Positions 1-64,000 of a stretch of DNA of 64,000 bases are shown here, in pieces. Source of the stretch: Clostridia bacterium. Lineage in GTDB: Bacteria > Bacillota > Clostridia > Christensenellales > CAG-138. How positions within the stretch are numbered: position 1 is the first letter of the stretch; each line of letters starts with the position of its first letter. The notes under the pieces were generated by a model that saw only the letters and a program-made list of their open reading frames with translations, did not search any database and had not been told where the DNA came from. The translations under genes were made by a program, and so were the position numbers. The stretch spans positions 1 through 64,000 of the forward strand of contig JAFXZJ010000054.1 of NCBI GenBank assembly GCA_017541305.1. The letters run 5' to 3'.

Positions 1-25
1 CTCGCTCGTTCGTGACAGCTTGTGT

Positions 26-54
26 ATAATAGCACTTCCGCCCCCCTTTGTCAA
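26..54 (-). promoter_or_regulatory. Leftward sigma-A-type promoter reading out of the window
   Basis: On the minus strand there is a perfect -35 TTGACA (49-54), a 17-base spacer and a -10 TATTAT (26-31). Transcription would start near base 19 and run left, out of the window. The gene it serves is not visible. No ORF fits in bases 1-25. Confidence 0.6.
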
Positions 55-338
55 CACTTTTTTTCAAACTTTTTTACGCCTTTTTCCGATGCCCTTACGC
101 CCCCGATTTTCCCTTGCGTTGCCTGACTTTTTGCCGCTTCGCTTACCCGCTTTTTCGAATGCACGTTCCTATTATATTTAAAAGTATATTGAGGTTTTTT
201 CAACTTTTTTGAGGTCCTGTCCGGGTAAAAGGTAGTACCTGCCAAAGCGCATGTAAACTTTGGAAACTTTTCTTGACGCTGTTTCCGGCAGAAATTTGTT
301 TTCTTTTTTCGTTTCCCCGCTCGGCCGTCAAAAAACAC
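55..338. other. Intergenic region without a recognisable gene
   Basis: This stretch is T-rich and lies between the leftward promoter at 26-54 and the rightward promoter at 339-366. A 95-codon open frame on the minus strand is Lys/Arg-rich, has no ribosome site and resembles no family, so it is not called. I see no tRNA, riboswitch or terminator fold here. Confidence 0.5.
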
Positions 339-366
339 TTGCTTTACCGCTTTTATTATGTATAAT
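339..366 (+). promoter_or_regulatory. Promoter of the mrnC-rlmB-sigH block
   Basis: TTGCTT (339-344), a 16-base spacer and a perfect TATAAT (361-366). A start of transcription near base 373 rules out the upstream ATG codons at 358 and 373 as translation starts of the first gene. Confidence 0.6.
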
Positions 367-408
367 ATAGTTATGGATATAATGGATGTTTATATGGATT
401 TGAGCATA

Positions 409-825
409 ATGAGCGTTGTTTCGGCGGCGTTTCCCGCCGTGGACGTGCGCGCCAAGGATCCCACTCAGCTGGGGCCGCTGGTGCTTGCCTATATAGGCGA
501 TACGGTTTACGACCTTTACGTGCGCACGCAGCTGGTGCTGACAACCGGCCTTACCGCGCACGGACTGCATATGGCCGCTGCGAAGCGCGTCTGCGCGGGC
601 GCGCAGGCTTCCGCCTTCAAAAGGATCGAGGGCGCGCTGACCGAGGATGAGCTTGCCGTATTCCGGCGCGGCCGCAACGGGCACATGGGCACGATACCCA
701 AGAACGCCTCGATCGCCGATTACCGCACGGCGACCGGGCTTGAGGCCGTCATAGGCTGGCTCTATCTGAAGGGCTGCGACGCGCGCATAAGCGAGCTTAT
801 GACGATAATACTTTCAGAGGAATAA
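409..825 (+). CDS. mrnC: Mini-ribonuclease III
   Basis: This is a Mini-RNase III, an RNase III-like endonuclease without a dsRNA-binding domain that matures 23S rRNA ends in Firmicutes. The family signature LAYIGDTVYDLYVR is present near residue 27 and carries the metal-binding Asp. From the ATG at 409 the protein is 138 residues, the usual length. In-frame ATGs at 382 and 394 are possible alternatives; no ribosome site clearly decides between them. The gene starts a block with rlmB 13 bases downstream, the usual neighbour in Clostridia. The family is clear; the start is not. Confidence 0.85.
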   Translation: MSVVSAAFPAVDVRAKDPTQLGPLVLAYIGDTVYDLYVRTQLVLTTGLTAHGLHMAAAKRVCAGAQASAFKRIEGALTEDELAVFRRGRNGHMGTIPKNASIADYRTATGLEAVIGWLYLKGCDARISELMTIILSEE

Positions 826-838
826 ACAGGAGGGAACA

Positions 839-2089
839 ATGGGTTACAGAAGGAATGACGATCAGGGCCGCGTAGTCGGCTTTAAGGACGGTCAGCCCGT
901 CTACAAGAAGATCAACCGCGGCGAGCGCGACGATAAGCGCCGTGACGGCGAAAAGCGCTATGGCGACCGCGAGCGCGGCGGAAAGGACAGGGAATCCTTC
1001 AAGCGTCCTTATAATAGGAAGGAAGGCGGCCTGGAGCAGCGCGGGGAAGGCCATTCCTTTGACCGCGGGAACCGCGACGAACGCTCATATGGCAGGAAGC
1101 AGGGCGATTTCCGCCGTGAATACACCGGCGAGCGCAGGGAAGCGCCAGGGAGCGATTTCCGCTCCGAACGCCGCTATGAGGGCGCGCCCCGCCGCTTCAG
1201 CGACGAGCGCATACAGCGCAAGGCGGACGAGCTTGAGCGCAGCTATGAGAGCATGCAGAGCCGTCCTCCCCGCCGCGAGAAGCATTATGAGAACCTAAAG
1301 CCCCTGCCTCAGGACATACCCGAGGTGCGCGAGGAGGAGCTGCCCAACATAATAATGGGCCGCAATCCCGTCAAGGAGGCCATTAAGACGGGCCGCTCGA
1401 TCGACCGCATACTGGTTGTGAACGAGCACGACGGCTCGCTGAACGAGATACTCGATCTGGCATACGGCGCCAAGCTCGTTGTGCGCAACGTGGACAGGAG
1501 CAAGCTTGACGAGATCTGCATGCCCTTTGGCCACAACGGCAGGCCGGGCAATCATCAGGGCATAATCGCCTACGTTCCCGAGGCGCAGTACTGCGAGCTT
1601 TCGGACATACTCGACTATGCAAAGGAGCGCGGCGAGCAGCCCTTTGTGGTGCTGCTGGACGGCATTGAGGATCCGCACAACCTGGGCTCGATCATTCGAA
1701 GCGCGGAATGCGCGGGCGCGCACGGCGTGGTGATACCCAAGCGCCGCTCTGCCTCCGTCACCGCGACGGTAGTCAAGACGAGCGCGGGCGCTACCGAGCA
1801 CATGAGGATAGCGAAGGTAGTCAACCTGCCCGCCGCCATAGAGCGCTTAAAGGAAGCGGGCGTGTGGGTCGCCGGGGCCGATATGGGCGGCGAGCCCATG
1901 TATTCGGCGGATCTGAAGGGGCCTCTTGCGCTGGTCGTTGGCGCAGAGGGCGCGGGGATATCCCGTCTTGTAAAGGAAAAATGCGATTACATAATCTCCG
2001 TGCCGCTCAAGGGGCAGATGGAAAGCCTTAACGCATCCGTTGCCGCCGCCGTGATAATGTTTGAGAAGGTAAGGCAGGAGGCCAAATAA
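839..2089 (+). CDS. rlmB: 23S rRNA 2'-O-ribose methyltransferase, SpoU/TrmH family, with long charged N-terminal extension
   Basis: A SpoU-class (SPOUT) methyltransferase of 416 residues, predicted to 2'-O-methylate 23S rRNA (G2251 in RlmB) using S-adenosylmethionine. The substrate-binding domain starts near residue 170 (IIMGRNPVKEAIKTG). The catalytic domain carries all three motifs: DGIEDPHNLGSIIRSAE, LVVGAEGAGIS and VPLKGQMESLNASVAAAV. Residues 1 to about 150 are an Arg/Glu/Gly/Asp-rich low-complexity tail that most RlmB proteins (about 250 residues) lack; it may bind RNA. A strong AGGAGGG ribosome site precedes the ATG. sigH follows after 21 bases. Confidence 0.9.
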   Translation: MGYRRNDDQGRVVGFKDGQPVYKKINRGERDDKRRDGEKRYGDRERGGKDRESFKRPYNRKEGGLEQRGEGHSFDRGNRDERSYGRKQGDFRREYTGERREAPGSDFRSERRYEGAPRRFSDERIQRKADELERSYESMQSRPPRREKHYENLKPLPQDIPEVREEELPNIIMGRNPVKEAIKTGRSIDRILVVNEHDGSLNEILDLAYGAKLVVRNVDRSKLDEICMPFGHNGRPGNHQGIIAYVPEAQYCELSDILDYAKERGEQPFVVLLDGIEDPHNLGSIIRSAECAGAHGVVIPKRRSASVTATVVKTSAGATEHMRIAKVVNLPAAIERLKEAGVWVAGADMGGEPMYSADLKGPLALVVGAEGAGISRLVKEKCDYIISVPLKGQMESLNASVAAAVIMFEKVRQEAK

Positions 2090-2110
2090 AAAACGCCCCG
2101 GGGAGGGCTT

Positions 2111-2737
2111 ATGAGCGATATTACGACACCCGAATACGGAAGCCTGACCGACGAGGAGCTTGTGGCGCTTGCCAAGCAGTTTGACAGCGCCGCCTCGGAT
2201 GAGCTCTATCACCGCTACAAGAACATCGTGCGCGGCAAGGCGAGGCCGTATTTCCTTGCGGGCGCCGACAGGGACGATCTGATCCAGGAGGGCATGATAG
2301 GCCTGTTCAAGGCGATACGCGATTACAACTTTGAGAAGAACGATTCCTTCCGCCCGTTTGCCGAGATATGCATAGTGCGCCAGATATTGACCGCGATCAA
2401 GCAGGCCACGCGCTTTAAGCACCTTCCCCTTAACAAATACGAATCCCTTTACAGCACGGTTTACGACGAGGATTCCGAAAAGCAGCTGATGGACGTGATA
2501 AGCATGAGCTCCGCGCTGGATCCAGAGGAGCTTTATATCAAGCAGGAGCTAAGCCGCTCGGTGGAGGAGGCCGTTAACAGCTCGCTCACGCCGCTGGAAC
2601 GCGCCGTGCTGGAATGCTTTCTTGACGGGCTTTCATATTCGGAGATCGCCTCGGAGCTGGATCACAGCGTGAAATCGGTGGACAACGCGCTGCAAAGGAT
2701 AAGAAAAAAGCTTGAGAAGATATTGGACATACAATAA
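2111..2737 (+). CDS. sigH: RNA polymerase sporulation sigma factor SigH
   Basis: A 208-residue sigma-70-family factor matching SigH (Spo0H), which controls the entry into sporulation and other stationary-phase genes. Region 2 is clear: DRDDLIQEGMIGLFKAIRDY followed by FAEICIVRQILTAIKQATR. Region 4, LTPLERAVLECFLDGLSYSE through KSVDNALQRIRKKL, is a complete helix-turn-helix. Its position after mrnC and rlmB is the conserved Clostridia arrangement. A terminator begins at its stop codon. Confidence 0.92.
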   Translation: MSDITTPEYGSLTDEELVALAKQFDSAASDELYHRYKNIVRGKARPYFLAGADRDDLIQEGMIGLFKAIRDYNFEKNDSFRPFAEICIVRQILTAIKQATRFKHLPLNKYESLYSTVYDEDSEKQLMDVISMSSALDPEELYIKQELSRSVEEAVNSSLTPLERAVLECFLDGLSYSEIASELDHSVKSVDNALQRIRKKLEKILDIQ

Positions 2738-2758
2738 AAAGGGCAGCCGCCCTTTTTT
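2736..2758. terminator. Bidirectional terminator between sigH and the Spo0A-like gene
   Basis: A GGGC-AGCC-GCCC hairpin core with A-tract and T-tract flanks on both sides. It can end transcription of sigH on the plus strand and of the converging small gene on the minus strand, whose stop codon lies inside its T-run. Confidence 0.75.
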
Positions 2759-3140
2759 ATTTACGCTCTTCGGCGTCGGCCAGCTCCCATCGCATGACGC
2801 TTATGAATTCGCTTGGGGACGGCGGGAGCTTGGAATTGGGAAACAGCCTGCGGATATCCCCGCAGGTCACGTTCCACGCATATCCGATCGCGTATCTCAT
2901 GCAGCGCTCCATGCGCCTTCTTACGAGCGCGTCTTCGCTGCAAGGCCTGGGAACGTCGCTTTCCCCGCTGAGGATATACTCGCAGAGCGCCATGCTGATG
3001 TAATAAAAGCCCTTGTGCCTTGGCGAAAGGCCCATCAGGAATATCGCCTTCCGTACACCGGACTCAGTCAATTTTTCATCCCTCGCTCTCTGTATCGTCT
3101 CCCCCGGTATCAGTTTAGCGCTTAAAGTGAAAACCGACAA
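2757..3140 (-). CDS. Stand-alone Spo0A C-terminal-type DNA-binding protein
   Basis: The protein resembles only the DNA-binding half of Spo0A, the master regulator of sporulation. Matching segments are GLSPRHKGFYYI (compare VPAHIKGYLYL), MERCMRYAIGYAWN (compare VERAIRHAIEVAW) and PPSPSEFISVM (compare KPTNSEFIAMV). There is no receiver domain, so it cannot be switched by the phosphorelay in the usual way. The listed start is a TTG with no good ribosome site. A second TTG at 3071 has GAGGG eight bases upstream and would give 104 residues, just the DNA-binding domain. It converges on sigH and shares its terminator. Confidence 0.7.
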   Translation of the reverse strand: MSVFTLSAKLIPGETIQRARDEKLTESGVRKAIFLMGLSPRHKGFYYISMALCEYILSGESDVPRPCSEDALVRRRMERCMRYAIGYAWNVTCGDIRRLFPNSKLPPSPSEFISVMRWELADAEERK

Positions 3141-3161
3141 TCACTCATTTATTATGCGTGT

Positions 3162-3191
3162 AAAAAAGAAGCTCCGGATGGTTCCGAAGCT
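3162..3191 (-). terminator. Terminator of the excisionase-like gene
   Basis: On the minus strand, arms AGCTTCGGA and TCCGGAGCT (3170-3191) with a four-base loop are followed by a T-rich run (3162-3169). It separates the gene at 3206-3685 from the Spo0A-like gene downstream. Confidence 0.7.
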
Positions 3192-3205
3192 GCTAAGCGC
3201 CCGCG

Positions 3206-3685
3206 TCACCCTTGGTTTCCGACGGCCGCGGCAACGGCTCCCTGCGCGGCGGCCGTGACGACGGTCTGCACGAGGGGGAGTATTATGGGCGAGAGCTTTT
3301 TTATGAGCTTTTCGAGCCCTTTTCTGTCATCGACGTACTTCATGCTGTCGGGCGTGGAATAATAATACTTCACCCCCGCTTCCTCTCTGACGGCGATCAG
3401 CCCCTCCTTTTCGAGGCAGGCGATATAGGAATCGAATTCCTCCTCGGGCATCCTGTAAAGCCCGGCGCACACGCCCCTGCGCTCGTTGCACGCCTCGATG
3501 ATGCTCACGTATACCGCCGAAGCGGTCTTGGCTCTTGCGCGCGAATAGGGCGGCCTTGCAAGCCGCGGGATATCCCATTCGTCCCCGCTTTTTACGGCCC
3601 CGGGCACCCAGCCCGATTCCAGCCATTTTATGACCGTTGCGCGGCGTTTCAGGCCGTTGGCCTGCATGAATTCGGAAACAGTCAT
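3206..3685 (-). CDS. MerR/excisionase-type helix-turn-helix protein of unknown role
   Basis: The N-terminal 55 residues look like a MerR/excisionase winged helix: TVSEFMQANGLKRRATVIKW followed by WVPGAVKSGDEWDIPR. The middle (residues 65-110) resembles nothing I know. The C-terminal 40 residues are hydrophobic and Ala-rich (LSPIILPLVQTVVTAAAQGA) and may sit on the membrane. The ATG at 3685 is chosen because GGGAGGGG lies just upstream and a good promoter ends before it; an upstream extension to 3778 would run through the promoter and a terminator. It has its own promoter and terminator, so it is a single-gene unit. Confidence 0.6.
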   Translation of the reverse strand: MTVSEFMQANGLKRRATVIKWLESGWVPGAVKSGDEWDIPRLARPPYSRARAKTASAVYVSIIEACNERRGVCAGLYRMPEEEFDSYIACLEKEGLIAVREEAGVKYYYSTPDSMKYVDDRKGLEKLIKKLSPIILPLVQTVVTAAAQGAVAAAVGNQG

Positions 3686-3713
3686 TTCGCCCCTCCCTTC
3701 TTTCTTTATAATA

Positions 3714-3742
3714 ATTATACCATAAATCGACCGTTTTTTCAA
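3714..3742 (-). promoter_or_regulatory. Promoter of the excisionase-like gene
   Basis: Minus strand: TTGAAA (3737-3742), 17-base spacer, perfect TATAAT (3714-3719), about 30 bases before the ATG at 3685. Confidence 0.65.
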
Positions 3743-3756
3743 TTCGGCGGCTGTGA

Positions 3757-3785
3757 AAAGCCCGGGATGCTTGTGCATCCCGGGC
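3757..3785 (-). terminator. Strong terminator at the end of the signalling island
   Basis: Minus strand: arms GCCCGGGATGC and GCATCCCGGGC around a short loop (ACAA), followed by TTTT. It lies 13 bases after the stop codon of the caspase-like gene and is the end of the long leftward run of genes. Confidence 0.85.
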
Positions 3786-3797
3786 AGAGCGCCTTGC

Positions 3798-6659
3798 TTA
3801 TCCGCCTATGGTATTGGGATCGTTATGATAGCTTACCTCGTTTACGGGGGTGAGCACGCCCGTGTCGAAGCTGAAATCGAACACGTGCCACAGCGTCCCG
3901 CCGGCGGTGGGAGGCACGTTGAATTCCCTGAACGAATCGCCGAAATAGACGACCACCTTTGCTCCCGACCTTGCCATTGCGTTGGAATCGCTCCTGGCCT
4001 TGTTGGAGAAGTCGTGCACGTAATAGCTGTAAGTGCCGCTGCTCTTCTTATAGACGGTGGTCTGCTCGGGACCGTAGCTGTCGGTATCGTCCCTGTCGAG
4101 ATCGGCATAGACGGTGCCGTCATGCGAATAAGTCCTTCCGTAGAAGGCGATGTGGAACCTGCCGCTTCCGGAAGCGGTGGGGCCCGTTAGATGCGAATCG
4201 AGATCATAGGGCACCTCGCCCCAGGTGAGCACGATGCGGATCTGATCCGCCGCTATGGTCGGGGTGAGGGGCAGCGCCTGATCGACGGCCTCGCCGGCGG
4301 AAACGACGTTGACGAAAGCCGTGATATAGTCCTCGTGCATGACCTCGGCGGTGTAATAGCCCGCCTTGAGCTTGTCGGTGTAGAATTCGCCGTTCTCATC
4401 CGAGGTCAGCTCGAGCACCGCGCCGTCGACGCTAACGTAATCGCCGGTCCTGGTGTCGTGGCCCGGCCTGAATCTGATCGCCGCGCCGGGAACGTAAGCG
4501 CCGGTGAACGTGTTGATCACGTAACCGCCGGCCACAGCCCCGCCCTCGGGATCGAGCATCACGGAATCGGAGATATAGGTGGTCTCGCCCGAGGTGACGG
4601 TCACTTCGTTCACGCGCCTGAACAGATAGCCATAGGCGGAGATGGTGATGGAATAGACGCCCTCGGGAAGCTTTATTTCGAAGCTGCCGTTGGCCTCGTC
4701 GGAGCGCAGCTCCCTGACGAGCCTGCCTTCCGCATCGAACACCTGCATGAGCGCGCGCCTGATGGGCTCGCCGGAAGCATTGGAGGTTATGACGCCCGCT
4801 ATCCTGCCCGAGCCGACCGCTATGCGGTAATCATGCATGCCGAATATCGCAAGCGCGCAATCGGGATTTTGGGGATCGACCGCGCCGTGCCTGGCGACCG
4901 CATTGTCGAACGCCTGCTTGGCGGTGGTCTTGTTAAGAGTCATGGACCGGGTCATGATCTCATCGAGCGTCGCGTTGCAGTAGCCGACGCTGACCGTATC
5001 GGTATAGCCGAACACGACGGACGCGCCCTTGGAAATGAGCGAATCGGCAATCGAGCTGTTGTAAGCGCTGTAACAGGTGCCCAGGAAGAACAGGGTGTTG
5101 TCGAACGCGTTGGCGGAATAGTAATGATCGAAGAACTTGTGCCCCACGGCAACGTGTCCGCTGTTGGCGAATATCACTATGCGCCTTGCCTGGACGTCCG
5201 CGGAATACTTGGGATCGTTTATATTTTGCGCGATCTCGCCTGTGACGAGATAGGGATCGGTCTTTGTATAGCCGTTCTCAACGTAATCGATCTTGGCGCC
5301 GTGGCTGTCGAACAGCACTATGCCGTAATCGCCGAGCGTCTTCAGGAATTCGAGATCCGCACTGCCGTCATCCCTGACAGTTACCGTTCCGCCGAGGTTT
5401 TCGGAAATGATCTCGGCACAATCCTTGAAGTCGTCATATTGGAACTGAGATCCCCTGAAGGGCCTTATTACGGCTATGTTCTTGTTGTCGGACGGAGCCG
5501 CCGCGCTCTCCTGCGCAAGCATGGAGGCGGTGTGGATCATTGCCGCGTTGATCGCTTCGGCAGAGGCCGTGCAGCCGCCCTTTCTGCCATCGTCGAACTT
5601 GGAATCCCAAACGCAGGTTATGCCCGCGTTGGTGGTGAAGGTGATCTCGCCCGTCTCCTCGTTCTCGATGCTGTATTCGATCTCGATATTCTCCTCGAGG
5701 AAATCCGACACCTCGCCGAAGCTGCCAAGGGACTGAATGGATGCTATTATGTCGTTGGCAGTGTTGAAATCGTTCTGAGTAAGATCGTTAAAATAGCAGA
5801 TATCAACGGGCTTGCTGGCGATATCCGCGCAGGAGGCCCTGTAGGACACGTTCCTTCTTGCGTCGGAGGAAAGGTTGAACGTGCCGCTGAAAATGCCGTC
5901 GTTCGCAAACAGATCGGGCGCGGCGCCGTCGTCGCGAAGCTGGCCTATCACGCTGCCGTCAGCATCGGACGTGAGGTTGACGGTATCGCTGACAAGATAT
6001 TCGGACATCATCTCGGCAAAGAACGTGACGGGCGCGCTTTCGCCCACGTGCACGTCTCTGATATCGGAATACAGATCGAGGAACGCGAATCTGTCGTTGC
6101 CGGTGGGGAGCTCGGTGGGAGCGGCCGGCGCGGGCTGAGTGGGCTGCGCGGGCTGTGCGGGCGCGCCTCCGCCCGAATACACGGGCCTGAACGTGAACTT
6201 ATACGTTCCCAGGCCAAAGCCGATCCTTGCTTCATACGCGGTCCCCGTGAAGGGCGAGACCGTTTTATTGATCGCCGTGCGCGGAACCGCGCTCTCGTTT
6301 GCCGCGTTCGGGCTGATCACGGCTGTGGGATAGCTGACGGTGAATTCGCCCTCCTCACCCGGCCTGAGCACGGGTATTGCCTCGGGCGAGATCTCGGCCT
6401 TGCCGAAATGCGCGAAATCGCCAGCGGAGGCCTCTATCCTGACGTCGGTTATATCCTCTTCGCTCACGTTCTTAGCCTTGATATCGAACGTGAGCACGTC
6501 GCCCCATTTGAACTCGGCATTGGCAAGGCTGATATCGAGCTCGGCGCTGTCGGAGCTTTGCGCGCCGGGACCGGGCAGTCCCCTGCCGCAGCCCGCAAGG
6601 CCCGCAGCCATGATCAGCACAAGCAGTATGCCGATCGCCCTCTTGAGATTTGTTTTCAT
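3798..6659 (-). CDS. Large caspase-fold (clan CD-like) lipoprotein with carboxypeptidase-regulatory repeats and a DUF2135/YfaP-like C-terminus
   Basis: A 953-residue predicted surface lipoprotein. It has a signal peptide and lipobox (LAGC, Cys24), a beta-rich region of about 35-290 (one section NEW3/CARDB-like), then a caspase-like core at about 390-615. The core shows the clan CD pattern: a hydrophobic strand ending in DSHGA (His453), then a strand ending in LFFLGTCYS (Cys529). Next come two carboxypeptidase-regulatory-like beta domains (about 618-700 and 705-800) and a C-terminal YfaP/DUF2135-like domain (VLTWGEVPYDLDSHLTGP). It is the last gene of the kinase/FHA/PP2C island. Protease activity is inferred from the dyad; substrates are unknown. 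A scaffold role is also possible. Confidence 0.72.
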   Translation of the reverse strand: MKTNLKRAIGILLVLIMAAGLAGCGRGLPGPGAQSSDSAELDISLANAEFKWGDVLTFDIKAKNVSEEDITDVRIEASAGDFAHFGKAEISPEAIPVLRPGEEGEFTVSYPTAVISPNAANESAVPRTAINKTVSPFTGTAYEARIGFGLGTYKFTFRPVYSGGGAPAQPAQPTQPAPAAPTELPTGNDRFAFLDLYSDIRDVHVGESAPVTFFAEMMSEYLVSDTVNLTSDADGSVIGQLRDDGAAPDLFANDGIFSGTFNLSSDARRNVSYRASCADIASKPVDICYFNDLTQNDFNTANDIIASIQSLGSFGEVSDFLEENIEIEYSIENEETGEITFTTNAGITCVWDSKFDDGRKGGCTASAEAINAAMIHTASMLAQESAAAPSDNKNIAVIRPFRGSQFQYDDFKDCAEIISENLGGTVTVRDDGSADLEFLKTLGDYGIVLFDSHGAKIDYVENGYTKTDPYLVTGEIAQNINDPKYSADVQARRIVIFANSGHVAVGHKFFDHYYSANAFDNTLFFLGTCYSAYNSSIADSLISKGASVVFGYTDTVSVGYCNATLDEIMTRSMTLNKTTAKQAFDNAVARHGAVDPQNPDCALAIFGMHDYRIAVGSGRIAGVITSNASGEPIRRALMQVFDAEGRLVRELRSDEANGSFEIKLPEGVYSITISAYGYLFRRVNEVTVTSGETTYISDSVMLDPEGGAVAGGYVINTFTGAYVPGAAIRFRPGHDTRTGDYVSVDGAVLELTSDENGEFYTDKLKAGYYTAEVMHEDYITAFVNVVSAGEAVDQALPLTPTIAADQIRIVLTWGEVPYDLDSHLTGPTASGSGRFHIAFYGRTYSHDGTVYADLDRDDTDSYGPEQTTVYKKSSGTYSYYVHDFSNKARSDSNAMARSGAKVVVYFGDSFREFNVPPTAGGTLWHVFDFSFDTGVLTPVNEVSYHNDPNTIGG

Positions 6660-6698
6660 AAGTCCCTCCTGTGTGAAATGTTTTCGCTGATATCCTTC

Positions 6699-9600
6699 TT
6701 ATCTTGCGCGGTATCTGACCCAGTGCTGCACATTGGTTATGGTCGAGGACGGCGATACCGGCGAATAGCTCGTAAGGTCCTCTACCTTTTGATATGTAAA
6801 CAGCATTCTGTACCTGGTCCAGCTGCATTCATAATACTTGAATCTGAACATGCGCGGCGTGCCGACATGGGTCGTATCCGTTATTATGCTGTGGCAGTAA
6901 TAACTGGGAAGATTCTGACTGCAGCAGTAGTAATTGTCAAGATACGGGCAATCCGCCGTCGACGCTATCGCTGTGAAGTATTTGTAGTTGAAGGCGCTTG
7001 AGCTTTGCCCGCCGTTATAATCCCAGAAGCCCCGCCTGCTTGAGATCGCCCTCGTTGTCGTGTTTGCATAGGAAACGTCATACATCCAATGCCAGTAAAT
7101 ATAGCCCTTGTGCGTATTCGACACGGTCTGCTTTTCGGTCTCGGTCTCATAGTCGGTCCTGGGCTGTACGTTATAAGCGGAATAAAGGCTGTGGCTCGTA
7201 TCGAAGCCCGAGGGGAATTCATTGGAATAGTTAAAGCTTCCCCTGTCGGCCTCCACCCATCTGCCTCCTATCCGATCGAACCCCTCCATGGAGGTTTCGT
7301 AGGATTCGATCGTGGTGGTCTTGGTGTATGTCCACTTTTCCTCAACGATCTGTGCGTCGGAGGGCATGTTTTCATAAAGCACCCAGCCGGATACGGGGTT
7401 CGGGTTCCATCTGGCGGTCAGCGTGATATCCGAAGTCGTATTGAACACCGTGCTTGAATGCACTTGCTCGCCGTCGGCAGTGAACCACCCCGCAAACCCA
7501 TAATAATCACGGATCGGCACGGGAAGGCTGCCTATCGGCTGACCGTATTGCGCCTCTATCGAAGCGGGCGAAACACGTCCGCCGTTGGGGTCGAGGCGTA
7601 TGGTGAAATGCGGTATGGGCGTGACGATCCTTTCCCAATGCGCATATACGGTAAACGAATTGTTGACCACCGTATTGCTGCTGACCTGCGTCCCCCCGGC
7701 GGCCTCCGTCCACCAGCCGCCGAAGCTGTAGCCGCTGCGCGTCACTGTGGGCAGTTCGCCAAGCTTGCGGCCCCTGTAATACCATCTTGTCTGACTTTCC
7801 GGCGTGCCGCCGTTGCCAAGGAAGCGCACCGCGATATCCGGCTCGGGGATCGGGGTCCATGTTTCCGGGGTCGCGCCGGGCGTGGGAGAGGGAGTTGCGG
7901 GCGTGTGGGGTGTAACTGTTATCTCGGGCACGGGTGTGCTCGTCGGCTCGGGTGTTTCCGGCTCGGGCGAAGCAGTGTCCGACGGCTCCGGCGAATCGGA
8001 TACGGTCTCCCGCACTATGTAAACGGTAACCTTCACCTGCTTTTCGATCGAAACGGTTTCACCCGTATCCTCGTTCAACATGGAGGCTGCGACAGTGATG
8101 CTTTGCACTGCAGTATCCGTCAGCTTTTCAACGTCAACGATCAGATACCCATCCTCGATGCGGGAATACTCCGTTCCGTCGTTCGTCACGTCCACACTGA
8201 CCTTGGCGGGATCTATGTTGGCGGGCACAAGCTTGTAAATATCCGAGATGCGCAAAGGATCGCTGTCGGCGTCCATCGCAATGCTGCTGCCGAAGGGCAG
8301 CTCGATATCGGAAAGGAGGCCGCCGCGGCTGACAATGAGCGTAACGCTCTGTTCGGGCTTAAGCGCAGCGCCGGAATCGGGATCCGTTCCCTTTATAACG
8401 CCCGCGCTCACGGTATCGTCATATTCATAGATCAGATCCACAGCATGGCCGCTCAGCAGCGCATTTGCCTCGTTAAGATCTGTGCCTCTGAGATAGGGCA
8501 TCACGCCCTCTTCCTGTTCGGACGCCATGCCCCTGTTGACCGTCACATTGATCGGCGTGCCGGGCATGACCAGCTCCCCATAGCGCGGGTCCTGCGCCAT
8601 TATGCAGCCCACGTCGACAGCGTCCGTTTCCTCGCTGCCGGTGATCGCAAAGCTCCAATCGCCGAATCTTGTCTTGGCCTCGTCCTCGGTCAGCCCCACA
8701 AAATCCGGCACGGTCTTCCTGCCGCTGGCTATTTTGTCGATCGAAACGCTGCCCTTAAGGTCGATAACGCCGCTGAGCAGCAGCGCGGCAAGCACGCCGC
8801 CCAGCAGGAGCACGCCGGCAAGCGCCGCATATACCCACCGGGAAAGCGCCCACGGCTTCATTTCTCTCTTATCGTCCTTTCTGGGGACTTCGGTGCTGAG
8901 AAGCTCGTTTTTGAACTCTTCCGCCGTTTGCGTGCGGCAGTCGATATTGGTATTGAGCGCGTTGAGAAGCGCCGTCTCCGCTCCTGCGGGGATATCCGCC
9001 CCAAGCCTGGACGGGGCCTTGAGCGTGTCGTTAGAAGCCCTTTCAAGCGATTCCTCGGGCGTTACGCCGGTGAGCATCTTATACATGGTCGCGGCGCACG
9101 CATACACGTCCGACCAGGCGCCCTGGTTCCCCCTGGAACGATACTGCTCGGGCGGCGCATAGCCCGGCTTGAGTATTACGGAAAGGCTTTTGGAGACGTT
9201 TGCCGTTGCATACCTTGCCGCGCCGAAATCCAGCAGCTTGACCCTGCCCTCGTTGGTTATGAAAATATTGTCCGGCGAGATATCCCTGTGGACAATGCCC
9301 TTTGAATGCACCTGCGAGAGCGCGTCAAGCACGGGTACGATCACGTTCATCGTATCCGCAAACGACTGAGGCCCCTCCTCCTCGAGCATGGCCTTGACCG
9401 TCCTTCCGTCAAGGAGCTCCATGACCATATAGGCCGTATTGTTTTCGAAGAAGCAGTCATAGATCGAAACTATGCCCTCGATGCTCCTGAATTTTGAAAG
9501 CCTTTCGGACTCGTCCACAAAGCTCTGCAAGCCCTTTATATAGCTCGCTTCGCTTTCATCGCCGCCGAAAACGCTGACGTTCACCGTGCCCGGCGTCCTT

Positions 9601-9857
9601 GTGGCGAACTCGCTGGGAAGGTATTCCTTGATCGCCACGCGGCGTTCGAGCACCGCGTCAAAGCCCGCGTACGTTACTCCGAAGCCGCCGTAACCGAGCG
9701 CGCGGCCGACAAGGTATCGGTCGCTTTTGAGCCACGTTCCCGGCGCAAGCTGATACGCCTCCCTGGGCTCCGTATTCCTTTTCAGATCGGAGCCGCAGAA
9801 GGGGCAGAACCCATCGGCGTCCTCTATCATTCTCGCGCAGTCAAAGCAAATCTTCAT
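6699..9857 (-). CDS. Transmembrane Ser/Thr kinase with two PASTA domains and Listeria-Bacteroides repeats
   Basis: A 1052-residue Hanks-type kinase. Residues 1-27 are a four-Cys zinc ribbon (CFDC...CPFC). The kinase domain (about 47-315) has the glycine loop GYGGFG, VAIK Lys77, HRD Asp192 and DFG Asp210, so it should be active. One TM helix follows (about 341-363). Outside are PASTA domains at about 380-443 and 452-512, an Ig-like beta domain, a Pro/Thr stalk, two Listeria-Bacteroides repeats (each ending in YGW/HW-type strands) and an aromatic- and Cys-rich C-terminal domain of about 230 residues. PASTA domains usually sense peptidoglycan fragments. It lies 39 bases before the caspase-like gene. 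Confidence 0.88.
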   Translation of the reverse strand: MKICFDCARMIEDADGFCPFCGSDLKRNTEPREAYQLAPGTWLKSDRYLVGRALGYGGFGVTYAGFDAVLERRVAIKEYLPSEFATRTPGTVNVSVFGGDESEASYIKGLQSFVDESERLSKFRSIEGIVSIYDCFFENNTAYMVMELLDGRTVKAMLEEEGPQSFADTMNVIVPVLDALSQVHSKGIVHRDISPDNIFITNEGRVKLLDFGAARYATANVSKSLSVILKPGYAPPEQYRSRGNQGAWSDVYACAATMYKMLTGVTPEESLERASNDTLKAPSRLGADIPAGAETALLNALNTNIDCRTQTAEEFKNELLSTEVPRKDDKREMKPWALSRWVYAALAGVLLLGGVLAALLLSGVIDLKGSVSIDKIASGRKTVPDFVGLTEDEAKTRFGDWSFAITGSEETDAVDVGCIMAQDPRYGELVMPGTPINVTVNRGMASEQEEGVMPYLRGTDLNEANALLSGHAVDLIYEYDDTVSAGVIKGTDPDSGAALKPEQSVTLIVSRGGLLSDIELPFGSSIAMDADSDPLRISDIYKLVPANIDPAKVSVDVTNDGTEYSRIEDGYLIVDVEKLTDTAVQSITVAASMLNEDTGETVSIEKQVKVTVYIVRETVSDSPEPSDTASPEPETPEPTSTPVPEITVTPHTPATPSPTPGATPETWTPIPEPDIAVRFLGNGGTPESQTRWYYRGRKLGELPTVTRSGYSFGGWWTEAAGGTQVSSNTVVNNSFTVYAHWERIVTPIPHFTIRLDPNGGRVSPASIEAQYGQPIGSLPVPIRDYYGFAGWFTADGEQVHSSTVFNTTSDITLTARWNPNPVSGWVLYENMPSDAQIVEEKWTYTKTTTIESYETSMEGFDRIGGRWVEADRGSFNYSNEFPSGFDTSHSLYSAYNVQPRTDYETETEKQTVSNTHKGYIYWHWMYDVSYANTTTRAISSRRGFWDYNGGQSSSAFNYKYFTAIASTADCPYLDNYYCCSQNLPSYYCHSIITDTTHVGTPRMFRFKYYECSWTRYRMLFTYQKVEDLTSYSPVSPSSTITNVQHWVRYRAR

Positions 9858-9874
9858 ATCGGTCTCCGCTGTGC

Positions 9875-12445
9875 TTACTCGATGACCCCGTTGGGGTGCA
9901 TCGCCCTGTATTCGGTGTACTGCCTGCGATCTACGCCGCTGCTCCTCAGCTCCACCTCGTTGAGCTTTGGCAGGGGGATTATGGGCGAGATATCGCTTAT
10001 CCTGTTCCCCGTTGCATGAAGCACCTCGAGCCCGGTCATGCCCGCAAGGGGAGTAAGATCCTCTATCCCCGTCGAATTGAGATAAAGCTTTTTCATATTG
10101 ACAAGCCCGCTGAGCGCCTCATAGCCCTGCGTGATGGGGTTATCGGCCAATATAAGGCTTTCGAGCTTTGTGAGCCCCGCAAGCGGAGCGATATTGCCTA
10201 TCCTGTTCTTCTGGAGCCCCAGCGCCGTGAGCTCGGTAAGACCCGCAAGGGGCGAAATATCGGCGATATCGTTTTCCCTGAGCTCGAGCGCGCGAAGCTT
10301 GCCGAGCGTTCCGAGCGGCGATATGTCCGTGATGCGGTTGTTGTTGAGCATGAGCGTGGTGAGCTCATTAAGCTCCCCTATGGGAGATACGTCCGTGATG
10401 CGGTTGTTTTTGAGCTCGAGCAGGAAGAGATTCCTGAATTTGGCAACGTCGCTTATATCTGTAAGGCCCAGATCGTTTAAAACAAGCTTTTTGACCTGCC
10501 ACAGATCGCGGTTGCGCACGACGGGGCCGAAGCCGCAGGCCTGCCTGACCGCGCGCTCGAACGCGGCGTCGGAAAACACGACTATCGCGTCCGGCGAATC
10601 GGGGGATACGGTGGGCGCCGCGGCCGCGCGGGTGACGACCACCCTGCGCCTGTCGGAAACGGTGACCGTGCGGCCGGTGAACTCGTCGCGCATGGACGCG
10701 GTGACGGTTATATAGGTTTCGCCGACTCCCGTGGGGGTGAATATGCCGTCGACGAATCTTGCCACCGATTCGTTTTCGGAGGCGCATACGACGCTGCATT
10801 TGCCGTCCTCTATGTTTGCTGGGATGAGCGTGTAGGGCACCTCGGCCCTTCCGCTTCGGATATCGAGCTCTATCGTGCTGCCTTCGTAATCAAAGCGCAC
10901 GTCCTCAAGCAGACCGCCGCGGCTGACTATCAGCTCCACGCCGTCGCCCTCGCGGTATTCGGCTCCGGCGGAGGGCGCGCTGCCCTTCACCCTGCCCGAA
11001 ACGACGCTTCTGTCATATTCATATCTGACGCTTATATTCGCGCCGGTGAGCCTGCCCCGGGCGGCTTCAAGGCTTTCGCCGCGAAGATACGGCATAATGC
11101 CCGCCGCGGTTTCGACGCCGCGGTTGACTATTATATTGATGGGCGTTCCCGGAGGCACCGAATCGCCGAAGCCCGGATCCTGCGCCATGATGCAGCCGAC
11201 CGCGACGTCTTCGGAAACATCGCTGCCGACCGTCCTCAGCTCCCATTCGGGCTGAGCGGAATGCACCTCGTCCTCGGTCATTCCGATTATATTGGGAACG
11301 GTGATATTGCCGCTGGTTATCCTGGATATCGCGGGCGTTCCGAAGCTTATCACGCCCGTGAGCAAGAGCGCGGCAAAAACGGCGCCCGCGCTGAGCACGC
11401 CCGCAAGCAGCCAATAGACCCATTTGGGGAGCGACCAGGGCTTTTTGCCCTTGACGTCGGTATAGCGCACCACCGTGACGGTGCTGCGAAGCTGATCCAA
11501 AAGCTCCTCCGCGGAGCGCGTGCGGCAGCTTGCCTCCACGTTGAGCGCGTTGAGTATGGCCGTTTCGGCGTTTTTGGGCAGCTTTACCCCGAGCTTGGAA
11601 GGGGGTATGAGCGTATCGTGCGCGGCTCTTTCAAGCGCGTCATCGGGCTTTCTGCCGGTGAGCATGCGGTAGAGCGTGGCGCCGGCCGCATAGACGTCCG
11701 ACCAGGGACCCTGATCGCCCCTGGTGGTGTACTGCTCCTTGGGCGCATAGCCGTATTTCAAAATGACCGAAAGGCTTTTTTCGGAAATGGCGGAGGCGTA
11801 TCTTGACGCGCCGAAATCCAGCACCTTCACCCTGCCGTCGTTCGTTAAGAAAATATTGTCGGGAGAGATATCGCGGTGGATGATGCCCTGTGAATGCACC
11901 TGCCTGAGCGCATCCAGCACCGGGATCATGATCTCAAGCGCTTCGTTATAGGGCAGGCGGCCGCGTTCATCCAGATAGCTTTTGAGCGTTTGCCCGTCAA
12001 GCAGCTCCATGACGAGATATGCGGTGTCGTTCTCAACGAAGCAGTCGAATATGTTCACTATGCTGTCGACGCTGTTGAATTTGGCAAGCCTTTCGGCCTC
12101 GTCCATAAAGCTTTGCAGACCGCTTATGAACTGCGTTTCGGTCGCTTCGCCGGGAAAGACGCTGACCTTTACGGTGCCGGGAAGCCTTGTTGCAAGCTCG
12201 CCCGGGAGGAATTCCTTTATCGCCACGCGCTTTTCAAGCAGCGCGTCAAAGCCCGCATAGGTCACGCCGAATCCGCCGTAACCCAGTGCGCGGCCGACTA
12301 TATAGCGATAATTCTTGAGCATCTGCCCGGGAGTGAGATGATAGGCTTCACGCGGGGACGGATCGGCGCGGGTGTCGGCGCCGCAGTATGGGCATACGGT
12401 CTGATCGGTATTGATCACGTGCGCGCAGTCATAACAAAGCTTCAT
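9875..12445 (-). CDS. Transmembrane Ser/Thr kinase with PASTA domains and leucine-rich repeats
   Basis: An 856-residue paralogue of the neighbouring kinases. It has an N-terminal zinc ribbon (CYDC...CPYC), a kinase domain with VAIK Lys77, HRD Asp192 and DFG Asp210, a TM helix near 340-362, two PASTA domains and an Ig-like domain. The C-terminal 220 residues hold about eight internalin-type leucine-rich repeats with the pattern L-x-L-x-x-N-x-I-x-D-I-S-P-L, a typical protein- or ligand-binding surface. The activation-segment motif is KYGYAPKEQY rather than the KPGYAPPEQY of its siblings. It ends 17 bases before the next kinase gene. Confidence 0.88.
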   Translation of the reverse strand: MKLCYDCAHVINTDQTVCPYCGADTRADPSPREAYHLTPGQMLKNYRYIVGRALGYGGFGVTYAGFDALLEKRVAIKEFLPGELATRLPGTVKVSVFPGEATETQFISGLQSFMDEAERLAKFNSVDSIVNIFDCFVENDTAYLVMELLDGQTLKSYLDERGRLPYNEALEIMIPVLDALRQVHSQGIIHRDISPDNIFLTNDGRVKVLDFGASRYASAISEKSLSVILKYGYAPKEQYTTRGDQGPWSDVYAAGATLYRMLTGRKPDDALERAAHDTLIPPSKLGVKLPKNAETAILNALNVEASCRTRSAEELLDQLRSTVTVVRYTDVKGKKPWSLPKWVYWLLAGVLSAGAVFAALLLTGVISFGTPAISRITSGNITVPNIIGMTEDEVHSAQPEWELRTVGSDVSEDVAVGCIMAQDPGFGDSVPPGTPINIIVNRGVETAAGIMPYLRGESLEAARGRLTGANISVRYEYDRSVVSGRVKGSAPSAGAEYREGDGVELIVSRGGLLEDVRFDYEGSTIELDIRSGRAEVPYTLIPANIEDGKCSVVCASENESVARFVDGIFTPTGVGETYITVTASMRDEFTGRTVTVSDRRRVVVTRAAAAPTVSPDSPDAIVVFSDAAFERAVRQACGFGPVVRNRDLWQVKKLVLNDLGLTDISDVAKFRNLFLLELKNNRITDVSPIGELNELTTLMLNNNRITDISPLGTLGKLRALELRENDIADISPLAGLTELTALGLQKNRIGNIAPLAGLTKLESLILADNPITQGYEALSGLVNMKKLYLNSTGIEDLTPLAGMTGLEVLHATGNRISDISPIIPLPKLNEVELRSSGVDRRQYTEYRAMHPNGVIE

Positions 12446-12471
12446 TTTGCCCCCCGATAAATAATCTTTTT

Positions 12472-12545
12472 GGCGCGTACAATACGCGCCGCGGTGATCG
12501 GTGCAATGGGAATACGCTTCCGGAAGTCCGGGCTTTCCGGAAGCG
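12472..12545 (-). repeat. Two intercistronic hairpins between kinase genes
   Basis: The 108-base gap holds two inverted repeats: GGCGCGTA/TACGCGCC (12472-12490) and CGCTTCCGGAA/TTCCGGAAGCG (12515-12545). Neither is followed by a T-run on the minus strand, so they are more likely RNA-processing, stabilising or attenuating structures than full terminators. Confidence 0.45.
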
Positions 12546-12553
12546 CGATCTTA

Positions 12554-14923
12554 TCAAACGTAGATGGTGCAGTTGGGAAGCGCGGCTCTGAGCTGTTCGA
12601 TCTGCGACTCGTCGGACGCGACGGGATTGCCCAGCAGATAGAGCTTCTTGAGCCTTGTGAGCCCCTTTAGGTCAAGCGCGCTGCTGATCTTGTTGTTGCC
12701 GAGATTCAGCGTCTCGAGCTTCTTGAGGTTCTTCATAGGCGAAACGTTGTTGATCTTGTTGCCCGCCAGATTGAGCGAGGTGAGGTTCGGGAACTTGGAA
12801 ATATCGCTGATATTCTCGAGGTTTTTCGAGGTGAGCGAAAGGCTTGTGATCCCGTTAAGGTATTCCTGCGTGATGGGATCGGTGCTTGAAAGCCCCTGAG
12901 ATTTCCTGAACGCCGACTCGAATCTGGAATCGACGAACGTTACCGGCTGCGGCTTGGGCGTGGCCGTGGGCTTGGGCGTGGGCGTTGCGGGCTTGGGGGT
13001 CTTGGTCGCCTTGGGCGTGTTGGTCACCGCCGCGTCGGGGCCGGAGGGCGCCGGCGTGGGAGCGGGCGTTTCGGGTATCTCGGTCGCCTCGGGCGCCTGC
13101 TCGCTCACGACGACCTTTTTGGAGGCCGTGAAAACCTTTTCCTCATTCGTCGTCTCATCGGTCATGGACGCCCTGACGTTGAGCGTCGTTTCGCCCACCT
13201 TGACCGGAGTGAGCATGCCGTCGGCGAAGGACGCGACGCTTGCGTCGTCAACGCTCCATTCGAGCTTCACCTTGCCCTCCTCGATATTGCGGGGAGTGAC
13301 AACGGCTTCCACCCTGAGCGGATCCTGGCCGTTCTTCAAAGATATTTCGTTCTCCGTCCAATCGATATTCACGCCGCTGAGCAGACCGCCGCGGCTTATC
13401 ACGAGCGTGACCTCCTGCCCTTCCGAAACGGCTTCGCCGTAATCGGGAACGGTGCTGCAAACGCTGCCGCTCTGCACGGTATCGTCATATTCGGTGAGTA
13501 TCTTCACGCTGTAAGCGGCGAGCATGGCCTCCGCTTCGGCCTGCTTCATGCCTCGCAGGAAGGGCATCTCGCCCTCCTTGACCTCGGTGCCGCGGTTGAC
13601 CACGACGTCGATGGGCTTTCCGGGAGCGACGTATGCGCCGAAGCCGGGATTCTGCTCCATTATGCAGCCGACCGCCACGGCGTCGGTCGCGTCGCTGGCC
13701 ACCGTTACGAAGGTCCAGTCGCTGAATCTGCTCTTGGCTTCCTCTTCCGTCATGCCCACAAGGTTGGGTACGAGCTTGAAGCCGCTGTAGGAATCGCGGT
13801 CGATGGAGGCCGCCTTGCCGAAGCTTATCACGCCGCTCATTATGAGCGCGGCAAACACGGCGCCCAGCAGGAATATGCCGCCCAGCACGAAATAGATCCA
13901 CTTGGGAAGCGACCAGGGGCTTTTGGCCCTGACGTCCTCGATCCTCTTTACCTCGGTGGTACCGAGAAGCTGCATCTTGAGCTCGGCGGCGGTCTGGGTG
14001 CGCGCGCCGGCATTTATATTAAGCGCGTTGAGTATTGCCGTCTCCGCCCTTTTGGGCAGCTTTGCGCCCAGCTTGGACGGGGGCTTGAGCGTATCCTTGG
14101 CCGCTCTTTCCAGCGCCTCGTCGGGAACGGTGCCCGTGAGCATCTTATACATAGTTGCGCCGACGGCGTACACGTCCGACCAGGAGCCCTGATTGCCCCT
14201 GGAGCGGTACTGCTCCTCGGGAGCGTAGCCCGGCTTCAATATGACCGAAAGGCTTTTGCCGGCGTTCGCCGTGGCATACCTTGCCGCGCCGAAATCCAGC
14301 AGCTTTATCTTGCCGTCCCTGGTCATGAAAATATTATCGGGAGAGATGTCCCTGTGGATGATCCCTTCCTTGTGCACCTCCGTAAGCGTATCGAGGACGG
14401 GAAGTATGATGCTGAGCGTTTCGTCATACGACAGCCTGCCCCTGCCCTTGAGATAGGATTTGAGCGTTTCGCCGTCAAGCAGCTCCATCACGATATAGGC
14501 GGTGTTGTTTTCGTTGAAGCAGTCATAGGTGGTGACTATGCCCTCGATCCTGTTGAACTTGGCAAGCTTTTCCGCCTCGTTGGTGAAGCTCTTCAAGCCC
14601 TTCATATACTGCATCTCGTTCTCTTCGCCGCCGAAAACGCTGAGGCTTATCGTGCCGGGCGTCCTTGTGGAATAATCGCTGGGAAGGTATTCCTTTATGG
14701 CGACGCGCTTTTCGAGCACGTTGTCATAGCCGGCATAGGTAACGCCGAAGCCGCCGTAACCGAGCGCGCGGCCTATCGTGTAGCGGCCGTTTCTGAGCGT
14801 TGTGCCGGGCGTCATCTGATACGCTTCCTTGGGCGCGTGATTGTTCTCAATATTTGAGCCGCAGAACGGGCAAATATTGACGTCATCCTTGATCGGGTTG
14901 GCGCAGTCAAAGCAGATCTTCAT
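12554..14923 (-). CDS. Transmembrane Ser/Thr kinase with PASTA domains, Pro/Thr stalk and short leucine-rich repeat block
   Basis: A 789-residue paralogue. Zinc ribbon (CFDC...CPFC), complete kinase domain (VAIKEYLPSD, IIHRDISPDNIF, LLDFGAARY), TM helix near 343-365, two PASTA domains, an Ig-like domain, a Lys/Pro/Thr-rich stalk (repeats of TPKP and TPKA) and about four leucine-rich repeats (LTSLNLAGNKI and similar) before the C-terminus. The kinase domain is closest to the 6699-9857 kinase in the activation loop (KPGYAPEEQYRSRGNQG). It is predicted active with a wall-spanning sensor. Confidence 0.88.
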   Translation of the reverse strand: MKICFDCANPIKDDVNICPFCGSNIENNHAPKEAYQMTPGTTLRNGRYTIGRALGYGGFGVTYAGYDNVLEKRVAIKEYLPSDYSTRTPGTISLSVFGGEENEMQYMKGLKSFTNEAEKLAKFNRIEGIVTTYDCFNENNTAYIVMELLDGETLKSYLKGRGRLSYDETLSIILPVLDTLTEVHKEGIIHRDISPDNIFMTRDGKIKLLDFGAARYATANAGKSLSVILKPGYAPEEQYRSRGNQGSWSDVYAVGATMYKMLTGTVPDEALERAAKDTLKPPSKLGAKLPKRAETAILNALNINAGARTQTAAELKMQLLGTTEVKRIEDVRAKSPWSLPKWIYFVLGGIFLLGAVFAALIMSGVISFGKAASIDRDSYSGFKLVPNLVGMTEEEAKSRFSDWTFVTVASDATDAVAVGCIMEQNPGFGAYVAPGKPIDVVVNRGTEVKEGEMPFLRGMKQAEAEAMLAAYSVKILTEYDDTVQSGSVCSTVPDYGEAVSEGQEVTLVISRGGLLSGVNIDWTENEISLKNGQDPLRVEAVVTPRNIEEGKVKLEWSVDDASVASFADGMLTPVKVGETTLNVRASMTDETTNEEKVFTASKKVVVSEQAPEATEIPETPAPTPAPSGPDAAVTNTPKATKTPKPATPTPKPTATPKPQPVTFVDSRFESAFRKSQGLSSTDPITQEYLNGITSLSLTSKNLENISDISKFPNLTSLNLAGNKINNVSPMKNLKKLETLNLGNNKISSALDLKGLTRLKKLYLLGNPVASDESQIEQLRAALPNCTIYV

Positions 14924-14952
14924 TTCGGTTCACCTTTTCAGAATAGTATTTT

Positions 14953-16593
14953 TCAATCGCCTGCGGAGGGGTCGGTCGGGGACGGCTCTTCCGTCGGTTT
15001 GCCGGGGGCCTCGGTGGGATTCACGGGAGTTATCGCGTGGGTCGGCCCGGGCGTGGCCGTGGGCCTTGAGTATGGAGTGGGCATGGGAGTTGCGATCTCG
15101 GTCGGCGCGGGCGTGGAAGGCAGCGGAGTCGGCTGCGGTGTGCCCGGCGCCTGTGCGGAGGGCCGGGGAGTGGCCGTGGCACGCGGGGTGGCCGAGGCGC
15201 TTGGCGCGGGAGTGGAAGGCAGCGGCGTGGCCCTGAGGGTTGCGGTCGGCCTTGCAGTGGGCACGGGCGTGCCGGTTGCCGCGGGTATGCCCGAAGAGCC
15301 GCTTGAGCCCACCGCCCGCAGCCTGCACGAATCGGTGGCATGCACCGTTTCGCCCGTTTTGGCATTGGTCATGGAGGCGAGCACCGTGATGGTGCTGCTG
15401 CCGGGAGCGGATACCGTGACCGCGCCGCCCGAAACCGATACTCCCGGATCGCCCGTGACTAACCATTCCAGCGTGACCGCGCCGGGATCCGTATTGGCGG
15501 GGATCAATCGGTAAGTCAGCCCGAACACCATGCTGCCGGACGTGAGGCTGATGCTCTTTTCGGAGCTGTCGAGCTCTATTCCCTCAAGCAGACCGCCCAG
15601 GCTGACAACAAGGCTGACCTCCTGCCCATCGGCAAGCGGCTCGCCGTAAGCGGGCTCGGTGCTGACTATCGCGTCCTTGAGCGTTGCGCTGTCGTATTCA
15701 TAGGTTTCGCGGATAGGATATCCCGCCAGCATTTCACGCGCTTCGGTTATGCTCATTCCGCGAAGATAGGGCATTTCGCCCTCGCTCGGGGCGACGCCGA
15801 CGTTGACCGTTATTTCGATGGGTGAATCGGGCTCCGCAAAGCTGCCGTATTCCGGCTCCTGCCGCACGATCACGCCGACCGGCACGTCGTCCGTCTGCAC
15901 GGGCTCGGCGAATATGAGCGGCCAATCGGGGTATGCGGCCCTTGCCTGCTCCTCTGTGAGCCCTACAAGATCGGGCACGTTGAGCAATATGCTTTCGGTC
16001 GGCTCGGGCTCCTCACCGGCGGTCTCGCCGAATTTGATAACGCCGGTGAGTATCAGCGCGGCAAGCACCGCGCAGGCGGCGATTATACCGCCCAGCAGCC
16101 AATAGACCCATTTGCCGGAGCGCTTTTTGCGCTCTCCGGGAAGCCTTAACGGCTCGCTCACGGCATAAGCGGTGTTGTTTTCGAAGAAGCAATCGACCAC
16201 GGCGTCGGAATTTGCGTCCGGCACGGTCGCCGCAAGCCGTTCGCTCCTTTCGGCAAACAGCCTGAGGTCCCTTAAATACGCGTCCTCGTTCCCCTTGCCC
16301 CGGTGTATCAGCACGTTGGGCTTTCCGGTCACCCTTGCGGCGATGCCCTCGGGGAAATATTCCGTGATCGCAACGCGCTTATTCGCATAGGTATCGAAGG
16401 CGGCGTACACAACGCCGTATTTATAGCTGTTCACCACGCGGCCGACCATATAACGCTCGTTACAGAGCATGGTGCCCGGGACGAGCTGACATTCCTCCTT
16501 GGGCCATCGGCCCTTCTCGGTATCGGCCCCGCAGTACGGGCAGGTCTTCGCGTCGTGATCTATAAGGTTTGCACAGTCAAAACAAAGCTTCAT
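14953..16593 (-). CDS. Truncated pseudokinase membrane protein with PASTA domains
   Basis: A 546-residue relative of the adjacent kinases that has lost most of the kinase. It keeps the zinc ribbon and the N-lobe, but the VAIK lysine is Thr77 (VAITEYFPEG), the glycine loop is NSYKYG, and about 180 residues (hinge, HRD, DFG and the whole C-lobe) are missing. Sequence passes directly from the hinge strand (TAYAVSEP) to the TM helix (161-186). Outside are two PASTA domains, an Ig-like domain and a long Pro/Thr/Ala stalk with no terminal domain. The reading frame is intact, so it is probably a maintained receptor or decoy rather than a dead gene. Catalysis is excluded. Confidence 0.82.
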   Translation of the reverse strand: MKLCFDCANLIDHDAKTCPYCGADTEKGRWPKEECQLVPGTMLCNERYMVGRVVNSYKYGVVYAAFDTYANKRVAITEYFPEGIAARVTGKPNVLIHRGKGNEDAYLRDLRLFAERSERLAATVPDANSDAVVDCFFENNTAYAVSEPLRLPGERKKRSGKWVYWLLGGIIAACAVLAALILTGVIKFGETAGEEPEPTESILLNVPDLVGLTEEQARAAYPDWPLIFAEPVQTDDVPVGVIVRQEPEYGSFAEPDSPIEITVNVGVAPSEGEMPYLRGMSITEAREMLAGYPIRETYEYDSATLKDAIVSTEPAYGEPLADGQEVSLVVSLGGLLEGIELDSSEKSISLTSGSMVFGLTYRLIPANTDPGAVTLEWLVTGDPGVSVSGGAVTVSAPGSSTITVLASMTNAKTGETVHATDSCRLRAVGSSGSSGIPAATGTPVPTARPTATLRATPLPSTPAPSASATPRATATPRPSAQAPGTPQPTPLPSTPAPTEIATPMPTPYSRPTATPGPTHAITPVNPTEAPGKPTEEPSPTDPSAGD

Positions 16594-16680
16594 CTGAGGT
16601 CTCTTTCTGTCGGTGTGCGGCGCGGGATCGGCGCCTGTGGGGAAATCACGGTTCGGTTTGGCAGGTGAATTATCAGGGTT

Positions 16681-18756
16681 TTATGTGTTGTCGGGGGGTG
16701 CGTCCGTGGGTTTGGGTGTCGGTGTGGGTGAGGGCGTAGGCGTTATGTTAATAAACGGCGGTTGAGTAGCCGGTGTTTCCGGCCTCGGAGTCGGAGTCGG
16801 CTTAGGCGTATTCGTCGGCTTAGGCGTCGGCGTTGCAGTCGGCTTGGGCGTATTCGTGGGCTTGGGCGTGTTCGTCGGCTTCGGCGTGGGCGTTGCGGGC
16901 CTTGGCGTCCTTGTGTTCCTTGGTGTGTTGGAAGGCGCGGCGGGCCTCGAGGTGGGCTTGGGGGTGGGAGCCGCGGTTACGGTGGGCTCCTCGGTGATCA
17001 TCTGCTTCCTTATGCAAAGGACCGTCACCGTTTTGTTCACGCTGACCGTTTCGCCGGTATCCTCGTTCACCATGTCCGCTTTTATGCCGATCTTTGCCGT
17101 CCATCTTTCCCTGATGGCGGGATCGAACACCAGATATCCATCCTGTATGGAGGCATGCTCCTTGCCGCTTGTAAGCTCCGCGCTGACGCTCACCTTGGAG
17201 GGATCGACGTTCGCGGGGAGGATATTATAGAGATTGCCGACCGGGATCGGGTCGTTTTCGATACTTGTGGATAGATCACCGCCCATGGGCAGCTCGATAT
17301 CCTCGAGCAGGCCGCCTCGGCTGACGACGAGCTTGATCTCCTGCCCCTTGGTCACGGGGGCGTTGTAATCGGGCTCGGTCGCGGATATCTTTCCCGCCTC
17401 GACGGTGCTGTCATACGCGGGCTCGACCGAGACGGTATAATCGGCAAGCATCGCCTGCGCTTCCTTGAGGCTTGTGCCCCTGAGATAGGGCATGATATCC
17501 TCCTCGACCGCCGCGCCGCGATTGACTACCACCTGCATGGTTTTTTCATTCAGCGAAACAGAGCTTCCGAATTCGGGCGACTGCTGCATTATGCAGCCGA
17601 CGGGGACCTTGTCGGTTTCGGCGCTGCCGACCGTTATGAAGCTCCAATCGGGATAAGCCGAGACCGCTTCATCCTCGCTCATGCCTATCACGTTGGGCGC
17701 CGAGACCCTTTCGGAGAACACGTCCTTATCGATGGTGGCGGTCTCTTTGAAGCCGCCGCGGATCATGAACAGCGCAAGCAGCACGCCGCCAAGCAGCATC
17801 ATGAGCACGGAAGCCAGCAGTATGCCGGGCTTGATCCTTTTCTTTTCGGGCTCCGCGGGCTTTGCCGCGGAAACGGGCAGGTTGAGGCCGAAGAAGCCGT
17901 TGACGAATTTGTTATAGGAGGATCCGTTCACGCCGATGGGCTCGAGCGCCTCCATGACGGCGGCGCTTTCGGCCTGGCCGACGCTTTTGTTTATGTCGGC
18001 GACAGGCACGAGCGTATCCGAATTCCTTGCGCCCATGCCCTGCGGAGTGCCGCCGAGCAGCTTATAACACACGGCCGCCGCGGAATAAGCGTCCGCGGTG
18101 GCAAGCGTTTCATCATTATAGCTTTTATGCTTATCGAGCCAATTATAGGGGTCGTCATGCTGCATGAGGCAGCCCGAGGCGCCGAGGGCGACGGATTCGG
18201 CAAAGCCCGCAAGCTGCCAGCCGTTCCTGCCGGAGGCGAATATGCACGCGGGGCTTACCGCGCCGTGGAATATGCCCTCGGAATGGAGCTGCGCGAGCGA
18301 GGAAAACAGATCGAAAAACTCGGTCTGAACGCCTTCCTGATCCATGCCGAGCTCCGGCCTGGAGGAAAGCGCGTTCGCTTCCGGAAGATCGTAGACCACG
18401 TAGCCGGTGCCGTTCGCCGTGATGAAATCGTATGCGCGCGCGATGCCCGGCAGGGGCTTGCGGCGCGAATGCACGTCGGTTTCAAGGCTAAGGTCGGACA
18501 CCAGAACGGCAAACTCCTCCGGAGAAACGCCGCTGCCAAGGACGATGCGATCGTTTTCGCGCTTTGAAACGAGCTTGACCGGGCAGAATTCGGCTATCAC
18601 GCAGCCCACTCCGTTCAGCTCGTTGAAGGCGTTATAGAATATGAAAAGATCGTTCCTCGACGTTTCTTCGATGAGCCTGTAGCCTCTTTCCAGCGAGGCA
18701 TACTGCGGAAGCGCGCTCACGTTGAACATGTTTGAGACCGTGTTTTGTTTATTCAT
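16681..18756 (-). CDS. Full-length pseudokinase membrane protein with PASTA domains and Pro/Thr stalk
   Basis: A 691-residue protein with a kinase fold but no catalytic residues: the VAIK lysine is Ala55 (VIAEFCP), HRDxxPDN is HGAVSPACIF (from His164) and DFG is GFA. The N-terminal zinc ribbon of its siblings is also gone. A TM helix (about 328-350), two PASTA domains, an Ig-like domain and a stalk of TPKPTN-type repeats follow. It could act as an allosteric partner or regulator of the active kinases, as pseudokinases such as MviN-linked and Fha-binding types do in other bacteria. That role is inference; the loss of catalytic residues is seen directly. Confidence 0.8.
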   Translation of the reverse strand: MNKQNTVSNMFNVSALPQYASLERGYRLIEETSRNDLFIFYNAFNELNGVGCVIAEFCPVKLVSKRENDRIVLGSGVSPEEFAVLVSDLSLETDVHSRRKPLPGIARAYDFITANGTGYVVYDLPEANALSSRPELGMDQEGVQTEFFDLFSSLAQLHSEGIFHGAVSPACIFASGRNGWQLAGFAESVALGASGCLMQHDDPYNWLDKHKSYNDETLATADAYSAAAVCYKLLGGTPQGMGARNSDTLVPVADINKSVGQAESAAVMEALEPIGVNGSSYNKFVNGFFGLNLPVSAAKPAEPEKKRIKPGILLASVLMMLLGGVLLALFMIRGGFKETATIDKDVFSERVSAPNVIGMSEDEAVSAYPDWSFITVGSAETDKVPVGCIMQQSPEFGSSVSLNEKTMQVVVNRGAAVEEDIMPYLRGTSLKEAQAMLADYTVSVEPAYDSTVEAGKISATEPDYNAPVTKGQEIKLVVSRGGLLEDIELPMGGDLSTSIENDPIPVGNLYNILPANVDPSKVSVSAELTSGKEHASIQDGYLVFDPAIRERWTAKIGIKADMVNEDTGETVSVNKTVTVLCIRKQMITEEPTVTAAPTPKPTSRPAAPSNTPRNTRTPRPATPTPKPTNTPKPTNTPKPTATPTPKPTNTPKPTPTPRPETPATQPPFINITPTPSPTPTPKPTDAPPDNT

Positions 18757-18821
18757 ACCTCATGACCCCCCGTCCGCAGCGGGACTAAAGGGCTCCTTTC
18801 TTACTTTCAAAAAGCGTTCCT

Positions 18822-20891
18822 TCAGCGGAGCTTTGCCTTGCTCATGAACACCTCTGCGGTCTCTTCCGCGCCGGCCTTGCCGAGGGAGATCCTGGAATAG
18901 CTCATGAGGTTGCCGCACTGATCCTTCTTGAGGGGGAAGCAGTTGGTTGCCGAGCTTATGCTTTCCTGCACGCCGGCGTTGAGGAGCTTGACCAGCATCA
19001 GCTTGGAAGCCCTTGCGCGGTTATTATCCGCGCTGTTCGCAACGCACCACATGCCCGAAACGCTGCAGCAGTATTCGTGACCGGGAACGCAAAGCATCTT
19101 GATGGTGGCCGTCCTGAGCTTAAGATCGGTGGAAAGGCCGATATAGACGGGATCTTCGCCCGGCGTATAGGCGTCCGCCTCGCCGGCGCTTATCCTGTGG
19201 GCGTCGATGAGCGCCTTTTCAGCTTCGCTGCAATCCTCATAGATGATATTCGCGGCCTGATCGGATATCTTCCAATCCTTTTCGATGGATGAAACGTATG
19301 CGTTGACGTCGGCGATATTCTCGCAGGCGCGTATGGCGTCCTCGCTCACTTCGCCGGTGATATTGGCAAAGAGTATGGGCAGGCGGAAGGAAGTGGGCAG
19401 GCACTTGCGGCCGGGATCGGAGGTGTATTCGGCAAGGAAATAATAGCCATCAAGATCGCCGCTGATATCCGCAACGGCCTCGGAAACGGGCATTGCGGCA
19501 GAGGTGAGCAGCGGATCGCCGTCAATAAAGCTGTCCGCGGTGTCTATCGAAGCGCCGCCGATCGCCTTGGCGTCATAGACGGTGAGCGCATAGACGTCGG
19601 GCATATTGCCCGATGCCGCGGCCTGATGGAGCTTTGACGCGTATTCTTCCGCGGGGATCTCGCTGATCTCAACGGTGATCTGCGAATATTCGGTCGTGAC
19701 GGCCTTCTTTGCCTCCTCGATAAGGGGCATGTAAAGATTGCTTCCGTCTTCGGCCGCCGCGAAGGGGATCCACACGTTCAGCGTGACGGGCTTTATAACG
19801 TCCCTGTTCCTTGTGACGAAGAAGAGCGCGGCGCAGCCCGCGATGGCGGCAAGCGCGGCGGCAAGCACGAGGAGTATGTTTCTGGTCTTGCGGCGCCTGA
19901 CGACCTCCTCGGGGACCTGAACGGATTCTCCGCTCATCAGTGCCTTCACGAATTCGTCGGTGGATTTGAACCTGACGGTGTAATCCAGCGCCATTGCGCG
20001 GAGTATCGCCCTGTCGACGCTTTCGGGTATGGACGGATCGATGGAGGAGGGCAGCGCCATATCGTCCTCCAGCATACGGTCGGTGGATTCGGGGGGCATC
20101 TTGCCCGTTATCATGCGATAGAATGTGGCGCCGAGCGCATAGACGTCCGTGAACGGGCCCTGGCGGCTCTTGGTCCTGTACTGCTCGGGCGGCGCAAAGC
20201 CGGGCTTGAGCATTACGGAAAGGGTCTCCTCCTTCTCGCCAAGCGAGAGGCGGGCCGCGCCGAAGTCGATCAGCTTGATCACGTTCTGCGAGGTGATCAT
20301 GATATTATCGGGGCTGACGTCACGGTGGATTATGCCCTGCGCGTGCATATGCGAAAGCGCGTCGGAAACGGGCTTGATTATCTGACGGGCAACGTCAAGA
20401 GGCAGCGAGCCGCCGCATTTTTTGAGGTATTCCTTGAGCGTTATGCCGTCAAGGTATTCCATTGCGATATAGGCGGTGTGATTTTCCTCGAAGAAGTCTA
20501 TGACGTTTACAATATTGGGATCGCTGCTGAACTTGGCCATGTTCCTTGCTTCGGCAAGGAAGCGCTGCAGGCCGCCGTAATACTGATCCTTTTTGGAGCC
20601 CGAGAATACCACGACCTCGGCCTCGCCGGGAATGCGGCTGGCCAGGCCTGCGGGATAGTATTCCTTGACGGCTATCTTCTGCTTTAGGGTGTCGTCCCAG
20701 GCAACGTAAGTTATGCCGAAGCCGCCCGCGCCGAGGGATTTGCCGATCACGTAACGGTTTGCAAGCACCGTCCCCATGGGAAGATGGCAGGGATCGCTCT
20801 GCTCGTTGGTCCTCTGCCAGCCGCAGTGGGCGCAGACGTCAAAGCCGTTCATGGGCTGCATGCACGACATGCAGATATCGGGTTTGTTCAT
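18822..20891 (-). CDS. Transmembrane Ser/Thr kinase fused to a solute-binding-protein-like ectodomain
   Basis: A 689-residue kinase with an N-terminal Cys ribbon (CMSC...CAHC) and an active-looking kinase domain: VKEYYP Lys76, HRD Asp191, DFG Asp209. A TM helix follows at about 339-359. In place of PASTA domains the outside part (about 368-689) looks like a family-1 ABC extracellular solute-binding protein: VTLNVWIPF start, then PAEEYASKLHQAAASGNMPDV, the pattern seen in sugar-binding proteins. It may sense a small ligand directly. No ABC permease genes are nearby. The binding-protein assignment rests on pattern only. Confidence 0.78.
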   Translation of the reverse strand: MNKPDICMSCMQPMNGFDVCAHCGWQRTNEQSDPCHLPMGTVLANRYVIGKSLGAGGFGITYVAWDDTLKQKIAVKEYYPAGLASRIPGEAEVVVFSGSKKDQYYGGLQRFLAEARNMAKFSSDPNIVNVIDFFEENHTAYIAMEYLDGITLKEYLKKCGGSLPLDVARQIIKPVSDALSHMHAQGIIHRDVSPDNIMITSQNVIKLIDFGAARLSLGEKEETLSVMLKPGFAPPEQYRTKSRQGPFTDVYALGATFYRMITGKMPPESTDRMLEDDMALPSSIDPSIPESVDRAILRAMALDYTVRFKSTDEFVKALMSGESVQVPEEVVRRRKTRNILLVLAAALAAIAGCAALFFVTRNRDVIKPVTLNVWIPFAAAEDGSNLYMPLIEEAKKAVTTEYSQITVEISEIPAEEYASKLHQAAASGNMPDVYALTVYDAKAIGGASIDTADSFIDGDPLLTSAAMPVSEAVADISGDLDGYYFLAEYTSDPGRKCLPTSFRLPILFANITGEVSEDAIRACENIADVNAYVSSIEKDWKISDQAANIIYEDCSEAEKALIDAHRISAGEADAYTPGEDPVYIGLSTDLKLRTATIKMLCVPGHEYCCSVSGMWCVANSADNNRARASKLMLVKLLNAGVQESISSATNCFPLKKDQCGNLMSYSRISLGKAGAEETAEVFMSKAKLR

Positions 20892-20988
20892 CGCTGACCT
20901 CCGTATTGAAAATGTGGATGATATTCATGAACGTGGGCCGGGATGCGCCCACAGTATCGTTCGATCGAAATTGCCGCAGCGCCGTCCG

Positions 20989-21015
20989 AAGGGATGCCGC
21001 CCTTTGGCATCCCTT
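20989..21015 (-). repeat. Hairpin in the 141-base gap before the kinase/solute-binding fusion gene
   Basis: Perfect 10-base arms AAGGGATGCC and GGCATCCCTT around a 7-base loop. No T-run follows on the minus strand, so it is a weak terminator at best and may be an attenuator or processing site. Confidence 0.4.
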
Positions 21016-21032
21016 TTAAAGCGGCGTTGATT

Positions 21033-21392
21033 TTACATGAGCTTGAACACGTTCCTGGGGGAACCGATATAGATCACCGTGCCGCGCGGCTGCATCTGCT
21101 CCACGTTGGAGGGCATGCGGTTTTCCATGCTGTTTATATAAGTCCCGTTCTTGGACATATCCCTGACGGAATACATGTCGAGATTCTTGATATACGTGAC
21201 CGTGCAGTGCTGATGGCTGACGGCGGTCTGGAACTGGTCGAAAACGATGTGGCAGGCTGCCTCATCGCGCCCGAAGACTATGCGCGAGCCCTCGGGAAAA
21301 TCAAATTTTGAATTCCTGTACGGGCCTTCGAGCCCGACGATATAGGGCTTTTCAAGAAAGCTGTGGATAGCGTTGGGGTTCTGTCTTGCCAT
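21033..21392 (-). CDS. Small FHA-domain protein
   Basis: A 119-residue protein that is almost only an FHA domain, the fold that binds phosphothreonine peptides. The conserved positions are present: IVFGRD, then SHQHCTV (usual SxxH) and MSKNGTYIN (usual NGT). Its sequence from VFGRD onward closely follows the FHA part of the next gene upstream, so the two are paralogues, this one without membrane helices. It is likely a soluble adaptor for phosphorylated partners of the island. Confidence 0.85.
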   Translation of the reverse strand: MARQNPNAIHSFLEKPYIVGLEGPYRNSKFDFPEGSRIVFGRDEAACHIVFDQFQTAVSHQHCTVTYIKNLDMYSVRDMSKNGTYINSMENRMPSNVEQMQPRGTVIYIGSPRNVFKLM

Positions 21393-21447
21393 AATACAAA
21401 TCCTCTGTCAGAAAATGTTCTTTGGTAATGCCGCTTGCGTCCCCGCC

Positions 21448-21473
21448 GGGGGCGTCTTTTTGGGGACGCCCCC
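21448..21473 (-). repeat. GC-rich hairpin between FHA genes
   Basis: Arms GGGGGCGTC and GACGCCCCC around an 8-base loop in the 113-base gap. No T-run on the minus strand, so probably not an efficient terminator. Confidence 0.4.
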
Positions 21474-21505
21474 GCACGGGTATTATCGCAGAAGGTTCGG
21501 TCGGA

Positions 21506-22255
21506 TCAGGAGAGCCTGAAGGCGTTCTTGCTGGAGCCGAGATAGATCACGGTGCCGCGGGGCTCCATCTGCTCCACGTTGGAGGGCATCTTGTTGTTCA
21601 TGCTGTTGACGTAGGTGCCGTTCTTGGACATATCCCTGACGGCATACATGCCGGTGGTGGCGATGTAAGTCACGGTGCAGTGCTGACGGCTGATAGCGGT
21701 CTCGAACTGATCGAATATGACGTGGCAGGTGGAAGCGTCACGGCCGAATACGATGCGGGCGCCGTCGGAGACGTCGAACTTTGCGCCCTGATAAGCGCCG
21801 CTGATACCTTCGATGTACACCTTGGGCTGAGGATTCCCTACGGGTCCCTCGCCCACAGCCTTTTCATGGAGCAGCAGCAGCCAAAGGCCGATCGCGAATA
21901 TGGCCGCGCCGAGGAACATGCAGACGAACGCGCCCCAGCCCCAAGCGGCGGTGACGCCTACGGGGATGCAGAAATAGGTGGTGAGTACGAAATAACCGGC
22001 AAGCAGCGCGAGCGAGCCGACGACGTTCTTGTTGATCTTGAACACCACGGAGAACACGATGGCGGCGATGAGCAGCAGCATGGCGATGACGCCGAGGATG
22101 CAGATCACGACGGGGGTGCCGGGGGTGTTGAAGAGCAGCTCATAGAAGTTAAGGGAATATCCCATACCCGCGCCAACGCAGGGTGCGAAAACGAATGCGA
22201 TGAGAGCAATTGCGCAGATCGCGCAGAGGATTATCCTCAGTACCTTTTGGTTCAT
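21506..22255 (-). CDS. Membrane protein with C-terminal FHA domain
   Basis: A 249-residue protein with about four hydrophobic helices in the first 135 residues and a cytosolic FHA domain at the C-terminus (IVFGRDASTCHVIFD, SRQHCTV, MSKNGTYVN). It would hold a phosphothreonine-binding module at the inner face of the membrane, next to the TM kinases. It is paralogous to the protein encoded at 22970-23971. Confidence 0.85.
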   Translation of the reverse strand: MNQKVLRIILCAICAIALIAFVFAPCVGAGMGYSLNFYELLFNTPGTPVVICILGVIAMLLLIAAIVFSVVFKINKNVVGSLALLAGYFVLTTYFCIPVGVTAAWGWGAFVCMFLGAAIFAIGLWLLLLHEKAVGEGPVGNPQPKVYIEGISGAYQGAKFDVSDGARIVFGRDASTCHVIFDQFETAISRQHCTVTYIATTGMYAVRDMSKNGTYVNSMNNKMPSNVEQMEPRGTVIYLGSSKNAFRLS

Positions 22256-22282
22256 GGTTTTTCTCCTTTGATTATTTTTTGA

Positions 22283-22927
22283 TTATTTCTTGATTTCCCA
22301 CTTGAATTTATCATCACAGCAGGGAATAAGCATAAGTTCGACTTCGCCCAGCTGCAGTCTGTCACCCTGCTTGAGCCGAACGGGATCGAGCACCACGCTG
22401 CCATTCAGATAGAACAGCTCGGACGCGGAACCGGGCTGAGCGATGAAAATGCTCTGGCGGGGCTCATAGGCGACTATCGCGTGATTTTCGCGGGATACGG
22501 AATTCTCGCCCTCGAGCGCGACGCTCATCGTGCCGGAGCGGCCTATGAAGTTCCTTCCGGTGACCAGGCGGTAATCCTTGCCCATATGCCTGCCCTTGGT
22601 GCAGACGAGCCAGCCCACGACGGGCTGAGGGGGATCATCGCAATAGTCATCCACATTTACAAAACCGGATAGATTAAGATGTTCCTGCACGGGAATGGTC
22701 GTTCCGGAAACAGTGTCGTTGTTCTTATTGACATCCGCGGCATTTCCCTTGCCGGCCATTTCGTTGATCAGGTCCTTGCCGGAAATGGTCTTGCCTTCAT
22801 CCGAGACTCCGCCGCCGTTGAACGAGACGGTCTCGTTGTCGCTGCCGGCTCCCGGTGCGCAATGGGGGCAGGCGGGGTACTTTTCGGCATCGTAGAAATG
22901 CCCTTTGGGACATCTTGTAAGGTTCAT
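22283..22927 (-). CDS. Zinc-ribbon FHA adaptor protein
   Basis: A 214-residue soluble protein. The N-terminus is a CPKGHFYDAEKYPACPHC ribbon, the middle is a flexible linker with Thr-rich stretches (NETVSFNG, NDTVSGTTIP) that could be phosphorylated, and the C-terminal half is an FHA domain (GRNFIGRSGTMSVAL, VSRENHAIV). It is a close paralogue of the proteins at 23987-24628 and 28833-29435. A Thr-containing tail plus an FHA domain is the layout of GarA/FhaA-type kinase substrates. Confidence 0.82.
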   Translation of the reverse strand: MNLTRCPKGHFYDAEKYPACPHCAPGAGSDNETVSFNGGGVSDEGKTISGKDLINEMAGKGNAADVNKNNDTVSGTTIPVQEHLNLSGFVNVDDYCDDPPQPVVGWLVCTKGRHMGKDYRLVTGRNFIGRSGTMSVALEGENSVSRENHAIVAYEPRQSIFIAQPGSASELFYLNGSVVLDPVRLKQGDRLQLGEVELMLIPCCDDKFKWEIKK

Positions 22928-22969
22928 GGTGCCTCCTTTGTTCTGTGGGTGAAAAGATCGATCGAGCCG

Positions 22970-23971
22970 TCAGTCGAGCCGGAACGCTTCCTTTTCGGAG
23001 CCGATCAGCAGCACGGTGCCGCGGCTTAGAAGCTGCGCTTCGAACGCGGGGAGCTTTTTGGAAAGCCCGTCCACGAAGGTGCCGTTCCTGGACATATCCA
23101 TCGCCTCGAACATATTGTATTGAGGAACGTAACGGATGCTCAAGTGGCGGCGGCTGATCAGCGTGTCGTATTTGTCGAAAACGACCTGGCAAACGCTTGC
23201 GTCGCGGCCGAAATTGACGGTGCTGCCATCGGAAACGTCTAACCGCGCGCCCTTGTAGGCGCCCTCGAGACCCGTTATGTAAACGGGTGAAAAACGCCTT
23301 GCGGGCTCCTGCGCGGGCTTGGGCGCGGTCACGCTGCCGTGATCGGCTGCCGCGCCTGCCCGGGCATAACCCGGGACGGGGCCGCTTTCCCTGTAAGTCG
23401 ACGCCGCATGACGCACGGGATCCTTGTGGGTGGGCTCGACGGGCGCCGTACGTTTCACGGCCGCGCCGCGCACCTTTCTGCGGTCCTTTATCGCCAGCAG
23501 CAGTATCGAGGCGACCGTGACAAGCATGCACAGCCCGGTGAGCGCTATCGCTCCCCAGCCGATCGAGGCAAGCCTTGCCGCGGGTAAAAGCGCGTTGATC
23601 CTGCCCGAATAAACGATGAGGAATATGACGCACGCGGCCCCCGCGATGCTTGCGGTAAGGCCCGAAAAGCCCGCGAAACGCTTGTCGATGGACGTGATGA
23701 GCGCCAGATACGATGTGAGCAGCGCAAGCATGGACGCTACGAACCCGAGAATGACCGTGACGGTAACGCCGTCAAGTATCATCCTGTCTCCCTCGGCCAC
23801 TCCGGAAATGACGCCGGAAGCCCCGCCGGTCAAGCCCGCCTTGTTGAGCGAGATGAGCTCGCAAAGGCTTAGGTCAACGCGGCCGATATCGGCAAGCGGC
23901 GTAAACACAGCGACCAGGAAGGCAACTATGCACAGTACTCCGAGTATGATCCTGAGGGCTTTCGTATTCAT
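22970..23971 (-). CDS. Membrane protein with C-terminal FHA domain
   Basis: A 333-residue protein: about four TM helices in residues 1-165, a basic Pro-rich linker, then an FHA domain (STVNFGRDASVCQVVFD, SRRHLSIRYVPQ, MSRNGTFVDG). It differs from the 249-residue paralogue by the longer linker. It starts 15 bases after the stop of the neighbouring adaptor gene, so the two are likely co-translated. Confidence 0.83.
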   Translation of the reverse strand: MNTKALRIILGVLCIVAFLVAVFTPLADIGRVDLSLCELISLNKAGLTGGASGVISGVAEGDRMILDGVTVTVILGFVASMLALLTSYLALITSIDKRFAGFSGLTASIAGAACVIFLIVYSGRINALLPAARLASIGWGAIALTGLCMLVTVASILLLAIKDRRKVRGAAVKRTAPVEPTHKDPVRHAASTYRESGPVPGYARAGAAADHGSVTAPKPAQEPARRFSPVYITGLEGAYKGARLDVSDGSTVNFGRDASVCQVVFDKYDTLISRRHLSIRYVPQYNMFEAMDMSRNGTFVDGLSKKLPAFEAQLLSRGTVLLIGSEKEAFRLD

Positions 23972-23986
23972 CGGCAGGCTCCTTGA

Positions 23987-24628
23987 TTATTCGGCCTTCT
24001 TTTCCCACTTGAAGTTTTCGTCACAGCAGGGGATGAGCATGAGCTCAACGTCGCCGAGCTGCAGCCTGTCGTTGCGCTTGATCTGAACAGCGCTCAGCAC
24101 AACGTTGCCGTTAAGATAGAAGAGCTCGGAGGCGGAGCCGGGCTGAGCGATGAAAATGCTCTGATGGGGCTCGTAAGCGACGATCGCATGGCCTTCGCGG
24201 GAGACGGAAGTTTCACCCTCGAGCGCAACGTCCATATTGGGGGAACGGCCGATAAAGTTCCTGCCGGCCTTGAGGCGGTATTCCTGACCCCTGCGCTTGC
24301 CCTCGGTGCAAACCAGCCAGCCAACTACGGGCTCGACGGCCGCTTCGCCGGCGGCGCCGGGAACCACTCCGAAGAAGCCGATGGTCTTGGCGTCATCGGT
24401 GGGAACGGGCTTGGGGGCCACGGGAATGGGAGGAGAAGGCGGAGTGGGAATGCCGTCGGCGGGCATGGTCACGGTCTCCATATCCCCTCTCTGAGCGCCG
24501 CCGCCCATCTCGTTGAAGGGCACGGTCACGTTGCCGCCGCCCGCGGGTGCGCCGCCCGCACAGTGGGGACAGCTTGGGAACTTTTCGCCATCGTAGAAAT
24601 GGCCGTTGGGGCATCTTTTAAGATCCAT
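23987..24628 (-). CDS. Zinc-ribbon FHA adaptor protein
   Basis: A 213-residue paralogue of the 22283-22927 adaptor. CPNGHFYDGEKFPSCPHC ribbon, linker with two Thr-rich sites (GNVTVPFNE and METVTMPADG), then FHA domain (GRNFIGRSPNMDVAL, VSREGHAIV). The linker threonines are candidate kinase targets whose phosphates the protein's own or a partner's FHA domain could read. Confidence 0.82.
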   Translation of the reverse strand: MDLKRCPNGHFYDGEKFPSCPHCAGGAPAGGGNVTVPFNEMGGGAQRGDMETVTMPADGIPTPPSPPIPVAPKPVPTDDAKTIGFFGVVPGAAGEAAVEPVVGWLVCTEGKRRGQEYRLKAGRNFIGRSPNMDVALEGETSVSREGHAIVAYEPHQSIFIAQPGSASELFYLNGNVVLSAVQIKRNDRLQLGDVELMLIPCCDENFKWEKKAE

Positions 24629-24671
24629 AGTAAACCTCCTGAAAATGATTGGTTTTATCGTTTCGGCGGGC

Positions 24672-25577
24672 TTAGTAGCCGTAGCCGATAACTACAACGG
24701 TGGTGTTGTCGAGCGAGCGGACGCCGCGTCTTGCTTCGACCGCTTCGACGAGCTTGCGGGGAAGCGCTCTTAAATTGTTCTGATTATCCTTGACTATCGA
24801 TTCGATCTCGAGATCGGTGAGCACCTTATAAAGGCCGTCCGAGCAGAGTATGCACAGCCTGCCCTCGCTGAAGGGCACGCTGCCCTCGTCGATGAGCTTT
24901 ATGCCGCCCATGCCCACGTAGCTTATGAGCGCTTCGGCCTGGGGATGATTTTCCGCGTCGTAAAGGGTGATGGCGCCCTGCTCGACCTGAGTCATGAGCT
25001 CGAGCATATAGTTGTGATCCCTTGTGACCTTGGTGATCACGCCGTTTTCAAACATATAGATGCGGCTGTCGCCCACGGAGATCCAGTGAAGGCGGCCCCC
25101 CGAGATAACGGCCGCGACGGCGGTGGTGCCCGCCCTCATCCTCTGCCCGTTCTCGTCGGTCAGCGCATAGATGCTCCTGTCGGCCCTTATCACCGCGTCC
25201 TTCATGACCGCGCAGGGATCGTCGATCACGGAGCCGCGGTTTATGACGCTCTTATACAGCGTCTCGGCGCAGAGCGCGCTTGCCCTTTCGCCGCCCTGCA
25301 TGCCGCCCATACCGTCGCACACGGCGGCAAAAAGGCCGTTATGCTTGATAAAATAGGGGTCGTCCTTGGGCGACATGGTGCTTGAATCCTGCTGATACTT
25401 CCTCGTTCCGATGGTCGTATCGCCGTAGATGCAGATCTCCTTATCGAGCTTCCTTCTGCGCGCTGCGGCCTTGTCCTTATTGAGCAGACCCAGCAGGGAT
25501 ACCATCAAAAGGCCTATGCCTGCAACGAGTATGAGCGTGCCTAACACGAAAAGCAGAATGCTTATTGTATTGTCCAT
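24672..25577 (-). CDS. Membrane-tethered PP2C-type protein phosphatase
   Basis: A 301-residue PPM/PP2C Ser/Thr phosphatase. Residues 4-35 form an N-terminal TM segment. The catalytic domain shows the metal-binding motifs AVCDGMGG, RAGTTAVAAV, SVGDSRIYMF and ILCSDGL in order. The usual RxxNQD is RKYQQDS. It is the phosphatase expected to reverse the TM kinases, and its membrane anchor places it beside them. A palindrome lies 15 bases upstream of the start. Confidence 0.88.
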   Translation of the reverse strand: MDNTISILLFVLGTLILVAGIGLLMVSLLGLLNKDKAAARRRKLDKEICIYGDTTIGTRKYQQDSSTMSPKDDPYFIKHNGLFAAVCDGMGGMQGGERASALCAETLYKSVINRGSVIDDPCAVMKDAVIRADRSIYALTDENGQRMRAGTTAVAAVISGGRLHWISVGDSRIYMFENGVITKVTRDHNYMLELMTQVEQGAITLYDAENHPQAEALISYVGMGGIKLIDEGSVPFSEGRLCILCSDGLYKVLTDLEIESIVKDNQNNLRALPRKLVEAVEARRGVRSLDNTTVVVIGYGY

Positions 25578-25591
25578 TCACTTGATCCTGC

Positions 25592-25610
25592 GACTTTGCG
25601 GGGCAAAGTC
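25592..25610 (-). promoter_or_regulatory. Perfect palindrome upstream of the membrane PP2C gene
   Basis: GACTTTGC-GGG-GCAAAGTC, arms of eight bases, ends 15 bases before the PP2C start. No T-run. The remaining bases of this 119-base gap show no promoter I trust. It could be an operator or a small RNA hairpin. Confidence 0.4.
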
Positions 25611-25696
25611 AACCTTTCAGATGATATTTTGCGCTGTTGCCTGCGCGGATCCCCCGCGCGCCGCCCGCGGCATATCGGGATCGCGGCTCAAAGCCT

Positions 25697-27004
25697 TCAG
25701 CGCCTGATCCCGAGGAACACGTCCGATGAGGACAGCTGCAGCGTGATATCGGTCGCGAATTCGATCGGGACGCCCTTTTTAAGGTATTGCCCGCCCTCGA
25801 TCAGGAACGTGCCGTAGGTGGAAAGATCCGTGACGGTGACCGTGCCGCGTGACGCGTTATACCTTATGCGGCAGTGGGAGCGGCTGACGCGCATATCGCT
25901 CTTGACCAGGATATTGCAGGTTTGACTGCTCCTGCCGACGACGTAATCCACCCCGTCCGTGAGCTCAAAGGTCGCCGCCACGCGATTGCCGTAATACACG
26001 CTGAGCATGCCGCTGTCGGGCTTGTTCTTGGGAAGCGGCGGCACCGTGGTATCGTTGGTAAGATCGCATATGAAGCCGATCATGTCCTGAGTCCTCTGCT
26101 TATACCGAAGCTGAAGCGCCTTGTCGATCGCGTCGGACACGTTCTGCGGCACCTCGGGGCAGAGCTCCTTTACGGTGGGGATCTGCCTGCCGGAGAGGCG
26201 GTCGTTCGCATCGGGCACATTAACGCCCGTCACGATGCGGTAGAAGGTGCAGGCAAGAGCGTAAACGTCGGTATACGGGCCCTGGGGATTGACCTTGGAA
26301 TACTGCTCGGGCGGTGCGAAGCCCGGCTTTAATATTACCGAGAGCCCGCCGGAGCGGTTGTTGACGTAATCCCTTGAGGCGCCGAAGTCGATCAGCTTGA
26401 CCTGCCCGTTATTGCAGACCATTATGTTGTCGGGGCTGATATCGCGATGCAGCACGTTGAGATTATGCACCTGCGCAAGGCTCATCGCAACGTCGATCAC
26501 CATGCTGCGCGCGGTCTCGTAATCGATCCTGTCGCCGTGATTCTTGACGTATTTCTTGAGCGTGATGCCGTCGACGTATTCCATGACGATATAGGCGGTG
26601 TTTTTTTCATAGAAGAAGTCGGCGACCCTTACCACGCAGGGACAGTTGCGGAGCGAGGCCAAAAGGTTCGCCTCGTTATAGAATTTCTGCTTGCCTGCCT
26701 CGTAAGCATCCTGATAGCGCTGGGGCTCGACGTGCTCGGCGGTGTTCCTTATGCAGATGCTGCTGGGGAAATATTCCTTGAGCGCAACGCGGCTGCCCGT
26801 GCTGGTGTCATAGGCAAGATAAGTTATGCCGAAGCCGCCGGCGCCGAGCGTCCTGCCAAGCATATAGCGGTTATTGAGCACGGTGAAGGGCGGAAGCGCA
26901 TACTGAACGTGATCGCTGGCGGAAAGATCGAATCCGCAGCAGGGGCAGCGGGTGCTGCCCGGCGCCAGCCTTCCGAAACAGTTTGGACAAAAAACTTCTT
27001 TCAT
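25697..27004 (-). CDS. Soluble Ser/Thr kinase with C-terminal FHA domain
   Basis: A 435-residue kinase without a TM helix. N-terminal zinc ribbon (CPNC...CPCC), kinase domain about 45-310 with Lys76 (VALKEYFPSS), HRD Asp188 and DFG Asp206, then an FHA domain (about 345-430: VVGRSSQTCNILVK, VSRSHCRI, LSTYGTFL). It can both write and read phosphothreonine in the cytosol, and could relay the signal from the TM kinases. The FHA position usually holding Asn before Gly-Thr is Tyr (STYGTF), so binding may be altered. Confidence 0.88.
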   Translation of the reverse strand: MKEVFCPNCFGRLAPGSTRCPCCGFDLSASDHVQYALPPFTVLNNRYMLGRTLGAGGFGITYLAYDTSTGSRVALKEYFPSSICIRNTAEHVEPQRYQDAYEAGKQKFYNEANLLASLRNCPCVVRVADFFYEKNTAYIVMEYVDGITLKKYVKNHGDRIDYETARSMVIDVAMSLAQVHNLNVLHRDISPDNIMVCNNGQVKLIDFGASRDYVNNRSGGLSVILKPGFAPPEQYSKVNPQGPYTDVYALACTFYRIVTGVNVPDANDRLSGRQIPTVKELCPEVPQNVSDAIDKALQLRYKQRTQDMIGFICDLTNDTTVPPLPKNKPDSGMLSVYYGNRVAATFELTDGVDYVVGRSSQTCNILVKSDMRVSRSHCRIRYNASRGTVTVTDLSTYGTFLIEGGQYLKKGVPIEFATDITLQLSSSDVFLGIRR

Positions 27005-27020
27005 GATGGCTCCCCGTGCC

Positions 27021-28808
27021 TCAGCAGGCCCTGATCATGATCTTGGTGCTGCCGATCTCGATAACGTCGTTTACGAACAGCTTTCTGTAACCGTTGACGG
27101 GAATGCCGTTGACCGTGGTGCCGTTGGAGGAACCGAGGTCGTTTATAAGTATATCGCCGTTCGAGAAGCACAGCGCGCAGTGCTGCCTGGACATGCGCTG
27201 ATCCTCGATCGCAAGATCGCAGGACGCGGCGGAGCGGCCTATTATGCAGCTGTCGGCAATGAACATGGTGACGGAGCGGCTGACGCCGTTCCTTTCGACC
27301 ACGGTGAGCTCGACGTTTTTGCCGTCGACCGCGGCAAGGTTCACCTTTGCGCCGCCTATCGCCGAGCCGGGAGCTCCGTTATAATCGGTACCGGCGGGCT
27401 CGGATTCGCCCGAAGAACCGCGCCTTCTCCTTAAGGCAACGAGCACGAGTATGACTATCAGAAGACCCAGCATCAAAAGGCCCAGGAGTATTATCCAGCC
27501 GAAGGCGAGGAACCAGTTGGTATTGGGCTCCTCGGGCTCGACGGGCCTGGGATTGCCTGTTTGAGTGAGCTTGGGCAGCGCGGAGGGATCGAGCGCCACC
27601 GCGTTCTTTTCGATAGAATCATCCGTGATGTTTATGAGATTTAAGTAATAAGTGCCGTCGTAAAGCTCGTCCTTGAGCTTGACCGTTGCCGTATTATCGG
27701 CGGAATCATAGGTCGCGCTGTCAAGCACGAGGGGCACGCCTTCGGAATCGGTTATGACGTAATTTGTGATCTTGTCCGCGCCGACGACGGGCTCGCTGTA
27801 ATGCACCTTGAGCGCGAAGGGATTTTTGACCACGATCGAATCCACGTAGGGGGCCTGCGTATCGGACTGCCAGGAATCGATCCTGAAATCCTTGATGGTG
27901 AGATTTGCCGCGCCGCCTTCCTTGTTGACCTTGAGCCTGAGGGTGCTGCCGGTGACGGAATTGGCGGGCGCCCTGAGCCTTATGAGCCAGCAGGAATCGA
28001 GCGTATCGGTGACGTCTTTGAAAAGCCGGCTGACCTTGTCGGGATCGGATCGGTCATTTTTGGAAATGTCAAAATACGTGCCGTTTGTTTTTTCGGTGAA
28101 CGAGGCAAGCTCCTGCCTGGCCTCGTGATTGTCGTCGCGCCCGACGCCGATGGTGAACATGGGCAGCTTTGCCTTCTGCATCCGCTCGAGCGTGCCCGGG
28201 CCGGTATACATGCCGGAGGAGGAATTGAGACCGTCCGTAACGGTTATCATCACGCAGCGGGTGCCGTCGGTGAGCCTTTCGGCCTTGTCGATCGCCTTAT
28301 TGAGCGCCTCGTAATATTTGGTGGTGCGGGACTGCTCCTGCTGCTCGAGGCCCTGTATGGCGGCGATCGCGGCAGCCCTGTCCTCATTGCCCTCGAGCAG
28401 GGTGCTGATCGTATCGCCCATGGGGATGAAGACGAGCTTGTCCTCGGCCTTGAGGGTGGGGACCCAATCGAGTATGGCGGCCTTGATATTGTCGAAGAAT
28501 TTCGCGCCGATGGAGCGTGAAACGTCTATCAGGAGCACGTAGACGGTGGGATCCTGCGAAGCGGGCTCCGCGGAGATCACGGAAAGCGATCTGCCGTCAA
28601 GATTGGCCTCGATATCGGCGGGCGACGCCTCGAAGCCGGGAACGCCCACTCCGTCGGCGTCGACGGGATAGAACCACACGTCGATATCGGGCATATCGGC
28701 GTAATACTGCTCGAGCCTGAGCTGAGCCACCCCGCCCGCCGCGAACGCGGGAACGCAGAGCGCCGCAAGCATGAGGAATATGAGTACGAATGAAAGCCCC
28801 TTTTTCAT
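27021..28808 (-). CDS. Secreted vWA-domain membrane protein with cytosolic FHA domain
   Basis: A 595-residue single-pass protein. It has a signal peptide (ends near AFAAG), an extracellular vWA domain at about 87-290 with the MIDAS start DVSRS (Asp95, Ser97, Ser99) and VTDG, a beta-rich domain, a TM helix at about 445-470 followed by an RRRR stop, and a C-terminal FHA domain inside the cell (IIGRSAASCDLAIED, MSRQHCAL, GSSNGTTVNG). It can link an extracellular adhesion or ligand event to phosphothreonine signalling. The ATG at 28808 is preferred because GGAGGG lies five bases upstream; a TTG at 28820 falls inside that site. Confidence 0.86.
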   Translation of the reverse strand: MKKGLSFVLIFLMLAALCVPAFAAGGVAQLRLEQYYADMPDIDVWFYPVDADGVGVPGFEASPADIEANLDGRSLSVISAEPASQDPTVYVLLIDVSRSIGAKFFDNIKAAILDWVPTLKAEDKLVFIPMGDTISTLLEGNEDRAAAIAAIQGLEQQEQSRTTKYYEALNKAIDKAERLTDGTRCVMITVTDGLNSSSGMYTGPGTLERMQKAKLPMFTIGVGRDDNHEARQELASFTEKTNGTYFDISKNDRSDPDKVSRLFKDVTDTLDSCWLIRLRAPANSVTGSTLRLKVNKEGGAANLTIKDFRIDSWQSDTQAPYVDSIVVKNPFALKVHYSEPVVGADKITNYVITDSEGVPLVLDSATYDSADNTATVKLKDELYDGTYYLNLINITDDSIEKNAVALDPSALPKLTQTGNPRPVEPEEPNTNWFLAFGWIILLGLLMLGLLIVILVLVALRRRRGSSGESEPAGTDYNGAPGSAIGGAKVNLAAVDGKNVELTVVERNGVSRSVTMFIADSCIIGRSAASCDLAIEDQRMSRQHCALCFSNGDILINDLGSSNGTTVNGIPVNGYRKLFVNDVIEIGSTKIMIRAC

Positions 28809-28832
28809 GTCACCCTCCAAAACGATCGGTAT

Positions 28833-29435
28833 TTATTTTTCCTTGTTGTCCTTATTGATAAAAGCGTCCCAGGTTATATCGCCGCGGCAGAAGGCGGAGA
28901 ATATGAATTCCGTTTCGCCGATGGTGATCCTTTCGCCGTCGTGTATCTCGACGGGATCGGTCACGACGGAGCCCCCCGCCATAAGATCCATCGAATTGCC
29001 CCCCGCAAGGAAAGTCCTGTTGGATCTGTGATCGTAAATGACCTCGGCGTGCTTTTTCTTGGATATGCGCGGATCGCTGTTGACGGCGATATCGTTGGAA
29101 TTGGCGCGGCCGATCGAATTCCTGCCCGCCTTGATCCTGAAATCCCTGCCCATTTCGGGACCGCTCATCGCAACGAGCCAGCCCACGACGGGCTCGGCCT
29201 TCATGCTCTTTTCATAAAACGAGATCGTCACCTGATCGTCATCGGGATCGGAAAAGGAGAGCGTTTTGGATTCATCGGGAGCGTCGAAGGCGAGCGTTTT
29301 GCTTTCGTCGCTGCGGGAGCTCATCCCCCTCCTGCCCCCATCCGCCAAAAACGCGTTGAGGTCGATCTTGCAGTGAGGACAGTTCTGATACTTTCTGTCG
29401 TCATAATAATGGCCGTTGGGGCACCTGACTATCAT
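28833..29435 (-). CDS. Zinc-ribbon FHA adaptor protein
   Basis: A 200-residue member of the adaptor family: CPNGHYYDDRKYQNCPHC ribbon, an acidic linker with repeated Ser/Thr sites (DESKTLAF, DESKTLSF, DDQVTISF) and an FHA domain (GRNSIGRANSNDIAV, ISKKKHAEVIY). The twice-repeated ESKTL motif looks like a phosphorylation site cassette. Its ribosome site lies in the last codons of the PP2C gene upstream (5-base gap), so the two are coupled. Confidence 0.82.
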   Translation of the reverse strand: MIVRCPNGHYYDDRKYQNCPHCKIDLNAFLADGGRRGMSSRSDESKTLAFDAPDESKTLSFSDPDDDQVTISFYEKSMKAEPVVGWLVAMSGPEMGRDFRIKAGRNSIGRANSNDIAVNSDPRISKKKHAEVIYDHRSNRTFLAGGNSMDLMAGGSVVTDPVEIHDGERITIGETEFIFSAFCRGDITWDAFINKDNKEK

Positions 29436-29440
29436 TTGAA

Positions 29441-30193
29441 TTACCTCTTATCGCATATAACGGCGATCGCCGTGAAATTATCATTGCCCGCCTCGGGCTC
29501 CATGCCGGCGCACATGGCGCTGAGCCAATCCCTGGCGGTGAATTCGGGAAGGTTCCTCCTGCCGAACTCCAGCAGGCGCGCCATCCTTTCGCCCGTGACG
29601 TATTCCCAGAAGCCGTCGGAGCAGATCACGAACGCGTCGTAATCGCTTCCTTCCAGCTTCCTTTCGCTGCTTTGGAACCTGAAGGTCTCGCTGGCGGAGC
29701 CCATTGCGTGAAGCAGCACGCTGCGGTCCTCGCAGGTGCGGATCTCATCGGGCCCGATATCGCCCGTCATCACCATCATCTGCGCAAGGCTGTGATCGGT
29801 GGTGCGCCAGAGACGCCTGCCGTCGGCAAAATGATAGATCCTGCTGTCGCCAACGTGTACGGTGCAGACGTCGTCACCGGAAAGCAGCAGCGCCGCAAGG
29901 GTGGATTTATAAGCCCTTGGGTCGTTCGCCTGCTGCTGGAGCGCGCGAAGCGCGGCCTCGGCGGAATCGACGCCTTTTTCGATGCAGTCGTCCACGCTGC
30001 CCGCGCCCTCGATAAAGGGCTTGCGGAACTCCTCGCACACGGTCTTTGACGCAACATCGCCGAACCTGCACCCTCCCACGCCGTCGCACACGACGAACCC
30101 GTGCACGCCGCCGGCCTCGAACACGTCGGCGCGGTCCTGGTTGATCGTCCTGCCGCCCGTTGATGAAATCACGTAATAATCTATCTTGGTCAT
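29441..30193 (-). CDS. Soluble PP2C-type protein phosphatase
   Basis: A 250-residue PP2C phosphatase with GGRTINQDR, VVCDGVGG, VHVGDSRIYHF and VICSDGFWEY motifs. There is no TM helix. The ATG at 30193 begins MTKIDYYV; a TTG at 30217 is also in frame but falls upstream of the GGAGG site. It is the first gene after a promoter and follows a terminator, so it probably begins the main operon of the island. Confidence 0.88.
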   Translation of the reverse strand: MTKIDYYVISSTGGRTINQDRADVFEAGGVHGFVVCDGVGGCRFGDVASKTVCEEFRKPFIEGAGSVDDCIEKGVDSAEAALRALQQQANDPRAYKSTLAALLLSGDDVCTVHVGDSRIYHFADGRRLWRTTDHSLAQMMVMTGDIGPDEIRTCEDRSVLLHAMGSASETFRFQSSERKLEGSDYDAFVICSDGFWEYVTGERMARLLEFGRRNLPEFTARDWLSAMCAGMEPEAGNDNFTAIAVICDKR

Positions 30194-30217
30194 CTGCGTC
30201 GTGCACCTCCATTGCAA

Positions 30218-30247
30218 ATATTACCAGAAAATATAATTTTATGCCAA
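30218..30247 (-). promoter_or_regulatory. Probable promoter of the main island operon
   Basis: Minus strand: TTGGCA (30242-30247), 18-base spacer, TAATAT (30218-30223), followed by GGAGG and the ATG at 30193. The 114-base gap is AT-rich, unlike its surroundings. Confidence 0.5.
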
Positions 30248-30280
30248 AAAATGCAAATTCGTATAAAAAAAGCGCATAAT

Positions 30281-30306
30281 CGTAAAAAGAAAGGGCGAAG
30301 GCGCCC
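30281..30306 (-). terminator. Terminator after the third PP2C gene
   Basis: Minus strand: GGGCG-CCTT-CGCCC hairpin (30293-30306) followed by a T-rich run. It divides the island into a short unit (LytTR regulator plus PP2C) and the long unit downstream. Confidence 0.65.
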
Positions 30307-30307
30307 G

Positions 30308-31027
30308 TCAGATGATGAGCGCTCCCGCCGTATAATTATCCATATTCCGATCCCGGCCGTTCTTTTCGACCTCGTCGGCCATTGAGGTGAGCCATTCAAG
30401 GGCGCTTGAAGCCTTCTTTAAGCGCTTGGCCATCTGCTTTTCGTCTATCAGCTCCCAGTAACCGTCGGTGCAGAGCAGGAACGCGTCGCCGGGCTTTACG
30501 GGAGTCGGCTCGGAAATATCGTATTTCAGGCCCATATCCCTGTCGCCTATCACGCGGAGCACGCGGTTCCTGTCGGGATGGTTGCGTATGTTTTTGAGCT
30601 TGAGCTCGCCCATCCTGACGAGCATACCGGGCACGGAATGATCCGCCGTCTGCGCGATCACGTTCCTTCCGCGGAACATATAGAGCCTGCTGTCGCCCAC
30701 GTGCGCCCAGCGCGCCATGCCGTTTTCGACCTTGAGCACCACGAGCGTGGTCCTCATATCGTGCATGCGCATGGACGAATCCTGTTTTTTAAGCACCGCA
30801 TCCTGCGCGGCCTGCACGGCTCTTTCAACAAAATCCGCGGCCTCGCCGTATTCTTTGAACGCGTTGATCACCGCCTCGACCGCGGTCGCGGAGGCCACCT
30901 CGCCGAAGCCGTGCCCGCCGAGCCCGTCGCACACGACCACGCAGTAAGCGCCGTTCCTTTCGGCGCACGAGGCGCAGTCCTCGTTGACGGTCCTTCCGCC
31001 CACTCTCGTGAGAGTTGCCTTATCCAT
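30308..31027 (-). CDS. Soluble PP2C-type protein phosphatase
   Basis: A 239-residue PP2C phosphatase with GGRTVNEDC, VVVCDGLGGHGFG, AHVGDSRLYMF and LLCTDGYWEL motifs. It is a paralogue of the 29441-30193 protein. It follows the LytTR gene by 27 bases and ends at a terminator, so the two form a unit. Having three phosphatases in one locus suggests different targets or compartments. Confidence 0.88.
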   Translation of the reverse strand: MDKATLTRVGGRTVNEDCASCAERNGAYCVVVCDGLGGHGFGEVASATAVEAVINAFKEYGEAADFVERAVQAAQDAVLKKQDSSMRMHDMRTTLVVLKVENGMARWAHVGDSRLYMFRGRNVIAQTADHSVPGMLVRMGELKLKNIRNHPDRNRVLRVIGDRDMGLKYDISEPTPVKPGDAFLLCTDGYWELIDEKQMAKRLKKASSALEWLTSMADEVEKNGRDRNMDNYTAGALII

Positions 31028-31054
31028 CCTGCTCTCCTTCCTTTTGTTCCCGTA

Positions 31055-31813
31055 TCACTTGAGCTTGATGAAGCTGCCCGAATTCTCGAACATCAGCGAG
31101 CTGCAGTAATCCTCGAAAAAGCTCTTGGTCGATTTCTGCTTCCTGACGCTGACGGGTATGCGCTCGCCGTTGGTAAGCTCGAGGCAGGCATAGTTCATAT
31201 CCTCGGGGTCGCATATATACATGCGGACGTAGTTTATGTTAACGATGAAGCTCTGGTGACATTTTACGAACCTTCCGTCGAGCCTCTTTTCGATGGCGGA
31301 AAGGTTTTCATTGATGGTCAGCTCGGAATCCGGCGTGTAAATGCGCACGGCCCTGGTCTGGCTTTCGACGTAGATTATGTTTCCGAACGGCATATAGGTG
31401 GTGATATTGCGATCGGAAACAAAAAGCCCCGCGCTGCGGTTATAATCGGCCTTTGCCCTGCATGATCTTATCACGCCTGCGGCAAGGCCCATATCCAGCG
31501 GAACGGGAAGCAGCGCGGAATGGGCGATACAGTGGTTCCTGAAATCGACCGCCTTGCCCGAATACAGATAAACGAACTGTATCGCGGGGTAATTTTCCCT
31601 GATATAGGGGAGCAGCTCGGCCGTGCCGAAATTGACCGAGTCCGGCTCGGTCATAAGAACGTCCACAGTATAGCCCCAATCCTCGATATAGCCGATGAAT
31701 CGGTTTGGATCGTTTATGCAGGTGACGGTGTCGTTCCCTCCGAGAAGCGTCATAAGCATCGGGGCGACGCTTTTCAAGACCCCGTCATCAGCAGTGTAGA
31801 TCAGCACGTGCAT
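31055..31813 (-). CDS. LytTR-type DNA-binding regulator with degenerate receiver
   Basis: A 252-residue regulator. Residues 1-125 resemble a response-regulator receiver, but the strand that should carry the phospho-acceptor reads VDVLMTEPDSV and lacks a clear Asp at the site, and the acidic pocket near the N-terminus is ADDG. Residues 145-250 are a LytTR DNA-binding domain (IIYVESQTRAVRIYT, RFVKCHQSFIVNINYV). It is the promoter-proximal gene of the island and the best candidate for its transcriptional control. How it is switched is not known; Ser/Thr phosphorylation is possible. Confidence 0.82.
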   Translation of the reverse strand: MHVLIYTADDGVLKSVAPMLMTLLGGNDTVTCINDPNRFIGYIEDWGYTVDVLMTEPDSVNFGTAELLPYIRENYPAIQFVYLYSGKAVDFRNHCIAHSALLPVPLDMGLAAGVIRSCRAKADYNRSAGLFVSDRNITTYMPFGNIIYVESQTRAVRIYTPDSELTINENLSAIEKRLDGRFVKCHQSFIVNINYVRMYICDPEDMNYACLELTNGERIPVSVRKQKSTKSFFEDYCSSLMFENSGSFIKLK

Positions 31814-31906
31814 AATTATTCCGTCCGTTCAGAATGATCTCGATCGGTCGGCTTCCAAACAGCCCCCATTTTCAGACGCGAACGCGCGTTACCCCATAAA
31901 GGCGCG

Positions 31907-32173
31907 TCAGAATATCTCCTGCCCAAGCTCGTCAAACACCTTGGCGGAGAAAAACTCGGCAAGGGAAATGCCCAGCCCGTCGCACAGCTTTTTTACAAGG
32001 TTCACGGTGACCTCTTTCCTGCGCGGATCGAGCATGCTGTAAACGCTTGAGGGCGTGACCCCGGAAAGGGTGGCAAGCTCGTTGGGCCTTATGCCCCGCT
32101 CCCTGCAAAGCTCTTCGAATCTTTCGGCAACAGCCTGTTTTACCATTTCCTTTACCTCGTCTGAAATCCACAT
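31907..32173 (-). CDS. XRE-family transcriptional regulator
   Basis: An 88-residue helix-turn-helix protein: ERFEELCRERGIRPNELATL, then GVTPSSVYSMLDPRRKEVTV, the Cro/C1-type fold. It lies 93 bases upstream of the LytTR gene in the same direction and divergently from the carboxylesterase gene. A palindrome covers its putative -10 region, which suggests autoregulation. It may control the island, the esterase, or only itself. Confidence 0.82.
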   Translation of the reverse strand: MWISDEVKEMVKQAVAERFEELCRERGIRPNELATLSGVTPSSVYSMLDPRRKEVTVNLVKKLCDGLGISLAEFFSAKVFDELGQEIF

Positions 32174-32202
32174 GTTAGAATAATATATTTAACGCGGTCA
32201 GG

Positions 32203-32220
32203 TATACGCGCGTGCGTATA
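32203..32220. promoter_or_regulatory. Palindromic operator over the putative XRE promoter
   Basis: TATACGC-GCGT-GCGTATA, arms of seven bases. On the minus strand it overlaps the -10 (TATACC, 32201-32206) and spacer of a promoter whose -35 is TTGTCA (32224-32229), 17 bases apart. This layout suits autorepression by the XRE protein 30 bases downstream. Confidence 0.5.
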
Positions 32221-32274
32221 TTGTGACAAAGCGCTACAATATATTGCCCTCCCGCCGTTTTGCGCATCCCTCTA

Positions 32275-32303
32275 TTGACCTTGGCGGCGCGATATAGTAA
32301 AAT
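32275..32303 (+). promoter_or_regulatory. Promoter of the carboxylesterase gene
   Basis: TTGACC (32275-32280), 17-base spacer, TAAAAT (32298-32303), about 33 bases before the ATG, which has AAGGAG upstream. Confidence 0.65.
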
Positions 32304-32336
32304 CATTTTAACACATGTGACGATAAGGAGAAACCC

Positions 32337-34130
32337 ATGAACAAGGTCGGATTCTGCATTGCGACTTTTTTGACCCTGGCGCTGATGCTGGCGGTGCTTG
32401 AGCTGAACAAGAACACGCTTTGGGGCTTTGCGCTTGCGCCGGTGCTTGCCGCGGGCTATGTCATATTCTTTATCAAGGTCGTCGGGCCGACGCACTGGTA
32501 TCTGCGCCTGGGCGCGTGGCTTTTGTGGATAGGCCTTTTCATCGGCATACTCTTTCTCACCTGGCCGCCCACAAAGCGCGTGCCCGCCTGCGAGGCCGCC
32601 TCGCCCGAAAGGACGGAGGTCGTTTCCACAAGCTTCGGTCAGGTGCGCGGCGTGAAGCTGCAGGGCGGCGTGGAGCTTTTTGCCGGCATACCCTATGCCA
32701 AACCGCCCGTGGGCGAGCTGCGCTGGTGCGAGCCGGTGGATCCCGAGCCCTGGGAGGGCGTGCTTGAGGCCGATTCGTTCGCGCCGATGGGCATGCAGCC
32801 CACCAATCCGCCCATTTACAATTCGCTCAGGCAGATAATAGGCTATCACGATTACGAGATAAGGCTTGACGACAATTACGAGCCGCCCGTGAGCGAGGAT
32901 TCGCTCTATTTGAACATATGGCGTCCCGAGGGGGATAAGAAGGATCTGCCCGTGCTGTTTTACATACACGGCGGCTCGCTGCAGACGGGGCAGCCCTGGT
33001 TTGGCGATTACAGCGGCAGGGGGCTTGCGGCGCGCGATATGATAGTCGTGAACGTCGGCTACCGTCTGGGCGTGTTCGGATTCCTTGCTGCCGAGGAGCT
33101 TGCCGCGGAATCCGCCAACGGCACCACGGGCAATTACGGCCTGCTCGATCAGATAAAGGCGCTTGAATGGGTGCGCGGCAATATCGCCTCGTTCGGCGGC
33201 GATCCGGACTGCGTTACGATCGCCGGCGAATCGGCGGGCTCGGCCTGCGTGAGCGCGCTGTGCACTTCGCCCCTGGCAAAAGGCCTTTTCCGCCGCGCGA
33301 TAATGGAGAGCTCCACCGTGGCCTCCGCCGTTCCGCCTCATTCCTTCCGCACGTATGACGAGGCGATAAAGAGCGGGCGCGAGCTGATGGAGCGTTACGG
33401 CTGCGCGGGCCCGGACGAGCTGCGCGCGATACCCGCCGAAAAGCTTGTGAACGAGGCCTACACGCAGCACCATATGACCCCGGACGGATACGCTTTGACC
33501 GAAACTCCCTACGAATCCTATAAAAAAGGCGTGCACAACGAGGAAGCCGCGCTGCACGGCTGCAACAGCGGCGAAAGCGGGCCTTTCATAATATTCGACG
33601 GCGCGAACCTGAAGAACTTTGAAAGGAAGGTGCGCGAATACTTCAAGGACAAGGCCGACCGGGTGCTTGCCATTTACCCCGTCACGACCGACCGGGAGGC
33701 GGCTGACGCCTGGGCGGAGATATGGGGCGCGATATTCTTCGATCATCCGCATTACCGCCTGACAAGGCTTGAGACCGAGTGCGGCGTGCCCTCGTATCAA
33801 TACTTCTTCTCCCGTCAGAACGGGCGCCTGGGGCCCTGGCACAGCGGCGAGGAGGTCTATTTCTATGGCAATATCCCCGCCGATTCCAAGCTTTTCGATG
33901 CGCGTGACCGCGAGCTTTCGGATCAGATGATGAGCTATTTCGAGAACTTCATAAAGACGGGCGATCCGAACGGCGGCGCGCTGCCCGAATGGCGCGTGAA
34001 CGCCTCGGCCGAGGATCTGATGGGCCTGGGCGATTCCACGGGCATGATCAAGGAGAAGCGGCTGGAGCTTTTCGGCATACTGGACGAAATGGATATCCCC
34101 GGCGGGCCCGACGGCACATCGGAACACTGA
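32337..34130 (+). CDS. Membrane-anchored type-B carboxylesterase
   Basis: A 597-residue protein. Residues 1-75 form about three TM helices; the rest is an alpha/beta-hydrolase of the carboxylesterase type-B (PnbA/cholinesterase) family. Visible motifs are FAGIPYAKPPVG, the SEDSLYLNIWRP signature, the oxyanion HGGS and the nucleophile elbow GESAGS (Ser299). The length of the hydrolase part is normal for the family. It has its own promoter and stands alone. The substrate is unknown; the membrane anchor is less usual for this family. Confidence 0.88.
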   Translation: MNKVGFCIATFLTLALMLAVLELNKNTLWGFALAPVLAAGYVIFFIKVVGPTHWYLRLGAWLLWIGLFIGILFLTWPPTKRVPACEAASPERTEVVSTSFGQVRGVKLQGGVELFAGIPYAKPPVGELRWCEPVDPEPWEGVLEADSFAPMGMQPTNPPIYNSLRQIIGYHDYEIRLDDNYEPPVSEDSLYLNIWRPEGDKKDLPVLFYIHGGSLQTGQPWFGDYSGRGLAARDMIVVNVGYRLGVFGFLAAEELAAESANGTTGNYGLLDQIKALEWVRGNIASFGGDPDCVTIAGESAGSACVSALCTSPLAKGLFRRAIMESSTVASAVPPHSFRTYDEAIKSGRELMERYGCAGPDELRAIPAEKLVNEAYTQHHMTPDGYALTETPYESYKKGVHNEEAALHGCNSGESGPFIIFDGANLKNFERKVREYFKDKADRVLAIYPVTTDREAADAWAEIWGAIFFDHPHYRLTRLETECGVPSYQYFFSRQNGRLGPWHSGEEVYFYGNIPADSKLFDARDRELSDQMMSYFENFIKTGDPNGGALPEWRVNASAEDLMGLGDSTGMIKEKRLELFGILDEMDIPGGPDGTSEH

Positions 34131-34132
34131 GC

Positions 34133-34164
34133 TTGATTTGCGCCGCACGAAGTGCTATTATAAT
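34133..34164 (+). promoter_or_regulatory. Promoter of the feoAB-DUF1538 operon
   Basis: TTGATT (34133-34138) and, 17 bases on, TATTAT (34156-34161), overlapping a TATAAT. The start codon is a TTG at 34203 with GGAGG eight bases upstream. Confidence 0.6.
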
Positions 34165-34202
34165 AAGAAAGAACGACTTCGAAGCATTCGGAGGAAAAGG
34201 AT

Positions 34203-36548
34203 TTGACACTTAAGGAGCTAAGCGCCGGCTCATCGGCGCGCATACTGAGCGTGGGCGGCGAAGGCGCCCTGCGCCAGCATTTTCTGGATATGGGCGTTAT
34301 CCCCGGAGCGGAGATAACGGTGATCAAGCTTGCTCCAATGGGCGATCCCATGGAGCTGCGCATACACGGGTATGAGCTTACGCTGCGCCTTGCGGACGCG
34401 GAAAAGATAACGATAGAGCCCATCCCCAAAAAGCCCGAGGAAAAGACCGAAAAGCGCCTGCGCAAGCCCCCGCATCCCGGCCTTGGCGAAACGGGCAAAT
34501 TCCACCCCAAGGGCAGCGGCGATCCGCTTCCCGAGGGCACCAAGCTGACCTTTGCGCTGGTTGGCAACCAGAACAGCGGCAAGACCACCCTTTTCAACCA
34601 GCTTACCGGCTCAAAGCAGCACGTGGGCAATTTCCCCGGCGTGACCGTTGACCGCAAGGACGGCGCGGTGAGGGGGCACAAGAACACCGTTATAACCGAT
34701 CTGCCCGGCATATACTCCATGTCGCCTTATTCGAGCGAGGAGCTGGTATCAAGGGATTTCGTGCTGGATTCCAAGCCCACGGGCATAATCAATATCGTGG
34801 ACGTGACCAATATCGAGCGCAACCTGTACCTGACCATGCAGGTGCTTGAAATGGACGTGCCCACGGTCGTCGCGCTGAACATGATGGACGAACTGACGGG
34901 CAACGGCGGCTCTGTGGACGTGAACGCCATGGAGGAGCTGCTTGGCGTGCCCGTTGTGCCCATTTCGGCCGCCAAGAATCAGGGCGTGGACGAGCTTGCC
35001 GCCCATGCCGTGCATATCGCGCAGTACCGCGAAAAGCCCCTTAAGCAGGATTTCTGCTCAAAAGACGACAACGGCGGCGCGGTGCATCAATGCCTGCACG
35101 CCGTGATGCACCTTATCGAGGATCACGCGGAGCGCGTTGGCATACCCCTGCGCTTTGCGGCAAGCAAGGTGGTCGAGGGGGACAAGCTTATAATCGATCA
35201 GCTTGAGCTTGACGAGAATGAAAAGGAAGCGCTTGAGCATATCATAGTCCAGATGGAGAAGGAGCGCGGCCTTGACCGCAGCGCGGCGATAGCCGATATG
35301 CGCTTCTCGTTCATTGAAAAGATCTGCGCCGAATGCGTCATAAAGCCGCGCGAGAGCAGGGAGCACCGCCGCAGCCGCCGCATAGACAGCGTGCTGACCG
35401 GCAAATACACCGCCCTGCCCGTGTTCGTGCTGATAATGGCGCTGGTGTTCTTCCTTACGTTCAACGTGATAGGCCTTGGGCTGCAGCAGCTGCTTGAAAA
35501 GGGCATAGGCGCGCTTTCGGAATTGGTGGATTCCGCTCTTACCGCCGGCAGCGTGAACCCCGTGCTGCACGGGCTGATAATTGACGGCATATTCGAGGGC
35601 GTGGGAAGCGTGCTGAGCTTTCTGCCCATAATCGTCACGCTGTTCTTCTTCCTTTCGCTGCTTGAGGACAGCGGCTATATCGCAAGGGTCGCTTTCTTCA
35701 TGGATAAGCTTCTGCGAAGGATAGGCCTTTCCGGGCGCAGCATAGTGCCCATGCTGATAGGCTTCGGCTGCACAGTGCCCGCCGTGATGGCAACACGCAC
35801 GCTGCCCAGCGACCGCGACAGGAAGATGACGATATTGCTGACCCCGTTCATGAGCTGTTCCGCAAAGGTGCCCATTTACTCGTTCTTCGTCGCGGCGTTC
35901 TTCCCCGGCAAGGGCGGGCTTGTGATGACGGGCCTTTACTTCCTTGGCATACTGATGGGCATACTCTTTGCGCTTTTGACCAAGAAGACCGTGTTCCGCG
36001 GCGAGGCGGTGCCCTTTGTGATGGAGCTGCCCAATTACCGCATGCCCAGCCCGCGCAGCGTGCTGCAGCTTTTGTGGCAGAAATCCAAGGATTTTTTGCA
36101 GAAGGCCTTCTCGGTGATATTCATAGCGACCATTATCGTGTGGTTCTTAAAGAGCTTCGATCCGCATCTTAGGCTGGTCGAGGATTCCTCAACGAGCATA
36201 CTTGCCTATATCTCGGGCCTGCTGGTGCCCGTTTTCAAGCCACTGGGGCTGGGCGACTGGCGCATCTGCACCTCGCTCATATCGGGCTTTGTTGCCAAGG
36301 AGAGCGTCGTTTCCGTTATGGAGGTGCTGTTCGGAGGCGAGAGCGCGGCCGCGGTGATGACCGGCCTTTCGGCCGCCGCGATGCTTGTTTTCAGCCTGCT
36401 TTACACCCCCTGCGTGGCCTCCGTTGCCGCGATAAGGCGCGAGCTGGGGCACAAATGGGCGATAGGCGTGGTCATATGGCAATGCGCTATAGCGTGGCTT
36501 GCCGCGCTGATCGTGCGGCTGATAGGCCTGCTTTTCGGACTTTCCTGA
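34203..36548 (+). CDS. feoB: FeoA-FeoB fusion ferrous iron transporter
   Basis: A 781-residue ferrous iron permease. Residues 1-76 are a complete FeoA (SH3-like) domain, joined by a Lys/Glu/Pro linker to FeoB. The G domain shows GNQNSGKTTLFNQLTG (G1; the usual Pro/Cys positions are Gln/Ser), NFPGVTVDRK, DLPGIYS, NMMD and SAAK. The membrane part carries both Gate motifs (FGCTVPAVMATRTL and LYTPCVASVAAIRREL). Start is TTG, supported by GGAGG and the FeoA alignment. The DUF1538 gene follows 16 bases later. Confidence 0.93.
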   Translation: MTLKELSAGSSARILSVGGEGALRQHFLDMGVIPGAEITVIKLAPMGDPMELRIHGYELTLRLADAEKITIEPIPKKPEEKTEKRLRKPPHPGLGETGKFHPKGSGDPLPEGTKLTFALVGNQNSGKTTLFNQLTGSKQHVGNFPGVTVDRKDGAVRGHKNTVITDLPGIYSMSPYSSEELVSRDFVLDSKPTGIINIVDVTNIERNLYLTMQVLEMDVPTVVALNMMDELTGNGGSVDVNAMEELLGVPVVPISAAKNQGVDELAAHAVHIAQYREKPLKQDFCSKDDNGGAVHQCLHAVMHLIEDHAERVGIPLRFAASKVVEGDKLIIDQLELDENEKEALEHIIVQMEKERGLDRSAAIADMRFSFIEKICAECVIKPRESREHRRSRRIDSVLTGKYTALPVFVLIMALVFFLTFNVIGLGLQQLLEKGIGALSELVDSALTAGSVNPVLHGLIIDGIFEGVGSVLSFLPIIVTLFFFLSLLEDSGYIARVAFFMDKLLRRIGLSGRSIVPMLIGFGCTVPAVMATRTLPSDRDRKMTILLTPFMSCSAKVPIYSFFVAAFFPGKGGLVMTGLYFLGILMGILFALLTKKTVFRGEAVPFVMELPNYRMPSPRSVLQLLWQKSKDFLQKAFSVIFIATIIVWFLKSFDPHLRLVEDSSTSILAYISGLLVPVFKPLGLGDWRICTSLISGFVAKESVVSVMEVLFGGESAAAVMTGLSAAAMLVFSLLYTPCVASVAAIRRELGHKWAIGVVIWQCAIAWLAALIVRLIGLLFGLS

Positions 36549-36564
36549 CGGGAGCTCGACCTGT

Positions 36565-38112
36565 ATGAGAGAGGCTTTGCGTGAAAAACTAATGGAAGCC
36601 GTAAAGAGCGTAATGCCCTTGACGCTCTTTGTTCTCGTTGTTAATTTCATACTCGTCGCAACGGAAAACAAGGGCATGCCCGACGATATCTTCCTGCGCT
36701 TTCTGATAGGCGCGGCGTTCCTGCTGTTGGGGATGACGCTTGTTGAGGTGGGAGCCGAAATGAGCATGATCCCCATGGGCGACAGCATGGGATCGTATCT
36801 TACCAGGACTAAGAAATACCTTCTGCTTGTAATATGCTGTTTCCTGATCGGCGCCTTCGTGACCATGGCCGAGCCCGATATCGCCCTGCTTGCCACGCAG
36901 TTCCCGGGCATTGACGACCTGAAAATGATACTGATCGCCGCAGGCGGCGTGGGGCTTTTGCTTGTGTTCGGCGTGATGCGCGTGATAAGGCGCGTGCCGC
37001 TGCCCCTGACGCTTGCGGTATTCTATACGATCATATTCGTTCTTTCACTTTTTGAGCCCGGCAATTTCTTTGCCGTGGCTTTTGATTCCGGCGGCACCGC
37101 AATGGGCCCCATAGTGGTGCCCTATATAATGGCGATAGGCATAGGTCTTGCCTCGGTGCGCGGCGGGCGAAGCTCCGTTGACGACAGCTTCGGACTGGTG
37201 GGCATATGCTCGCTCGGCCCCGTCATCGCGATGCTCCTCTTCGGCATATTCGGGCATTACGATCTTTCCGGCGTCGAGGGCCTTGAGGCGCACAGTCTGC
37301 ACGGTCACGGACCGTTTTTCGATTTTCTTTTCGCGCTGCCGGAATTCATGATCGAAGTTGCCATAGCGCTCGTTCCCATAGCGGTATTCTTTATCATATT
37401 CCAGGCCATATTCCTGCGTCTTAAGCGGCACAGCCTTGCCAAGATAGGCATTGGGCTGATCTACACGTTCATAGGGCATATGCTCTTTCTGTGCGGCATC
37501 AACGTGGGCTTCCTGCCCGCGGGCACTTACCTTGGCTCGACGATCGCGGCGCTGCCCGGCATTTGGAGCTATGCGGTGATACCCGCCGCCATGCTGATGG
37601 GCGTGTTCGTGGTGCCCGCGGAGCCCGTTGTTGCCCTGCTCAACAAGCGGGTCGAGGCGCAGACGGTGGGCGCCGTTTCCAAGCGCGCCATGACCACCAT
37701 GCTTTCCATAGGCGCGGCGGTATCGATGTGCATCGCCATGCTCAGGATACTGACCGGGCTTTCGCTGCATTACGTGCTGTTTGCGGGATATGCGCTTTCG
37801 CTTGCGCTGTCGCTTTTCGTGCCGAAGATATTCACCGCGATAGCATTCGATTCCGGCGGCGCCGTTTCGGGCGCGATGGCGCTTTCGTTCCTGCTTCCCT
37901 TTGCCAAGGGCGCGTGCATGGCGCTGACGGGCTCGGTCGAAAGCGTGCTTAACGACGCATTCGGCATAATCGCGCTGATCACGATGACGCCCGTGCTGCT
38001 GATACAGATCATGGGCCTTGTTTACACGGTGAAGCTGAAGCGCTCCGCGGCATTTGCGCGAAGCCTTGACGAGACTGTGACCATAATCGAATTCGATCGG
38101 GAGGAGGCCTGA
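36565..38112 (+). CDS. DUF1538 duplicated membrane protein, putative transporter
   Basis: A 515-residue polytopic membrane protein made of two DUF1538 halves, each with the conserved FDSGG motif (FDSGGTAMGPIVVP and FDSGGAVSGAMALS) and a following D-x-F-G segment (DDSFGLVG, NDAFGIIA). DUF1538 proteins are predicted cation-type transporters, with activity not established as far as I know. It sits between feoB and two PII-like genes (2-base gap), so iron or nitrogen control is suggested by context only. Confidence 0.85.
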   Translation: MREALREKLMEAVKSVMPLTLFVLVVNFILVATENKGMPDDIFLRFLIGAAFLLLGMTLVEVGAEMSMIPMGDSMGSYLTRTKKYLLLVICCFLIGAFVTMAEPDIALLATQFPGIDDLKMILIAAGGVGLLLVFGVMRVIRRVPLPLTLAVFYTIIFVLSLFEPGNFFAVAFDSGGTAMGPIVVPYIMAIGIGLASVRGGRSSVDDSFGLVGICSLGPVIAMLLFGIFGHYDLSGVEGLEAHSLHGHGPFFDFLFALPEFMIEVAIALVPIAVFFIIFQAIFLRLKRHSLAKIGIGLIYTFIGHMLFLCGINVGFLPAGTYLGSTIAALPGIWSYAVIPAAMLMGVFVVPAEPVVALLNKRVEAQTVGAVSKRAMTTMLSIGAAVSMCIAMLRILTGLSLHYVLFAGYALSLALSLFVPKIFTAIAFDSGGAVSGAMALSFLLPFAKGACMALTGSVESVLNDAFGIIALITMTPVLLIQIMGLVYTVKLKRSAAFARSLDETVTIIEFDREEA

Positions 38113-38113
38113 T

Positions 38114-38494
38114 ATGGACGGTATATCGCTTGTGACGTTCATACTCCCAAGGGGACGGGGCGAAACGCTGCTGCGCTTGTGCGCCGAGGAGAACATTCGC
38201 TTTCGCCTGCTCCTTCGCGGGCGCGGCACGGCAAGCTCGGAGATACTGAGCCTGCTTGGCACCGGGCCCGACAGGGACGTGGTGCTGCTCTCGGTCGAAA
38301 AGCCGCGGGTCGAAGAGCTGATTCGGCATTTGGGGCACGCGATAGGCGCCGACAAGCCGGGAGGCGGAGTGGCGTTCTCGATACCGCTCTCGGCAATGGT
38401 AAGCTACCGATCCTCATACGAGCTGATGGCGGGCACGCTGCCCCGCGAGGAAACAAAAAAAGGCCGCCTGCGCGGCAGAAGGAAGGCCGAATGA
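38114..38494 (+). CDS. PII-like regulatory protein, DUF1538-associated
   Basis: A 126-residue protein with the length and strand-helix pattern of the PII superfamily: ISLVTFILPRGRGETLLRLC at the start, a T-loop-like region RGRGTASSEIL, and the VLLSVEK strand. PII proteins bind small effectors and act on transporters or enzymes. It begins 2 bases after the DUF1538 stop, which implies translational coupling and a partner role for that membrane protein. Confidence 0.68.
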   Translation: MDGISLVTFILPRGRGETLLRLCAEENIRFRLLLRGRGTASSEILSLLGTGPDRDVVLLSVEKPRVEELIRHLGHAIGADKPGGGVAFSIPLSAMVSYRSSYELMAGTLPREETKKGRLRGRRKAE

Positions 38495-38835
38495 ACAAAT
38501 ACGATCTTATAATAACCGTGATCAACCGCGGCTTTGCCGATGACGTGATGGCTGCCGCAAGAAAAGCAGGCGCGTTCGGCGGCACGGTGATAAACGGCCG
38601 CGGCACCGGCTCGGATCAGCTGCAGCAATTCTTCGGCTCCGTCGTTCAGCCCGAAAAGGAGCTGGTGCTTATACTGGCCGCGCACGAGAACCGCGCGCCC
38701 ATAATGGAGGCCATAGGCAAGGACGCCTCGCTGGTAAAGGAGGGCATGGGCATATGCTTTTCGCTGCCGGTGGACAGCACGTACGGCATCACTCCCTATC
38801 CCGCCGGCGGCGCCGCTTCCGATAATAAAGAATAA
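38491..38835 (+). CDS. Second PII-like regulatory protein
   Basis: A 114-residue PII-type protein: MNKYDLIITVINRGFADDVM, then GAFGGTVINGRGTG in the T-loop position and EKELVLILA. The ATG overlaps the stop of the preceding PII-like gene (ATGA), so the two are co-translated and may form mixed trimers. No glnA, amtB or other nitrogen gene is nearby. Confidence 0.8.
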   Translation: MNKYDLIITVINRGFADDVMAAARKAGAFGGTVINGRGTGSDQLQQFFGSVVQPEKELVLILAAHENRAPIMEAIGKDASLVKEGMGICFSLPVDSTYGITPYPAGGAASDNKE

Positions 38836-38850
38836 TGCCCCCCTCGCAGG

Positions 38851-38879
38851 TTGAAACGAAAAGGATTAAGTGTTACAAT
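38851..38879 (+). promoter_or_regulatory. Promoter of the TrkA-C membrane protein gene
   Basis: TTGAAA (38851-38856), 17-base spacer, TACAAT (38874-38879). Confidence 0.6.
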
Positions 38880-38938
38880 AAGAATATACCGAGGCATGGA
38901 AAGGGGGAGCTTCGCCGTAAACCCCGGCGGGCAAGCGT

Positions 38939-39646
38939 ATGAACATATATGTCGCCGCATCGCTTTTCGCGCTGCTGATACTCGTTTACTGGGTCATATC
39001 CGAAATATTCACCATACTGTTCCGTTTCGTGGGCCTTCCCGAAGAAAAGGCAAGGTTCCAGGTCACTTCGATACTCACCGGAACAGGCTTTACCACCCGC
39101 GAGAGCGAGATGGTGCTTTCCACAAAGCCGCGCCGCCGTCTGGCGCGCATACTGATGCTCTTCGGATACGTGTTCAACATAACCGTCGTATCCGCGTTCA
39201 TCAACGTGTTCCTCTCGCTGAGCAGCGCTCAGTTCGGAAACTATTTCCTTGGCGCGCTGATACCCTTTGCGGCGGTGGCGCTGGTATTCGGCCTGAGCCG
39301 CATTCGCGCCGTGCGCCGCTTTTTCGACCGGGTGATAAGCAAGGCGGCGGGCAATATTACGGGCCACGCCAACGATAACGCAATACTGCTCATAGACCAT
39401 ATCGGCAAGGGCACCATTGCCCAGGTCACGCTCAATCAGGTGCCCGATTATCTTGTGGGAGTGGATCTTGCCAATTCCGGCCTGAAGGAAAAGCGCGACA
39501 TACTTGTGATGCTCGTGGAGCATAAGGACGCGAAGATCGACGTGCCCACCGCGCACACCGTTTTCGAAAAGGGCGACAAGCTTACCGTGTTCGGCGATTA
39601 CAAGACCATCTGCAAGACGTTCCACGCAAGGGAATACTTTGCATAA
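38939..39646 (+). CDS. Membrane protein with C-terminal TrkA-C (RCK_C) domain
   Basis: A 235-residue protein with three or four TM helices (about 3-28, 75-98, 103-125) and a cytosolic RCK_C domain at about 150-232 (LNQVPDYLVGVDLANSGLK, KGDKLTVFGDYKTI). RCK_C domains bind ligands and gate ion transporters. The region RFQVTSILTGTGFTTRESEM is typical of a Clostridia family of unknown function. The start has only a weak ribosome site. It ends at a strong terminator. Confidence 0.78.
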   Translation: MNIYVAASLFALLILVYWVISEIFTILFRFVGLPEEKARFQVTSILTGTGFTTRESEMVLSTKPRRRLARILMLFGYVFNITVVSAFINVFLSLSSAQFGNYFLGALIPFAAVALVFGLSRIRAVRRFFDRVISKAAGNITGHANDNAILLIDHIGKGTIAQVTLNQVPDYLVGVDLANSGLKEKRDILVMLVEHKDAKIDVPTAHTVFEKGDKLTVFGDYKTICKTFHAREYFA

Positions 39647-39650
39647 AGCC

Positions 39651-39686
39651 AAAAAAGACGCGCAGGGCAATCCCCGCGCGTCTTTT
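39651..39686. terminator. Bidirectional terminator
   Basis: Arms GACGCGC (39657-39663) and GCGCGTC (39676-39682), A-run on the left and TTTT on the right. It serves the TrkA-C gene and, from the other side, the DUF6508-like gene. Confidence 0.8.
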
Positions 39687-39697
39687 CGTTTATTCCC

Positions 39698-40036
39698 TTA
39701 CTGCTTGTCCACGGCCTCGAGCGCTTTCAGCCATTCGACTATGGTGCCGTTGTTGAGGTATCCCAGGAGCACGCCCGGGCAGCGTTCCTCACGGTCAAGC
39801 GCGTTTTTGAGCGCATGGATATAATCGGAGCCGGGATAGGCTCCTTCTTCTTCATAGCCGGGGTTATCATCGCAGAAATCAAGCAGCGCGTCGCAAAACC
39901 TGTGCACGACGTCCCAATAATCCACATAGGGCGTGCCCACGAGCCTGCCCGAGGAATCATACTCGGTGATCCATTCCCCCAGATCTTCCATATCCAGCGC
40001 GTCGATAAACTTGGTAAGGCCCGAAAATCTTTCCAT
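39698..40036 (-). CDS. DUF6508-like protein
   Basis: A 112-residue acidic soluble protein. The C-terminal pattern ALDREERCPGVLLGYLNNGTIVEWLKAL and the Tyr/Asp-rich middle (PYVDYWDVVHRFCDAL) fit the DUF6508 family, whose function is unknown. The ATG at 40036 has GGAGG a few bases upstream. It is a single gene between two terminator-like hairpins. Confidence 0.65.
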   Translation of the reverse strand: MERFSGLTKFIDALDMEDLGEWITEYDSSGRLVGTPYVDYWDVVHRFCDALLDFCDDNPGYEEEGAYPGSDYIHALKNALDREERCPGVLLGYLNNGTIVEWLKALEAVDKQ

Positions 40037-40135
40037 CTGCTTTTCCTCCCTCTTACATGTTTACCGATATATTATACTATATTCCAATAATAATGTAAAG
40101 AGTGTTTTGGGCCATCCGTAAAATATATAATATCA

Positions 40136-40171
40136 CCCCCGTGCATCGCGCACGGGGGCGTTATTTTTTAT
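40136..40171 (+). terminator. GC-rich hairpin with T-run
   Basis: Arms CCCCCGTGC and GCACGGGGG with a 5-base loop, followed on the plus strand by TTATTTTTTAT. No plus-strand gene ends here; on the minus strand it lies about 80 bases after the lipoprotein gene but lacks a clean T-run. It may still stop leftward transcription. Confidence 0.5.
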
Positions 40172-40251
40172 CTCAGATCGCCGCAGATTTCAGGGCGGTG
40201 CGTGACGGATATCGCGGGCGCGCCCGGCAGGCAGATCGGTATCGATCAAGC

Positions 40252-41559
40252 TCACCCAAGGCGGAAGCCGTACGCGTTGCCCCACGATTCGTATTCGCCG
40301 TTTATGCACCTGCCGCGGCAGCTGGCGTATACGACGGCGATGATCCCGTTATCCGCAGAGGCGGCCATTTGGCGCAGCTCGCTTTCGCTTATTTTCCACG
40401 CGATACGCTCGTGGGTATCGACGTCGAAAACGTCTATGCGATATATGCTGCAGCCTTCCGCCAGCACGAAGCCGAAATCGGGATCGTACGGCACGCGGGG
40501 AAGCGCGGCGGCAAATTCGGGGTCGCTCAAATATCCGCCGAACCACAGCCCGTCGCCGTGAATGAAGCCGCCGATATCGTCCAGCCAAAGCTTGCTGTAA
40601 TCGAGCTTCTCAACAGGCGTATAGAGCAGTCCTTCTGCCCTGACCTTGAGGAAGCCCGTCATTATGAATTCGTTTTCTCCCGGCTCTATCACAGGCGCGG
40701 CGGTGGGCTTGGGCGTGGGCTTGGGTGTGGGCGCGGCGGTGGGTGCATTCGTGGGCTTCGGAGTCGGCACTGCCGTGGGCGCGGCGGTGGGCTTGGGCGT
40801 GGAAACGCCGGGCACGACGGTTCCCGCGCATACGCTCGTCCCGGAAGGAGCCGTTTCACGCGGGCAGTACGACATATCGGGCGTTTGCTGCTCGGGCGGC
40901 TGCGCTGCGGCTATGAACGCGCAGCTGTACGCGAAGTATTCATCTTCATCGAGCTCTTCGATATGCTCGCTGCGGCGTATCACCATCTCCACGACGATAT
41001 CCTTCTTCGCGCCGCATAGTACCGTCTGCAATTCACTCGGAGCGACGCTGTATGCCGTGCACTCAAAGGACGCGGGATCGTAGAGCTTTATCTGATCCAC
41101 AGTACAGTTTTCCCCCAGCACCGTTCCGAAAGGCACGCTTACCGTCGGCAGCTCGCCGATCACTTCGGGCAGTATGTGGGAAAAACCGACGCCGTCCGCG
41201 TTCAGAAAGCCGCGGCTGCCATCCTCATGCTCGACGTAATCCTTCGCGTATGCAAAGCTCATATAGGGTATTATCATTTTTCCGCAATACGAAAGCCACA
41301 TGTAATCGATCGCGCCGGGCTGATCGGGCGCCGAGTATCCGTCGGGCTCCGGAGTAAGCATCTCGGTTCCCCGGGCTCCGGCCGGCGCTTCACTCGGTTC
41401 GGAGGAGGGCGGGTTCGTCACATTTTCATTAACGGCGGCCTCGGCGGCGCCTTCATTTCCCGCCGCTTGGGTCAAAACCGGCTCCTTTGAGGTGCAGCCG
41501 ATAAGCGCCGCACCACAGCTCACAAAAACCGTGAGCAATACGGCAATAATGCGTTTCAT
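40252..41559 (-). CDS. Lipoprotein with two homologous domains joined by a Pro/Thr/Ala linker
   Basis: A 435-residue lipoprotein. Signal peptide and lipobox ALIGC. Two copies of an unknown beta-rich domain lie on either side of a TPKPTAAPT-type linker: compare GTVLGENCTVDQIKLYD with GFVLAEGCSIYRIDVFD, and YSVAPSELQT with WKISESELRQ. The ATG at 41559 is preceded by AAGGAG; an upstream extension would run into the anti-sigma gene. It lies 32 bases downstream of the anti-sigma factor, whose outside part has a similar fold, so it is probably in that operon. Function unknown. Confidence 0.75.
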   Translation of the reverse strand: MKRIIAVLLTVFVSCGAALIGCTSKEPVLTQAAGNEGAAEAAVNENVTNPPSSEPSEAPAGARGTEMLTPEPDGYSAPDQPGAIDYMWLSYCGKMIIPYMSFAYAKDYVEHEDGSRGFLNADGVGFSHILPEVIGELPTVSVPFGTVLGENCTVDQIKLYDPASFECTAYSVAPSELQTVLCGAKKDIVVEMVIRRSEHIEELDEDEYFAYSCAFIAAAQPPEQQTPDMSYCPRETAPSGTSVCAGTVVPGVSTPKPTAAPTAVPTPKPTNAPTAAPTPKPTPKPTAAPVIEPGENEFIMTGFLKVRAEGLLYTPVEKLDYSKLWLDDIGGFIHGDGLWFGGYLSDPEFAAALPRVPYDPDFGFVLAEGCSIYRIDVFDVDTHERIAWKISESELRQMAASADNGIIAVVYASCRGRCINGEYESWGNAYGFRLG

Positions 41560-41591
41560 GGTATTCTCCTTTTCAAATCGGAATGGAAATG

Positions 41592-42515
41592 TTACACGTT
41601 CACGCGCTTTACCGCGCAGAACGCCTTGATGACGGCGATATCGGCATCGGAAGGGAAGCTTGCTTTGAACGCCTGCCCATCCTGCTTCCAGAACGCGCGA
41701 AGGCCGCCGGTCTCGACGATATAGATACCGCCTTCCCAATGCCCTTGGTAATGGGATTGGATCTGCGCAAGGTAATCATCCGGGTCGGAGTTGTAAAGCC
41801 AATCAAGCTCATATCCTCCGGAATACCCGAATATCACGTCGCGGTCGTAAACCGAGATGTTGTTGAGCTTTGCACCGCCGGGAAGCGCGCCCGGAACGTA
41901 GTAATGCGTGAAACCGCCGATGACCGTGCCGCTTCCCGCGGCGTGTATGGCGGAAACGAAGGCTTCCTCGCTGTCAAAGTCGAAGCAGACCGGCTCGTTC
42001 GTTGCGTCGGCAGGCGCGTGCGTTGGCGCGGGGGTGGGCGATGCGGCCGGCTTGCCCGTTGCCTTGGGAGTGCTCGCCGCGTTCGGCGTGCCCGTTGCTT
42101 TGGGCGAAGCTTTGGGCGTGGACGAGGACGTCGCTTTGGGGGCGTCCGTTTGCGTCGTCTGCGGAGTGAAGTCCGGCTCGCCGGTGGTTACGGGCGCTTC
42201 GGTGCGCGGCAAATATTCCGTCGGCTGCGGCGTGGGAGCTTCCGTCGGAGCCTCGGGCGCGTTCGTCTGCGCCTGTGTAAAGCCGGGGGCTTCGGAGGGC
42301 AGCATAACGGTTATATCGCCGGGATCCGAAGGCCTTATCAGCCTTATCGCCGCAAACGCGCCGCAAAGTATCAGCAGCACCGCGGCGGCCGCGGCAATGT
42401 AACGAAGGGGGTTTGGGCGCTTTTTCGCCCCGAACGCCTCCGAGATAAGGGCGTCGTCGATATCGGTGAGCGCTTCGACGCTCGTCAAAAGCCTGTTTTC
42501 GCGTTCGTTATCCAT
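41592..42515 (-). CDS. Membrane anti-sigma factor with Pro/Thr-rich ectodomain
   Basis: A 307-residue single-pass protein. The cytosolic N-terminus (about 1-35) would bind the sigma factor, a TM helix spans about 38-58, a long Pro/Thr/Ser/Ala stalk spans about 70-175, and a C-terminal outside domain of about 130 residues follows (GFTHYYVPGALPGG, LNNISVYDRDVIFGYSGGY). Its start overlaps the end of the sigma gene by 8 bases, the standard sign of a sigma/anti-sigma pair. The signal it senses is not known. Confidence 0.78.
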   Translation of the reverse strand: MDNERENRLLTSVEALTDIDDALISEAFGAKKRPNPLRYIAAAAAVLLILCGAFAAIRLIRPSDPGDITVMLPSEAPGFTQAQTNAPEAPTEAPTPQPTEYLPRTEAPVTTGEPDFTPQTTQTDAPKATSSSTPKASPKATGTPNAASTPKATGKPAASPTPAPTHAPADATNEPVCFDFDSEEAFVSAIHAAGSGTVIGGFTHYYVPGALPGGAKLNNISVYDRDVIFGYSGGYELDWLYNSDPDDYLAQIQSHYQGHWEGGIYIVETGGLRAFWKQDGQAFKASFPSDADIAVIKAFCAVKRVNV

Positions 42516-43053
42516 AGATCCCGCCCTCCTTTTCCAAATAATCTCTCAGCGCGTTCCGCGTTCTGAACAGCAGGGATTTGACCTTGCCATCGCTCATACC
42601 GAGCGCCCGCGCTATCTCGTCCACGGGCTCGAAAAGCCAGTAGCGGCGTATGAAAACCACCCTTCGCTCTCTGCTTTGAGATTTGAGGAAGCGCTCGATA
42701 AGGTCCTTCAGCTCCGCCGCCTCCTCGGTGTTTTCGGAGCCGGGCAGAAAGAGCTCCAGCTCGTCAAGGGGGATCTGAGAATCGAGCCCCTTTGCCCGGT
42801 TGCTGCGGACGCGCATAAGCGCTTCGTTTCGGGCGGTCTTGGCGACGTAAGCCTTAAGGTCACGGGGCGAAGCAGGGGGAATGCTTGCCCACAGCCTTAA
42901 AAGCACGTTGTTCGCGCACTCCTCAACGTCGCGCCTGTCGCGCAGTATATGCCCGATAAGGCTGCGGCAAAGCGCGCCGTACTTATCCATAAGCGCGGCG
43001 ACTGCGGATTCGTCCCTTTTGTTCAAAAGAGATATGATCCCTTCGTCGTTCAT
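42508..43053 (-). CDS. ECF-type RNA polymerase sigma factor
   Basis: A 181-residue ECF sigma factor. Region 2: LMDKYGALCRSLIGHIL and DRRDVEECANNVLLRLW. Region 4: FIRRYWLFEPVDEIARALGM followed by SDGKVKSLLFRTRNALRDYL. It is the first gene of an operon with its anti-sigma factor and the two-domain lipoprotein. No clear autoregulated promoter was recognised upstream. Confidence 0.88.
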   Translation of the reverse strand: MNDEGIISLLNKRDESAVAALMDKYGALCRSLIGHILRDRRDVEECANNVLLRLWASIPPASPRDLKAYVAKTARNEALMRVRSNRAKGLDSQIPLDELELFLPGSENTEEAAELKDLIERFLKSQSRERRVVFIRRYWLFEPVDEIARALGMSDGKVKSLLFRTRNALRDYLEKEGGIYG

Positions 43054-43112
43054 GAGTATCCCCCTTACTCAAGCGTCGGGGCCCTTGCTTTGCCCCTTCA
43101 CCTGATAAGATG

Positions 43113-43140
43113 CAAAAAAGAGGGCCGTCGTTGCGGCCCT
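43113..43140 (-). terminator. Terminator of the OmpR-type regulator gene
   Basis: Minus strand: AGGGCCG and CGGCCCT arms (43121-43140, counting the loop) followed by CTTTTTT. Confidence 0.75.
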
Positions 43141-43154
43141 GCAAAATATATTGT

Positions 43155-43823
43155 TTAATCCATCCGATAACCCACGTTCCTCACGGTGGTGATGCATCTG
43201 CCGTTTTCGCCCAGCTTCTGGCGCAGGGTCTTTATGTGCATATCGACCGTGCGCGTTTCGCCCGCGAAATCATAGCCCCAAACGGTGTTGATGAGCTTGT
43301 CGCGGCTCTGCACCGTGCCCTTGTTGCTCATAAGGGCGTAAAGCAGTTCGTATTCCTTGAAAGTCAGCTCCAGCTCCTGCCCGTCGCAGGTGACGGAGCG
43401 CTTGTCACAGTCCATCACTATGCCGCCTGCGATCAGCCTGTCGTGATCGGGCTCCTTTGCGCGGGTGCGCCGCAGAAGCGCCTTCACGCGGGAGACCAGC
43501 TCCATCACGCCGAAGGGCTTTGTGATGTAATCGTCCGCGCCCTGATCGAGGCCGCGCACCTTGTCGATCTCGCTCGTTTTGGCGGTGACCATGATCACGG
43601 GCACGTGCGCTATGCGTTCGGTCCCGCGCACGCGGCTGAGTATTTCAAGGCCGTCCTCGCCGGGGAGCATTATGTCGAGCAGTATGAGTTCGGGCACGTC
43701 GTCCCACATCTTCTCAAAAAAGTCCGCGCCCGAGGCGCAGGCCATCACCTCGAACCCGCTCGAGGTCAGCGCGTATTTTTCCATCTCGCGGATATCCGTA
43801 TCGTCCTCGACTATGTAGATCAT
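43155..43823 (-). CDS. Orphan OmpR/PhoB-family response regulator
   Basis: A 222-residue two-component regulator. The receiver has EDD near the start, phospho-acceptor Asp50 (LILLDIMLPGEDG), a conserved Thr (VTAK) and Lys (TKPFG). The winged-helix DNA-binding domain follows (LTFKEYELLYALMSNKGTVQ, RTVDMHIKTLRQKLGE, VRNVGYRMD). No histidine kinase gene is next to it: a terminator lies downstream and a repeat-filled gap upstream, so the partner is elsewhere or lost. Confidence 0.9.
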   Translation of the reverse strand: MIYIVEDDTDIREMEKYALTSSGFEVMACASGADFFEKMWDDVPELILLDIMLPGEDGLEILSRVRGTERIAHVPVIMVTAKTSEIDKVRGLDQGADDYITKPFGVMELVSRVKALLRRTRAKEPDHDRLIAGGIVMDCDKRSVTCDGQELELTFKEYELLYALMSNKGTVQSRDKLINTVWGYDFAGETRTVDMHIKTLRQKLGENGRCITTVRNVGYRMD

Positions 43824-43922
43824 AAAATGCTCCTTCCGTGTGGATATTCATACTGATTATACCGTAATCCGGGCGGATTGTAAACGGATTTTTGGGAGGG
43901 GGCGGGGAGAGGACAGAGGTAT

Positions 43923-43960
43923 AAGTTCAAAGTTCTAAGTTCAGAGTTCTAAGTTCAAAG
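43923..43960. repeat. Short tandem repeat, about 14-base period
   Basis: Nearly three copies of AAGTTCAAAGTTCT-like units in a noncoding region just upstream of the response regulator gene. The unit is itself made of AGTTC half-repeats. Confidence 0.6.
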
Positions 43961-43984
43961 AAAACGGGTGAAAGCGCGCGGCAA

Positions 43985-44170
43985 TATGCCTACCCTGTGT
44001 AAGGGGAGGTGGATCGGAGGGCGTGAGCCCGACGAGACGGAGAGGTTGCTTGCCTCCCCTGTGTAATATGATAGGATTTCCCGCAAAAGGGAAATCCATC
44101 GATCGGCCCTCATCAGTCAGCCTCACTTTGTTCGGCTGACAGCTTCCCCCAAGGGAAGCCAGGCAGAGGC
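43985..44170. repeat. Intergenic repeat element of the Clostridia MITE-like type
   Basis: Noncoding DNA with the look of a widespread Clostridia intergenic repeat: one end reads CCCTGTGTAAGGGGAGGTGG with a nearby GACGGAGAGGTTG, the other carries CAGTCAGCCTC and TTCGGCTGACAGC followed by AAGGGAAGCC. In the middle is a perfect hairpin GGATTTCCC/GGGAAATCC (44074-44097). The ends are roughly inverted. The element appears partly degraded. A short open frame inside it is not a gene. Confidence 0.5.
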
Positions 44171-44177
44171 GCGCCTC

Positions 44178-44203
44178 AAAAAAAGGCTCCCCCGGCGGGG
44201 GCC
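44178..44203 (-). terminator. Terminator of the second ECF sigma operon
   Basis: Minus strand: a GGCCCCCGCCGGGGGAGCC hairpin followed by seven T. It is about 140 bases after the small secreted-peptide gene. The stretch between them (44204-44345) holds nothing I recognise. Confidence 0.7.
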
Positions 44204-44345
44204 CTGTGTATAAGCCGTCCGCCGGGGGGTGTAAAGTATGGAGGGGGGGCCAGTTCAGTGCCGCGGGAAGTATCTTCTTCCTTCCCCCGGATCGGGAAGC
44301 AGCGCGGCGATGGGATCGTAATTCCCATTTGGTGAAATATCGACG

Positions 44346-44471
44346 TTAGGTAATGCCGTTACGGGTCGTTTTGTCAAATGTATTCGTCAGCGTGCCGGAA
44401 TGAGCAAAGGTCGGAAAGCAAATCGTTATGCTTAAAGCAATCAGCACAATAAAAGCTATTACCTTTTTCAT
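44346..44471 (-). CDS. 41-residue secreted peptide
   Basis: A very short gene. It encodes a Lys-Lys start, a hydrophobic core and a signal-peptidase-like site (PTFA before HSG), leaving a mature peptide of about 18 residues (HSGTLTNTFDKTTRNGIT). The ATG is five bases after the stop of the anti-sigma gene, whose last codons (AAAGGTGAG) supply the ribosome site, so it is translationally coupled. It could be a signal peptide-like pheromone, a small exported effector, or the truncated remnant of a longer exported protein. Function unknown. Confidence 0.6.
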   Translation of the reverse strand: MKKVIAFIVLIALSITICFPTFAHSGTLTNTFDKTTRNGIT

Positions 44472-44476
44472 ACGGA

Positions 44477-45442
44477 TCACTCACCTTTGATCAGATCATT
44501 GAGCAGCTCATCCATATCCTCGAAGCTGTAGACTCGCATAGGCGCACCCTGCGGAACATTCTGAAGCCTGTCTGTGTCGTGGGTAAACAGCTCGATGCTC
44601 TTTGCAAGCTCGCCGTCCTGCTTGTCGATGTATTCGATAAGCTCGCTTATTAGCTCGGTGCTGTACTGATCAGTGAGTTTCGCTTCCTTCTTTTCTCTCG
44701 TCGCGCTGCTGATCTCGCCGACCTGATCTATCAGGTAATCGTTTCCCGCCTTATCCTGCGCATAGAAAAGATATCCCGTTCCATACGTCATCATGACATA
44801 TGCATTCTCATGACGCTGTACGCCTTCATCCCAATCATCCCATACATTCAGAAATACAAGAAGCTTGTTGCCGTAGGTGAACAGCGGAGTGTTATACATC
44901 GAAAAGCTCGAATTCGCTTCCTGACGGAGAACTATCTTTTCGGGGAGCTCGCCCTTATACACCTTATCGACCGAAGCCTCGAAGAAAGTGCAAAACATGC
45001 ACTCCGAAAGCCAGTCCTCCACCGTTACCAGACAGACGGCGTCCGCTTTTTCGAACGCCGATACGAAGCCCAAGAAATACTCCGGGTTGCTGCAGCCGTG
45101 AGCTTGGCCGTTCGGCTTGCGAACCGGTGCAAATACCGCGTCGGCGGGTATTTCCGCAGGCTCCATCCACGCCTTTACGGGATCCTTCGCCGCTTCGGCA
45201 GGAGCAGCTTCGATCTGCGCGGGCGGAAGCACGTCGCCCTTGGCGGAGGATGTGAGCATAAGTCCTACGCCGATCACGATGACCAGCGCGGCGGCTATCG
45301 CAATGCGAAGGACGTGCTTGGAGCTGAATACGAGCGCCTTTGCTTTTGCTTTGGGCGCGGCGGTGCGAAGGTTTTTTGCGGAGCGGTCATAGAGCTCCTC
45401 GTCGATATCACCGATGGCATCTATGATAGTATCGGCATTCAT
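44477..45442 (-). CDS. Membrane anti-sigma factor-like protein
   Basis: A 321-residue single-pass protein: N-terminal cytosolic part (about 1-45), TM helix about 46-66, and a large outside domain with several Cys (SECMFC, AHGC) and no family I recognise. The start overlaps the sigma gene stop by four bases (ATGA). By position and layout it is the anti-sigma partner of the ECF factor upstream. The ectodomain shares no obvious similarity with the anti-sigma at 41592-42515. Confidence 0.72.
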   Translation of the reverse strand: MNADTIIDAIGDIDEELYDRSAKNLRTAAPKAKAKALVFSSKHVLRIAIAAALVIVIGVGLMLTSSAKGDVLPPAQIEAAPAEAAKDPVKAWMEPAEIPADAVFAPVRKPNGQAHGCSNPEYFLGFVSAFEKADAVCLVTVEDWLSECMFCTFFEASVDKVYKGELPEKIVLRQEANSSFSMYNTPLFTYGNKLLVFLNVWDDWDEGVQRHENAYVMMTYGTGYLFYAQDKAGNDYLIDQVGEISSATREKKEAKLTDQYSTELISELIEYIDKQDGELAKSIELFTHDTDRLQNVPQGAPMRVYSFEDMDELLNDLIKGE

Positions 45443-45999
45443 TGATAAAATCCCCTTTCGATAAGATATTTTTGGAGTTTTTTGAGTATTTTGCGCATCT
45501 GGGTATGCACGTTGTTCCTGGTTTTTCCGTGTTTGAGCGCGATCTCGGCGGGCTTTTCGAAATACCAGAAGAAGTCGATGAACATCTCGCGCTGCCCATC
45601 CGGCAGGCCGCGTATGAATTCGCTTATGACCTCCGACAGCTCGTGCGTGACGGCCTCGTCCTCGGGGTTGCCGTGGGGGGAAACGATCTCGCCTATCTCG
45701 GAAAAGGCAAGCTCCGCCGCGCCCCCGCCGCGCTTTTCGGCGGTGAAGCTTCGGTATCTGTTAAGCGCCGCGTTGCGGGTGAGCCTGGCAAGATACGCGC
45801 CGAGACGCTTTGGCTTTGCCTCGGGAACGGTCTGCCACGCGGTGAGGAGCGCGTCGGAAACGCACTCCTCAACGTCCCGCGGGTCGTTAAGGATATTGGA
45901 GGCGACGGAACGGCAGTAATTTCCGTAAAGCCTGTCGGCCTCGGCGGATGCGGAAGGATCGCCCGAATAATACAGGGCGAGCACCTCTTCGTCATTCAA
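45439..45999 (-). CDS. ECF-type RNA polymerase sigma factor
   Basis: A 186-residue ECF sigma factor. Region 2: LYGNYCRSVASNIL and DPRDVEECVSDALLTAW; region 4: MFIDFFWYFEKPAEIALKHG followed by RNNVHTQMRKILKKLQKYL. It is a paralogue of the 42508-43053 factor with the same gene arrangement. GGAGG lies just upstream of the ATG. Confidence 0.86.
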   Translation of the reverse strand: MNDEEVLALYYSGDPSASAEADRLYGNYCRSVASNILNDPRDVEECVSDALLTAWQTVPEAKPKRLGAYLARLTRNAALNRYRSFTAEKRGGGAAELAFSEIGEIVSPHGNPEDEAVTHELSEVISEFIRGLPDGQREMFIDFFWYFEKPAEIALKHGKTRNNVHTQMRKILKKLQKYLIERGFYQ

Positions 46000-46156
46000 T
46001 CGGCGTTACCTCCTTGCTGATGGTTTGAAAGAGCTCTTCACCTATAAAGACACTTTTTTTGCCCAAAAGTAAACGCATTTTGAGCAAAATCCAAAATATA
46101 TTTTTTCGGGCGTCAATATATTTTATTTTCGGCTTTTTCCGGGGCGCTTTAAGTGC
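46000..46156. other. Intergenic AT-rich spacer between divergent genes
   Basis: AT-rich DNA between the ECF sigma gene and the vor promoter. I see no gene. It should hold the promoter of the leftward ECF operon, but I could not assign it with confidence. Confidence 0.4.
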
Positions 46157-46162
46157 TATAAT
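46134..46162 (+). promoter_or_regulatory. Promoter of the vorDBAC operon
   Basis: Extended -10 TGCTATAAT (TATAAT at 46157-46162); the -35 at 17 bases (TTTTTC) is poor, which extended -10 promoters tolerate. The first ATG is about 78 bases downstream behind AAGGAGGT. Confidence 0.5.
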
Positions 46163-46240
46163 GGAAGTTGGAATAAAGGGATTTTTGCGCCCTTTCGCGA
46201 TGGGCACAGAAACCTTAATATCAAGGAGGTCATATCGCTT

Positions 46241-46453
46241 ATGGTATCCAAAGTAACCGTTGACGAGAACCGCTGCAAGGGCTGCGGACTGTGCGTCAGA
46301 GCATGTCCGAAGAAGATCATGCAGATCTCGAAAACCAAGCTCAATGAAAAGGGCTATCACCCCGCCGAGTGCATCGACCAGGCCGCCTGCATAGGCTGCG
46401 CGTCCTGCGCGTGGACCTGCCCCGACACGGTCATCACCGTCGAGAAAGAGTAA
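46241..46453 (+). CDS. vorD: 2-oxoacid:ferredoxin oxidoreductase delta subunit, 2x[4Fe-4S]
   Basis: A 70-residue ferredoxin subunit with two CxxCxxCxxxC clusters (CKGCGLCVRACPKK and CIGCASCAWTCP). It passes electrons from the alpha/beta core to external ferredoxin. It leads a four-gene operon in delta-alpha-beta-gamma order. Confidence 0.88.
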   Translation: MVSKVTVDENRCKGCGLCVRACPKKIMQISKTKLNEKGYHPAECIDQAACIGCASCAWTCPDTVITVEKE

Positions 46454-46465
46454 GGAGGAAAGACC

Positions 46466-47533
46466 ATGGCAAAGAAACTAATGAAGGGCTGCGAAGCCAT
46501 TGCCGAAGCCGCCATCCAGGCCGGCTGCCGTTTCTTCTTCGGCTATCCCATTACTCCCCAGAACGACATCCCCGAGTATATGTCCGCCCGTATGCCCAAG
46601 GTGGGAGGCTGCTTCCTCCAGGCTGAAAGCGAAGTTGCCGCGATCAACATGGTTTACGGCGCTGCCGCTGCCGGCGCAAGGGTAATGACAAGCTCCTCCT
46701 CGCCGGGAGTATCCTTAAAGCAGGAAGGCATCAGCTATATCGCCGGCGCCGAGCTGCCCTGCGTTGTATGCAACATGATGCGCGGCGGCCCCGGTCTGGG
46801 CTCCATTCAGCCCTCTCAGGGCGACTACTTCCAGGCCACCAAGGGCGGCGGTCACGGTGATTATCACCTGATCGTGCTTGCTCCCTCCTCCGTGCAGGAA
46901 GCCGTCGATCTCATGCACAACGCATTCGACCTTGCGGATATTTACCGCACCCCCGTCATGCTGCTTGCCGACGGCATCATCGGTCAGATGATGGAGCCCG
47001 TTGAGTTCCACGAGCACGAAGCCCGCGAGCTTCCCGAGAAGCCCTGGGCCGTTACCGGCTATGATCCCAACGGCACCCGCAAGCGCGCCATAGTCAACTC
47101 CCTCTATATCGAGGTGGACGAGCTGCAGGAAATGAACGACCGTCTCCAGGCCCGCTATAAGGAGATCCAGGAGAAGGAAGTTATGGTCGAGAAGTATAAG
47201 ACCGAAGGCGCCGAGGTCATCATCTGCGCTTACGGCACCGTTGCCCGTATCTGCAAGAGCGCGATCGCTCTGTGCGAGGAGAAGGGCGTGAAGGTCGGTC
47301 TTGTTCGTCCCATCACCATTTGGCCCTTCCCCGAAAAGGAGCTGAAGGAGGTCATGGCTCAGGATTCCGTCAAGCGCGAGCTGACGGTTGAGATCAGCGC
47401 CGGCCAGATGCACGAGGACGTACGCCTTGCCATCAACGGCGCAAAGCCCACTGACTTCTACGGCAAGCCCGGCAGCTATACTCCCACCGCGGAGGAGATC
47501 GCCGATTATATTCTCAAGACGAGGGAGGCGTAA
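46466..47533 (+). CDS. vorB: 2-oxoacid:ferredoxin oxidoreductase alpha subunit (VorB type)
   Basis: A 355-residue alpha subunit. It starts MKGCEAIAEAAIQAGCRFFF-like and contains GYPITPQNDIPEYM, QAESEVAAINMVYGAAAAGA and GGGHGDYHLIVLAPSS, the pyrimidine-binding and core parts of the PFOR/KOR superfamily. The closest annotated type I know is VorB (3-methyl-2-oxobutanoate ferredoxin oxidoreductase), which oxidises branched-chain 2-oxoacids to acyl-CoA. 2-Oxoglutarate is a possible alternative substrate. Codon use (many CGC/CGT, AAG, CTC) differs from neighbours and fits high expression. Confidence 0.88.
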   Translation: MAKKLMKGCEAIAEAAIQAGCRFFFGYPITPQNDIPEYMSARMPKVGGCFLQAESEVAAINMVYGAAAAGARVMTSSSSPGVSLKQEGISYIAGAELPCVVCNMMRGGPGLGSIQPSQGDYFQATKGGGHGDYHLIVLAPSSVQEAVDLMHNAFDLADIYRTPVMLLADGIIGQMMEPVEFHEHEARELPEKPWAVTGYDPNGTRKRAIVNSLYIEVDELQEMNDRLQARYKEIQEKEVMVEKYKTEGAEVIICAYGTVARICKSAIALCEEKGVKVGLVRPITIWPFPEKELKEVMAQDSVKRELTVEISAGQMHEDVRLAINGAKPTDFYGKPGSYTPTAEEIADYILKTREA

Positions 47534-47537
47534 TAAA

Positions 47538-48281
<744 letters not shown>

Positions 48282-48293
48282 GGAGGACTGAAT

Positions 48294-48842
48294 ATGCTTT
48301 GGACTAACATTTTCGCAGGTTTCGGCGGTCAGGGCGTTCTGCTCATCGGCCAGCTCCTTGCTTACGCAGGCATGTATGAGGGCAAGAACGTTTCTTGGCT
48401 GCCCTCCTACGGTCCCGAAATGCGCGGAGGCACCGCCAACTGCTCCGTCGTGGTTTCCGACGAGCCCGTTGCTTCCCCCTGCATCAACATGGCCAACTGC
48501 GTTATCGCCATGAACCGTCCCTCCCTTGACAAGTTCGAGGCGAACGTGCTTCCCGGCGGCAAGCTGTTCATCAACAGCTCCATCATCGACAAGAAGGCCA
48601 CCCGCACAGATATCGACGTTTACTACGTTCCCTGCAACGAGATCGCCGATTCCCTCAACAATCCCAAGGTCGGCAACATGGCTATGCTCGGCGCATACCT
48701 TGAGGCCACCAAGGCGGTCGATTCCAAGAGCGTTCTTGACGCCCTGCTCTATAAGCTCGGCGAAAAGAAGGCCCATCTCATTCCCCTGAATGAGCAGGCC
48801 ATCGAGCTGGGCAAGGCTTCCGTAAGGGATCAGATCAAGTAA
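48294..48842 (+). CDS. vorC: 2-oxoacid:ferredoxin oxidoreductase gamma subunit
   Basis: A 182-residue gamma subunit: [20 protein letters not shown] at the N-terminus and [20 protein letters not shown] are the family signatures. It completes the enzyme with the delta, alpha and beta subunits. AAGGAGG precedes the ATG. A terminator follows. Confidence 0.9.
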
Positions 48843-48854
48843 TTTGGGTTTTAT

Positions 48855-48894
48855 GAAAAAAGGGCAGGCCCTGCGGCTTGCCCTTTGGTTTTTC
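48855..48894 (+). terminator. Terminator of the vor operon
   Basis: Arms AAAGGGCA (48859-48866) and TGCCCTTT (48879-48886), then GGTTTTT. The next gene starts 15 bases later, so read-through could feed it. Confidence 0.75.
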
Positions 48895-48908
48895 GGGAAA
48901 GGATCGAT

Positions 48909-49754
48909 ATGCTCTATCTCGTCATCGCCGTGGTCATGAGCTCGCTCGTGGCGATAATCATGCGGCTTTCGGAAAAGCACGTGACGAATAACTTCGCAAT
49001 GTTTTCGGCGAATTATTTTGTGTGCGCGCTGATCGCGTTCCTCTTTGCAAAAAACAAGAACGTGTTTGCCCCGCACGACGGGCTGACTTTCGCGCTGCTG
49101 CTTGGGCTTGTGAGCGGGTGCCTTTATCTTGTAAGCTTCATGCTTTTAAAGCGGAGCATAAGCAAAAACGGCGTGGTGCTGGCCTCGGTATTCATGAAGC
49201 TGGGCGTGCTGATACCCGCGATCATGGCGATCGTATTCTTCGGCGAAGCTCCCACGTGGCTGCAGATAACGGGCTTTGTGCTTGCGGCGGCGGCGATACT
49301 GGTGATCTATCTTGAGCCGGGAGCGGACAAGCGCGCGCACGGCTCCGCCTTCATCTGGCTGATACTGCTGCTGATCGTGAGCGGCCTGACCGAATCCATG
49401 GCGAACATCTATGAAAATCTGGGGGATCCCGGTATAAAGGACAACTTCCTCTTCTTCAATTTCGCCGTCGCTCTGCTGCTTGCGCTTTCGGTCACGCTGA
49501 TCAAGCGGGATCCGGTGACGTCCAAGGACGTCCTGTTCGGCGTGCTGATAGGCGTGCCGAATTATTTCTGCACGCGCTTTTTGCTGCTTTCGCTGGGGCA
49601 GCTTCCCGCCGTGGTCGTTTACCCCATATATAACGTCGGCGCGATAATACTCATCGGCCTGGCCGGCATATTCCTTTTCAAGGAAAAGCTTGGCGCAAGG
49701 AAGGCGACAGGCTACGGGCTGATCATCGCCGCGCTCGTGCTGCTGAATATTTAG
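48909..49754 (+). CDS. EamA/DMT-family membrane transporter
   Basis: A 281-residue protein with about ten TM helices in two halves, the drug/metabolite transporter layout (LVIAVVMSSLVAIIMRLSEK; ASVFMKLGVLIPAIMAIVFF; final KLGARKATGYGLIIAALVLL). The substrate is not predictable. The ATG at 48909 is preferred (AAAGG six bases upstream); an in-frame ATG at 48885 lies inside the terminator. It converges on the nitrilase pseudogene, whose stop codon overlaps its own by a few bases. Confidence 0.85.
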   Translation: MLYLVIAVVMSSLVAIIMRLSEKHVTNNFAMFSANYFVCALIAFLFAKNKNVFAPHDGLTFALLLGLVSGCLYLVSFMLLKRSISKNGVVLASVFMKLGVLIPAIMAIVFFGEAPTWLQITGFVLAAAAILVIYLEPGADKRAHGSAFIWLILLLIVSGLTESMANIYENLGDPGIKDNFLFFNFAVALLLALSVTLIKRDPVTSKDVLFGVLIGVPNYFCTRFLLLSLGQLPAVVVYPIYNVGAIILIGLAGIFLFKEKLGARKATGYGLIIAALVLLNI

Positions 49755-50336
49755 CGGCCCGTTGGGATCTGCCGCCGCACGGCAAGCGCTTCGCTCCTTT
49801 CGGCTTCGACGGTGAGTATCGTTTCGCCGGTTCCGGCGGAGCCGATCACCCTTCCCCACGGGGATACCGCGATGGAATTTGCATAGGAAACGTAAGAACT
49901 TTTTTCGTTCCTTGCGGGGGCGCAGCCGAACGTGAACGCCTGCTCGTCCACCGCCCTTGCACGGAAGAGGAGCTCCCAGTGGAGCGGGCCCGTGGTCATA
50001 TTGAACGCCGCGGGAACGAATATGAAATCCGCCCTCATCGAGCGTATGAATTCGGGGAAGCGGATATCGAAGCACACGCACACCCCGAAGCGCCCGAAGC
50101 GCGTGTTGAAAACGGTGGGCTCATCCCCTGCGGAAAGCGTTTCGGACTCGAAGAAGCGCTGCCCGCCCTCGACGTCGATATCGAAGAGATGCGCCTTGCG
50201 ATGGCGCGCGGCAAGGCGCCCATCGGGATCGAAAACGAAGCTTGTATTGTAGACGCGCCCCCCTTCGAGCTCGGGCATGCTGCCGCCGATGAGATACGCG
50301 CCGGTGCAGGTCGAGCCGCACCGGCGTTATTTTCAT
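49751..50336 (-). pseudogene. Nitrilase-family amidohydrolase with internal deletion and frameshift
   Basis: The ATG at 50336 overlaps the stop of the EFR1 gene (ATGA) and starts MKITPVRLDLH, a nitrilase-like N-terminus. Then about 70 codons are missing and the frame shifts: homology resumes at TGAYLIGGSMPELEGG and runs to the end. Compared with the intact paralogue at 52667-53437 (MKISLIQMN ... TGSYLIGGSMPELDGG), the lost part holds the catalytic Glu. The 175-residue remnant keeps the Lys (HRKAH) and Cys (VCVCFDIRFPEF) but cannot be active. The deletion edge lies in an inverted repeat GCCGGTGC/GCACCGGC. Confidence 0.78.
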
Positions 50337-51070
50337 CCATCCATCTCGTTCTCGCTGACGAGCGGGCAGAAATATCTGAATTTCTTCTTGAATTTCGCAA
50401 ACCTTATCGCCTTTTCGGGGCAGCGGTGATAGCAGCCGAGGCAGGCGATGCAGTTGTTTTTGAACACTATCCGCCCCTCTGAAAGCTCGATGTTTTTGAC
50501 GGGGCAGAGTGAAACGCATTTGCCGCATTTGACGCAGTCGTCCGTCACCCACAGCTTTCCGCCCATCTGCCGCCAGCCGTCGCGCATTTTTTCGGAATCG
50601 CTCCTGCCGCCCTTCTTCTTTTTGGGCTCGAATTCGGCGCCGGCCCTGATTTTTTCAATGATCGCGTCAAGCCGGGACGGGGCTTTCTTCATCGTCTTTT
50701 TAACGTACCACTGCGGCACGGAGAAGAACACCGTGAAATTTTCGACCATTTTGAGCGTGAACACGGCCTTGATATCGAGCCCCGCGTCCTTCGCCGCGTC
50801 ATACGCCGCGCGGTCGGCGCCCATGACAGCGCCACCGTAGGTCATAACGATGTAAACGCTTGCGCTCGTCTTGAGCCTTCGCATGAAATCGACCGTCGGA
50901 ACGGGGAGCCCCAGCGCGTATTCGGGTGTGACGATGACGACCCTGTCCGCCTCGACCGCCCCGCCGTCGTAATTCGGGATATAGGTAAGCTCCGCCTCAA
51001 TCTCCTCCGCTATCCGCTTCGCCGCGTAGAAACTGTTGCCCGTGGATGAAAAATAGAATACCTGTGTCAT
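50333..51070 (-). CDS. EFR1-family flavodoxin/ferredoxin fusion
   Basis: A 245-residue protein. The N-terminal 150 residues are flavodoxin-like (FYFSSTGNSFYAAKRIAEE, the FMN phosphate loop) and the C-terminus holds two [4Fe-4S] clusters (CVKCGKCVSLCPVK and CIACLGCYHRCPEKAI). EFR1 proteins are electron carriers common in Clostridia; the partner is unknown. It has no promoter that I can assign. It was probably transcribed with the nitrilase gene that is now broken. Confidence 0.88.
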   Translation of the reverse strand: MTQVFYFSSTGNSFYAAKRIAEEIEAELTYIPNYDGGAVEADRVVIVTPEYALGLPVPTVDFMRRLKTSASVYIVMTYGGAVMGADRAAYDAAKDAGLDIKAVFTLKMVENFTVFFSVPQWYVKKTMKKAPSRLDAIIEKIRAGAEFEPKKKKGGRSDSEKMRDGWRQMGGKLWVTDDCVKCGKCVSLCPVKNIELSEGRIVFKNNCIACLGCYHRCPEKAIRFAKFKKKFRYFCPLVSENEMDG

Positions 51071-51157
51071 GATCGTATGTCCCCCTGCAGCTCATTATAT
51101 CATAAGCCTCCACAAAAACAAACAGCGCGATTCAAAAAAGGAAGGCGCAGAAAAGGA

Positions 51158-51403
51158 TCAATTCCTGTCCTTTGCCTTTCCAATCGTTCTCCTTTTGTCT
51201 GTTTTTACGTTCAACACGTAATCTGCCGAAACATTATAGAATTCGCACAGCGCTAATAAGTGCCTGATCGGAAGCTCATTTGCGCAACGTTCGTATCTTG
51301 CATACATGGTTTGCGATGTGCCGATCACTTTGGCAACCTGCTCCTGCGTCAAATCATTATCTTCACGCAGGGATCTTAGAACCTTCATATAGTCATGCTG
51401 CAT
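51158..51403 (-). CDS. XRE-family repressor
   Basis: An 81-residue Cro/C1-type helix-turn-helix protein (LREDNDLTQEQVAKVIGTSQ, MYARYERCANELPI). AAGGGGG lies before the ATG. It is divergent from the lipoprotein genes, and a perfect palindrome sits inside their promoter, so it is the likely repressor of that unit. Confidence 0.85.
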   Translation of the reverse strand: MQHDYMKVLRSLREDNDLTQEQVAKVIGTSQTMYARYERCANELPIRHLLALCEFYNVSADYVLNVKTDKRRTIGKAKDRN

Positions 51404-51430
51404 TGAATTCCCCCTTCAAGCAATTTGCTG

Positions 51431-51459
51431 CTTATAGAAACAGTATATACAATGCGCAA
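51431..51459 (-). promoter_or_regulatory. Putative promoter of the XRE repressor gene
   Basis: Minus strand: TTGCGC (51454-51459), 17-base spacer, TATAAG (51431-51436). Its -35 lies 9 bases from the -35 of the divergent promoter. Confidence 0.4.
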
Positions 51460-51467
51460 AAAAAGTG

Positions 51468-51496
51468 TTGACAATAGTAAAGATATTTACTATAAT
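51468..51496 (+). promoter_or_regulatory. Consensus promoter of the lipoprotein unit
   Basis: Perfect TTGACA (51468-51473), exactly 17 bases, perfect TATAAT (51491-51496). A promoter this strong normally needs a repressor; the operator below fills its spacer. Confidence 0.85.
51474..51493. promoter_or_regulatory. Perfect palindromic operator between -35 and -10
   Basis: ATAGTAAA-GATA-TTTACTAT, two 8-base arms and a 4-base centre. It fills the spacer of the strong promoter and reaches into its -10. The divergent XRE protein is the natural ligand. Confidence 0.75.
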
Positions 51497-51562
51497 TAAT
51501 ACGAAGACAAAACGAACCAGATTTGTTCTGCCGATCAATTCTTTATTTTAAGGAGGGCTTCA

Positions 51563-52138
51563 ATGAGAAGGAGCATTTGCATTCTGTTGGCATTCTTGAC
51601 AGTTGCTGCCATTATTCCCCTTGCTGCATGCGGGGGCATCCAGATCCCTGTCATCGACAATCAAGGCGCTTCCAGTGACAATCAAGGCACTTCTAGTGAC
51701 AATCAAGGCACTTCCAGTGACAATCAAGGCGCTTCCAGTGACAATCAAGGCGCTTCCAGCGGCAATCAAGGCGCTTCCAGCGGCAATCAAAGCCCAAGTG
51801 ACGGAAGTCAAGATGCTATCATTGGTGTATGGGTGATGGAAGATAATCCAGATTACACGTTGGCGGGAGAAGATATATCATATTATGACACGTGGGTTTT
51901 CAAGCCGACAGGTATGATTATTGCAGGCGATCAATTTGATTCCAGTTCTGGTATGCTTGTTTGTGACAGCATGCATGACGGTAGTTGGGAAAAGCAGGGA
52001 AATAGTTATCATATAAAGGTATACTTTAGTAAAGTAGACTGGATCGGAACTGGAAGTATCACAGCCTCAGGAGCCATTCAAAAGCTGACATTAACCCTTA
52101 ACGACGGGAAATCTGTTATTTTCACACGGAATGACTGA
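51563..52138 (+). CDS. Repeat-containing lipoprotein
   Basis: A 191-residue lipoprotein: signal peptide, lipobox LAAC, then seven heptapeptide repeats DNQG(A/T)SS/GNQGASS (residues 31-80) that form a hydrophilic stalk, then a beta-rich domain of about 105 residues starting DAIIGVW. The domain is homologous to the whole mature part of the next gene. It is lower in GC than surrounding genes and is preceded by AAGGAGG. Function unknown. Confidence 0.75.
   Translation: MRRSICILLAFLTVAAIIPLAACGGIQIPVIDNQGASSDNQGTSSDNQGTSSDNQGASSDNQGASSGNQGASSGNQSPSDGSQDAIIGVWVMEDNPDYTLAGEDISYYDTWVFKPTGMIIAGDQFDSSSGMLVCDSMHDGSWEKQGNSYHIKVYFSKVDWIGTGSITASGAIQKLTLTLNDGKSVIFTRND
51655..51795 (+). repeat. 21-base tandem repeat inside the lipoprotein gene
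   Basis: Six to seven copies of a unit like GACAATCAAGGCGCTTCCAG, in frame with codons. Copies differ at two or three sites, and adjacent identical copies suggest recent expansion by slippage. Copy number may vary between strains. Confidence 0.85.
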
Positions 52139-52187
52139 TATTGTTTGTGGGATATGATTTATCAATGTCGTTTGGAGGTGTTCGAAA

Positions 52188-52556
52188 ACGAAAAAAGCAT
52201 TATGTATTCTATTGGCGGTCATTTTTGTCACATCTGCGTTCCTCATGGCAGGGTGCGGATCCGGCGAAGATGCGATAATCGGATTCTGGAACGGATTCTT
52301 CTACGGCGATGATTTGACGTGGGGCTTCACTCCCGAAGGTCAGATCACATCAAAGAACCGTCAAACTATGAAGTCAGAATCAAACAACACCTATGGAACA
52401 TGGAAAAAAGAAGGCGGAGGCTACGCTATCTCCATAAACAGCTATGGTGTAAACTTTCAAGGAGTCGGGAAGATCTCTTCCAAGGGCAATACTCAATTGC
52501 TGACGATCACCTTCAGTAAAGGTGATACACTTACACTCTCGCGCTCCATGGGTTGA
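52188..52556 (+). CDS. Small lipoprotein, start codon apparently ACG
   Basis: A lipoprotein related to the preceding gene (DAIIGFWN at the domain start, then TWKKEGGGYAISI). The expected start is at 52188: GGAGG (52174-52178) lies nine bases upstream and the next codons read KKALCILLAVIFVTSAFLMA before the lipobox MAGC. That codon is ACG instead of ATG. The only standard start, TTG at 52212, removes the Lys residues and half of the signal peptide. The gene may be weakly expressed or recently inactivated. It is 122 residues from the ACG. Confidence 0.6.
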   Translation, partial: TKKALCILLAVIFVTSAFLMAGCGSGEDAIIGFWNGFFYGDDLTWGFTPEGQITSKNRQTMKSESNNTYGTWKKEGGGYAISINSYGVNFQGVGKISSKGNTQLLTITFSKGDTLTLSRSMG

Positions 52557-52588
52557 TCATACTGAGACCATCAAATAACGTTTATTAA

Positions 52589-52625
52589 TAATGCCTCCTT
52601 CAGTCGAGGGAGGCATTGTTATTGT
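52589..52625 (+). terminator. Terminator of the lipoprotein unit
   Basis: ATGCCTCC and GGAGGCAT arms with a short loop, followed by TGTTATTG. A modest T-content tail; likely but not ideal. Confidence 0.6.
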
Positions 52626-52666
52626 ATATTTGTCGATTTTTTGATTCATCGGTTCAACATAAGAGG

Positions 52667-53437
52667 TTAGGTGTTGCCTATGGGTATCTGCTCCCGCACG
52701 GCGCGTATATCCTTCGGATCCGCATCGACGGTCAGTATGCTCTCGCGCTCACCGGCGTTCCCGATCACCCTTCCCCACGGGGAGACGGCGATGGAATTTG
52801 CATAGGAAACGTATGAGCTTTTTTCGTCCCTTGCGGGGGCGCAGCCGAACGTGAACATCTGCCCGTCGACCGCGCGTGCACGGAAGAGCAGTTCCCAATG
52901 CAGGGGCCCCGTCGTCATATTGAACGCCGCAGGTACGGCAAGATAATCGATGCCGCGCATACTGCTTATGAAATCGGGGAAGCGGATATCGAAGCAGATG
53001 CATACGCCGAACCTTCCCCACGGGGTATCAAACGAGGTCGTCCCCTCCCCCGCCGTCAGCGTCTCGGACTCGAAGAACCGTTGGCCGCCCTTCACGTCTA
53101 TATCGAACATATGCGCCTTGCGGTGGCGCGCGACGCGGCGGCCCTCGGGATCGTACACGAAGCAGGTGTTATAGATACGCCCTCCGTCGAGCTCCGGCAT
53201 GCTGCCGCCTATGAGGTAAGAGCCCGTCTCCTTTGCCATGCGCGAGAGCGCATCGGTCACGGCGCCGCCCTCTGGCTCGGCGTTTTTAACGAACGATCCC
53301 GGCGCGTACGGGCAGCAGAACATCTCCGGCAGCATCATTACGTCCGCGCCTTGAGCCTTATTGACCATTTCCTGTGCGCGGGCGAGGTTTTCGGCCTTGT
53401 CCGCAGTCACATTCATCTGTATCAGCGATATTTTCAT
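52667..53437 (-). CDS. Nitrilase-family carbon-nitrogen hydrolase (omega-amidase-like)
   Basis: A 256-residue nitrilase-superfamily amidohydrolase with the full catalytic set: Glu in MMLPEMF, Lys in HRKAHMFD and Cys in VCICFDIRFPDF. The layout and the motif FNMTTGPLHWELLFRARA fit the NIT2/omega-amidase branch, which hydrolyses 2-oxoacid amides. The ATG at 53437 has GAGGA upstream and matches the family N-terminus; an open extension to 53488 is not used. The start lies inside the end of the preceding gene, an 80-base overlap. Confidence 0.87.
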   Translation of the reverse strand: MKISLIQMNVTADKAENLARAQEMVNKAQGADVMMLPEMFCCPYAPGSFVKNAEPEGGAVTDALSRMAKETGSYLIGGSMPELDGGRIYNTCFVYDPEGRRVARHRKAHMFDIDVKGGQRFFESETLTAGEGTTSFDTPWGRFGVCICFDIRFPDFISSMRGIDYLAVPAAFNMTTGPLHWELLFRARAVDGQMFTFGCAPARDEKSSYVSYANSIAVSPWGRVIGNAGERESILTVDADPKDIRAVREQIPIGNT

Positions 53438-54191
53438 TTGCTTCCTCGTAGATATAGCTTTTTCCCTCGCGCCGCCTTCGGAGCGCACCCGCCGATATCA
53501 TCACGGCGCACATCGCAGAAGCCGTCCTGTAGGGCAGCCCCGCTGCCTTCGACAGCTCCCCGACGGTGAAGGGCAGCAGCCCCCCTTCCCTTTTGAGGGC
53601 TTCGGGAAGGAGCCGCAGATGGTCTTCGGGGCAGGCTATCACCGTTTCCGAGATGAGCCGCGTCGGAAGCAGCTCGAATTTCAGGTCCGCGTTCCCGCCC
53701 CTGCGGCGGCGCTTGCCGGCCTCGCGGATGCGGTATTCCTCCGCGTCGACCAAAGGTATCACGATGACGAGGTTATTTGAACCCACGGCCTCCCTTATAT
53801 GCACGAGCTCCGAATATGCGTCCTCGACGCGCCCCTTCTTCGGTGAAAGGCGCGGACGCGAAAGCTCGCCCGTATCTGGGTCCATGTAGATGAGCGTGCG
53901 CCTGTGTATCACCGGATGCACGAGCGTCACCGGGGTATTCTCAAGATACACGCCGAGCTTGCGCTTCATTGAAAAGAGGTTCCTCGTCTGTATCTCGATG
54001 ATCCCGTCTGAATTTTTGATGTCGGCAACGAAGCCGAATGCCTCCCGCTCATGGCAGGACGCGTCCGGCTCGTAATAATATTTCAATGCGGAATGGAGGG
54101 CTTTTTCGCCGAGGAGCCCTATCCCGCCGCCCTCCGGCTTGCGAAGGAGCGCGCGGGCGCAGGCGGCGGCGAATCTGACCTTATCCACCAT
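53358..54191 (-). CDS. Conserved Clostridia protein: nuclease-like N-terminus and winged-helix C-terminus
   Basis: A 277-residue protein of a family I have seen only as hypothetical. Residues 25-110 have the pattern GEKALHSALKYYYEPD...VADIKNSDGIIEIQTR, which resembles a PD-(D/E)xK nuclease core. Residues 205-250 look like a winged helix (FTVGELSKAAGLPYRTASAM). The natural family end is near SYIYEEA; the last 26 residues overlap the nitrilase gene and may be an accident of frame. It starts one base after the glgA stop. Confidence 0.65.
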   Translation of the reverse strand: MVDKVRFAAACARALLRKPEGGGIGLLGEKALHSALKYYYEPDASCHEREAFGFVADIKNSDGIIEIQTRNLFSMKRKLGVYLENTPVTLVHPVIHRRTLIYMDPDTGELSRPRLSPKKGRVEDAYSELVHIREAVGSNNLVIVIPLVDAEEYRIREAGKRRRRGGNADLKFELLPTRLISETVIACPEDHLRLLPEALKREGGLLPFTVGELSKAAGLPYRTASAMCAVMISAGALRRRREGKSYIYEEANENIADTDECDCGQGRKPRPRTGNGQ

Positions 54192-54192
54192 A

Positions 54193-55629
54193 TCACGCCC
54201 AGCGGCCTATGACGCCCCTGTAAAGATCCAGGTACTTTCCGGCGCTTACACGCCAATCGAAATCGCACTCCATCGCGCGGACGACCATATCGTGCCAGCG
54301 CTCCTTGTCGCGGAAGAGCTCCAGCGCAAGCTCGGTGACGAAATCGAACGAATTGAAGCTGTAACCGCAGAACGAGAAGCCGTTGCCGCTGTTCTCGAAC
54401 TTGTTATAGGGCTTGACGGTGTCGGCAAGGCCGCCCGTTTCGCGCACGACGGGTATGCAGCCATAGCGCAGGGCGAGCATCTGCGAAAGTCCGCAGGGCT
54501 CGAACCTGGAGGGCATGAGGAATATATCCGCGCCGGCATAGATGCGCCTTGAGAGCGCATCGTTCATCTCGCAGCGGAACGCGAAGGAGGGATTTTCCCA
54601 CGAGAGCCTGCCGAAAAGCTCCTCATAGTGCCTGTCGCCCATGCCGAGAACGACGGCCTGAGCGCCCTCGTTCATGATCTTGGGAAGCAGCCAGGATATG
54701 AGGTCGACGCCCTTCTGGTCGGTCAGCCTTGAAATGACGGCCACGAGGGGACGGGAGGTATCCTCGGCAAGCCCCAGCTCGCGCAGGAGCGCCTTTTTGC
54801 ACTTTTCCTTGCCCTCGAGCGAATCCTTATCGTAATTGACGGCGATCTCGCGGTCGGTCATGGGATCGTAGAGCGTGGTGGAGATGCCGTTGAGTATGCC
54901 GCACAGATCGCCCGCGCGGTCACGCAGCACGCAGTCGAGCGTTTCGCCGTATTCCGGCGTGAGTATCTCATGCGCATAGGTGGGGCTGACGGTGGTTATG
55001 CGGTCGCAGTACATAAGGCCGGCCTTCATTGCGGAAGCGCCGCCGGAATACTCTATGCGGTCGAGCGCGTCCTGACCGAGCGCGAGCAGATCGTCAACGA
55101 ACATGCGGCTGCCGATGCCCTGGAACCTGAGGTTGTGTATGGTGAACACCGTCTTGATGCCGGAATAATCGGGCCTTATGCCATACTGCCTGACGAGCAG
55201 GGGGATCCAGCCCGTCTGCCAGTCGTTGCAGTGGATCACGTCGGGCATGAAGCCAAGGCGGGGCAGGCTTTCCATGACCGCCTTACAGAAGAAGCAGAAG
55301 CGCTCGGTCTCGAAATCGCCCTCGCCATAGACGTAATCACCGCCGAAATAGAATTCGTTGTCGACGAACCAATAGGTCACGCCGTCGAGCACGTATTCGT
55401 CAATGCCCAGGTATTGGCTGCGCCAGCCCAGGTGGATCCACGTGTCGAACACGTGACGCATATTATAGCGGAATTTTTCGGGGATGCGCCTGTATTTGGG
55501 AAGTATCACGCGGATCTCGTTCTCCTTTGCGAGCTCCGCCATAGCCTTGGGGAGAGTTCCCGCAACGTCGGCCAGGCCGCCCGTTTTGATGAACGGCATG
55601 CATTCGGATGAAGCAAAGAGTATCCTCAT
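54193..55629 (-). CDS. glgA: Glycogen synthase (ADP-glucose, GT5)
   Basis: A 478-residue GT5 glycogen synthase that adds ADP-glucose units to glycogen. The ADP-glucose-binding KTGGL motif lies in SECMPFIKTGGLADVAGTLP, and the C-terminal domain carries MPSRFEPCGLSQMLALRYG and ETGGLADTV. Length is normal. Its ATG overlaps the glgD stop (ATGA), so the two are co-translated. Confidence 0.95.
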   Translation of the reverse strand: MRILFASSECMPFIKTGGLADVAGTLPKAMAELAKENEIRVILPKYRRIPEKFRYNMRHVFDTWIHLGWRSQYLGIDEYVLDGVTYWFVDNEFYFGGDYVYGEGDFETERFCFFCKAVMESLPRLGFMPDVIHCNDWQTGWIPLLVRQYGIRPDYSGIKTVFTIHNLRFQGIGSRMFVDDLLALGQDALDRIEYSGGASAMKAGLMYCDRITTVSPTYAHEILTPEYGETLDCVLRDRAGDLCGILNGISTTLYDPMTDREIAVNYDKDSLEGKEKCKKALLRELGLAEDTSRPLVAVISRLTDQKGVDLISWLLPKIMNEGAQAVVLGMGDRHYEELFGRLSWENPSFAFRCEMNDALSRRIYAGADIFLMPSRFEPCGLSQMLALRYGCIPVVRETGGLADTVKPYNKFENSGNGFSFCGYSFNSFDFVTELALELFRDKERWHDMVVRAMECDFDWRVSAGKYLDLYRGVIGRWA

Positions 55630-56747
55630 ACTACTGTCCCTTTCCTGAGAATGACGGGATATGAGCCGTGGCCGGAAAGCGTTCTGCCTTCGAGCACGTT
55701 GACGCCCTTATCGAGTATCACGCAGTCGAGCACGGAATCGGGCCCGATGTAAGCGCCCTGCATGATTATGCTGTTCCTGATGACCGCGCCGGGCGCCACG
55801 TGCACGCCGCGGAAGAGCACGCTGTTTTCAACGCTGCCCTCGATCACGCAGCCGTCCGCCACCACGGAATTCTTCGCATAGCCTTCGCCGACGTAGCTTG
55901 CGGGGAATTCGTCCTTTATCTTGGTGTAGATGGGATGCTCGTGGCTGAAGAGCTCCTTGGAAACGGCCTTGTCGAGCAGGGCCATATTGTACTTGTAATA
56001 ATCGTTGACCGAATTGAGCCTTGCGACGAAGCCGGTGTATTCCCAGCCCCTTATATTCAGCCTGTCGACGTTGCTGACGAGCACGTCGTTGGTGAAATCA
56101 TAGAGCGCGTGTGCATAAGCGTCCTCAACGAGGTATTCGAGGGTGGTCTTTTCCATCACGAACGCGTCGCAGCTGCAGAATTCGGTATCGGTGATCGCGG
56201 GATTGAGCGCAAGATCCGTCACCCTGCCGTCCTTATCGAACTTGATGCGCAGATCGTCGAACTGCTCCTTGCGGTCATACACGGGAGTCCTGTTATACAT
56301 TATAGTGATATCGGCGCCGGACTTGATGTGCTCGCTGATCATCTCGTTATAGGTGGTGTTGTAGATGGTGTGGCTGCCCATGAGCACCACGTATTTCTGG
56401 CTGGAGCGCCTTATGTAGCCCATGCAGGAGCGGATCGCGTCGACCGTGCCGCGGTAAACGCCGGTGTTGTCATGCGTGACGAAGGGCGGCAGTATGAACA
56501 GACCGTCGCGCTTTCTGTGCAGATCCCACTCCTTGCCGCTCTCGAGATGGTCCATGAGGGAATGGTAATTCTTCTGCGCGATTATGCCGACGTTATAGAT
56601 GCCGGTATTCACAAGGTCGGAGAGCATGAAGTCGATCGTGCGGTATCTTCCCCCGAAGGGCACCGCGGCGACGGACCTTGAAAAAGTCAGCTCACGAAGC
56701 TGCATGCTTGCGTCGCCGGTGTAAATGAGTCCGAATGCGTTTTCCAT
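55626..56747 (-). CDS. glgD: Glucose-1-phosphate adenylyltransferase regulatory subunit
   Basis: A 373-residue GlgD. It keeps the nucleotidyltransferase fold (AVPFGGRYRTIDFMLSDLVN) and the C-terminal left-handed beta-helix, but the first motif reads IYTGDAS rather than the GGxGxRL loop of GlgC, so it is the non-catalytic partner. In Firmicutes, GlgC-GlgD forms a more active heterotetramer. Confidence 0.93.
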   Translation of the reverse strand: MENAFGLIYTGDASMQLRELTFSRSVAAVPFGGRYRTIDFMLSDLVNTGIYNVGIIAQKNYHSLMDHLESGKEWDLHRKRDGLFILPPFVTHDNTGVYRGTVDAIRSCMGYIRRSSQKYVVLMGSHTIYNTTYNEMISEHIKSGADITIMYNRTPVYDRKEQFDDLRIKFDKDGRVTDLALNPAITDTEFCSCDAFVMEKTTLEYLVEDAYAHALYDFTNDVLVSNVDRLNIRGWEYTGFVARLNSVNDYYKYNMALLDKAVSKELFSHEHPIYTKIKDEFPASYVGEGYAKNSVVADGCVIEGSVENSVLFRGVHVAPGAVIRNSIIMQGAYIGPDSVLDCVILDKGVNVLEGRTLSGHGSYPVILRKGTVV

Positions 56748-56762
56748 AATGCTTCTCCTTCC

Positions 56763-57965
56763 TTACTTCACTATCATGCCGACGGGAATGCGCCTGCCCT
56801 CGGGCACGGTAACGGTGTTGGCCACAAGGGTGATATCCCCGGTGAGCTTTGTGTCATAATCGCCGTCGGATTCCAGCCTTTCAGCGCCTATGTGCGCGCC
56901 GTTCTCAACGCACGCGCCTTCGCCGATTATGGCCTTTTCGACCGTGACGTTTTCGCCTATCACCGCGTTGGGCATGACGATCGAATCGCGTATCACCGAA
57001 TTGGCGCCAACGTGCACTCCCGTGAAGAGCACGCTCTTTTCCACGTTGCCATAGACCACGCAGCCCTCGGAAACCAGGCTGTTCCTGACCTCTGCCTCGC
57101 TGCCGATATAGTGAGGAGGCATTGCGGGGCTCTTGGAATAGATGCGCCAATCCTTGTCGGAAAGCTTGAATTCGGGCTTGGCGCCCAGCAGATCCATATT
57201 GGCCTCCCAGAGCGAGCCGATCGTTCCAACGTCCTTCCAATAGCCGGTGAAGCCATAGGCATAAAGGTTGGCGCCGGCATTGAGCAGATTGGGGATTATG
57301 TTCTTGCCGAAGTCATGGCTGCTTGCCTTGTCCTGTTCGTCGTTTACGAGATAGGGCCTTAATATCTTCCAATTGAATATGTAGATGCCCATCGAGGCCT
57401 TGTTGCTCTTGGGATGCTTGGGCTTTTCTTCGAATTCAACTATGCGGCCGCCCTCGTCGGTGTTCATAATGCCGAACCTGGAGGCTTCCTCCATGGGCAC
57501 GGTGAGCACGGCGATGGTGGCGTCGGCATGCATGGCCTGATGATACTGCAGCATCCTGGCGTAATCCATCTTATAGATATGGTCGCCGGAAAGAATGAGC
57601 ACGTATTCGGGATCGTACTGATCTATGAAGGCGATGTTCTGATAGACGGCGTTTGCTGTGCCGCTGTACCATTTGCCGTCGGAGCCCGAAACATAGGGAG
57701 GAAGCACGAATACGCCGCCGTTCATGCGGTCGAGATCCCACGGCTGCCCGGAGCCGAGATATGCGTTCAGCGCAAGAGGCTCATACTGCGTGAGCACGCC
57801 GACGGTGTCTATATCGGAATTGACGCAGTTGGAAAGCGGGAAATCTATTATCCTGTACTTTCCCCCGAAGGGAACTGCGGGCTTAGCCATGCTCTTGGTC
57901 AGAACGCCGAGGCGCGAGCCCTGCCCGCCTGCCAGCAGCATAGCGATCATTTTTTTCTTTGGCAT
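56763..57965 (-). CDS. glgC: Glucose-1-phosphate adenylyltransferase catalytic subunit
   Basis: A 400-residue GlgC that makes ADP-glucose from ATP and glucose-1-phosphate. The loop [41 protein letters not shown] and [10 protein letters not shown] are present, with hexapeptide repeats at the C-terminus. It lies 15 bases upstream of glgD. Confidence 0.95.
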
Positions 57966-57988
57966 AATGATACCTCCTTGGTGTTTGT

Positions 57989-59833
57989 TCAGATCCTGTA
58001 ATAAGCCGCTTCATAACCGTAAAGCGGTACATAAAGTACGTTGTTTTCGATGCGCGCCTTGACGTCCATGCGCGGATGGGTGGAGAACACGCACGGCAGC
58101 GCCTTCTTCCTGCCGACCTCGTCCTTTATGGGATCGAGGCTTATCGGGTATTCCCCATGCTCGCCCGCGGTGAAATTAAGCACGCAGATGATCCCCCTGC
58201 CCGTTTCGGGATCGCGCCGCCTGAACGCGATCACGCTGTGCTCGGCGTCCTCAAGGGAAAGCCAGCGATAGCCCTCCCACGCGGCGTCGTCCTTCCAGAG
58301 CGCGGGCTCGTTCCTGTAAAACCAGTTTATCTCCTTGGAGAAATTCTGCATCGCGCGGTGATTTTCGTAATCCAGCAGGAACCATTCGAGCGAGCGCTTG
58401 AAATTCCATTCCACGAACTGACCGAATTCGCTACCCATGAATTCCAGCTTTTTGCCCGGGAAGGCCATGCGATAGGCCAGAAGCAGCCTGAGCTGCGCGA
58501 ACTTTGCCTCCGTATTGCCCTGCATGCGGCCTATGAGCGATTTCTTGCCGTGCACTACTTCGTCATGCGAGAACGAGAGCATGTAATGCTCGGAAAAGGC
58601 ATAGGTCATCTGGAACGTGAGCTTGTCCTGATGATATTTCCTGTAAACGCTGTCGAGCTCGAAATACGCGAGCGTGTCGTTCATGAAGCCCATGTTCCAC
58701 TTGTAATCGAAATCCAGGCCCTTATCGGACGTCACATAAGGATAAGCGCTGGATTCCTCGGCTATCATGGCGGCGGGCGTGCGCTCGTGCACGGCATGGT
58801 TCAGCTCGCGGATGAAGCTTACCGCGGCGTGATTCACGTTGCTGCCGTCGGGATTGGGCCGCCATTCCGCCTTGCAGAAATCGAGATACAGAAGACAGCT
58901 GACCGCATCGACCCTGAGGCCGTCCACGCCGTACTGCTCTATCAGATAGAGCGCGTTGGACGTGAGGTAGCTCCTGACGAAGGGCTTTTCGAAATCGTAG
59001 AGCAGCGTGCCCCAAAGCGGCATCTCCGCCCTGAGCGGATCTTCGGATTCATACAGCGCGGAGCCGTCGAAGCGCCGCAGGCCGCATTCGTCCTTGACGA
59101 AATGCGCGGGAACCCAATCGAGTATCACGGCAATGCCCGCCTCGTGCGCACGGCGCACGAAAAGCCGCAGCTCGTCGGGAGTGCCGTATCTTGCGGTGAT
59201 CGCATACATGCCGCTGGTTTGATACCCCCAGCAATCGTCGAGCAGATGCTCGCACACGGGCATGAGCTCGATGGCGTTATAGCCCATATCGCGGCAGTAA
59301 TCGACGAGCCTTGTGGAAGCGCCGACAAACGAAAGCCCCTTTTCCCACGAGCCGAGATGGACCTCGTAGATGGAAATGGGCTTATCGTGCGCAAGCCTGC
59401 GCTCGTGATTTTCGATTTTATCAAGGGGCATATCCCACACGACGGAAGCGTTAGCGGGGCGCATTTCGTTCCTTAGGGAGAAGGGATCGCTCTTCAGCGT
59501 GATCCTGCCGTCGCATCCTCTGACGGCATACTTATAGCGTTGGCCCTGACAGGCGTCAACCTCCAGCCCCCACACGCCGAATTCGGGCAGGAGGCGCATC
59601 TCTTCGCCGCGCCAATCATTGAAATCGCCTGTGAGATAAACCGCCTGCGCATGGGGCGCGAAAACGAGGAAGCGCCATTTGCCGCTTTGAAGCTTTCTTG
59701 CGCCAAGCACACGGTAAGCGTCCCGGGCGCGGCCTTCTATGAAGGCATACAGCTCGAGCCTGTCAAGATCGGAAAGATAAACGCCCTTTCCGGCGGTGTT
59801 CGTTTCGGGTGCAACCCTATCGAGATCGGTCAA
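57989..59833 (-). CDS. glgB: 1,4-alpha-glucan branching enzyme
   Basis: A 614-residue GH13 branching enzyme: an N-terminal CBM48 ([13 protein letters not shown]), the catalytic barrel with nucleophile Asp in [10 protein letters not shown], acid Glu in [10 protein letters not shown] and Asp in [14 protein letters not shown], and a C-terminal beta domain. The TTG at 59833 is chosen as start: GGAGG lies nine bases upstream and the promoter -10 lies at 59864-59869. An open frame to 60034 would begin upstream of the transcription start. It is the first gene of the glgBCDA operon. Confidence 0.93.
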
Positions 59834-59863
59834 TTTCCTTATCCTCCGATAGTGCTTTTTCCT

Positions 59864-59892
59864 ATTATAACACAGCCGATATATTTTGTCAT
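59864..59892 (-). promoter_or_regulatory. Promoter of the glycogen operon
   Basis: Minus strand: ATGACA (59887-59892), 17-base spacer, perfect TATAAT (59864-59869). It fixes the glgB start. Confidence 0.7.
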
Positions 59893-59994
59893 TGCTTTTT
59901 TTGACGAAAATTCGCATTGGGCCATCTTTTTTGGCGCGGCGCGGGCACTTTGCCCCGGCCGGAACGGCAGGCGCAACTTTTTTGCAATTATATA

Positions 59995-60023
59995 TTGACA
60001 ACCGTTTCGATATGAGGTAAAAT
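59995..60023 (+). promoter_or_regulatory. Promoter of the first DUF4190 gene
   Basis: Perfect TTGACA (59995-60000), 17-base spacer, TAAAAT (60018-60023), then AAGGAGGTTCCC before the ATG. Almost the same arrangement precedes the second DUF4190 gene. Confidence 0.75.
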
Positions 60024-60055
60024 GTGTTTACCATTTTTATAAGGAGGTTCCCCTA

Positions 60056-60457
60056 ATGGAACAGAACGCTAATCCCCAGGGCTCTTCCAAGGGCCTGTCC
60101 ATCGCGGCTCTCGTCTGCGGTGTCCTCGGCATTGTAACCTATTTCATCTCCATCGGCTCCGTCAGCGGCATTCAGGAAAACGGTGAAGGTGTTGTCGGCA
60201 CCATCATCCTTGCCGTTCTCGGCCTTATCCTGGGCCTCGTCGGCATCATCCTCGGCGCCATCGGCATGAAGAAGGCCAAGGCTCTCAACGAGTCCCGCGG
60301 TCTTGCCATCGCCGGCCTCATCTGCGGCATCGTCGGCACCGTTTTTGCCTTCATCGGCATCCTCTGCGTTGGCGCGGCTGCCTGTGTCGTCTGCACCGCT
60401 GCCAGCCAGTACGGCGGACTTGAGGGTCTCCAGCAGAGCCTCGAGGGTCTCCACTGA
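60056..60457 (+). CDS. DUF4190-type small membrane protein
   Basis: A 133-residue protein with three hydrophobic helices. The internally repeated pattern KGLSIAALVCGVLGIV and RGLAIAGLICGIVGTVFAF is typical of DUF4190 proteins, whose role is unknown. Codons are strongly biased (GGC, ATC, CTC), a sign of high expression, and the promoter and ribosome site are near consensus. It is a paralogue of the 61422-61760 protein. Confidence 0.82.
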   Translation: MEQNANPQGSSKGLSIAALVCGVLGIVTYFISIGSVSGIQENGEGVVGTIILAVLGLILGLVGIILGAIGMKKAKALNESRGLAIAGLICGIVGTVFAFIGILCVGAAACVVCTAASQYGGLEGLQQSLEGLH

Positions 60458-60467
60458 TTTGAATCGA

Positions 60468-60506
60468 CCGAAGCAGGCATGGGCATGCCCCATGTCTGCT
60501 TTACTC
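60468..60506 (+). terminator. Possible terminator after the first DUF4190 gene
   Basis: A long imperfect hairpin (AAGCAGGCATGGG... with ...CCCCATGTCTGCTTT) followed by ACTCTTTAT. It sits just before lgt and may only reduce read-through. Confidence 0.5.
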
Positions 60507-60525
60507 TTTATCGCTCCAACGCCAT

Positions 60526-61347
60526 ATGATACCTAATATTGAAATCGCCGGCAGGGTGATCGCTCCCTGGTATATGCTGGCCGCGCTTGCAGGCATTTTG
60601 ACCGCGCTGTTTTTCTCGTACTTCCTTGCAAAAAAGCACGGGTATGACGAGGTGACCGTGTTCATCACGCTGCTGGTTGGCGCGGGAACGAGCCTGATCG
60701 GCTCGCACCTGCTTTACGGCATAGTCAATTACCGCCTTATAATCACGGCGCTGAACAATCTTGACAAGATCACCTCGTTCGAAGTCTTTCTGCAGTGGAT
60801 GCAGGAAATATTCGGCGGGGCGGTCTATTACGGCGGCCTTATCACCGGCATGATAGGCGGCTGGCTCTATCTGCGCCATGCGGAAAAGGGCGACCGCGCG
60901 CCTTACGTGGATATGTGCGCCATTGCGCTGCCGCTCTTTCACGGCTTTGGCAGGATAGGGTGCTTTCTTGCGGGCTGCTGCTATGGCGTGGAATCCTCGT
61001 GCGGGATCACCTATCACCACTCCATAATCGAATCCGCCAACGGCGTTTCGCGCTTTCCCGTGCAGCTTGTTGAATCGGCGCTGAATTTCCTGCTCTTTTT
61101 ACTGCTGTGGATGCTCTTCCGCAAGGGCAGGGCAAGGGGCAGGCTCCTTTGGCTCTATCTGCTCATTTACCCCATTTACCGCTTTATACTCGAGTTTTTC
61201 CGCGGGGACACCTATCGCGGCTTCATCGGGTTCCTTTCGACCAGCCAGATCGTTTCCGTGATACTCGCGGTGATCTCGGCGGCAGTGCTGATCGTTAAGC
61301 ATAATAAGGAAAACTCCCGCGCTTCCGCCGCGATTTCGGAGGGATGA
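60526..61347 (+). CDS. lgt: Prolipoprotein diacylglyceryl transferase
   Basis: A 273-residue membrane enzyme that adds diacylglycerol to the lipobox Cys of prelipoproteins. About seven TM helices. The Lgt signature HGFGRIGCFLAGCCYG is present, as are YGGLITGMIGGW and EFFRGD. The ATG lacks a good ribosome site, so translation may depend on the upstream gene. It would modify the several lipoproteins of this window. A second lgt may exist elsewhere. Confidence 0.9.
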   Translation: MIPNIEIAGRVIAPWYMLAALAGILTALFFSYFLAKKHGYDEVTVFITLLVGAGTSLIGSHLLYGIVNYRLIITALNNLDKITSFEVFLQWMQEIFGGAVYYGGLITGMIGGWLYLRHAEKGDRAPYVDMCAIALPLFHGFGRIGCFLAGCCYGVESSCGITYHHSIIESANGVSRFPVQLVESALNFLLFLLLWMLFRKGRARGRLLWLYLLIYPIYRFILEFFRGDTYRGFIGFLSTSQIVSVILAVISAAVLIVKHNKENSRASAAISEG

Positions 61348-61362
61348 TTTTCCCGTATTATG

Positions 61363-61391
61363 TTGACAATATGGTTTTATTGCTGTAAAAT
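61363..61391 (+). promoter_or_regulatory. Promoter of the second DUF4190 gene
   Basis: Perfect TTGACA (61363-61368), 17-base spacer, TAAAAT (61386-61391), then AAAGGAGGTTCCC before the ATG. Confidence 0.75.
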
Positions 61392-61421
61392 ATACCCATC
61401 ACATTAAAGGAGGTTCCCATA

Positions 61422-61760
61422 ATGGAACAGAAATCTTCCGCAAAGGGCATATCCATTGCCGCTCTTATCTGCGGTGCGCTCAGCATTCTCTCTTTCCTCG
61501 TTTGGCTGCTCTGCGTTGTTGAGAATTCCATCGGCACCGGCCTTACCATGATCGCCATCCTCGGTCTCGTTCTCGGCGTTCTCGGCATTGTTCTCGGCGC
61601 TGTCGGTATGGTCAAGGCCAAGAAAACCGGCGAATCCAAGGCGCTTGCCATCGTCGGTCTCATACTCGGCATTCTCGGCACCATCCTCACCTTCGTCATC
61701 ATGATCATGGGCTGCGTGGGCTGCGGTCTTTACGCAGGTCTTCTCAGCCAGCTTTCCTGA
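61422..61760 (+). CDS. DUF4190-type small membrane protein
   Basis: A 112-residue paralogue of the 60056-60457 protein, with KGISIAALICGALSILSFL, a central GLVLGVLGIVLGAVGMVKAKK, and KALAIVGLILGILGTI. It has the same start (MEQ) and the same kind of promoter, leader and codon bias. Function unknown; abundant small membrane protein by inference. Confidence 0.82.
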   Translation: MEQKSSAKGISIAALICGALSILSFLVWLLCVVENSIGTGLTMIAILGLVLGVLGIVLGAVGMVKAKKTGESKALAIVGLILGILGTILTFVIMIMGCVGCGLYAGLLSQLS

Positions 61761-61769
61761 TCAAAAGCT

Positions 61770-61807
61770 TCACGGCAGGCACGGGTTTCCACCGCGCCTG
61801 TTTTTTT
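61770..61807 (+). terminator. Terminator of the second DUF4190 gene
   Basis: Imperfect hairpin CAGGCACGG/CCGCGCCTG followed by seven T. Confidence 0.75.
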
Positions 61808-61928
61808 GTCCGCGCGATTGAAATCCGCAATGGAATATGATAGACTGATATCCGGTGCGGACAAGCCCGGCTGCGGCGCTTCGGCGCGGGATCGAACCAT
61901 ATCGGAAAAGCTCTTTTCGGAGGCATAA

Positions 61929-63866
61929 ATGGACATTGCAAAGCGGCTGACAAGAAAGCCGTTGACCACCATACTGTGGATATTGATCGTCGTTCTGATG
62001 ACGGGCTTTTTGAGCGTTGGAACGGCGCTGTATTATTCCTCCGAAAGGCTTGCGCGCGAGCTTGATTCCCGTCACACCGCGATAGCCGTGCGCACCGATC
62101 CCGCCGCTCACGAGGAGGACGGCGCGATGGCAGTTGACCGCAGGTTCACCTTGGACGACGTTCGCGCGATCGAGGCGTTCGATTCAGTAAAGGCCGTAAG
62201 GTCGCACACCCTTGCGGGGGGCACGAGCCCGGCGTTTTACCCCATAACCGATACGCGGAAGGAGCTGAGCTGGCGTTCCTCGGGCAGCGTGCAGCCCTAT
62301 TACAACGCGGTGCTTTCGGGCACGGTCATATCATCGGCGCTGTATGACGACGGCATGCTGATAGTCGGCGCTCAGACCGGGGAGGTGCTGCTGCTTAACC
62401 CCGAATTCCATCAGGCGGAGCCGCTGCTGAAATACATGGGCTGCTTCGTTTTTGCCGCTGACGCTTCGGAATGCCCCGAGGCGGCGGATTATTTCGTTCC
62501 CGGCGAGCGATACGTGTTCAGCGGGATATTCGATCCGCGCCACGCCAAATACGATCCGCGCTATTCACACTCGGTTTCGGGCATGGCATACACGGTGTAT
62601 GCGATCGATGCGGGGACCGTTTATAAGGATAACGGCTGCCTTATGGGCGTGCCCGCCGCCGTGCGCGCTCAGCTTGACAGGCTTGAAAGCCCCGTGCCCT
62701 ATTCATATCCCGCGGCGGACAGGCTCGACTGCGCCCCGGAGGATTTCTTTGAGCGCGGCGGTCACGATATATGGCGCGATTACCGCGGGGCGTGGGAAAA
62801 GCAGAATCACTCCCTGCCCGTGATAGGCACCGACAGGCTGGAAAGCATGTTCATATTCGTACACGGCGACGCCGAGATGATCGAAGGCCGCACCTTCACC
62901 CCCGAGGAATATTCCGGCGGGGCAAGGGTGATGATAATTTCCGACCGAACGGCCGATAAGGCGGGGCTAAAGGTCGGCGACCGTATAACGATGAGCCAAT
63001 TCCGATTGGCCGGCGGCGATATCGACGTCAACGCCACGACCCGTGCGAAAACGGGCGAGGCGCTTATGAATCCGAACGCGGACCTGATCTGCATGGATAC
63101 CGATTATTCCGACGAAGAGGAATTCGAGATAGTGGGGCTTTACCGCCTGCGCGCGGACTGGAGCCTTGGCACCTATTCCATCACTCCCAACACGGTATTC
63201 ATACCGCGCCCGGCGCAGATAAGCGGCGCGTTCTGCTCGATACCCGAGGCTTCGGAGGCGGCGACGGACGTTTACGGGCCCTATCTTTCGATCGAGCTTA
63301 AAAACGGCAGTGTGGAGGATTTTCGCCTTGCGCTGAGCGGCTCGCCCTATGCGGGGCAGTTCTATACCTTCGATCAGGGCTTTGAAATGGTGCAGAAGAA
63401 CCTGAACGGGCTTGCGCTGACCTCGTCGCGCCTGATGTGGATAGCCGCCGCGGGATGGGTATTCTTCCTGATACTGTTCATTCTGATGTATCAGGGCGGG
63501 CAGAAAAAGAATCTGGGCGTGCTGCGCTCGCTGGGCAGGACTCCCCGTCAGGCGGCGTTCTATCTGGCGGGAAGCGGCCTTATGACCGCGCTTATCGGCG
63601 TGATCACAGGCACGGGCCTGAGCGCCGCCGCGCTGAACACGGTGCAGGCGGGCATATTGAAGAGCGCGCTGGACAGCATGGAGGCCGCCGGGAACGCCTC
63701 GGTTTTGAGCGGCGAAGCGCTTGCGGAGCTGATAAGCCGCAGCATGCCGGGCTTTTCACAGCTTGCGGTGCTCGGATGCGCGCAGCTTGCGCTGATGGCG
63801 GCGTTCATAATCATTCACGCGCTCATACTTGCGCGGCGATCCCCGCGCGAGCTCTCGGCGGCATAA
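61929..63866 (+). CDS. FtsX-like ABC-transporter permease
   Basis: A 645-residue membrane protein. One TM helix near residues 15-35, a large extracytoplasmic region of about 480 residues with a MacB-like part (MIEGRTFTPEEYSGGARVMI), then three TM helices forming one FtsX domain (LILFILMYQGGQKKNLGVLRSLGRTPRQ is the usual start of the coupling region). The layout fits half of a macrolide-exporter/lantibiotic-type permease. CGGAGG precedes the ATG. The partner begins 9 bases downstream; the ATPase gene is not in the window. Confidence 0.82.
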   Translation: MDIAKRLTRKPLTTILWILIVVLMTGFLSVGTALYYSSERLARELDSRHTAIAVRTDPAAHEEDGAMAVDRRFTLDDVRAIEAFDSVKAVRSHTLAGGTSPAFYPITDTRKELSWRSSGSVQPYYNAVLSGTVISSALYDDGMLIVGAQTGEVLLLNPEFHQAEPLLKYMGCFVFAADASECPEAADYFVPGERYVFSGIFDPRHAKYDPRYSHSVSGMAYTVYAIDAGTVYKDNGCLMGVPAAVRAQLDRLESPVPYSYPAADRLDCAPEDFFERGGHDIWRDYRGAWEKQNHSLPVIGTDRLESMFIFVHGDAEMIEGRTFTPEEYSGGARVMIISDRTADKAGLKVGDRITMSQFRLAGGDIDVNATTRAKTGEALMNPNADLICMDTDYSDEEEFEIVGLYRLRADWSLGTYSITPNTVFIPRPAQISGAFCSIPEASEAATDVYGPYLSIELKNGSVEDFRLALSGSPYAGQFYTFDQGFEMVQKNLNGLALTSSRLMWIAAAGWVFFLILFILMYQGGQKKNLGVLRSLGRTPRQAAFYLAGSGLMTALIGVITGTGLSAAALNTVQAGILKSALDSMEAAGNASVLSGEALAELISRSMPGFSQLAVLGCAQLALMAAFIIIHALILARRSPRELSAA

Positions 63867-63875
63867 GGAGGCGGC

Positions 63876-64000
63876 ATGGACGGATTTTCATTCAAAAGGC
63901 TGCTGCGCAGGCCGTGGCTGAGCATACTGAGTTTTATAATAGCGGGCGCGCTGTGCACGCTGCTGTGCCTGCTTTCGAATTATCTTGACGCGCAGAGGGC
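63876..64000 (+). CDS. Start of a second FtsX-like permease gene (cut by window end)
   Basis: The first 41 codons read MDGFSFKRLLRRPWLSILSF, then a hydrophobic stretch (IIAGALCTLLCLLSNYL), the same N-terminal layout as the permease upstream. AAGGAGG lies just before the ATG. The gene continues beyond base 64000. Confidence 0.65.
   Translation, partial: MDGFSFKRLLRRPWLSILSFIIAGALCTLLCLLSNYLDAQR

Follow-up and report, generated by a model that had tools for sequence, protein, structure and literature searches.

A nineteen-gene block of kinases, PP2C phosphatases and FHA proteins as a large representative of a gene cluster recurring in gut Clostridia

Bacterial kinase/PP2C/FHA trios are best known for controlling secretion or mycobacterial metabolism. 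A block of such genes was found in the genome of a Clostridia bacterium, within a window of 64,000 nucleotides (contig JAFXZJ010000054.1), which is the whole stretch of DNA analyzed here. The initial annotation, made from the sequence, read the block as a self-contained network that connects diverse outside sensors to one set of phosphothreonine readers. Is it a signaling system in its own right or the control unit of another machine, and does it exist in other genomes? Our results show that the block is a large representative of a cluster recurring across many gut Clostridia, in which membrane kinases with swappable outside sensors are combined with phosphatases and phosphothreonine readers, usually with no secretion machine visible nearby. 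The earlier interpretation was partly supported: neither of the two findings named as refuting it was made, and the kinases do have varied sensors. The gene count had to be corrected, some relation to secretion exists, and the caspase-like lipoprotein is not a regular member.

Gene content of the block

The block comprises 19 genes, all on the minus strand, with intergenic gaps of 5 to 141 bp (Table 1). Its borders were annotated correctly, from the LytTR regulator at the head to the lipoprotein at the tail. The number of genes had been given as eighteen, and the annotation's own list also adds up to 19. A Pfam scan of the 19 proteins recovered the rest of the inventory: five kinase domains above the gathering score, with intact catalytic motifs, three PP2C phosphatases, eight FHA domains, each above the gathering score, and a single LytTR match in g1; g14 and g15 are the two pseudokinases. 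All eight FHA matches of the 2.42 Mb host genome (91% complete) lie inside the block, and none was found in 12 same-genus genomes. PF16697 (Yop-YscD_cpl, a family whose name comes from a T3SS part) is matched by some of the FHA domains too, above the cut-off in g5, which we read as the shared FHA fold.

Table 1. Genes of the block, listed from head to tail (positions in the window).
Gene	Feature	Position	Strand	Evidence
g1	LytTR-type regulator, degenerate receiver-like N-terminus	31055..31813	-	PF04397 66.8 bits
g2	Soluble PP2C phosphatase (Pa type)	30308..31027	-	PF13672, DGxGG-type motifs present
g3	Second soluble PP2C	29441..30217	-	PF13672 59.7 bits
g4	Zinc-ribbon FHA protein 1 (zrFHA)	28833..29435	-	PF00498 27.6 bits, zrFHA family alignment
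g5	Signal-peptide-like segment - predicted extracellular vWA - TM - cytoplasmic FHA	27021..28820	-	PF00092, PF00498
g6	Soluble zinc-ribbon - kinase - FHA, intact catalytic residues	25697..27004	-	PF00069 129 bits, PF00498 42.6 bits
g7	Membrane-anchored PP2C (Pc type)	24672..25577	-	PF00481 56 bits, hydrophobic segment 7-25
g8	zrFHA 2	23987..24628	-	Pfam FHA
g9	Four-TM protein, C-terminal FHA	22970..23971	-	PF00498 41.9 bits, four hydrophobic segments
g10	zrFHA 3	22283..22927	-	PF00498 31.6 bits
g11	Four-TM FHA protein 2	21506..22255	-	PF00498 42.5 bits, four hydrophobic segments
g12	Short soluble FHA protein	21033..21392	-	PF00498 43.7 bits
g13	Zinc-ribbon kinase - TM - extracellular solute-binding-protein-like domain	18822..20891	-	PF00069 131 bits
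g14	Pseudokinase - TM - PASTA x2	16681..18756	-	PASTA 61.6 bits
g15	Truncated zinc-ribbon pseudokinase N-lobe - TM - PASTA x2	14953..16593	-	PASTA 62.1 bits
g16	Zinc-ribbon kinase - TM - PASTA x2 - LRR	12554..14923	-	Pfam, motifs, hydrophobic segments
g17	Zinc-ribbon kinase - TM - PASTA x2 - LRR	9875..12445	-	Pfam, motifs, hydrophobic segments
g18	Zinc-ribbon kinase - TM - PASTA x2 - InlB-type (Flg_new) repeats	6699..9857	-	Pfam, motifs
g19	Lipoprotein, caspase-like His/Cys pair, carboxypeptidase-regulatory-like domains	3798..6659	-	PF13620, lipobox read from sequence

The best PDB match was PpkA for all three kinases searched (g6, 143.7 bits; g13, 179 bits; kinase part of g16, 157.8 bits). 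The outside domain of g13 matches SBP_bac_8 at 23.6 bits, below the cut-off of 27; its near full-length relatives were found in G202, L100, and L106, and the one in G202 passes the cut-off with 28 bits. Both pseudokinases have lost kinase residues. g14 scores only 15 bits against Pkinase and lacks the standard HRD and DFG motifs, and g15 has no Pkinase match, retaining only the N-lobe, with Lys replaced by Thr, and missing the C-lobe. For the phosphatase g2, the best PDB match was 2j82 (92.6 bits), PppA (6jkv, 69.9 bits) being among the matches; g3 is 33% identical to g2. No receiver match was obtained for g1 with Pfam, and in an alignment of g1 and 25 relatives g1 lacks the usual acceptor Asp, the canonical phospho-acceptor being mixed among the relatives.

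For zrFHA, the best profile and fold match was GarA/OdhI, and the ArnA FHA domain (5a8i) was among the Foldseek matches. The AlphaFold model of g8 is confident for the zinc ribbon and the FHA domain, with a low-confidence (disordered) linker. The zrFHA linkers carry repeated acidic-K-T-[VIL]-x-hydrophobic motifs, and that of g4 has three T[IL]xF motifs. The linker motif is specific for threonine, and the comparison with shuffles overstates its significance since common descent is ignored. The FHA domains of zrFHA depart from the norm in the loop where Asn-Gly is usual, and a GR..S..H pattern is present in 83 of 107 members, suggesting that some zrFHA may bind without phosphate. Proteins g8 and g10 are 55% identical, and g12 is a near-duplicate of the FHA domain of g11 (67% identical over 104 aa). 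In g5, a DVSRS motif lies in the vWA domain, and hydrophobic segments were found at 9-27 and 443-461.

A terminator-like stem (30306-30293) and promoter-like boxes (30257-30218) predict a transcript break between g2 and g3. The GC content is 0.57-0.60 in the block versus 0.54-0.59 around it, so base composition does not support a recent foreign origin. No tRNA was found in the window. As to the insertion point of the block, the sigma gene of the left flank is present in 10 of 12 same-genus genomes, and its surroundings were fetched in eight of them, leaving out G003 and G004, where the gene is less than 750 bases from a contig end. In four of these eight stretches the contig stops within 2.1 kb past the sigma gene; the other four (G008, G006, G005, and G002) have different genes there and no block gene. 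About 10 kb beyond the sigma gene of G006, a frame resembling an antisense frame of the right-flank carboxylesterase was observed.

Recurrence of the gene cluster in other genomes

No match was obtained when the genome collection was scanned with the single vWA-FHA protein. A scan of 84,980 species genomes with the zrFHA alignment gave at least 542 zrFHA-encoding stretches, counted as stretches and not as species. The best-scoring relatives, fetched by their zrFHA gene, formed a biased sample of 80 loci, which includes named gut isolates of Hungatella, Blautia, Anaerostipes, Faecalicatena, and Faecalibacterium. Kinase, PP2C, vWA-FHA, and TM-FHA genes recur across these loci, and one strand is common to 643 of the 648 recognized genes. 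The Pc cluster was present in 62 loci, the Pa cluster in 34 and the LytTR cluster, whose representative combines LytTR with a receiver (Pfam), in 20.

The vWA-FHA, kinase, and PP2C genes are consecutive in half of the loci (40/80). The order of g4 to g9, namely zrFHA, vWA-FHA, kinase, Pc, zrFHA, and TM-FHA, returns consecutively in 12/80, and LytTR-Pa-zrFHA-vWA-FHA-kinase-Pc in 3/80 (L065, L098, and L103), which the block matches except for the extra g3. Strict long orders are rarer than gene pairs; 34 of the 80 loci are shorter than 19.5 kb. The co-occurrence, shared strand, and order of the block's genes in relatives are well beyond chance, so a lack of co-occurrence, which would have refuted the initial annotation, was not observed. 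The block fits a clostridial zrFHA operon family with zrFHA, vWA-FHA, kinase, and PP2C neighbors on one strand in a shared order. Searches of the open-licence literature gave nothing that looks like a description of such an operon. Other FHA-tagged proteins were found in the relatives, including FHA-ABC transporters, trypsin-FHA proteins, and EssC.

The tail gene g19 behaves differently from the core. Its position was as annotated, and three relatives (G278, L103, and L099) retain both the His (DSHG) and the Cys (GTCYS) of its caspase-like pair. The caspase-like fold was not confirmed: there was no Pfam peptidase match and no PDB profile match in the caspase-like region, and AlphaFold with three sequences gave a poor model (mean pLDDT 37.6). 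From the motif pair, g19 is a candidate caspase. Genes related to g19 occur in the kinase/FHA loci of G278, L080, L099, L103, and L115, L080 and L115 matching the C-terminal part only; among the 80 loci there are four, two of which match the caspase-like region. Among 391 class genomes, 18 gave a g19 match (E <= 1e-20), in most cases confined to the C-terminal part (about 616-952). Five of the 18 (host, G164, G202, G278, and G298) belong to the set of 31 zrFHA genomes as well. Thus, g19 was rejected as a core member and is a loose partner at best.

Secretion and other explanations

As annotated, the block contains no secretion gene: none, T6SS structural genes (sheath, ClpV, Hcp, or VgrG) included, was found among the 19 block genes and 10 scanned flanking proteins, and local WXG100, EssC, VgrG, and Hcp queries had no match in any window frame of at least 60 aa. 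One explanation is that the block serves to control a T7SS or a contractile injection system whose machine was lost, left unassembled, or encoded elsewhere in the genome. The PpkA-like kinases g6, g13, and g16 are consistent with such a role. Moreover, EssC was found on the same strand within the fetched flanks of 3/80 loci, once with WXG100 genes, and in L100 EssC itself has an FHA domain. A more distant zrFHA adjoins Hcp-like genes in eight class genomes, five of them with a VgrG-like match. According to PMC11217815, kinases belong to T7SSc, d, e, and j, PPM phosphatases to T7SSc, e, and j, and a LytR-like regulator to T7SSi; the T7SSc-j loci of Bacillota resemble the block in kinase, phosphatase, and FHA or vWA parts. 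However, the T7SSc vWA protein is probably cytoplasmic (PMC11217815), whereas that of the block is predicted outside the membrane.

On the other hand, the host genome, 91% complete, gave 0 WXG100 matches and no EssC/TsxC over the cut-off, the sole FtsK-type match scoring 103.5 bits versus 778.4, unlike T7SSb-j. Among 32 genomes (the 31 class zrFHA genomes and G024), 28 lack WXG100 and 29 lack EssC over the cut-off; in the four and three others, these genes are either located on a different contig or over 900 kb away from the zrFHA locus. The distant zrFHA group, for its part, had no island-type kinase in any of the nine fetched stretches. That the block always accompanies a T7SS was tested genome-wide and does not apply to the host or to most of the 32 genomes, yet EssC beside it in three relatives makes a secretion role possible in general. 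With PpkA as best solved relative, EssC near three relatives and the Hcp/VgrG-like distant group, the block is not wholly unrelated to secretion, but as an account of the block itself, secretion control is rather unlikely.

Alternatively, an expanded set of PASTA kinases might watch peptidoglycan and tune wall synthesis via FHA adaptors, serving cell-envelope homeostasis. PASTA domains were found in five of the seven kinase-like proteins of the block (Pfam) and in 15 of 48 sampled kinases of relatives; the ectodomains of the latter are varied, in line with the diverse sensors first proposed. However, 33 of the 48 gave no PASTA match, and g13 is closer to PpkA than to the PASTA kinases of the PDB. 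Furthermore, the host has a separate kinase outside the block, on C50 (182.7 bits), and all 13 genus genomes show a single kinase match scoring 182-201 bits, its frame measuring 602-697 aa, which is taken for the usual housekeeping kinase. We consider the homeostasis explanation quite unlikely. An anti-phage or programmed-death system, in which kinases sense and the caspase-like lipoprotein kills, is highly improbable. In its favor, the three scanned kinases score strongly with PADLOC defense-kinase models (PD-T4-6, mad6), g3 fits a candidate PP2C model, and the caspase-like region is shared with genes in kinase/FHA loci (G278, L099, and L103). However, the kinase models are taken to match Ser/Thr kinases in general, g4, g5, g7, g9, and g19 have no PADLOC match, g19 relatives are scarce in the loci, and the predicted lipid anchor would place g19 outside the cell, with the sensors also facing outwards.

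A probable threonine-phosphorylation pathway and its known counterparts

The TerY-P triad of tellurium-resistance type systems unites vWA, PP2C, and kinase; the block differs by its FHA proteins, ectodomains, and own operon layout, and no ter-type family was among the Pfam matches of the 19 proteins. No AAA/MoxR domain was found among them either, unlike the vWA-MoxR conflict systems, where a MoxR AAA ATPase gene lies beside a vWA gene (PMC7159879). According to the excerpted text of PMC6509490, the Sulfolobus Arn network regulates through the zinc-finger-FHA protein ArnA, the vWA protein ArnB, the Ser/Thr kinases ArnC/ArnD, and PP2A, whereas the block has PP2C; FHA-vWA fusions and ectodomain kinases are not described there. 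A close parallel in the T6SS field is the PpkA-PppA-Fha threonine phosphorylation pathway (PMC5995506), and the block likewise encodes a PpkA-type kinase, a PppA-type PP2C, and FHA proteins together. The PpkA of Pseudomonas aeruginosa ends in a vWA domain (PMC1262709), whereas the block carries vWA on an FHA protein. The block further differs in its clostridial host, its several kinases with varied ectodomains, its zinc ribbons and the absence of T6SS genes from the block and scanned flanks.

We consider it probable that the block is a free-standing, envelope-facing, T6SS-like threonine-phosphorylation pathway without a T6SS. Judged from the domains, four membrane kinases would feed the soluble kinase-FHA protein g6 together with the two pseudokinase receptors; on the cytoplasmic side, each of the four has a zinc ribbon and the kinase, and on the outside a solute-binding-like, PASTA plus LRR (twice), or PASTA plus InlB-repeat domain. 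The three zrFHA proteins may be the main substrates and readers. The PpkA-like kinases, with swappable ectodomains, would probably phosphorylate Thr motifs in the disordered zrFHA linkers, and the phosphorylated motifs could then bind an FHA domain of the same protein or of a partner, like the ETTS motif of GarA/OdhI (peptide given in PMC8546545). zrFHA resembles GarA/OdhI in layout and motif, candidate Thr sites preceding its only FHA domain; it differs by its N-terminal zinc ribbon and several Thr motifs. The FHA-bearing membrane proteins, with vWA outside or with four TM segments, might be recruited or released in this way, altering envelope or surface activities. The three PP2C phosphatases would remove the phosphothreonine marks, and the LytTR regulator probably sets expression.

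On the wider scale, there is about an even chance that this is a widespread system of Clostridia, in which a conserved phosphothreonine hub (zrFHA switches, kinase-FHA, and PP2Cs) is fitted with outward-facing kinases and FHA-tagged envelope machines, both interchangeable; the machines would include an ABC transporter, a protease, or EssC in some lineages. If so, the system would play for phosphothreonine the part that two-component arrays play for phospho-aspartate. The kinase/PP2C/FHA toolkit appears here as a stand-alone operon, and the conserved linker motif makes the threonine-phosphorylation model directly testable. If the model is true, the operon would be a candidate for one of the major ways in which gut Clostridia sense their environment via threonine phosphorylation.

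Gene content and transcription signals of the block

The block was found to comprise 19 genes, all on the minus strand with intergenic gaps of 5–141 bp, from the LytTR gene at the head (g1) to the caspase-like lipoprotein gene at the tail (g19). Its contents had been correctly described in the initial annotation, except that 18 genes were counted. Transmembrane (TM) assignments were made by hydropathy only, and zinc ribbons mostly from the Cys pattern, with Pfam scores below the cut-off. The G-loop, the VAIK Lys, HRD and DFG are kept in five kinases of the block; g14 and g15 do not have this set intact. The eight FHA domains are the sole FHA matches in the 2.42 Mb host genome, and two kinase matches lie outside the block. 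RNase III-domain, SpoU methylase and sigma-70-family genes form the left flank; carboxylesterase, FeoAB and DUF1538 genes form the right.

Genes of the block and features with coordinates (positions on the window or on the named fetched locus)
Feature	Sequence	Coordinates	Strand	Description	Basis
Block, g1–g19	window	3798-31813	minus		
g1; g2; g3; g4	window		minus	LytTR; PP2C; PP2C; zinc-ribbon FHA (zrFHA)	Pfam
g5; g6; g7; g8	window		minus	vWA-TM-FHA; soluble zinc-ribbon kinase-FHA; membrane PP2C; zrFHA	Pfam, hydropathy
g9; g10; g11; g12	window		minus	4TM-FHA; zrFHA; 4TM-FHA; FHA	Pfam, hydropathy
g13; g14 and g15	window		minus	kinase-TM-SBP-like; pseudokinase-TM-PASTA	Pfam, hydropathy
g16 and g17; g18; g19	window		minus	kinase-TM-PASTA-LRR; kinase-TM-PASTA-InlB repeats; lipoprotein, caspase-like by motif	Pfam, hydropathy
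Small gene	window	3206-3778		directly after block; no Pfam match	
Its extended-promoter-like site	window	3742-3714			
Its terminator-like stem	window	3191-3170			
EssC	L100	15071-20053		downstream of kinase/FHA block, same strand	
EssC	L106	15151-20130		downstream of kinase/FHA block, same strand	
EssC	L139	15633-20744		downstream of kinase/FHA block, same strand	
DUF6382-FHA protein	L043	5637-6968		layout as described for TseJ/TsfJ of T7SS	
T7SS-like locus	L038	2862-19998		WXG100 genes, long EssC-like gene, PP2C, tandem divergent kinases	

A terminator-like stem 3′ of g2 and promoter-like boxes 5′ of g3 hint weakly that the block may be split into two transcripts between these genes; the signal is weak because terminator-like sites were about as frequent as in shuffles (28 versus 23.3) and promoter-like sites only somewhat more frequent (16 versus 8.8).

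Recurrence of the genes

Among 61 genomes searched, host counted, FHA domains were found in 21 and vWA-FHA matches (E ≤ 0.001) in seven; the best vWA-FHA match after the host was in G024, of the same family (1.7e-76), and the remaining five were at 8e-8 or weaker. G024 carries a compact version, consisting of zrFHA, vWA-FHA, kinase-FHA, PP2C, zrFHA, TM-FHA and kinase genes and adjoined by a serine-recombinase gene (Pfam Resolvase and Recombinase). Since none of the 12 same-genus genomes has an FHA domain and the compact version occurs in G024, the block is an accessory island within its genus.

Across the class, a ten-sequence zrFHA profile matched 31 of 391 genomes and the vWA-FHA profile eight of 391 at E ≤ 1e-20 (host counted in both). 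At E ≤ 1e-25, a 56-sequence zrFHA profile matched 17 phylum genomes out of 398; neighbouring genes were read only for those already known. Neighbourhoods were fetched for the 30 class zrFHA genomes other than the host. The main group numbers 21. Every fetched stretch in it contains a PP2C, and 19 contain an island-type kinase; the two exceptions, in G138 and G315, are located near a contig end. The synteny check proposed in the initial annotation was borne out, the genes recurring as an operon family, and its observation of the block is sound.

The remaining nine genomes form a more distant zrFHA group (the grouping is not tree-based), with no island-type kinase in any of the nine fetched stretches. 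Hcp-like genes and a common protein of ~725 residues were present in eight of them, G240 being the ninth, and a VgrG-like match in five. It is possible that the eight loci with Hcp-like genes represent a contractile-injection-like cluster of Clostridia. In all eight Hcp-bearing loci, L045 (G388), L047 (G100), L048 (G128), L051 (G445), L053 (G228), L054 (G146), L055 (G261) and L061 (G302), zrFHA with PP2C and DnaJ-like genes adjoins the Hcp-like genes, and the ~725-residue protein has no Pfam match; DUF4280 occurs in three of the eight. L045 also has RHS genes, and for Hcp it matches PF17642 only weakly, below the cut-off.

Relation to secretion systems

The block was not assigned to a T6SS because the window yielded no T6SS structural gene. 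Nor is it a T7SS member: the host genome has no WXG100 and no EssC above the cut-off. WXG100 was found in four of 61 relatives searched. Among 32 genomes examined (the 31 class zrFHA matches and G024), four had WXG100 and three had EssC above the cut-off, either on another contig (a join at contig ends is possible) or more than 900 kb away. Among the 80 named loci, the best-scoring relatives retrieved by the zrFHA gene, three carried EssC on the same strand, a few to several genes away; this count is a lower bound because flanks were at most 10 kb and some contigs end sooner. L139 has WXG100 genes as well, and in L100 the EssC bears an FHA domain and is followed by a LytTR-like gene. A WXG match in L034 (16 bits, E 0.0035) was judged too weak to count. 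The module can therefore adjoin a T7SS but usually does not. Separately, L038 (G030, same family) resembles a T7SS locus and has a kinase array of its own, made up of kinases unlike those of the window (~30% identity). The genome of L043 (G202) has no WXG100 and no EssC above the cut-off.

A putative threonine-phosphorylation pathway

We consider a threonine-phosphorylation pathway fairly probable as the general mechanism. Kinase ectodomains, varying from locus to locus, would act as sensors. From 165 candidate kinases (400–1400 residues), 51 were chosen (the longest per locus, longest first, to a residue limit) and 48 were aligned and scanned, with three omitted. The kinase model was matched by 47 of the 48. 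Ectodomains included PASTA (15), RCC1 (7), LRR, WG, SBP and Ig-like (3 each), Sel1 and C-type lectin (2 each), in a sample of long kinases that favours large ectodomains. PpkA was the best solved relative of g6, g13 and g16, the three of the five intact block kinases that were searched. Of 186 kinase-related proteins encoded in the 80 loci, 29 lack one or more of three catalytic residues (four of the 29 uncertain through gaps). They occur at most once per locus, in 29 of the 80 loci, which suggests that pseudokinases belong to these loci as a regular component and do not reflect decay.

The zrFHA proteins would serve as both substrate and reader, via Thr motifs in the linker. In the model of g8, the zinc ribbon and FHA domain were confident and the joining linker was of low confidence. 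The linker was readable in 97 of 125 zrFHA sequences, and the other 28 were dropped. In these linkers, T followed by V/I/L occurred 253 times (88 in shuffles) and KT[VIL] with an acidic residue 1–3 places ahead of it 62 times (1.8 in shuffles), an excess that common ancestry inflates; KS[VIL] was at chance level (4 versus 3.8) and T[DE] was not enriched (84 versus 99.6). The last T[VIL] preceded the GWLV motif by 12 residues in 34 linkers and by 15 residues in another 15. The difference between Thr and Ser is stronger evidence for these candidate sites, as is the occurrence of several motifs in a single linker (three in g4). The best solved relatives of zrFHA are GarA and OdhI, described in PMC8546545 as having a phosphorylatable Thr motif on an N-terminal extension; among the titles cited in that paper is one on an intramolecular switch.

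Output would pass through FHA-bearing membrane proteins. Of 60 vWA-FHA proteins, 50 show a hydrophobic segment late in the sequence with an FHA motif behind it, and 37 of these 50 have an N-terminal hydrophobic segment too; this predicted pattern fits an extracellular vWA and a cytoplasmic FHA. Further FHA-bearing membrane proteins are four-TM, trypsin-FHA (by Pfam in three class genomes, with a trypsin match in only one of the 80 loci) and FHA-ABC transporters. PP2C would reset the pathway, and LytTR may control it.

The proposed mechanism most resembles the T6SS threonine-phosphorylation pathway (PMC5995506), to which a GarA-like switch would be added. A striking parallel is the ArnA/ArnB module of Sulfolobus (PMC6509490), which likewise combines zinc-finger-FHA, vWA and kinases. 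No description of the operon was found in the open-licence papers searched. What is new is not any one protein family but the modular arrangement, which stands alone and recurs widely.
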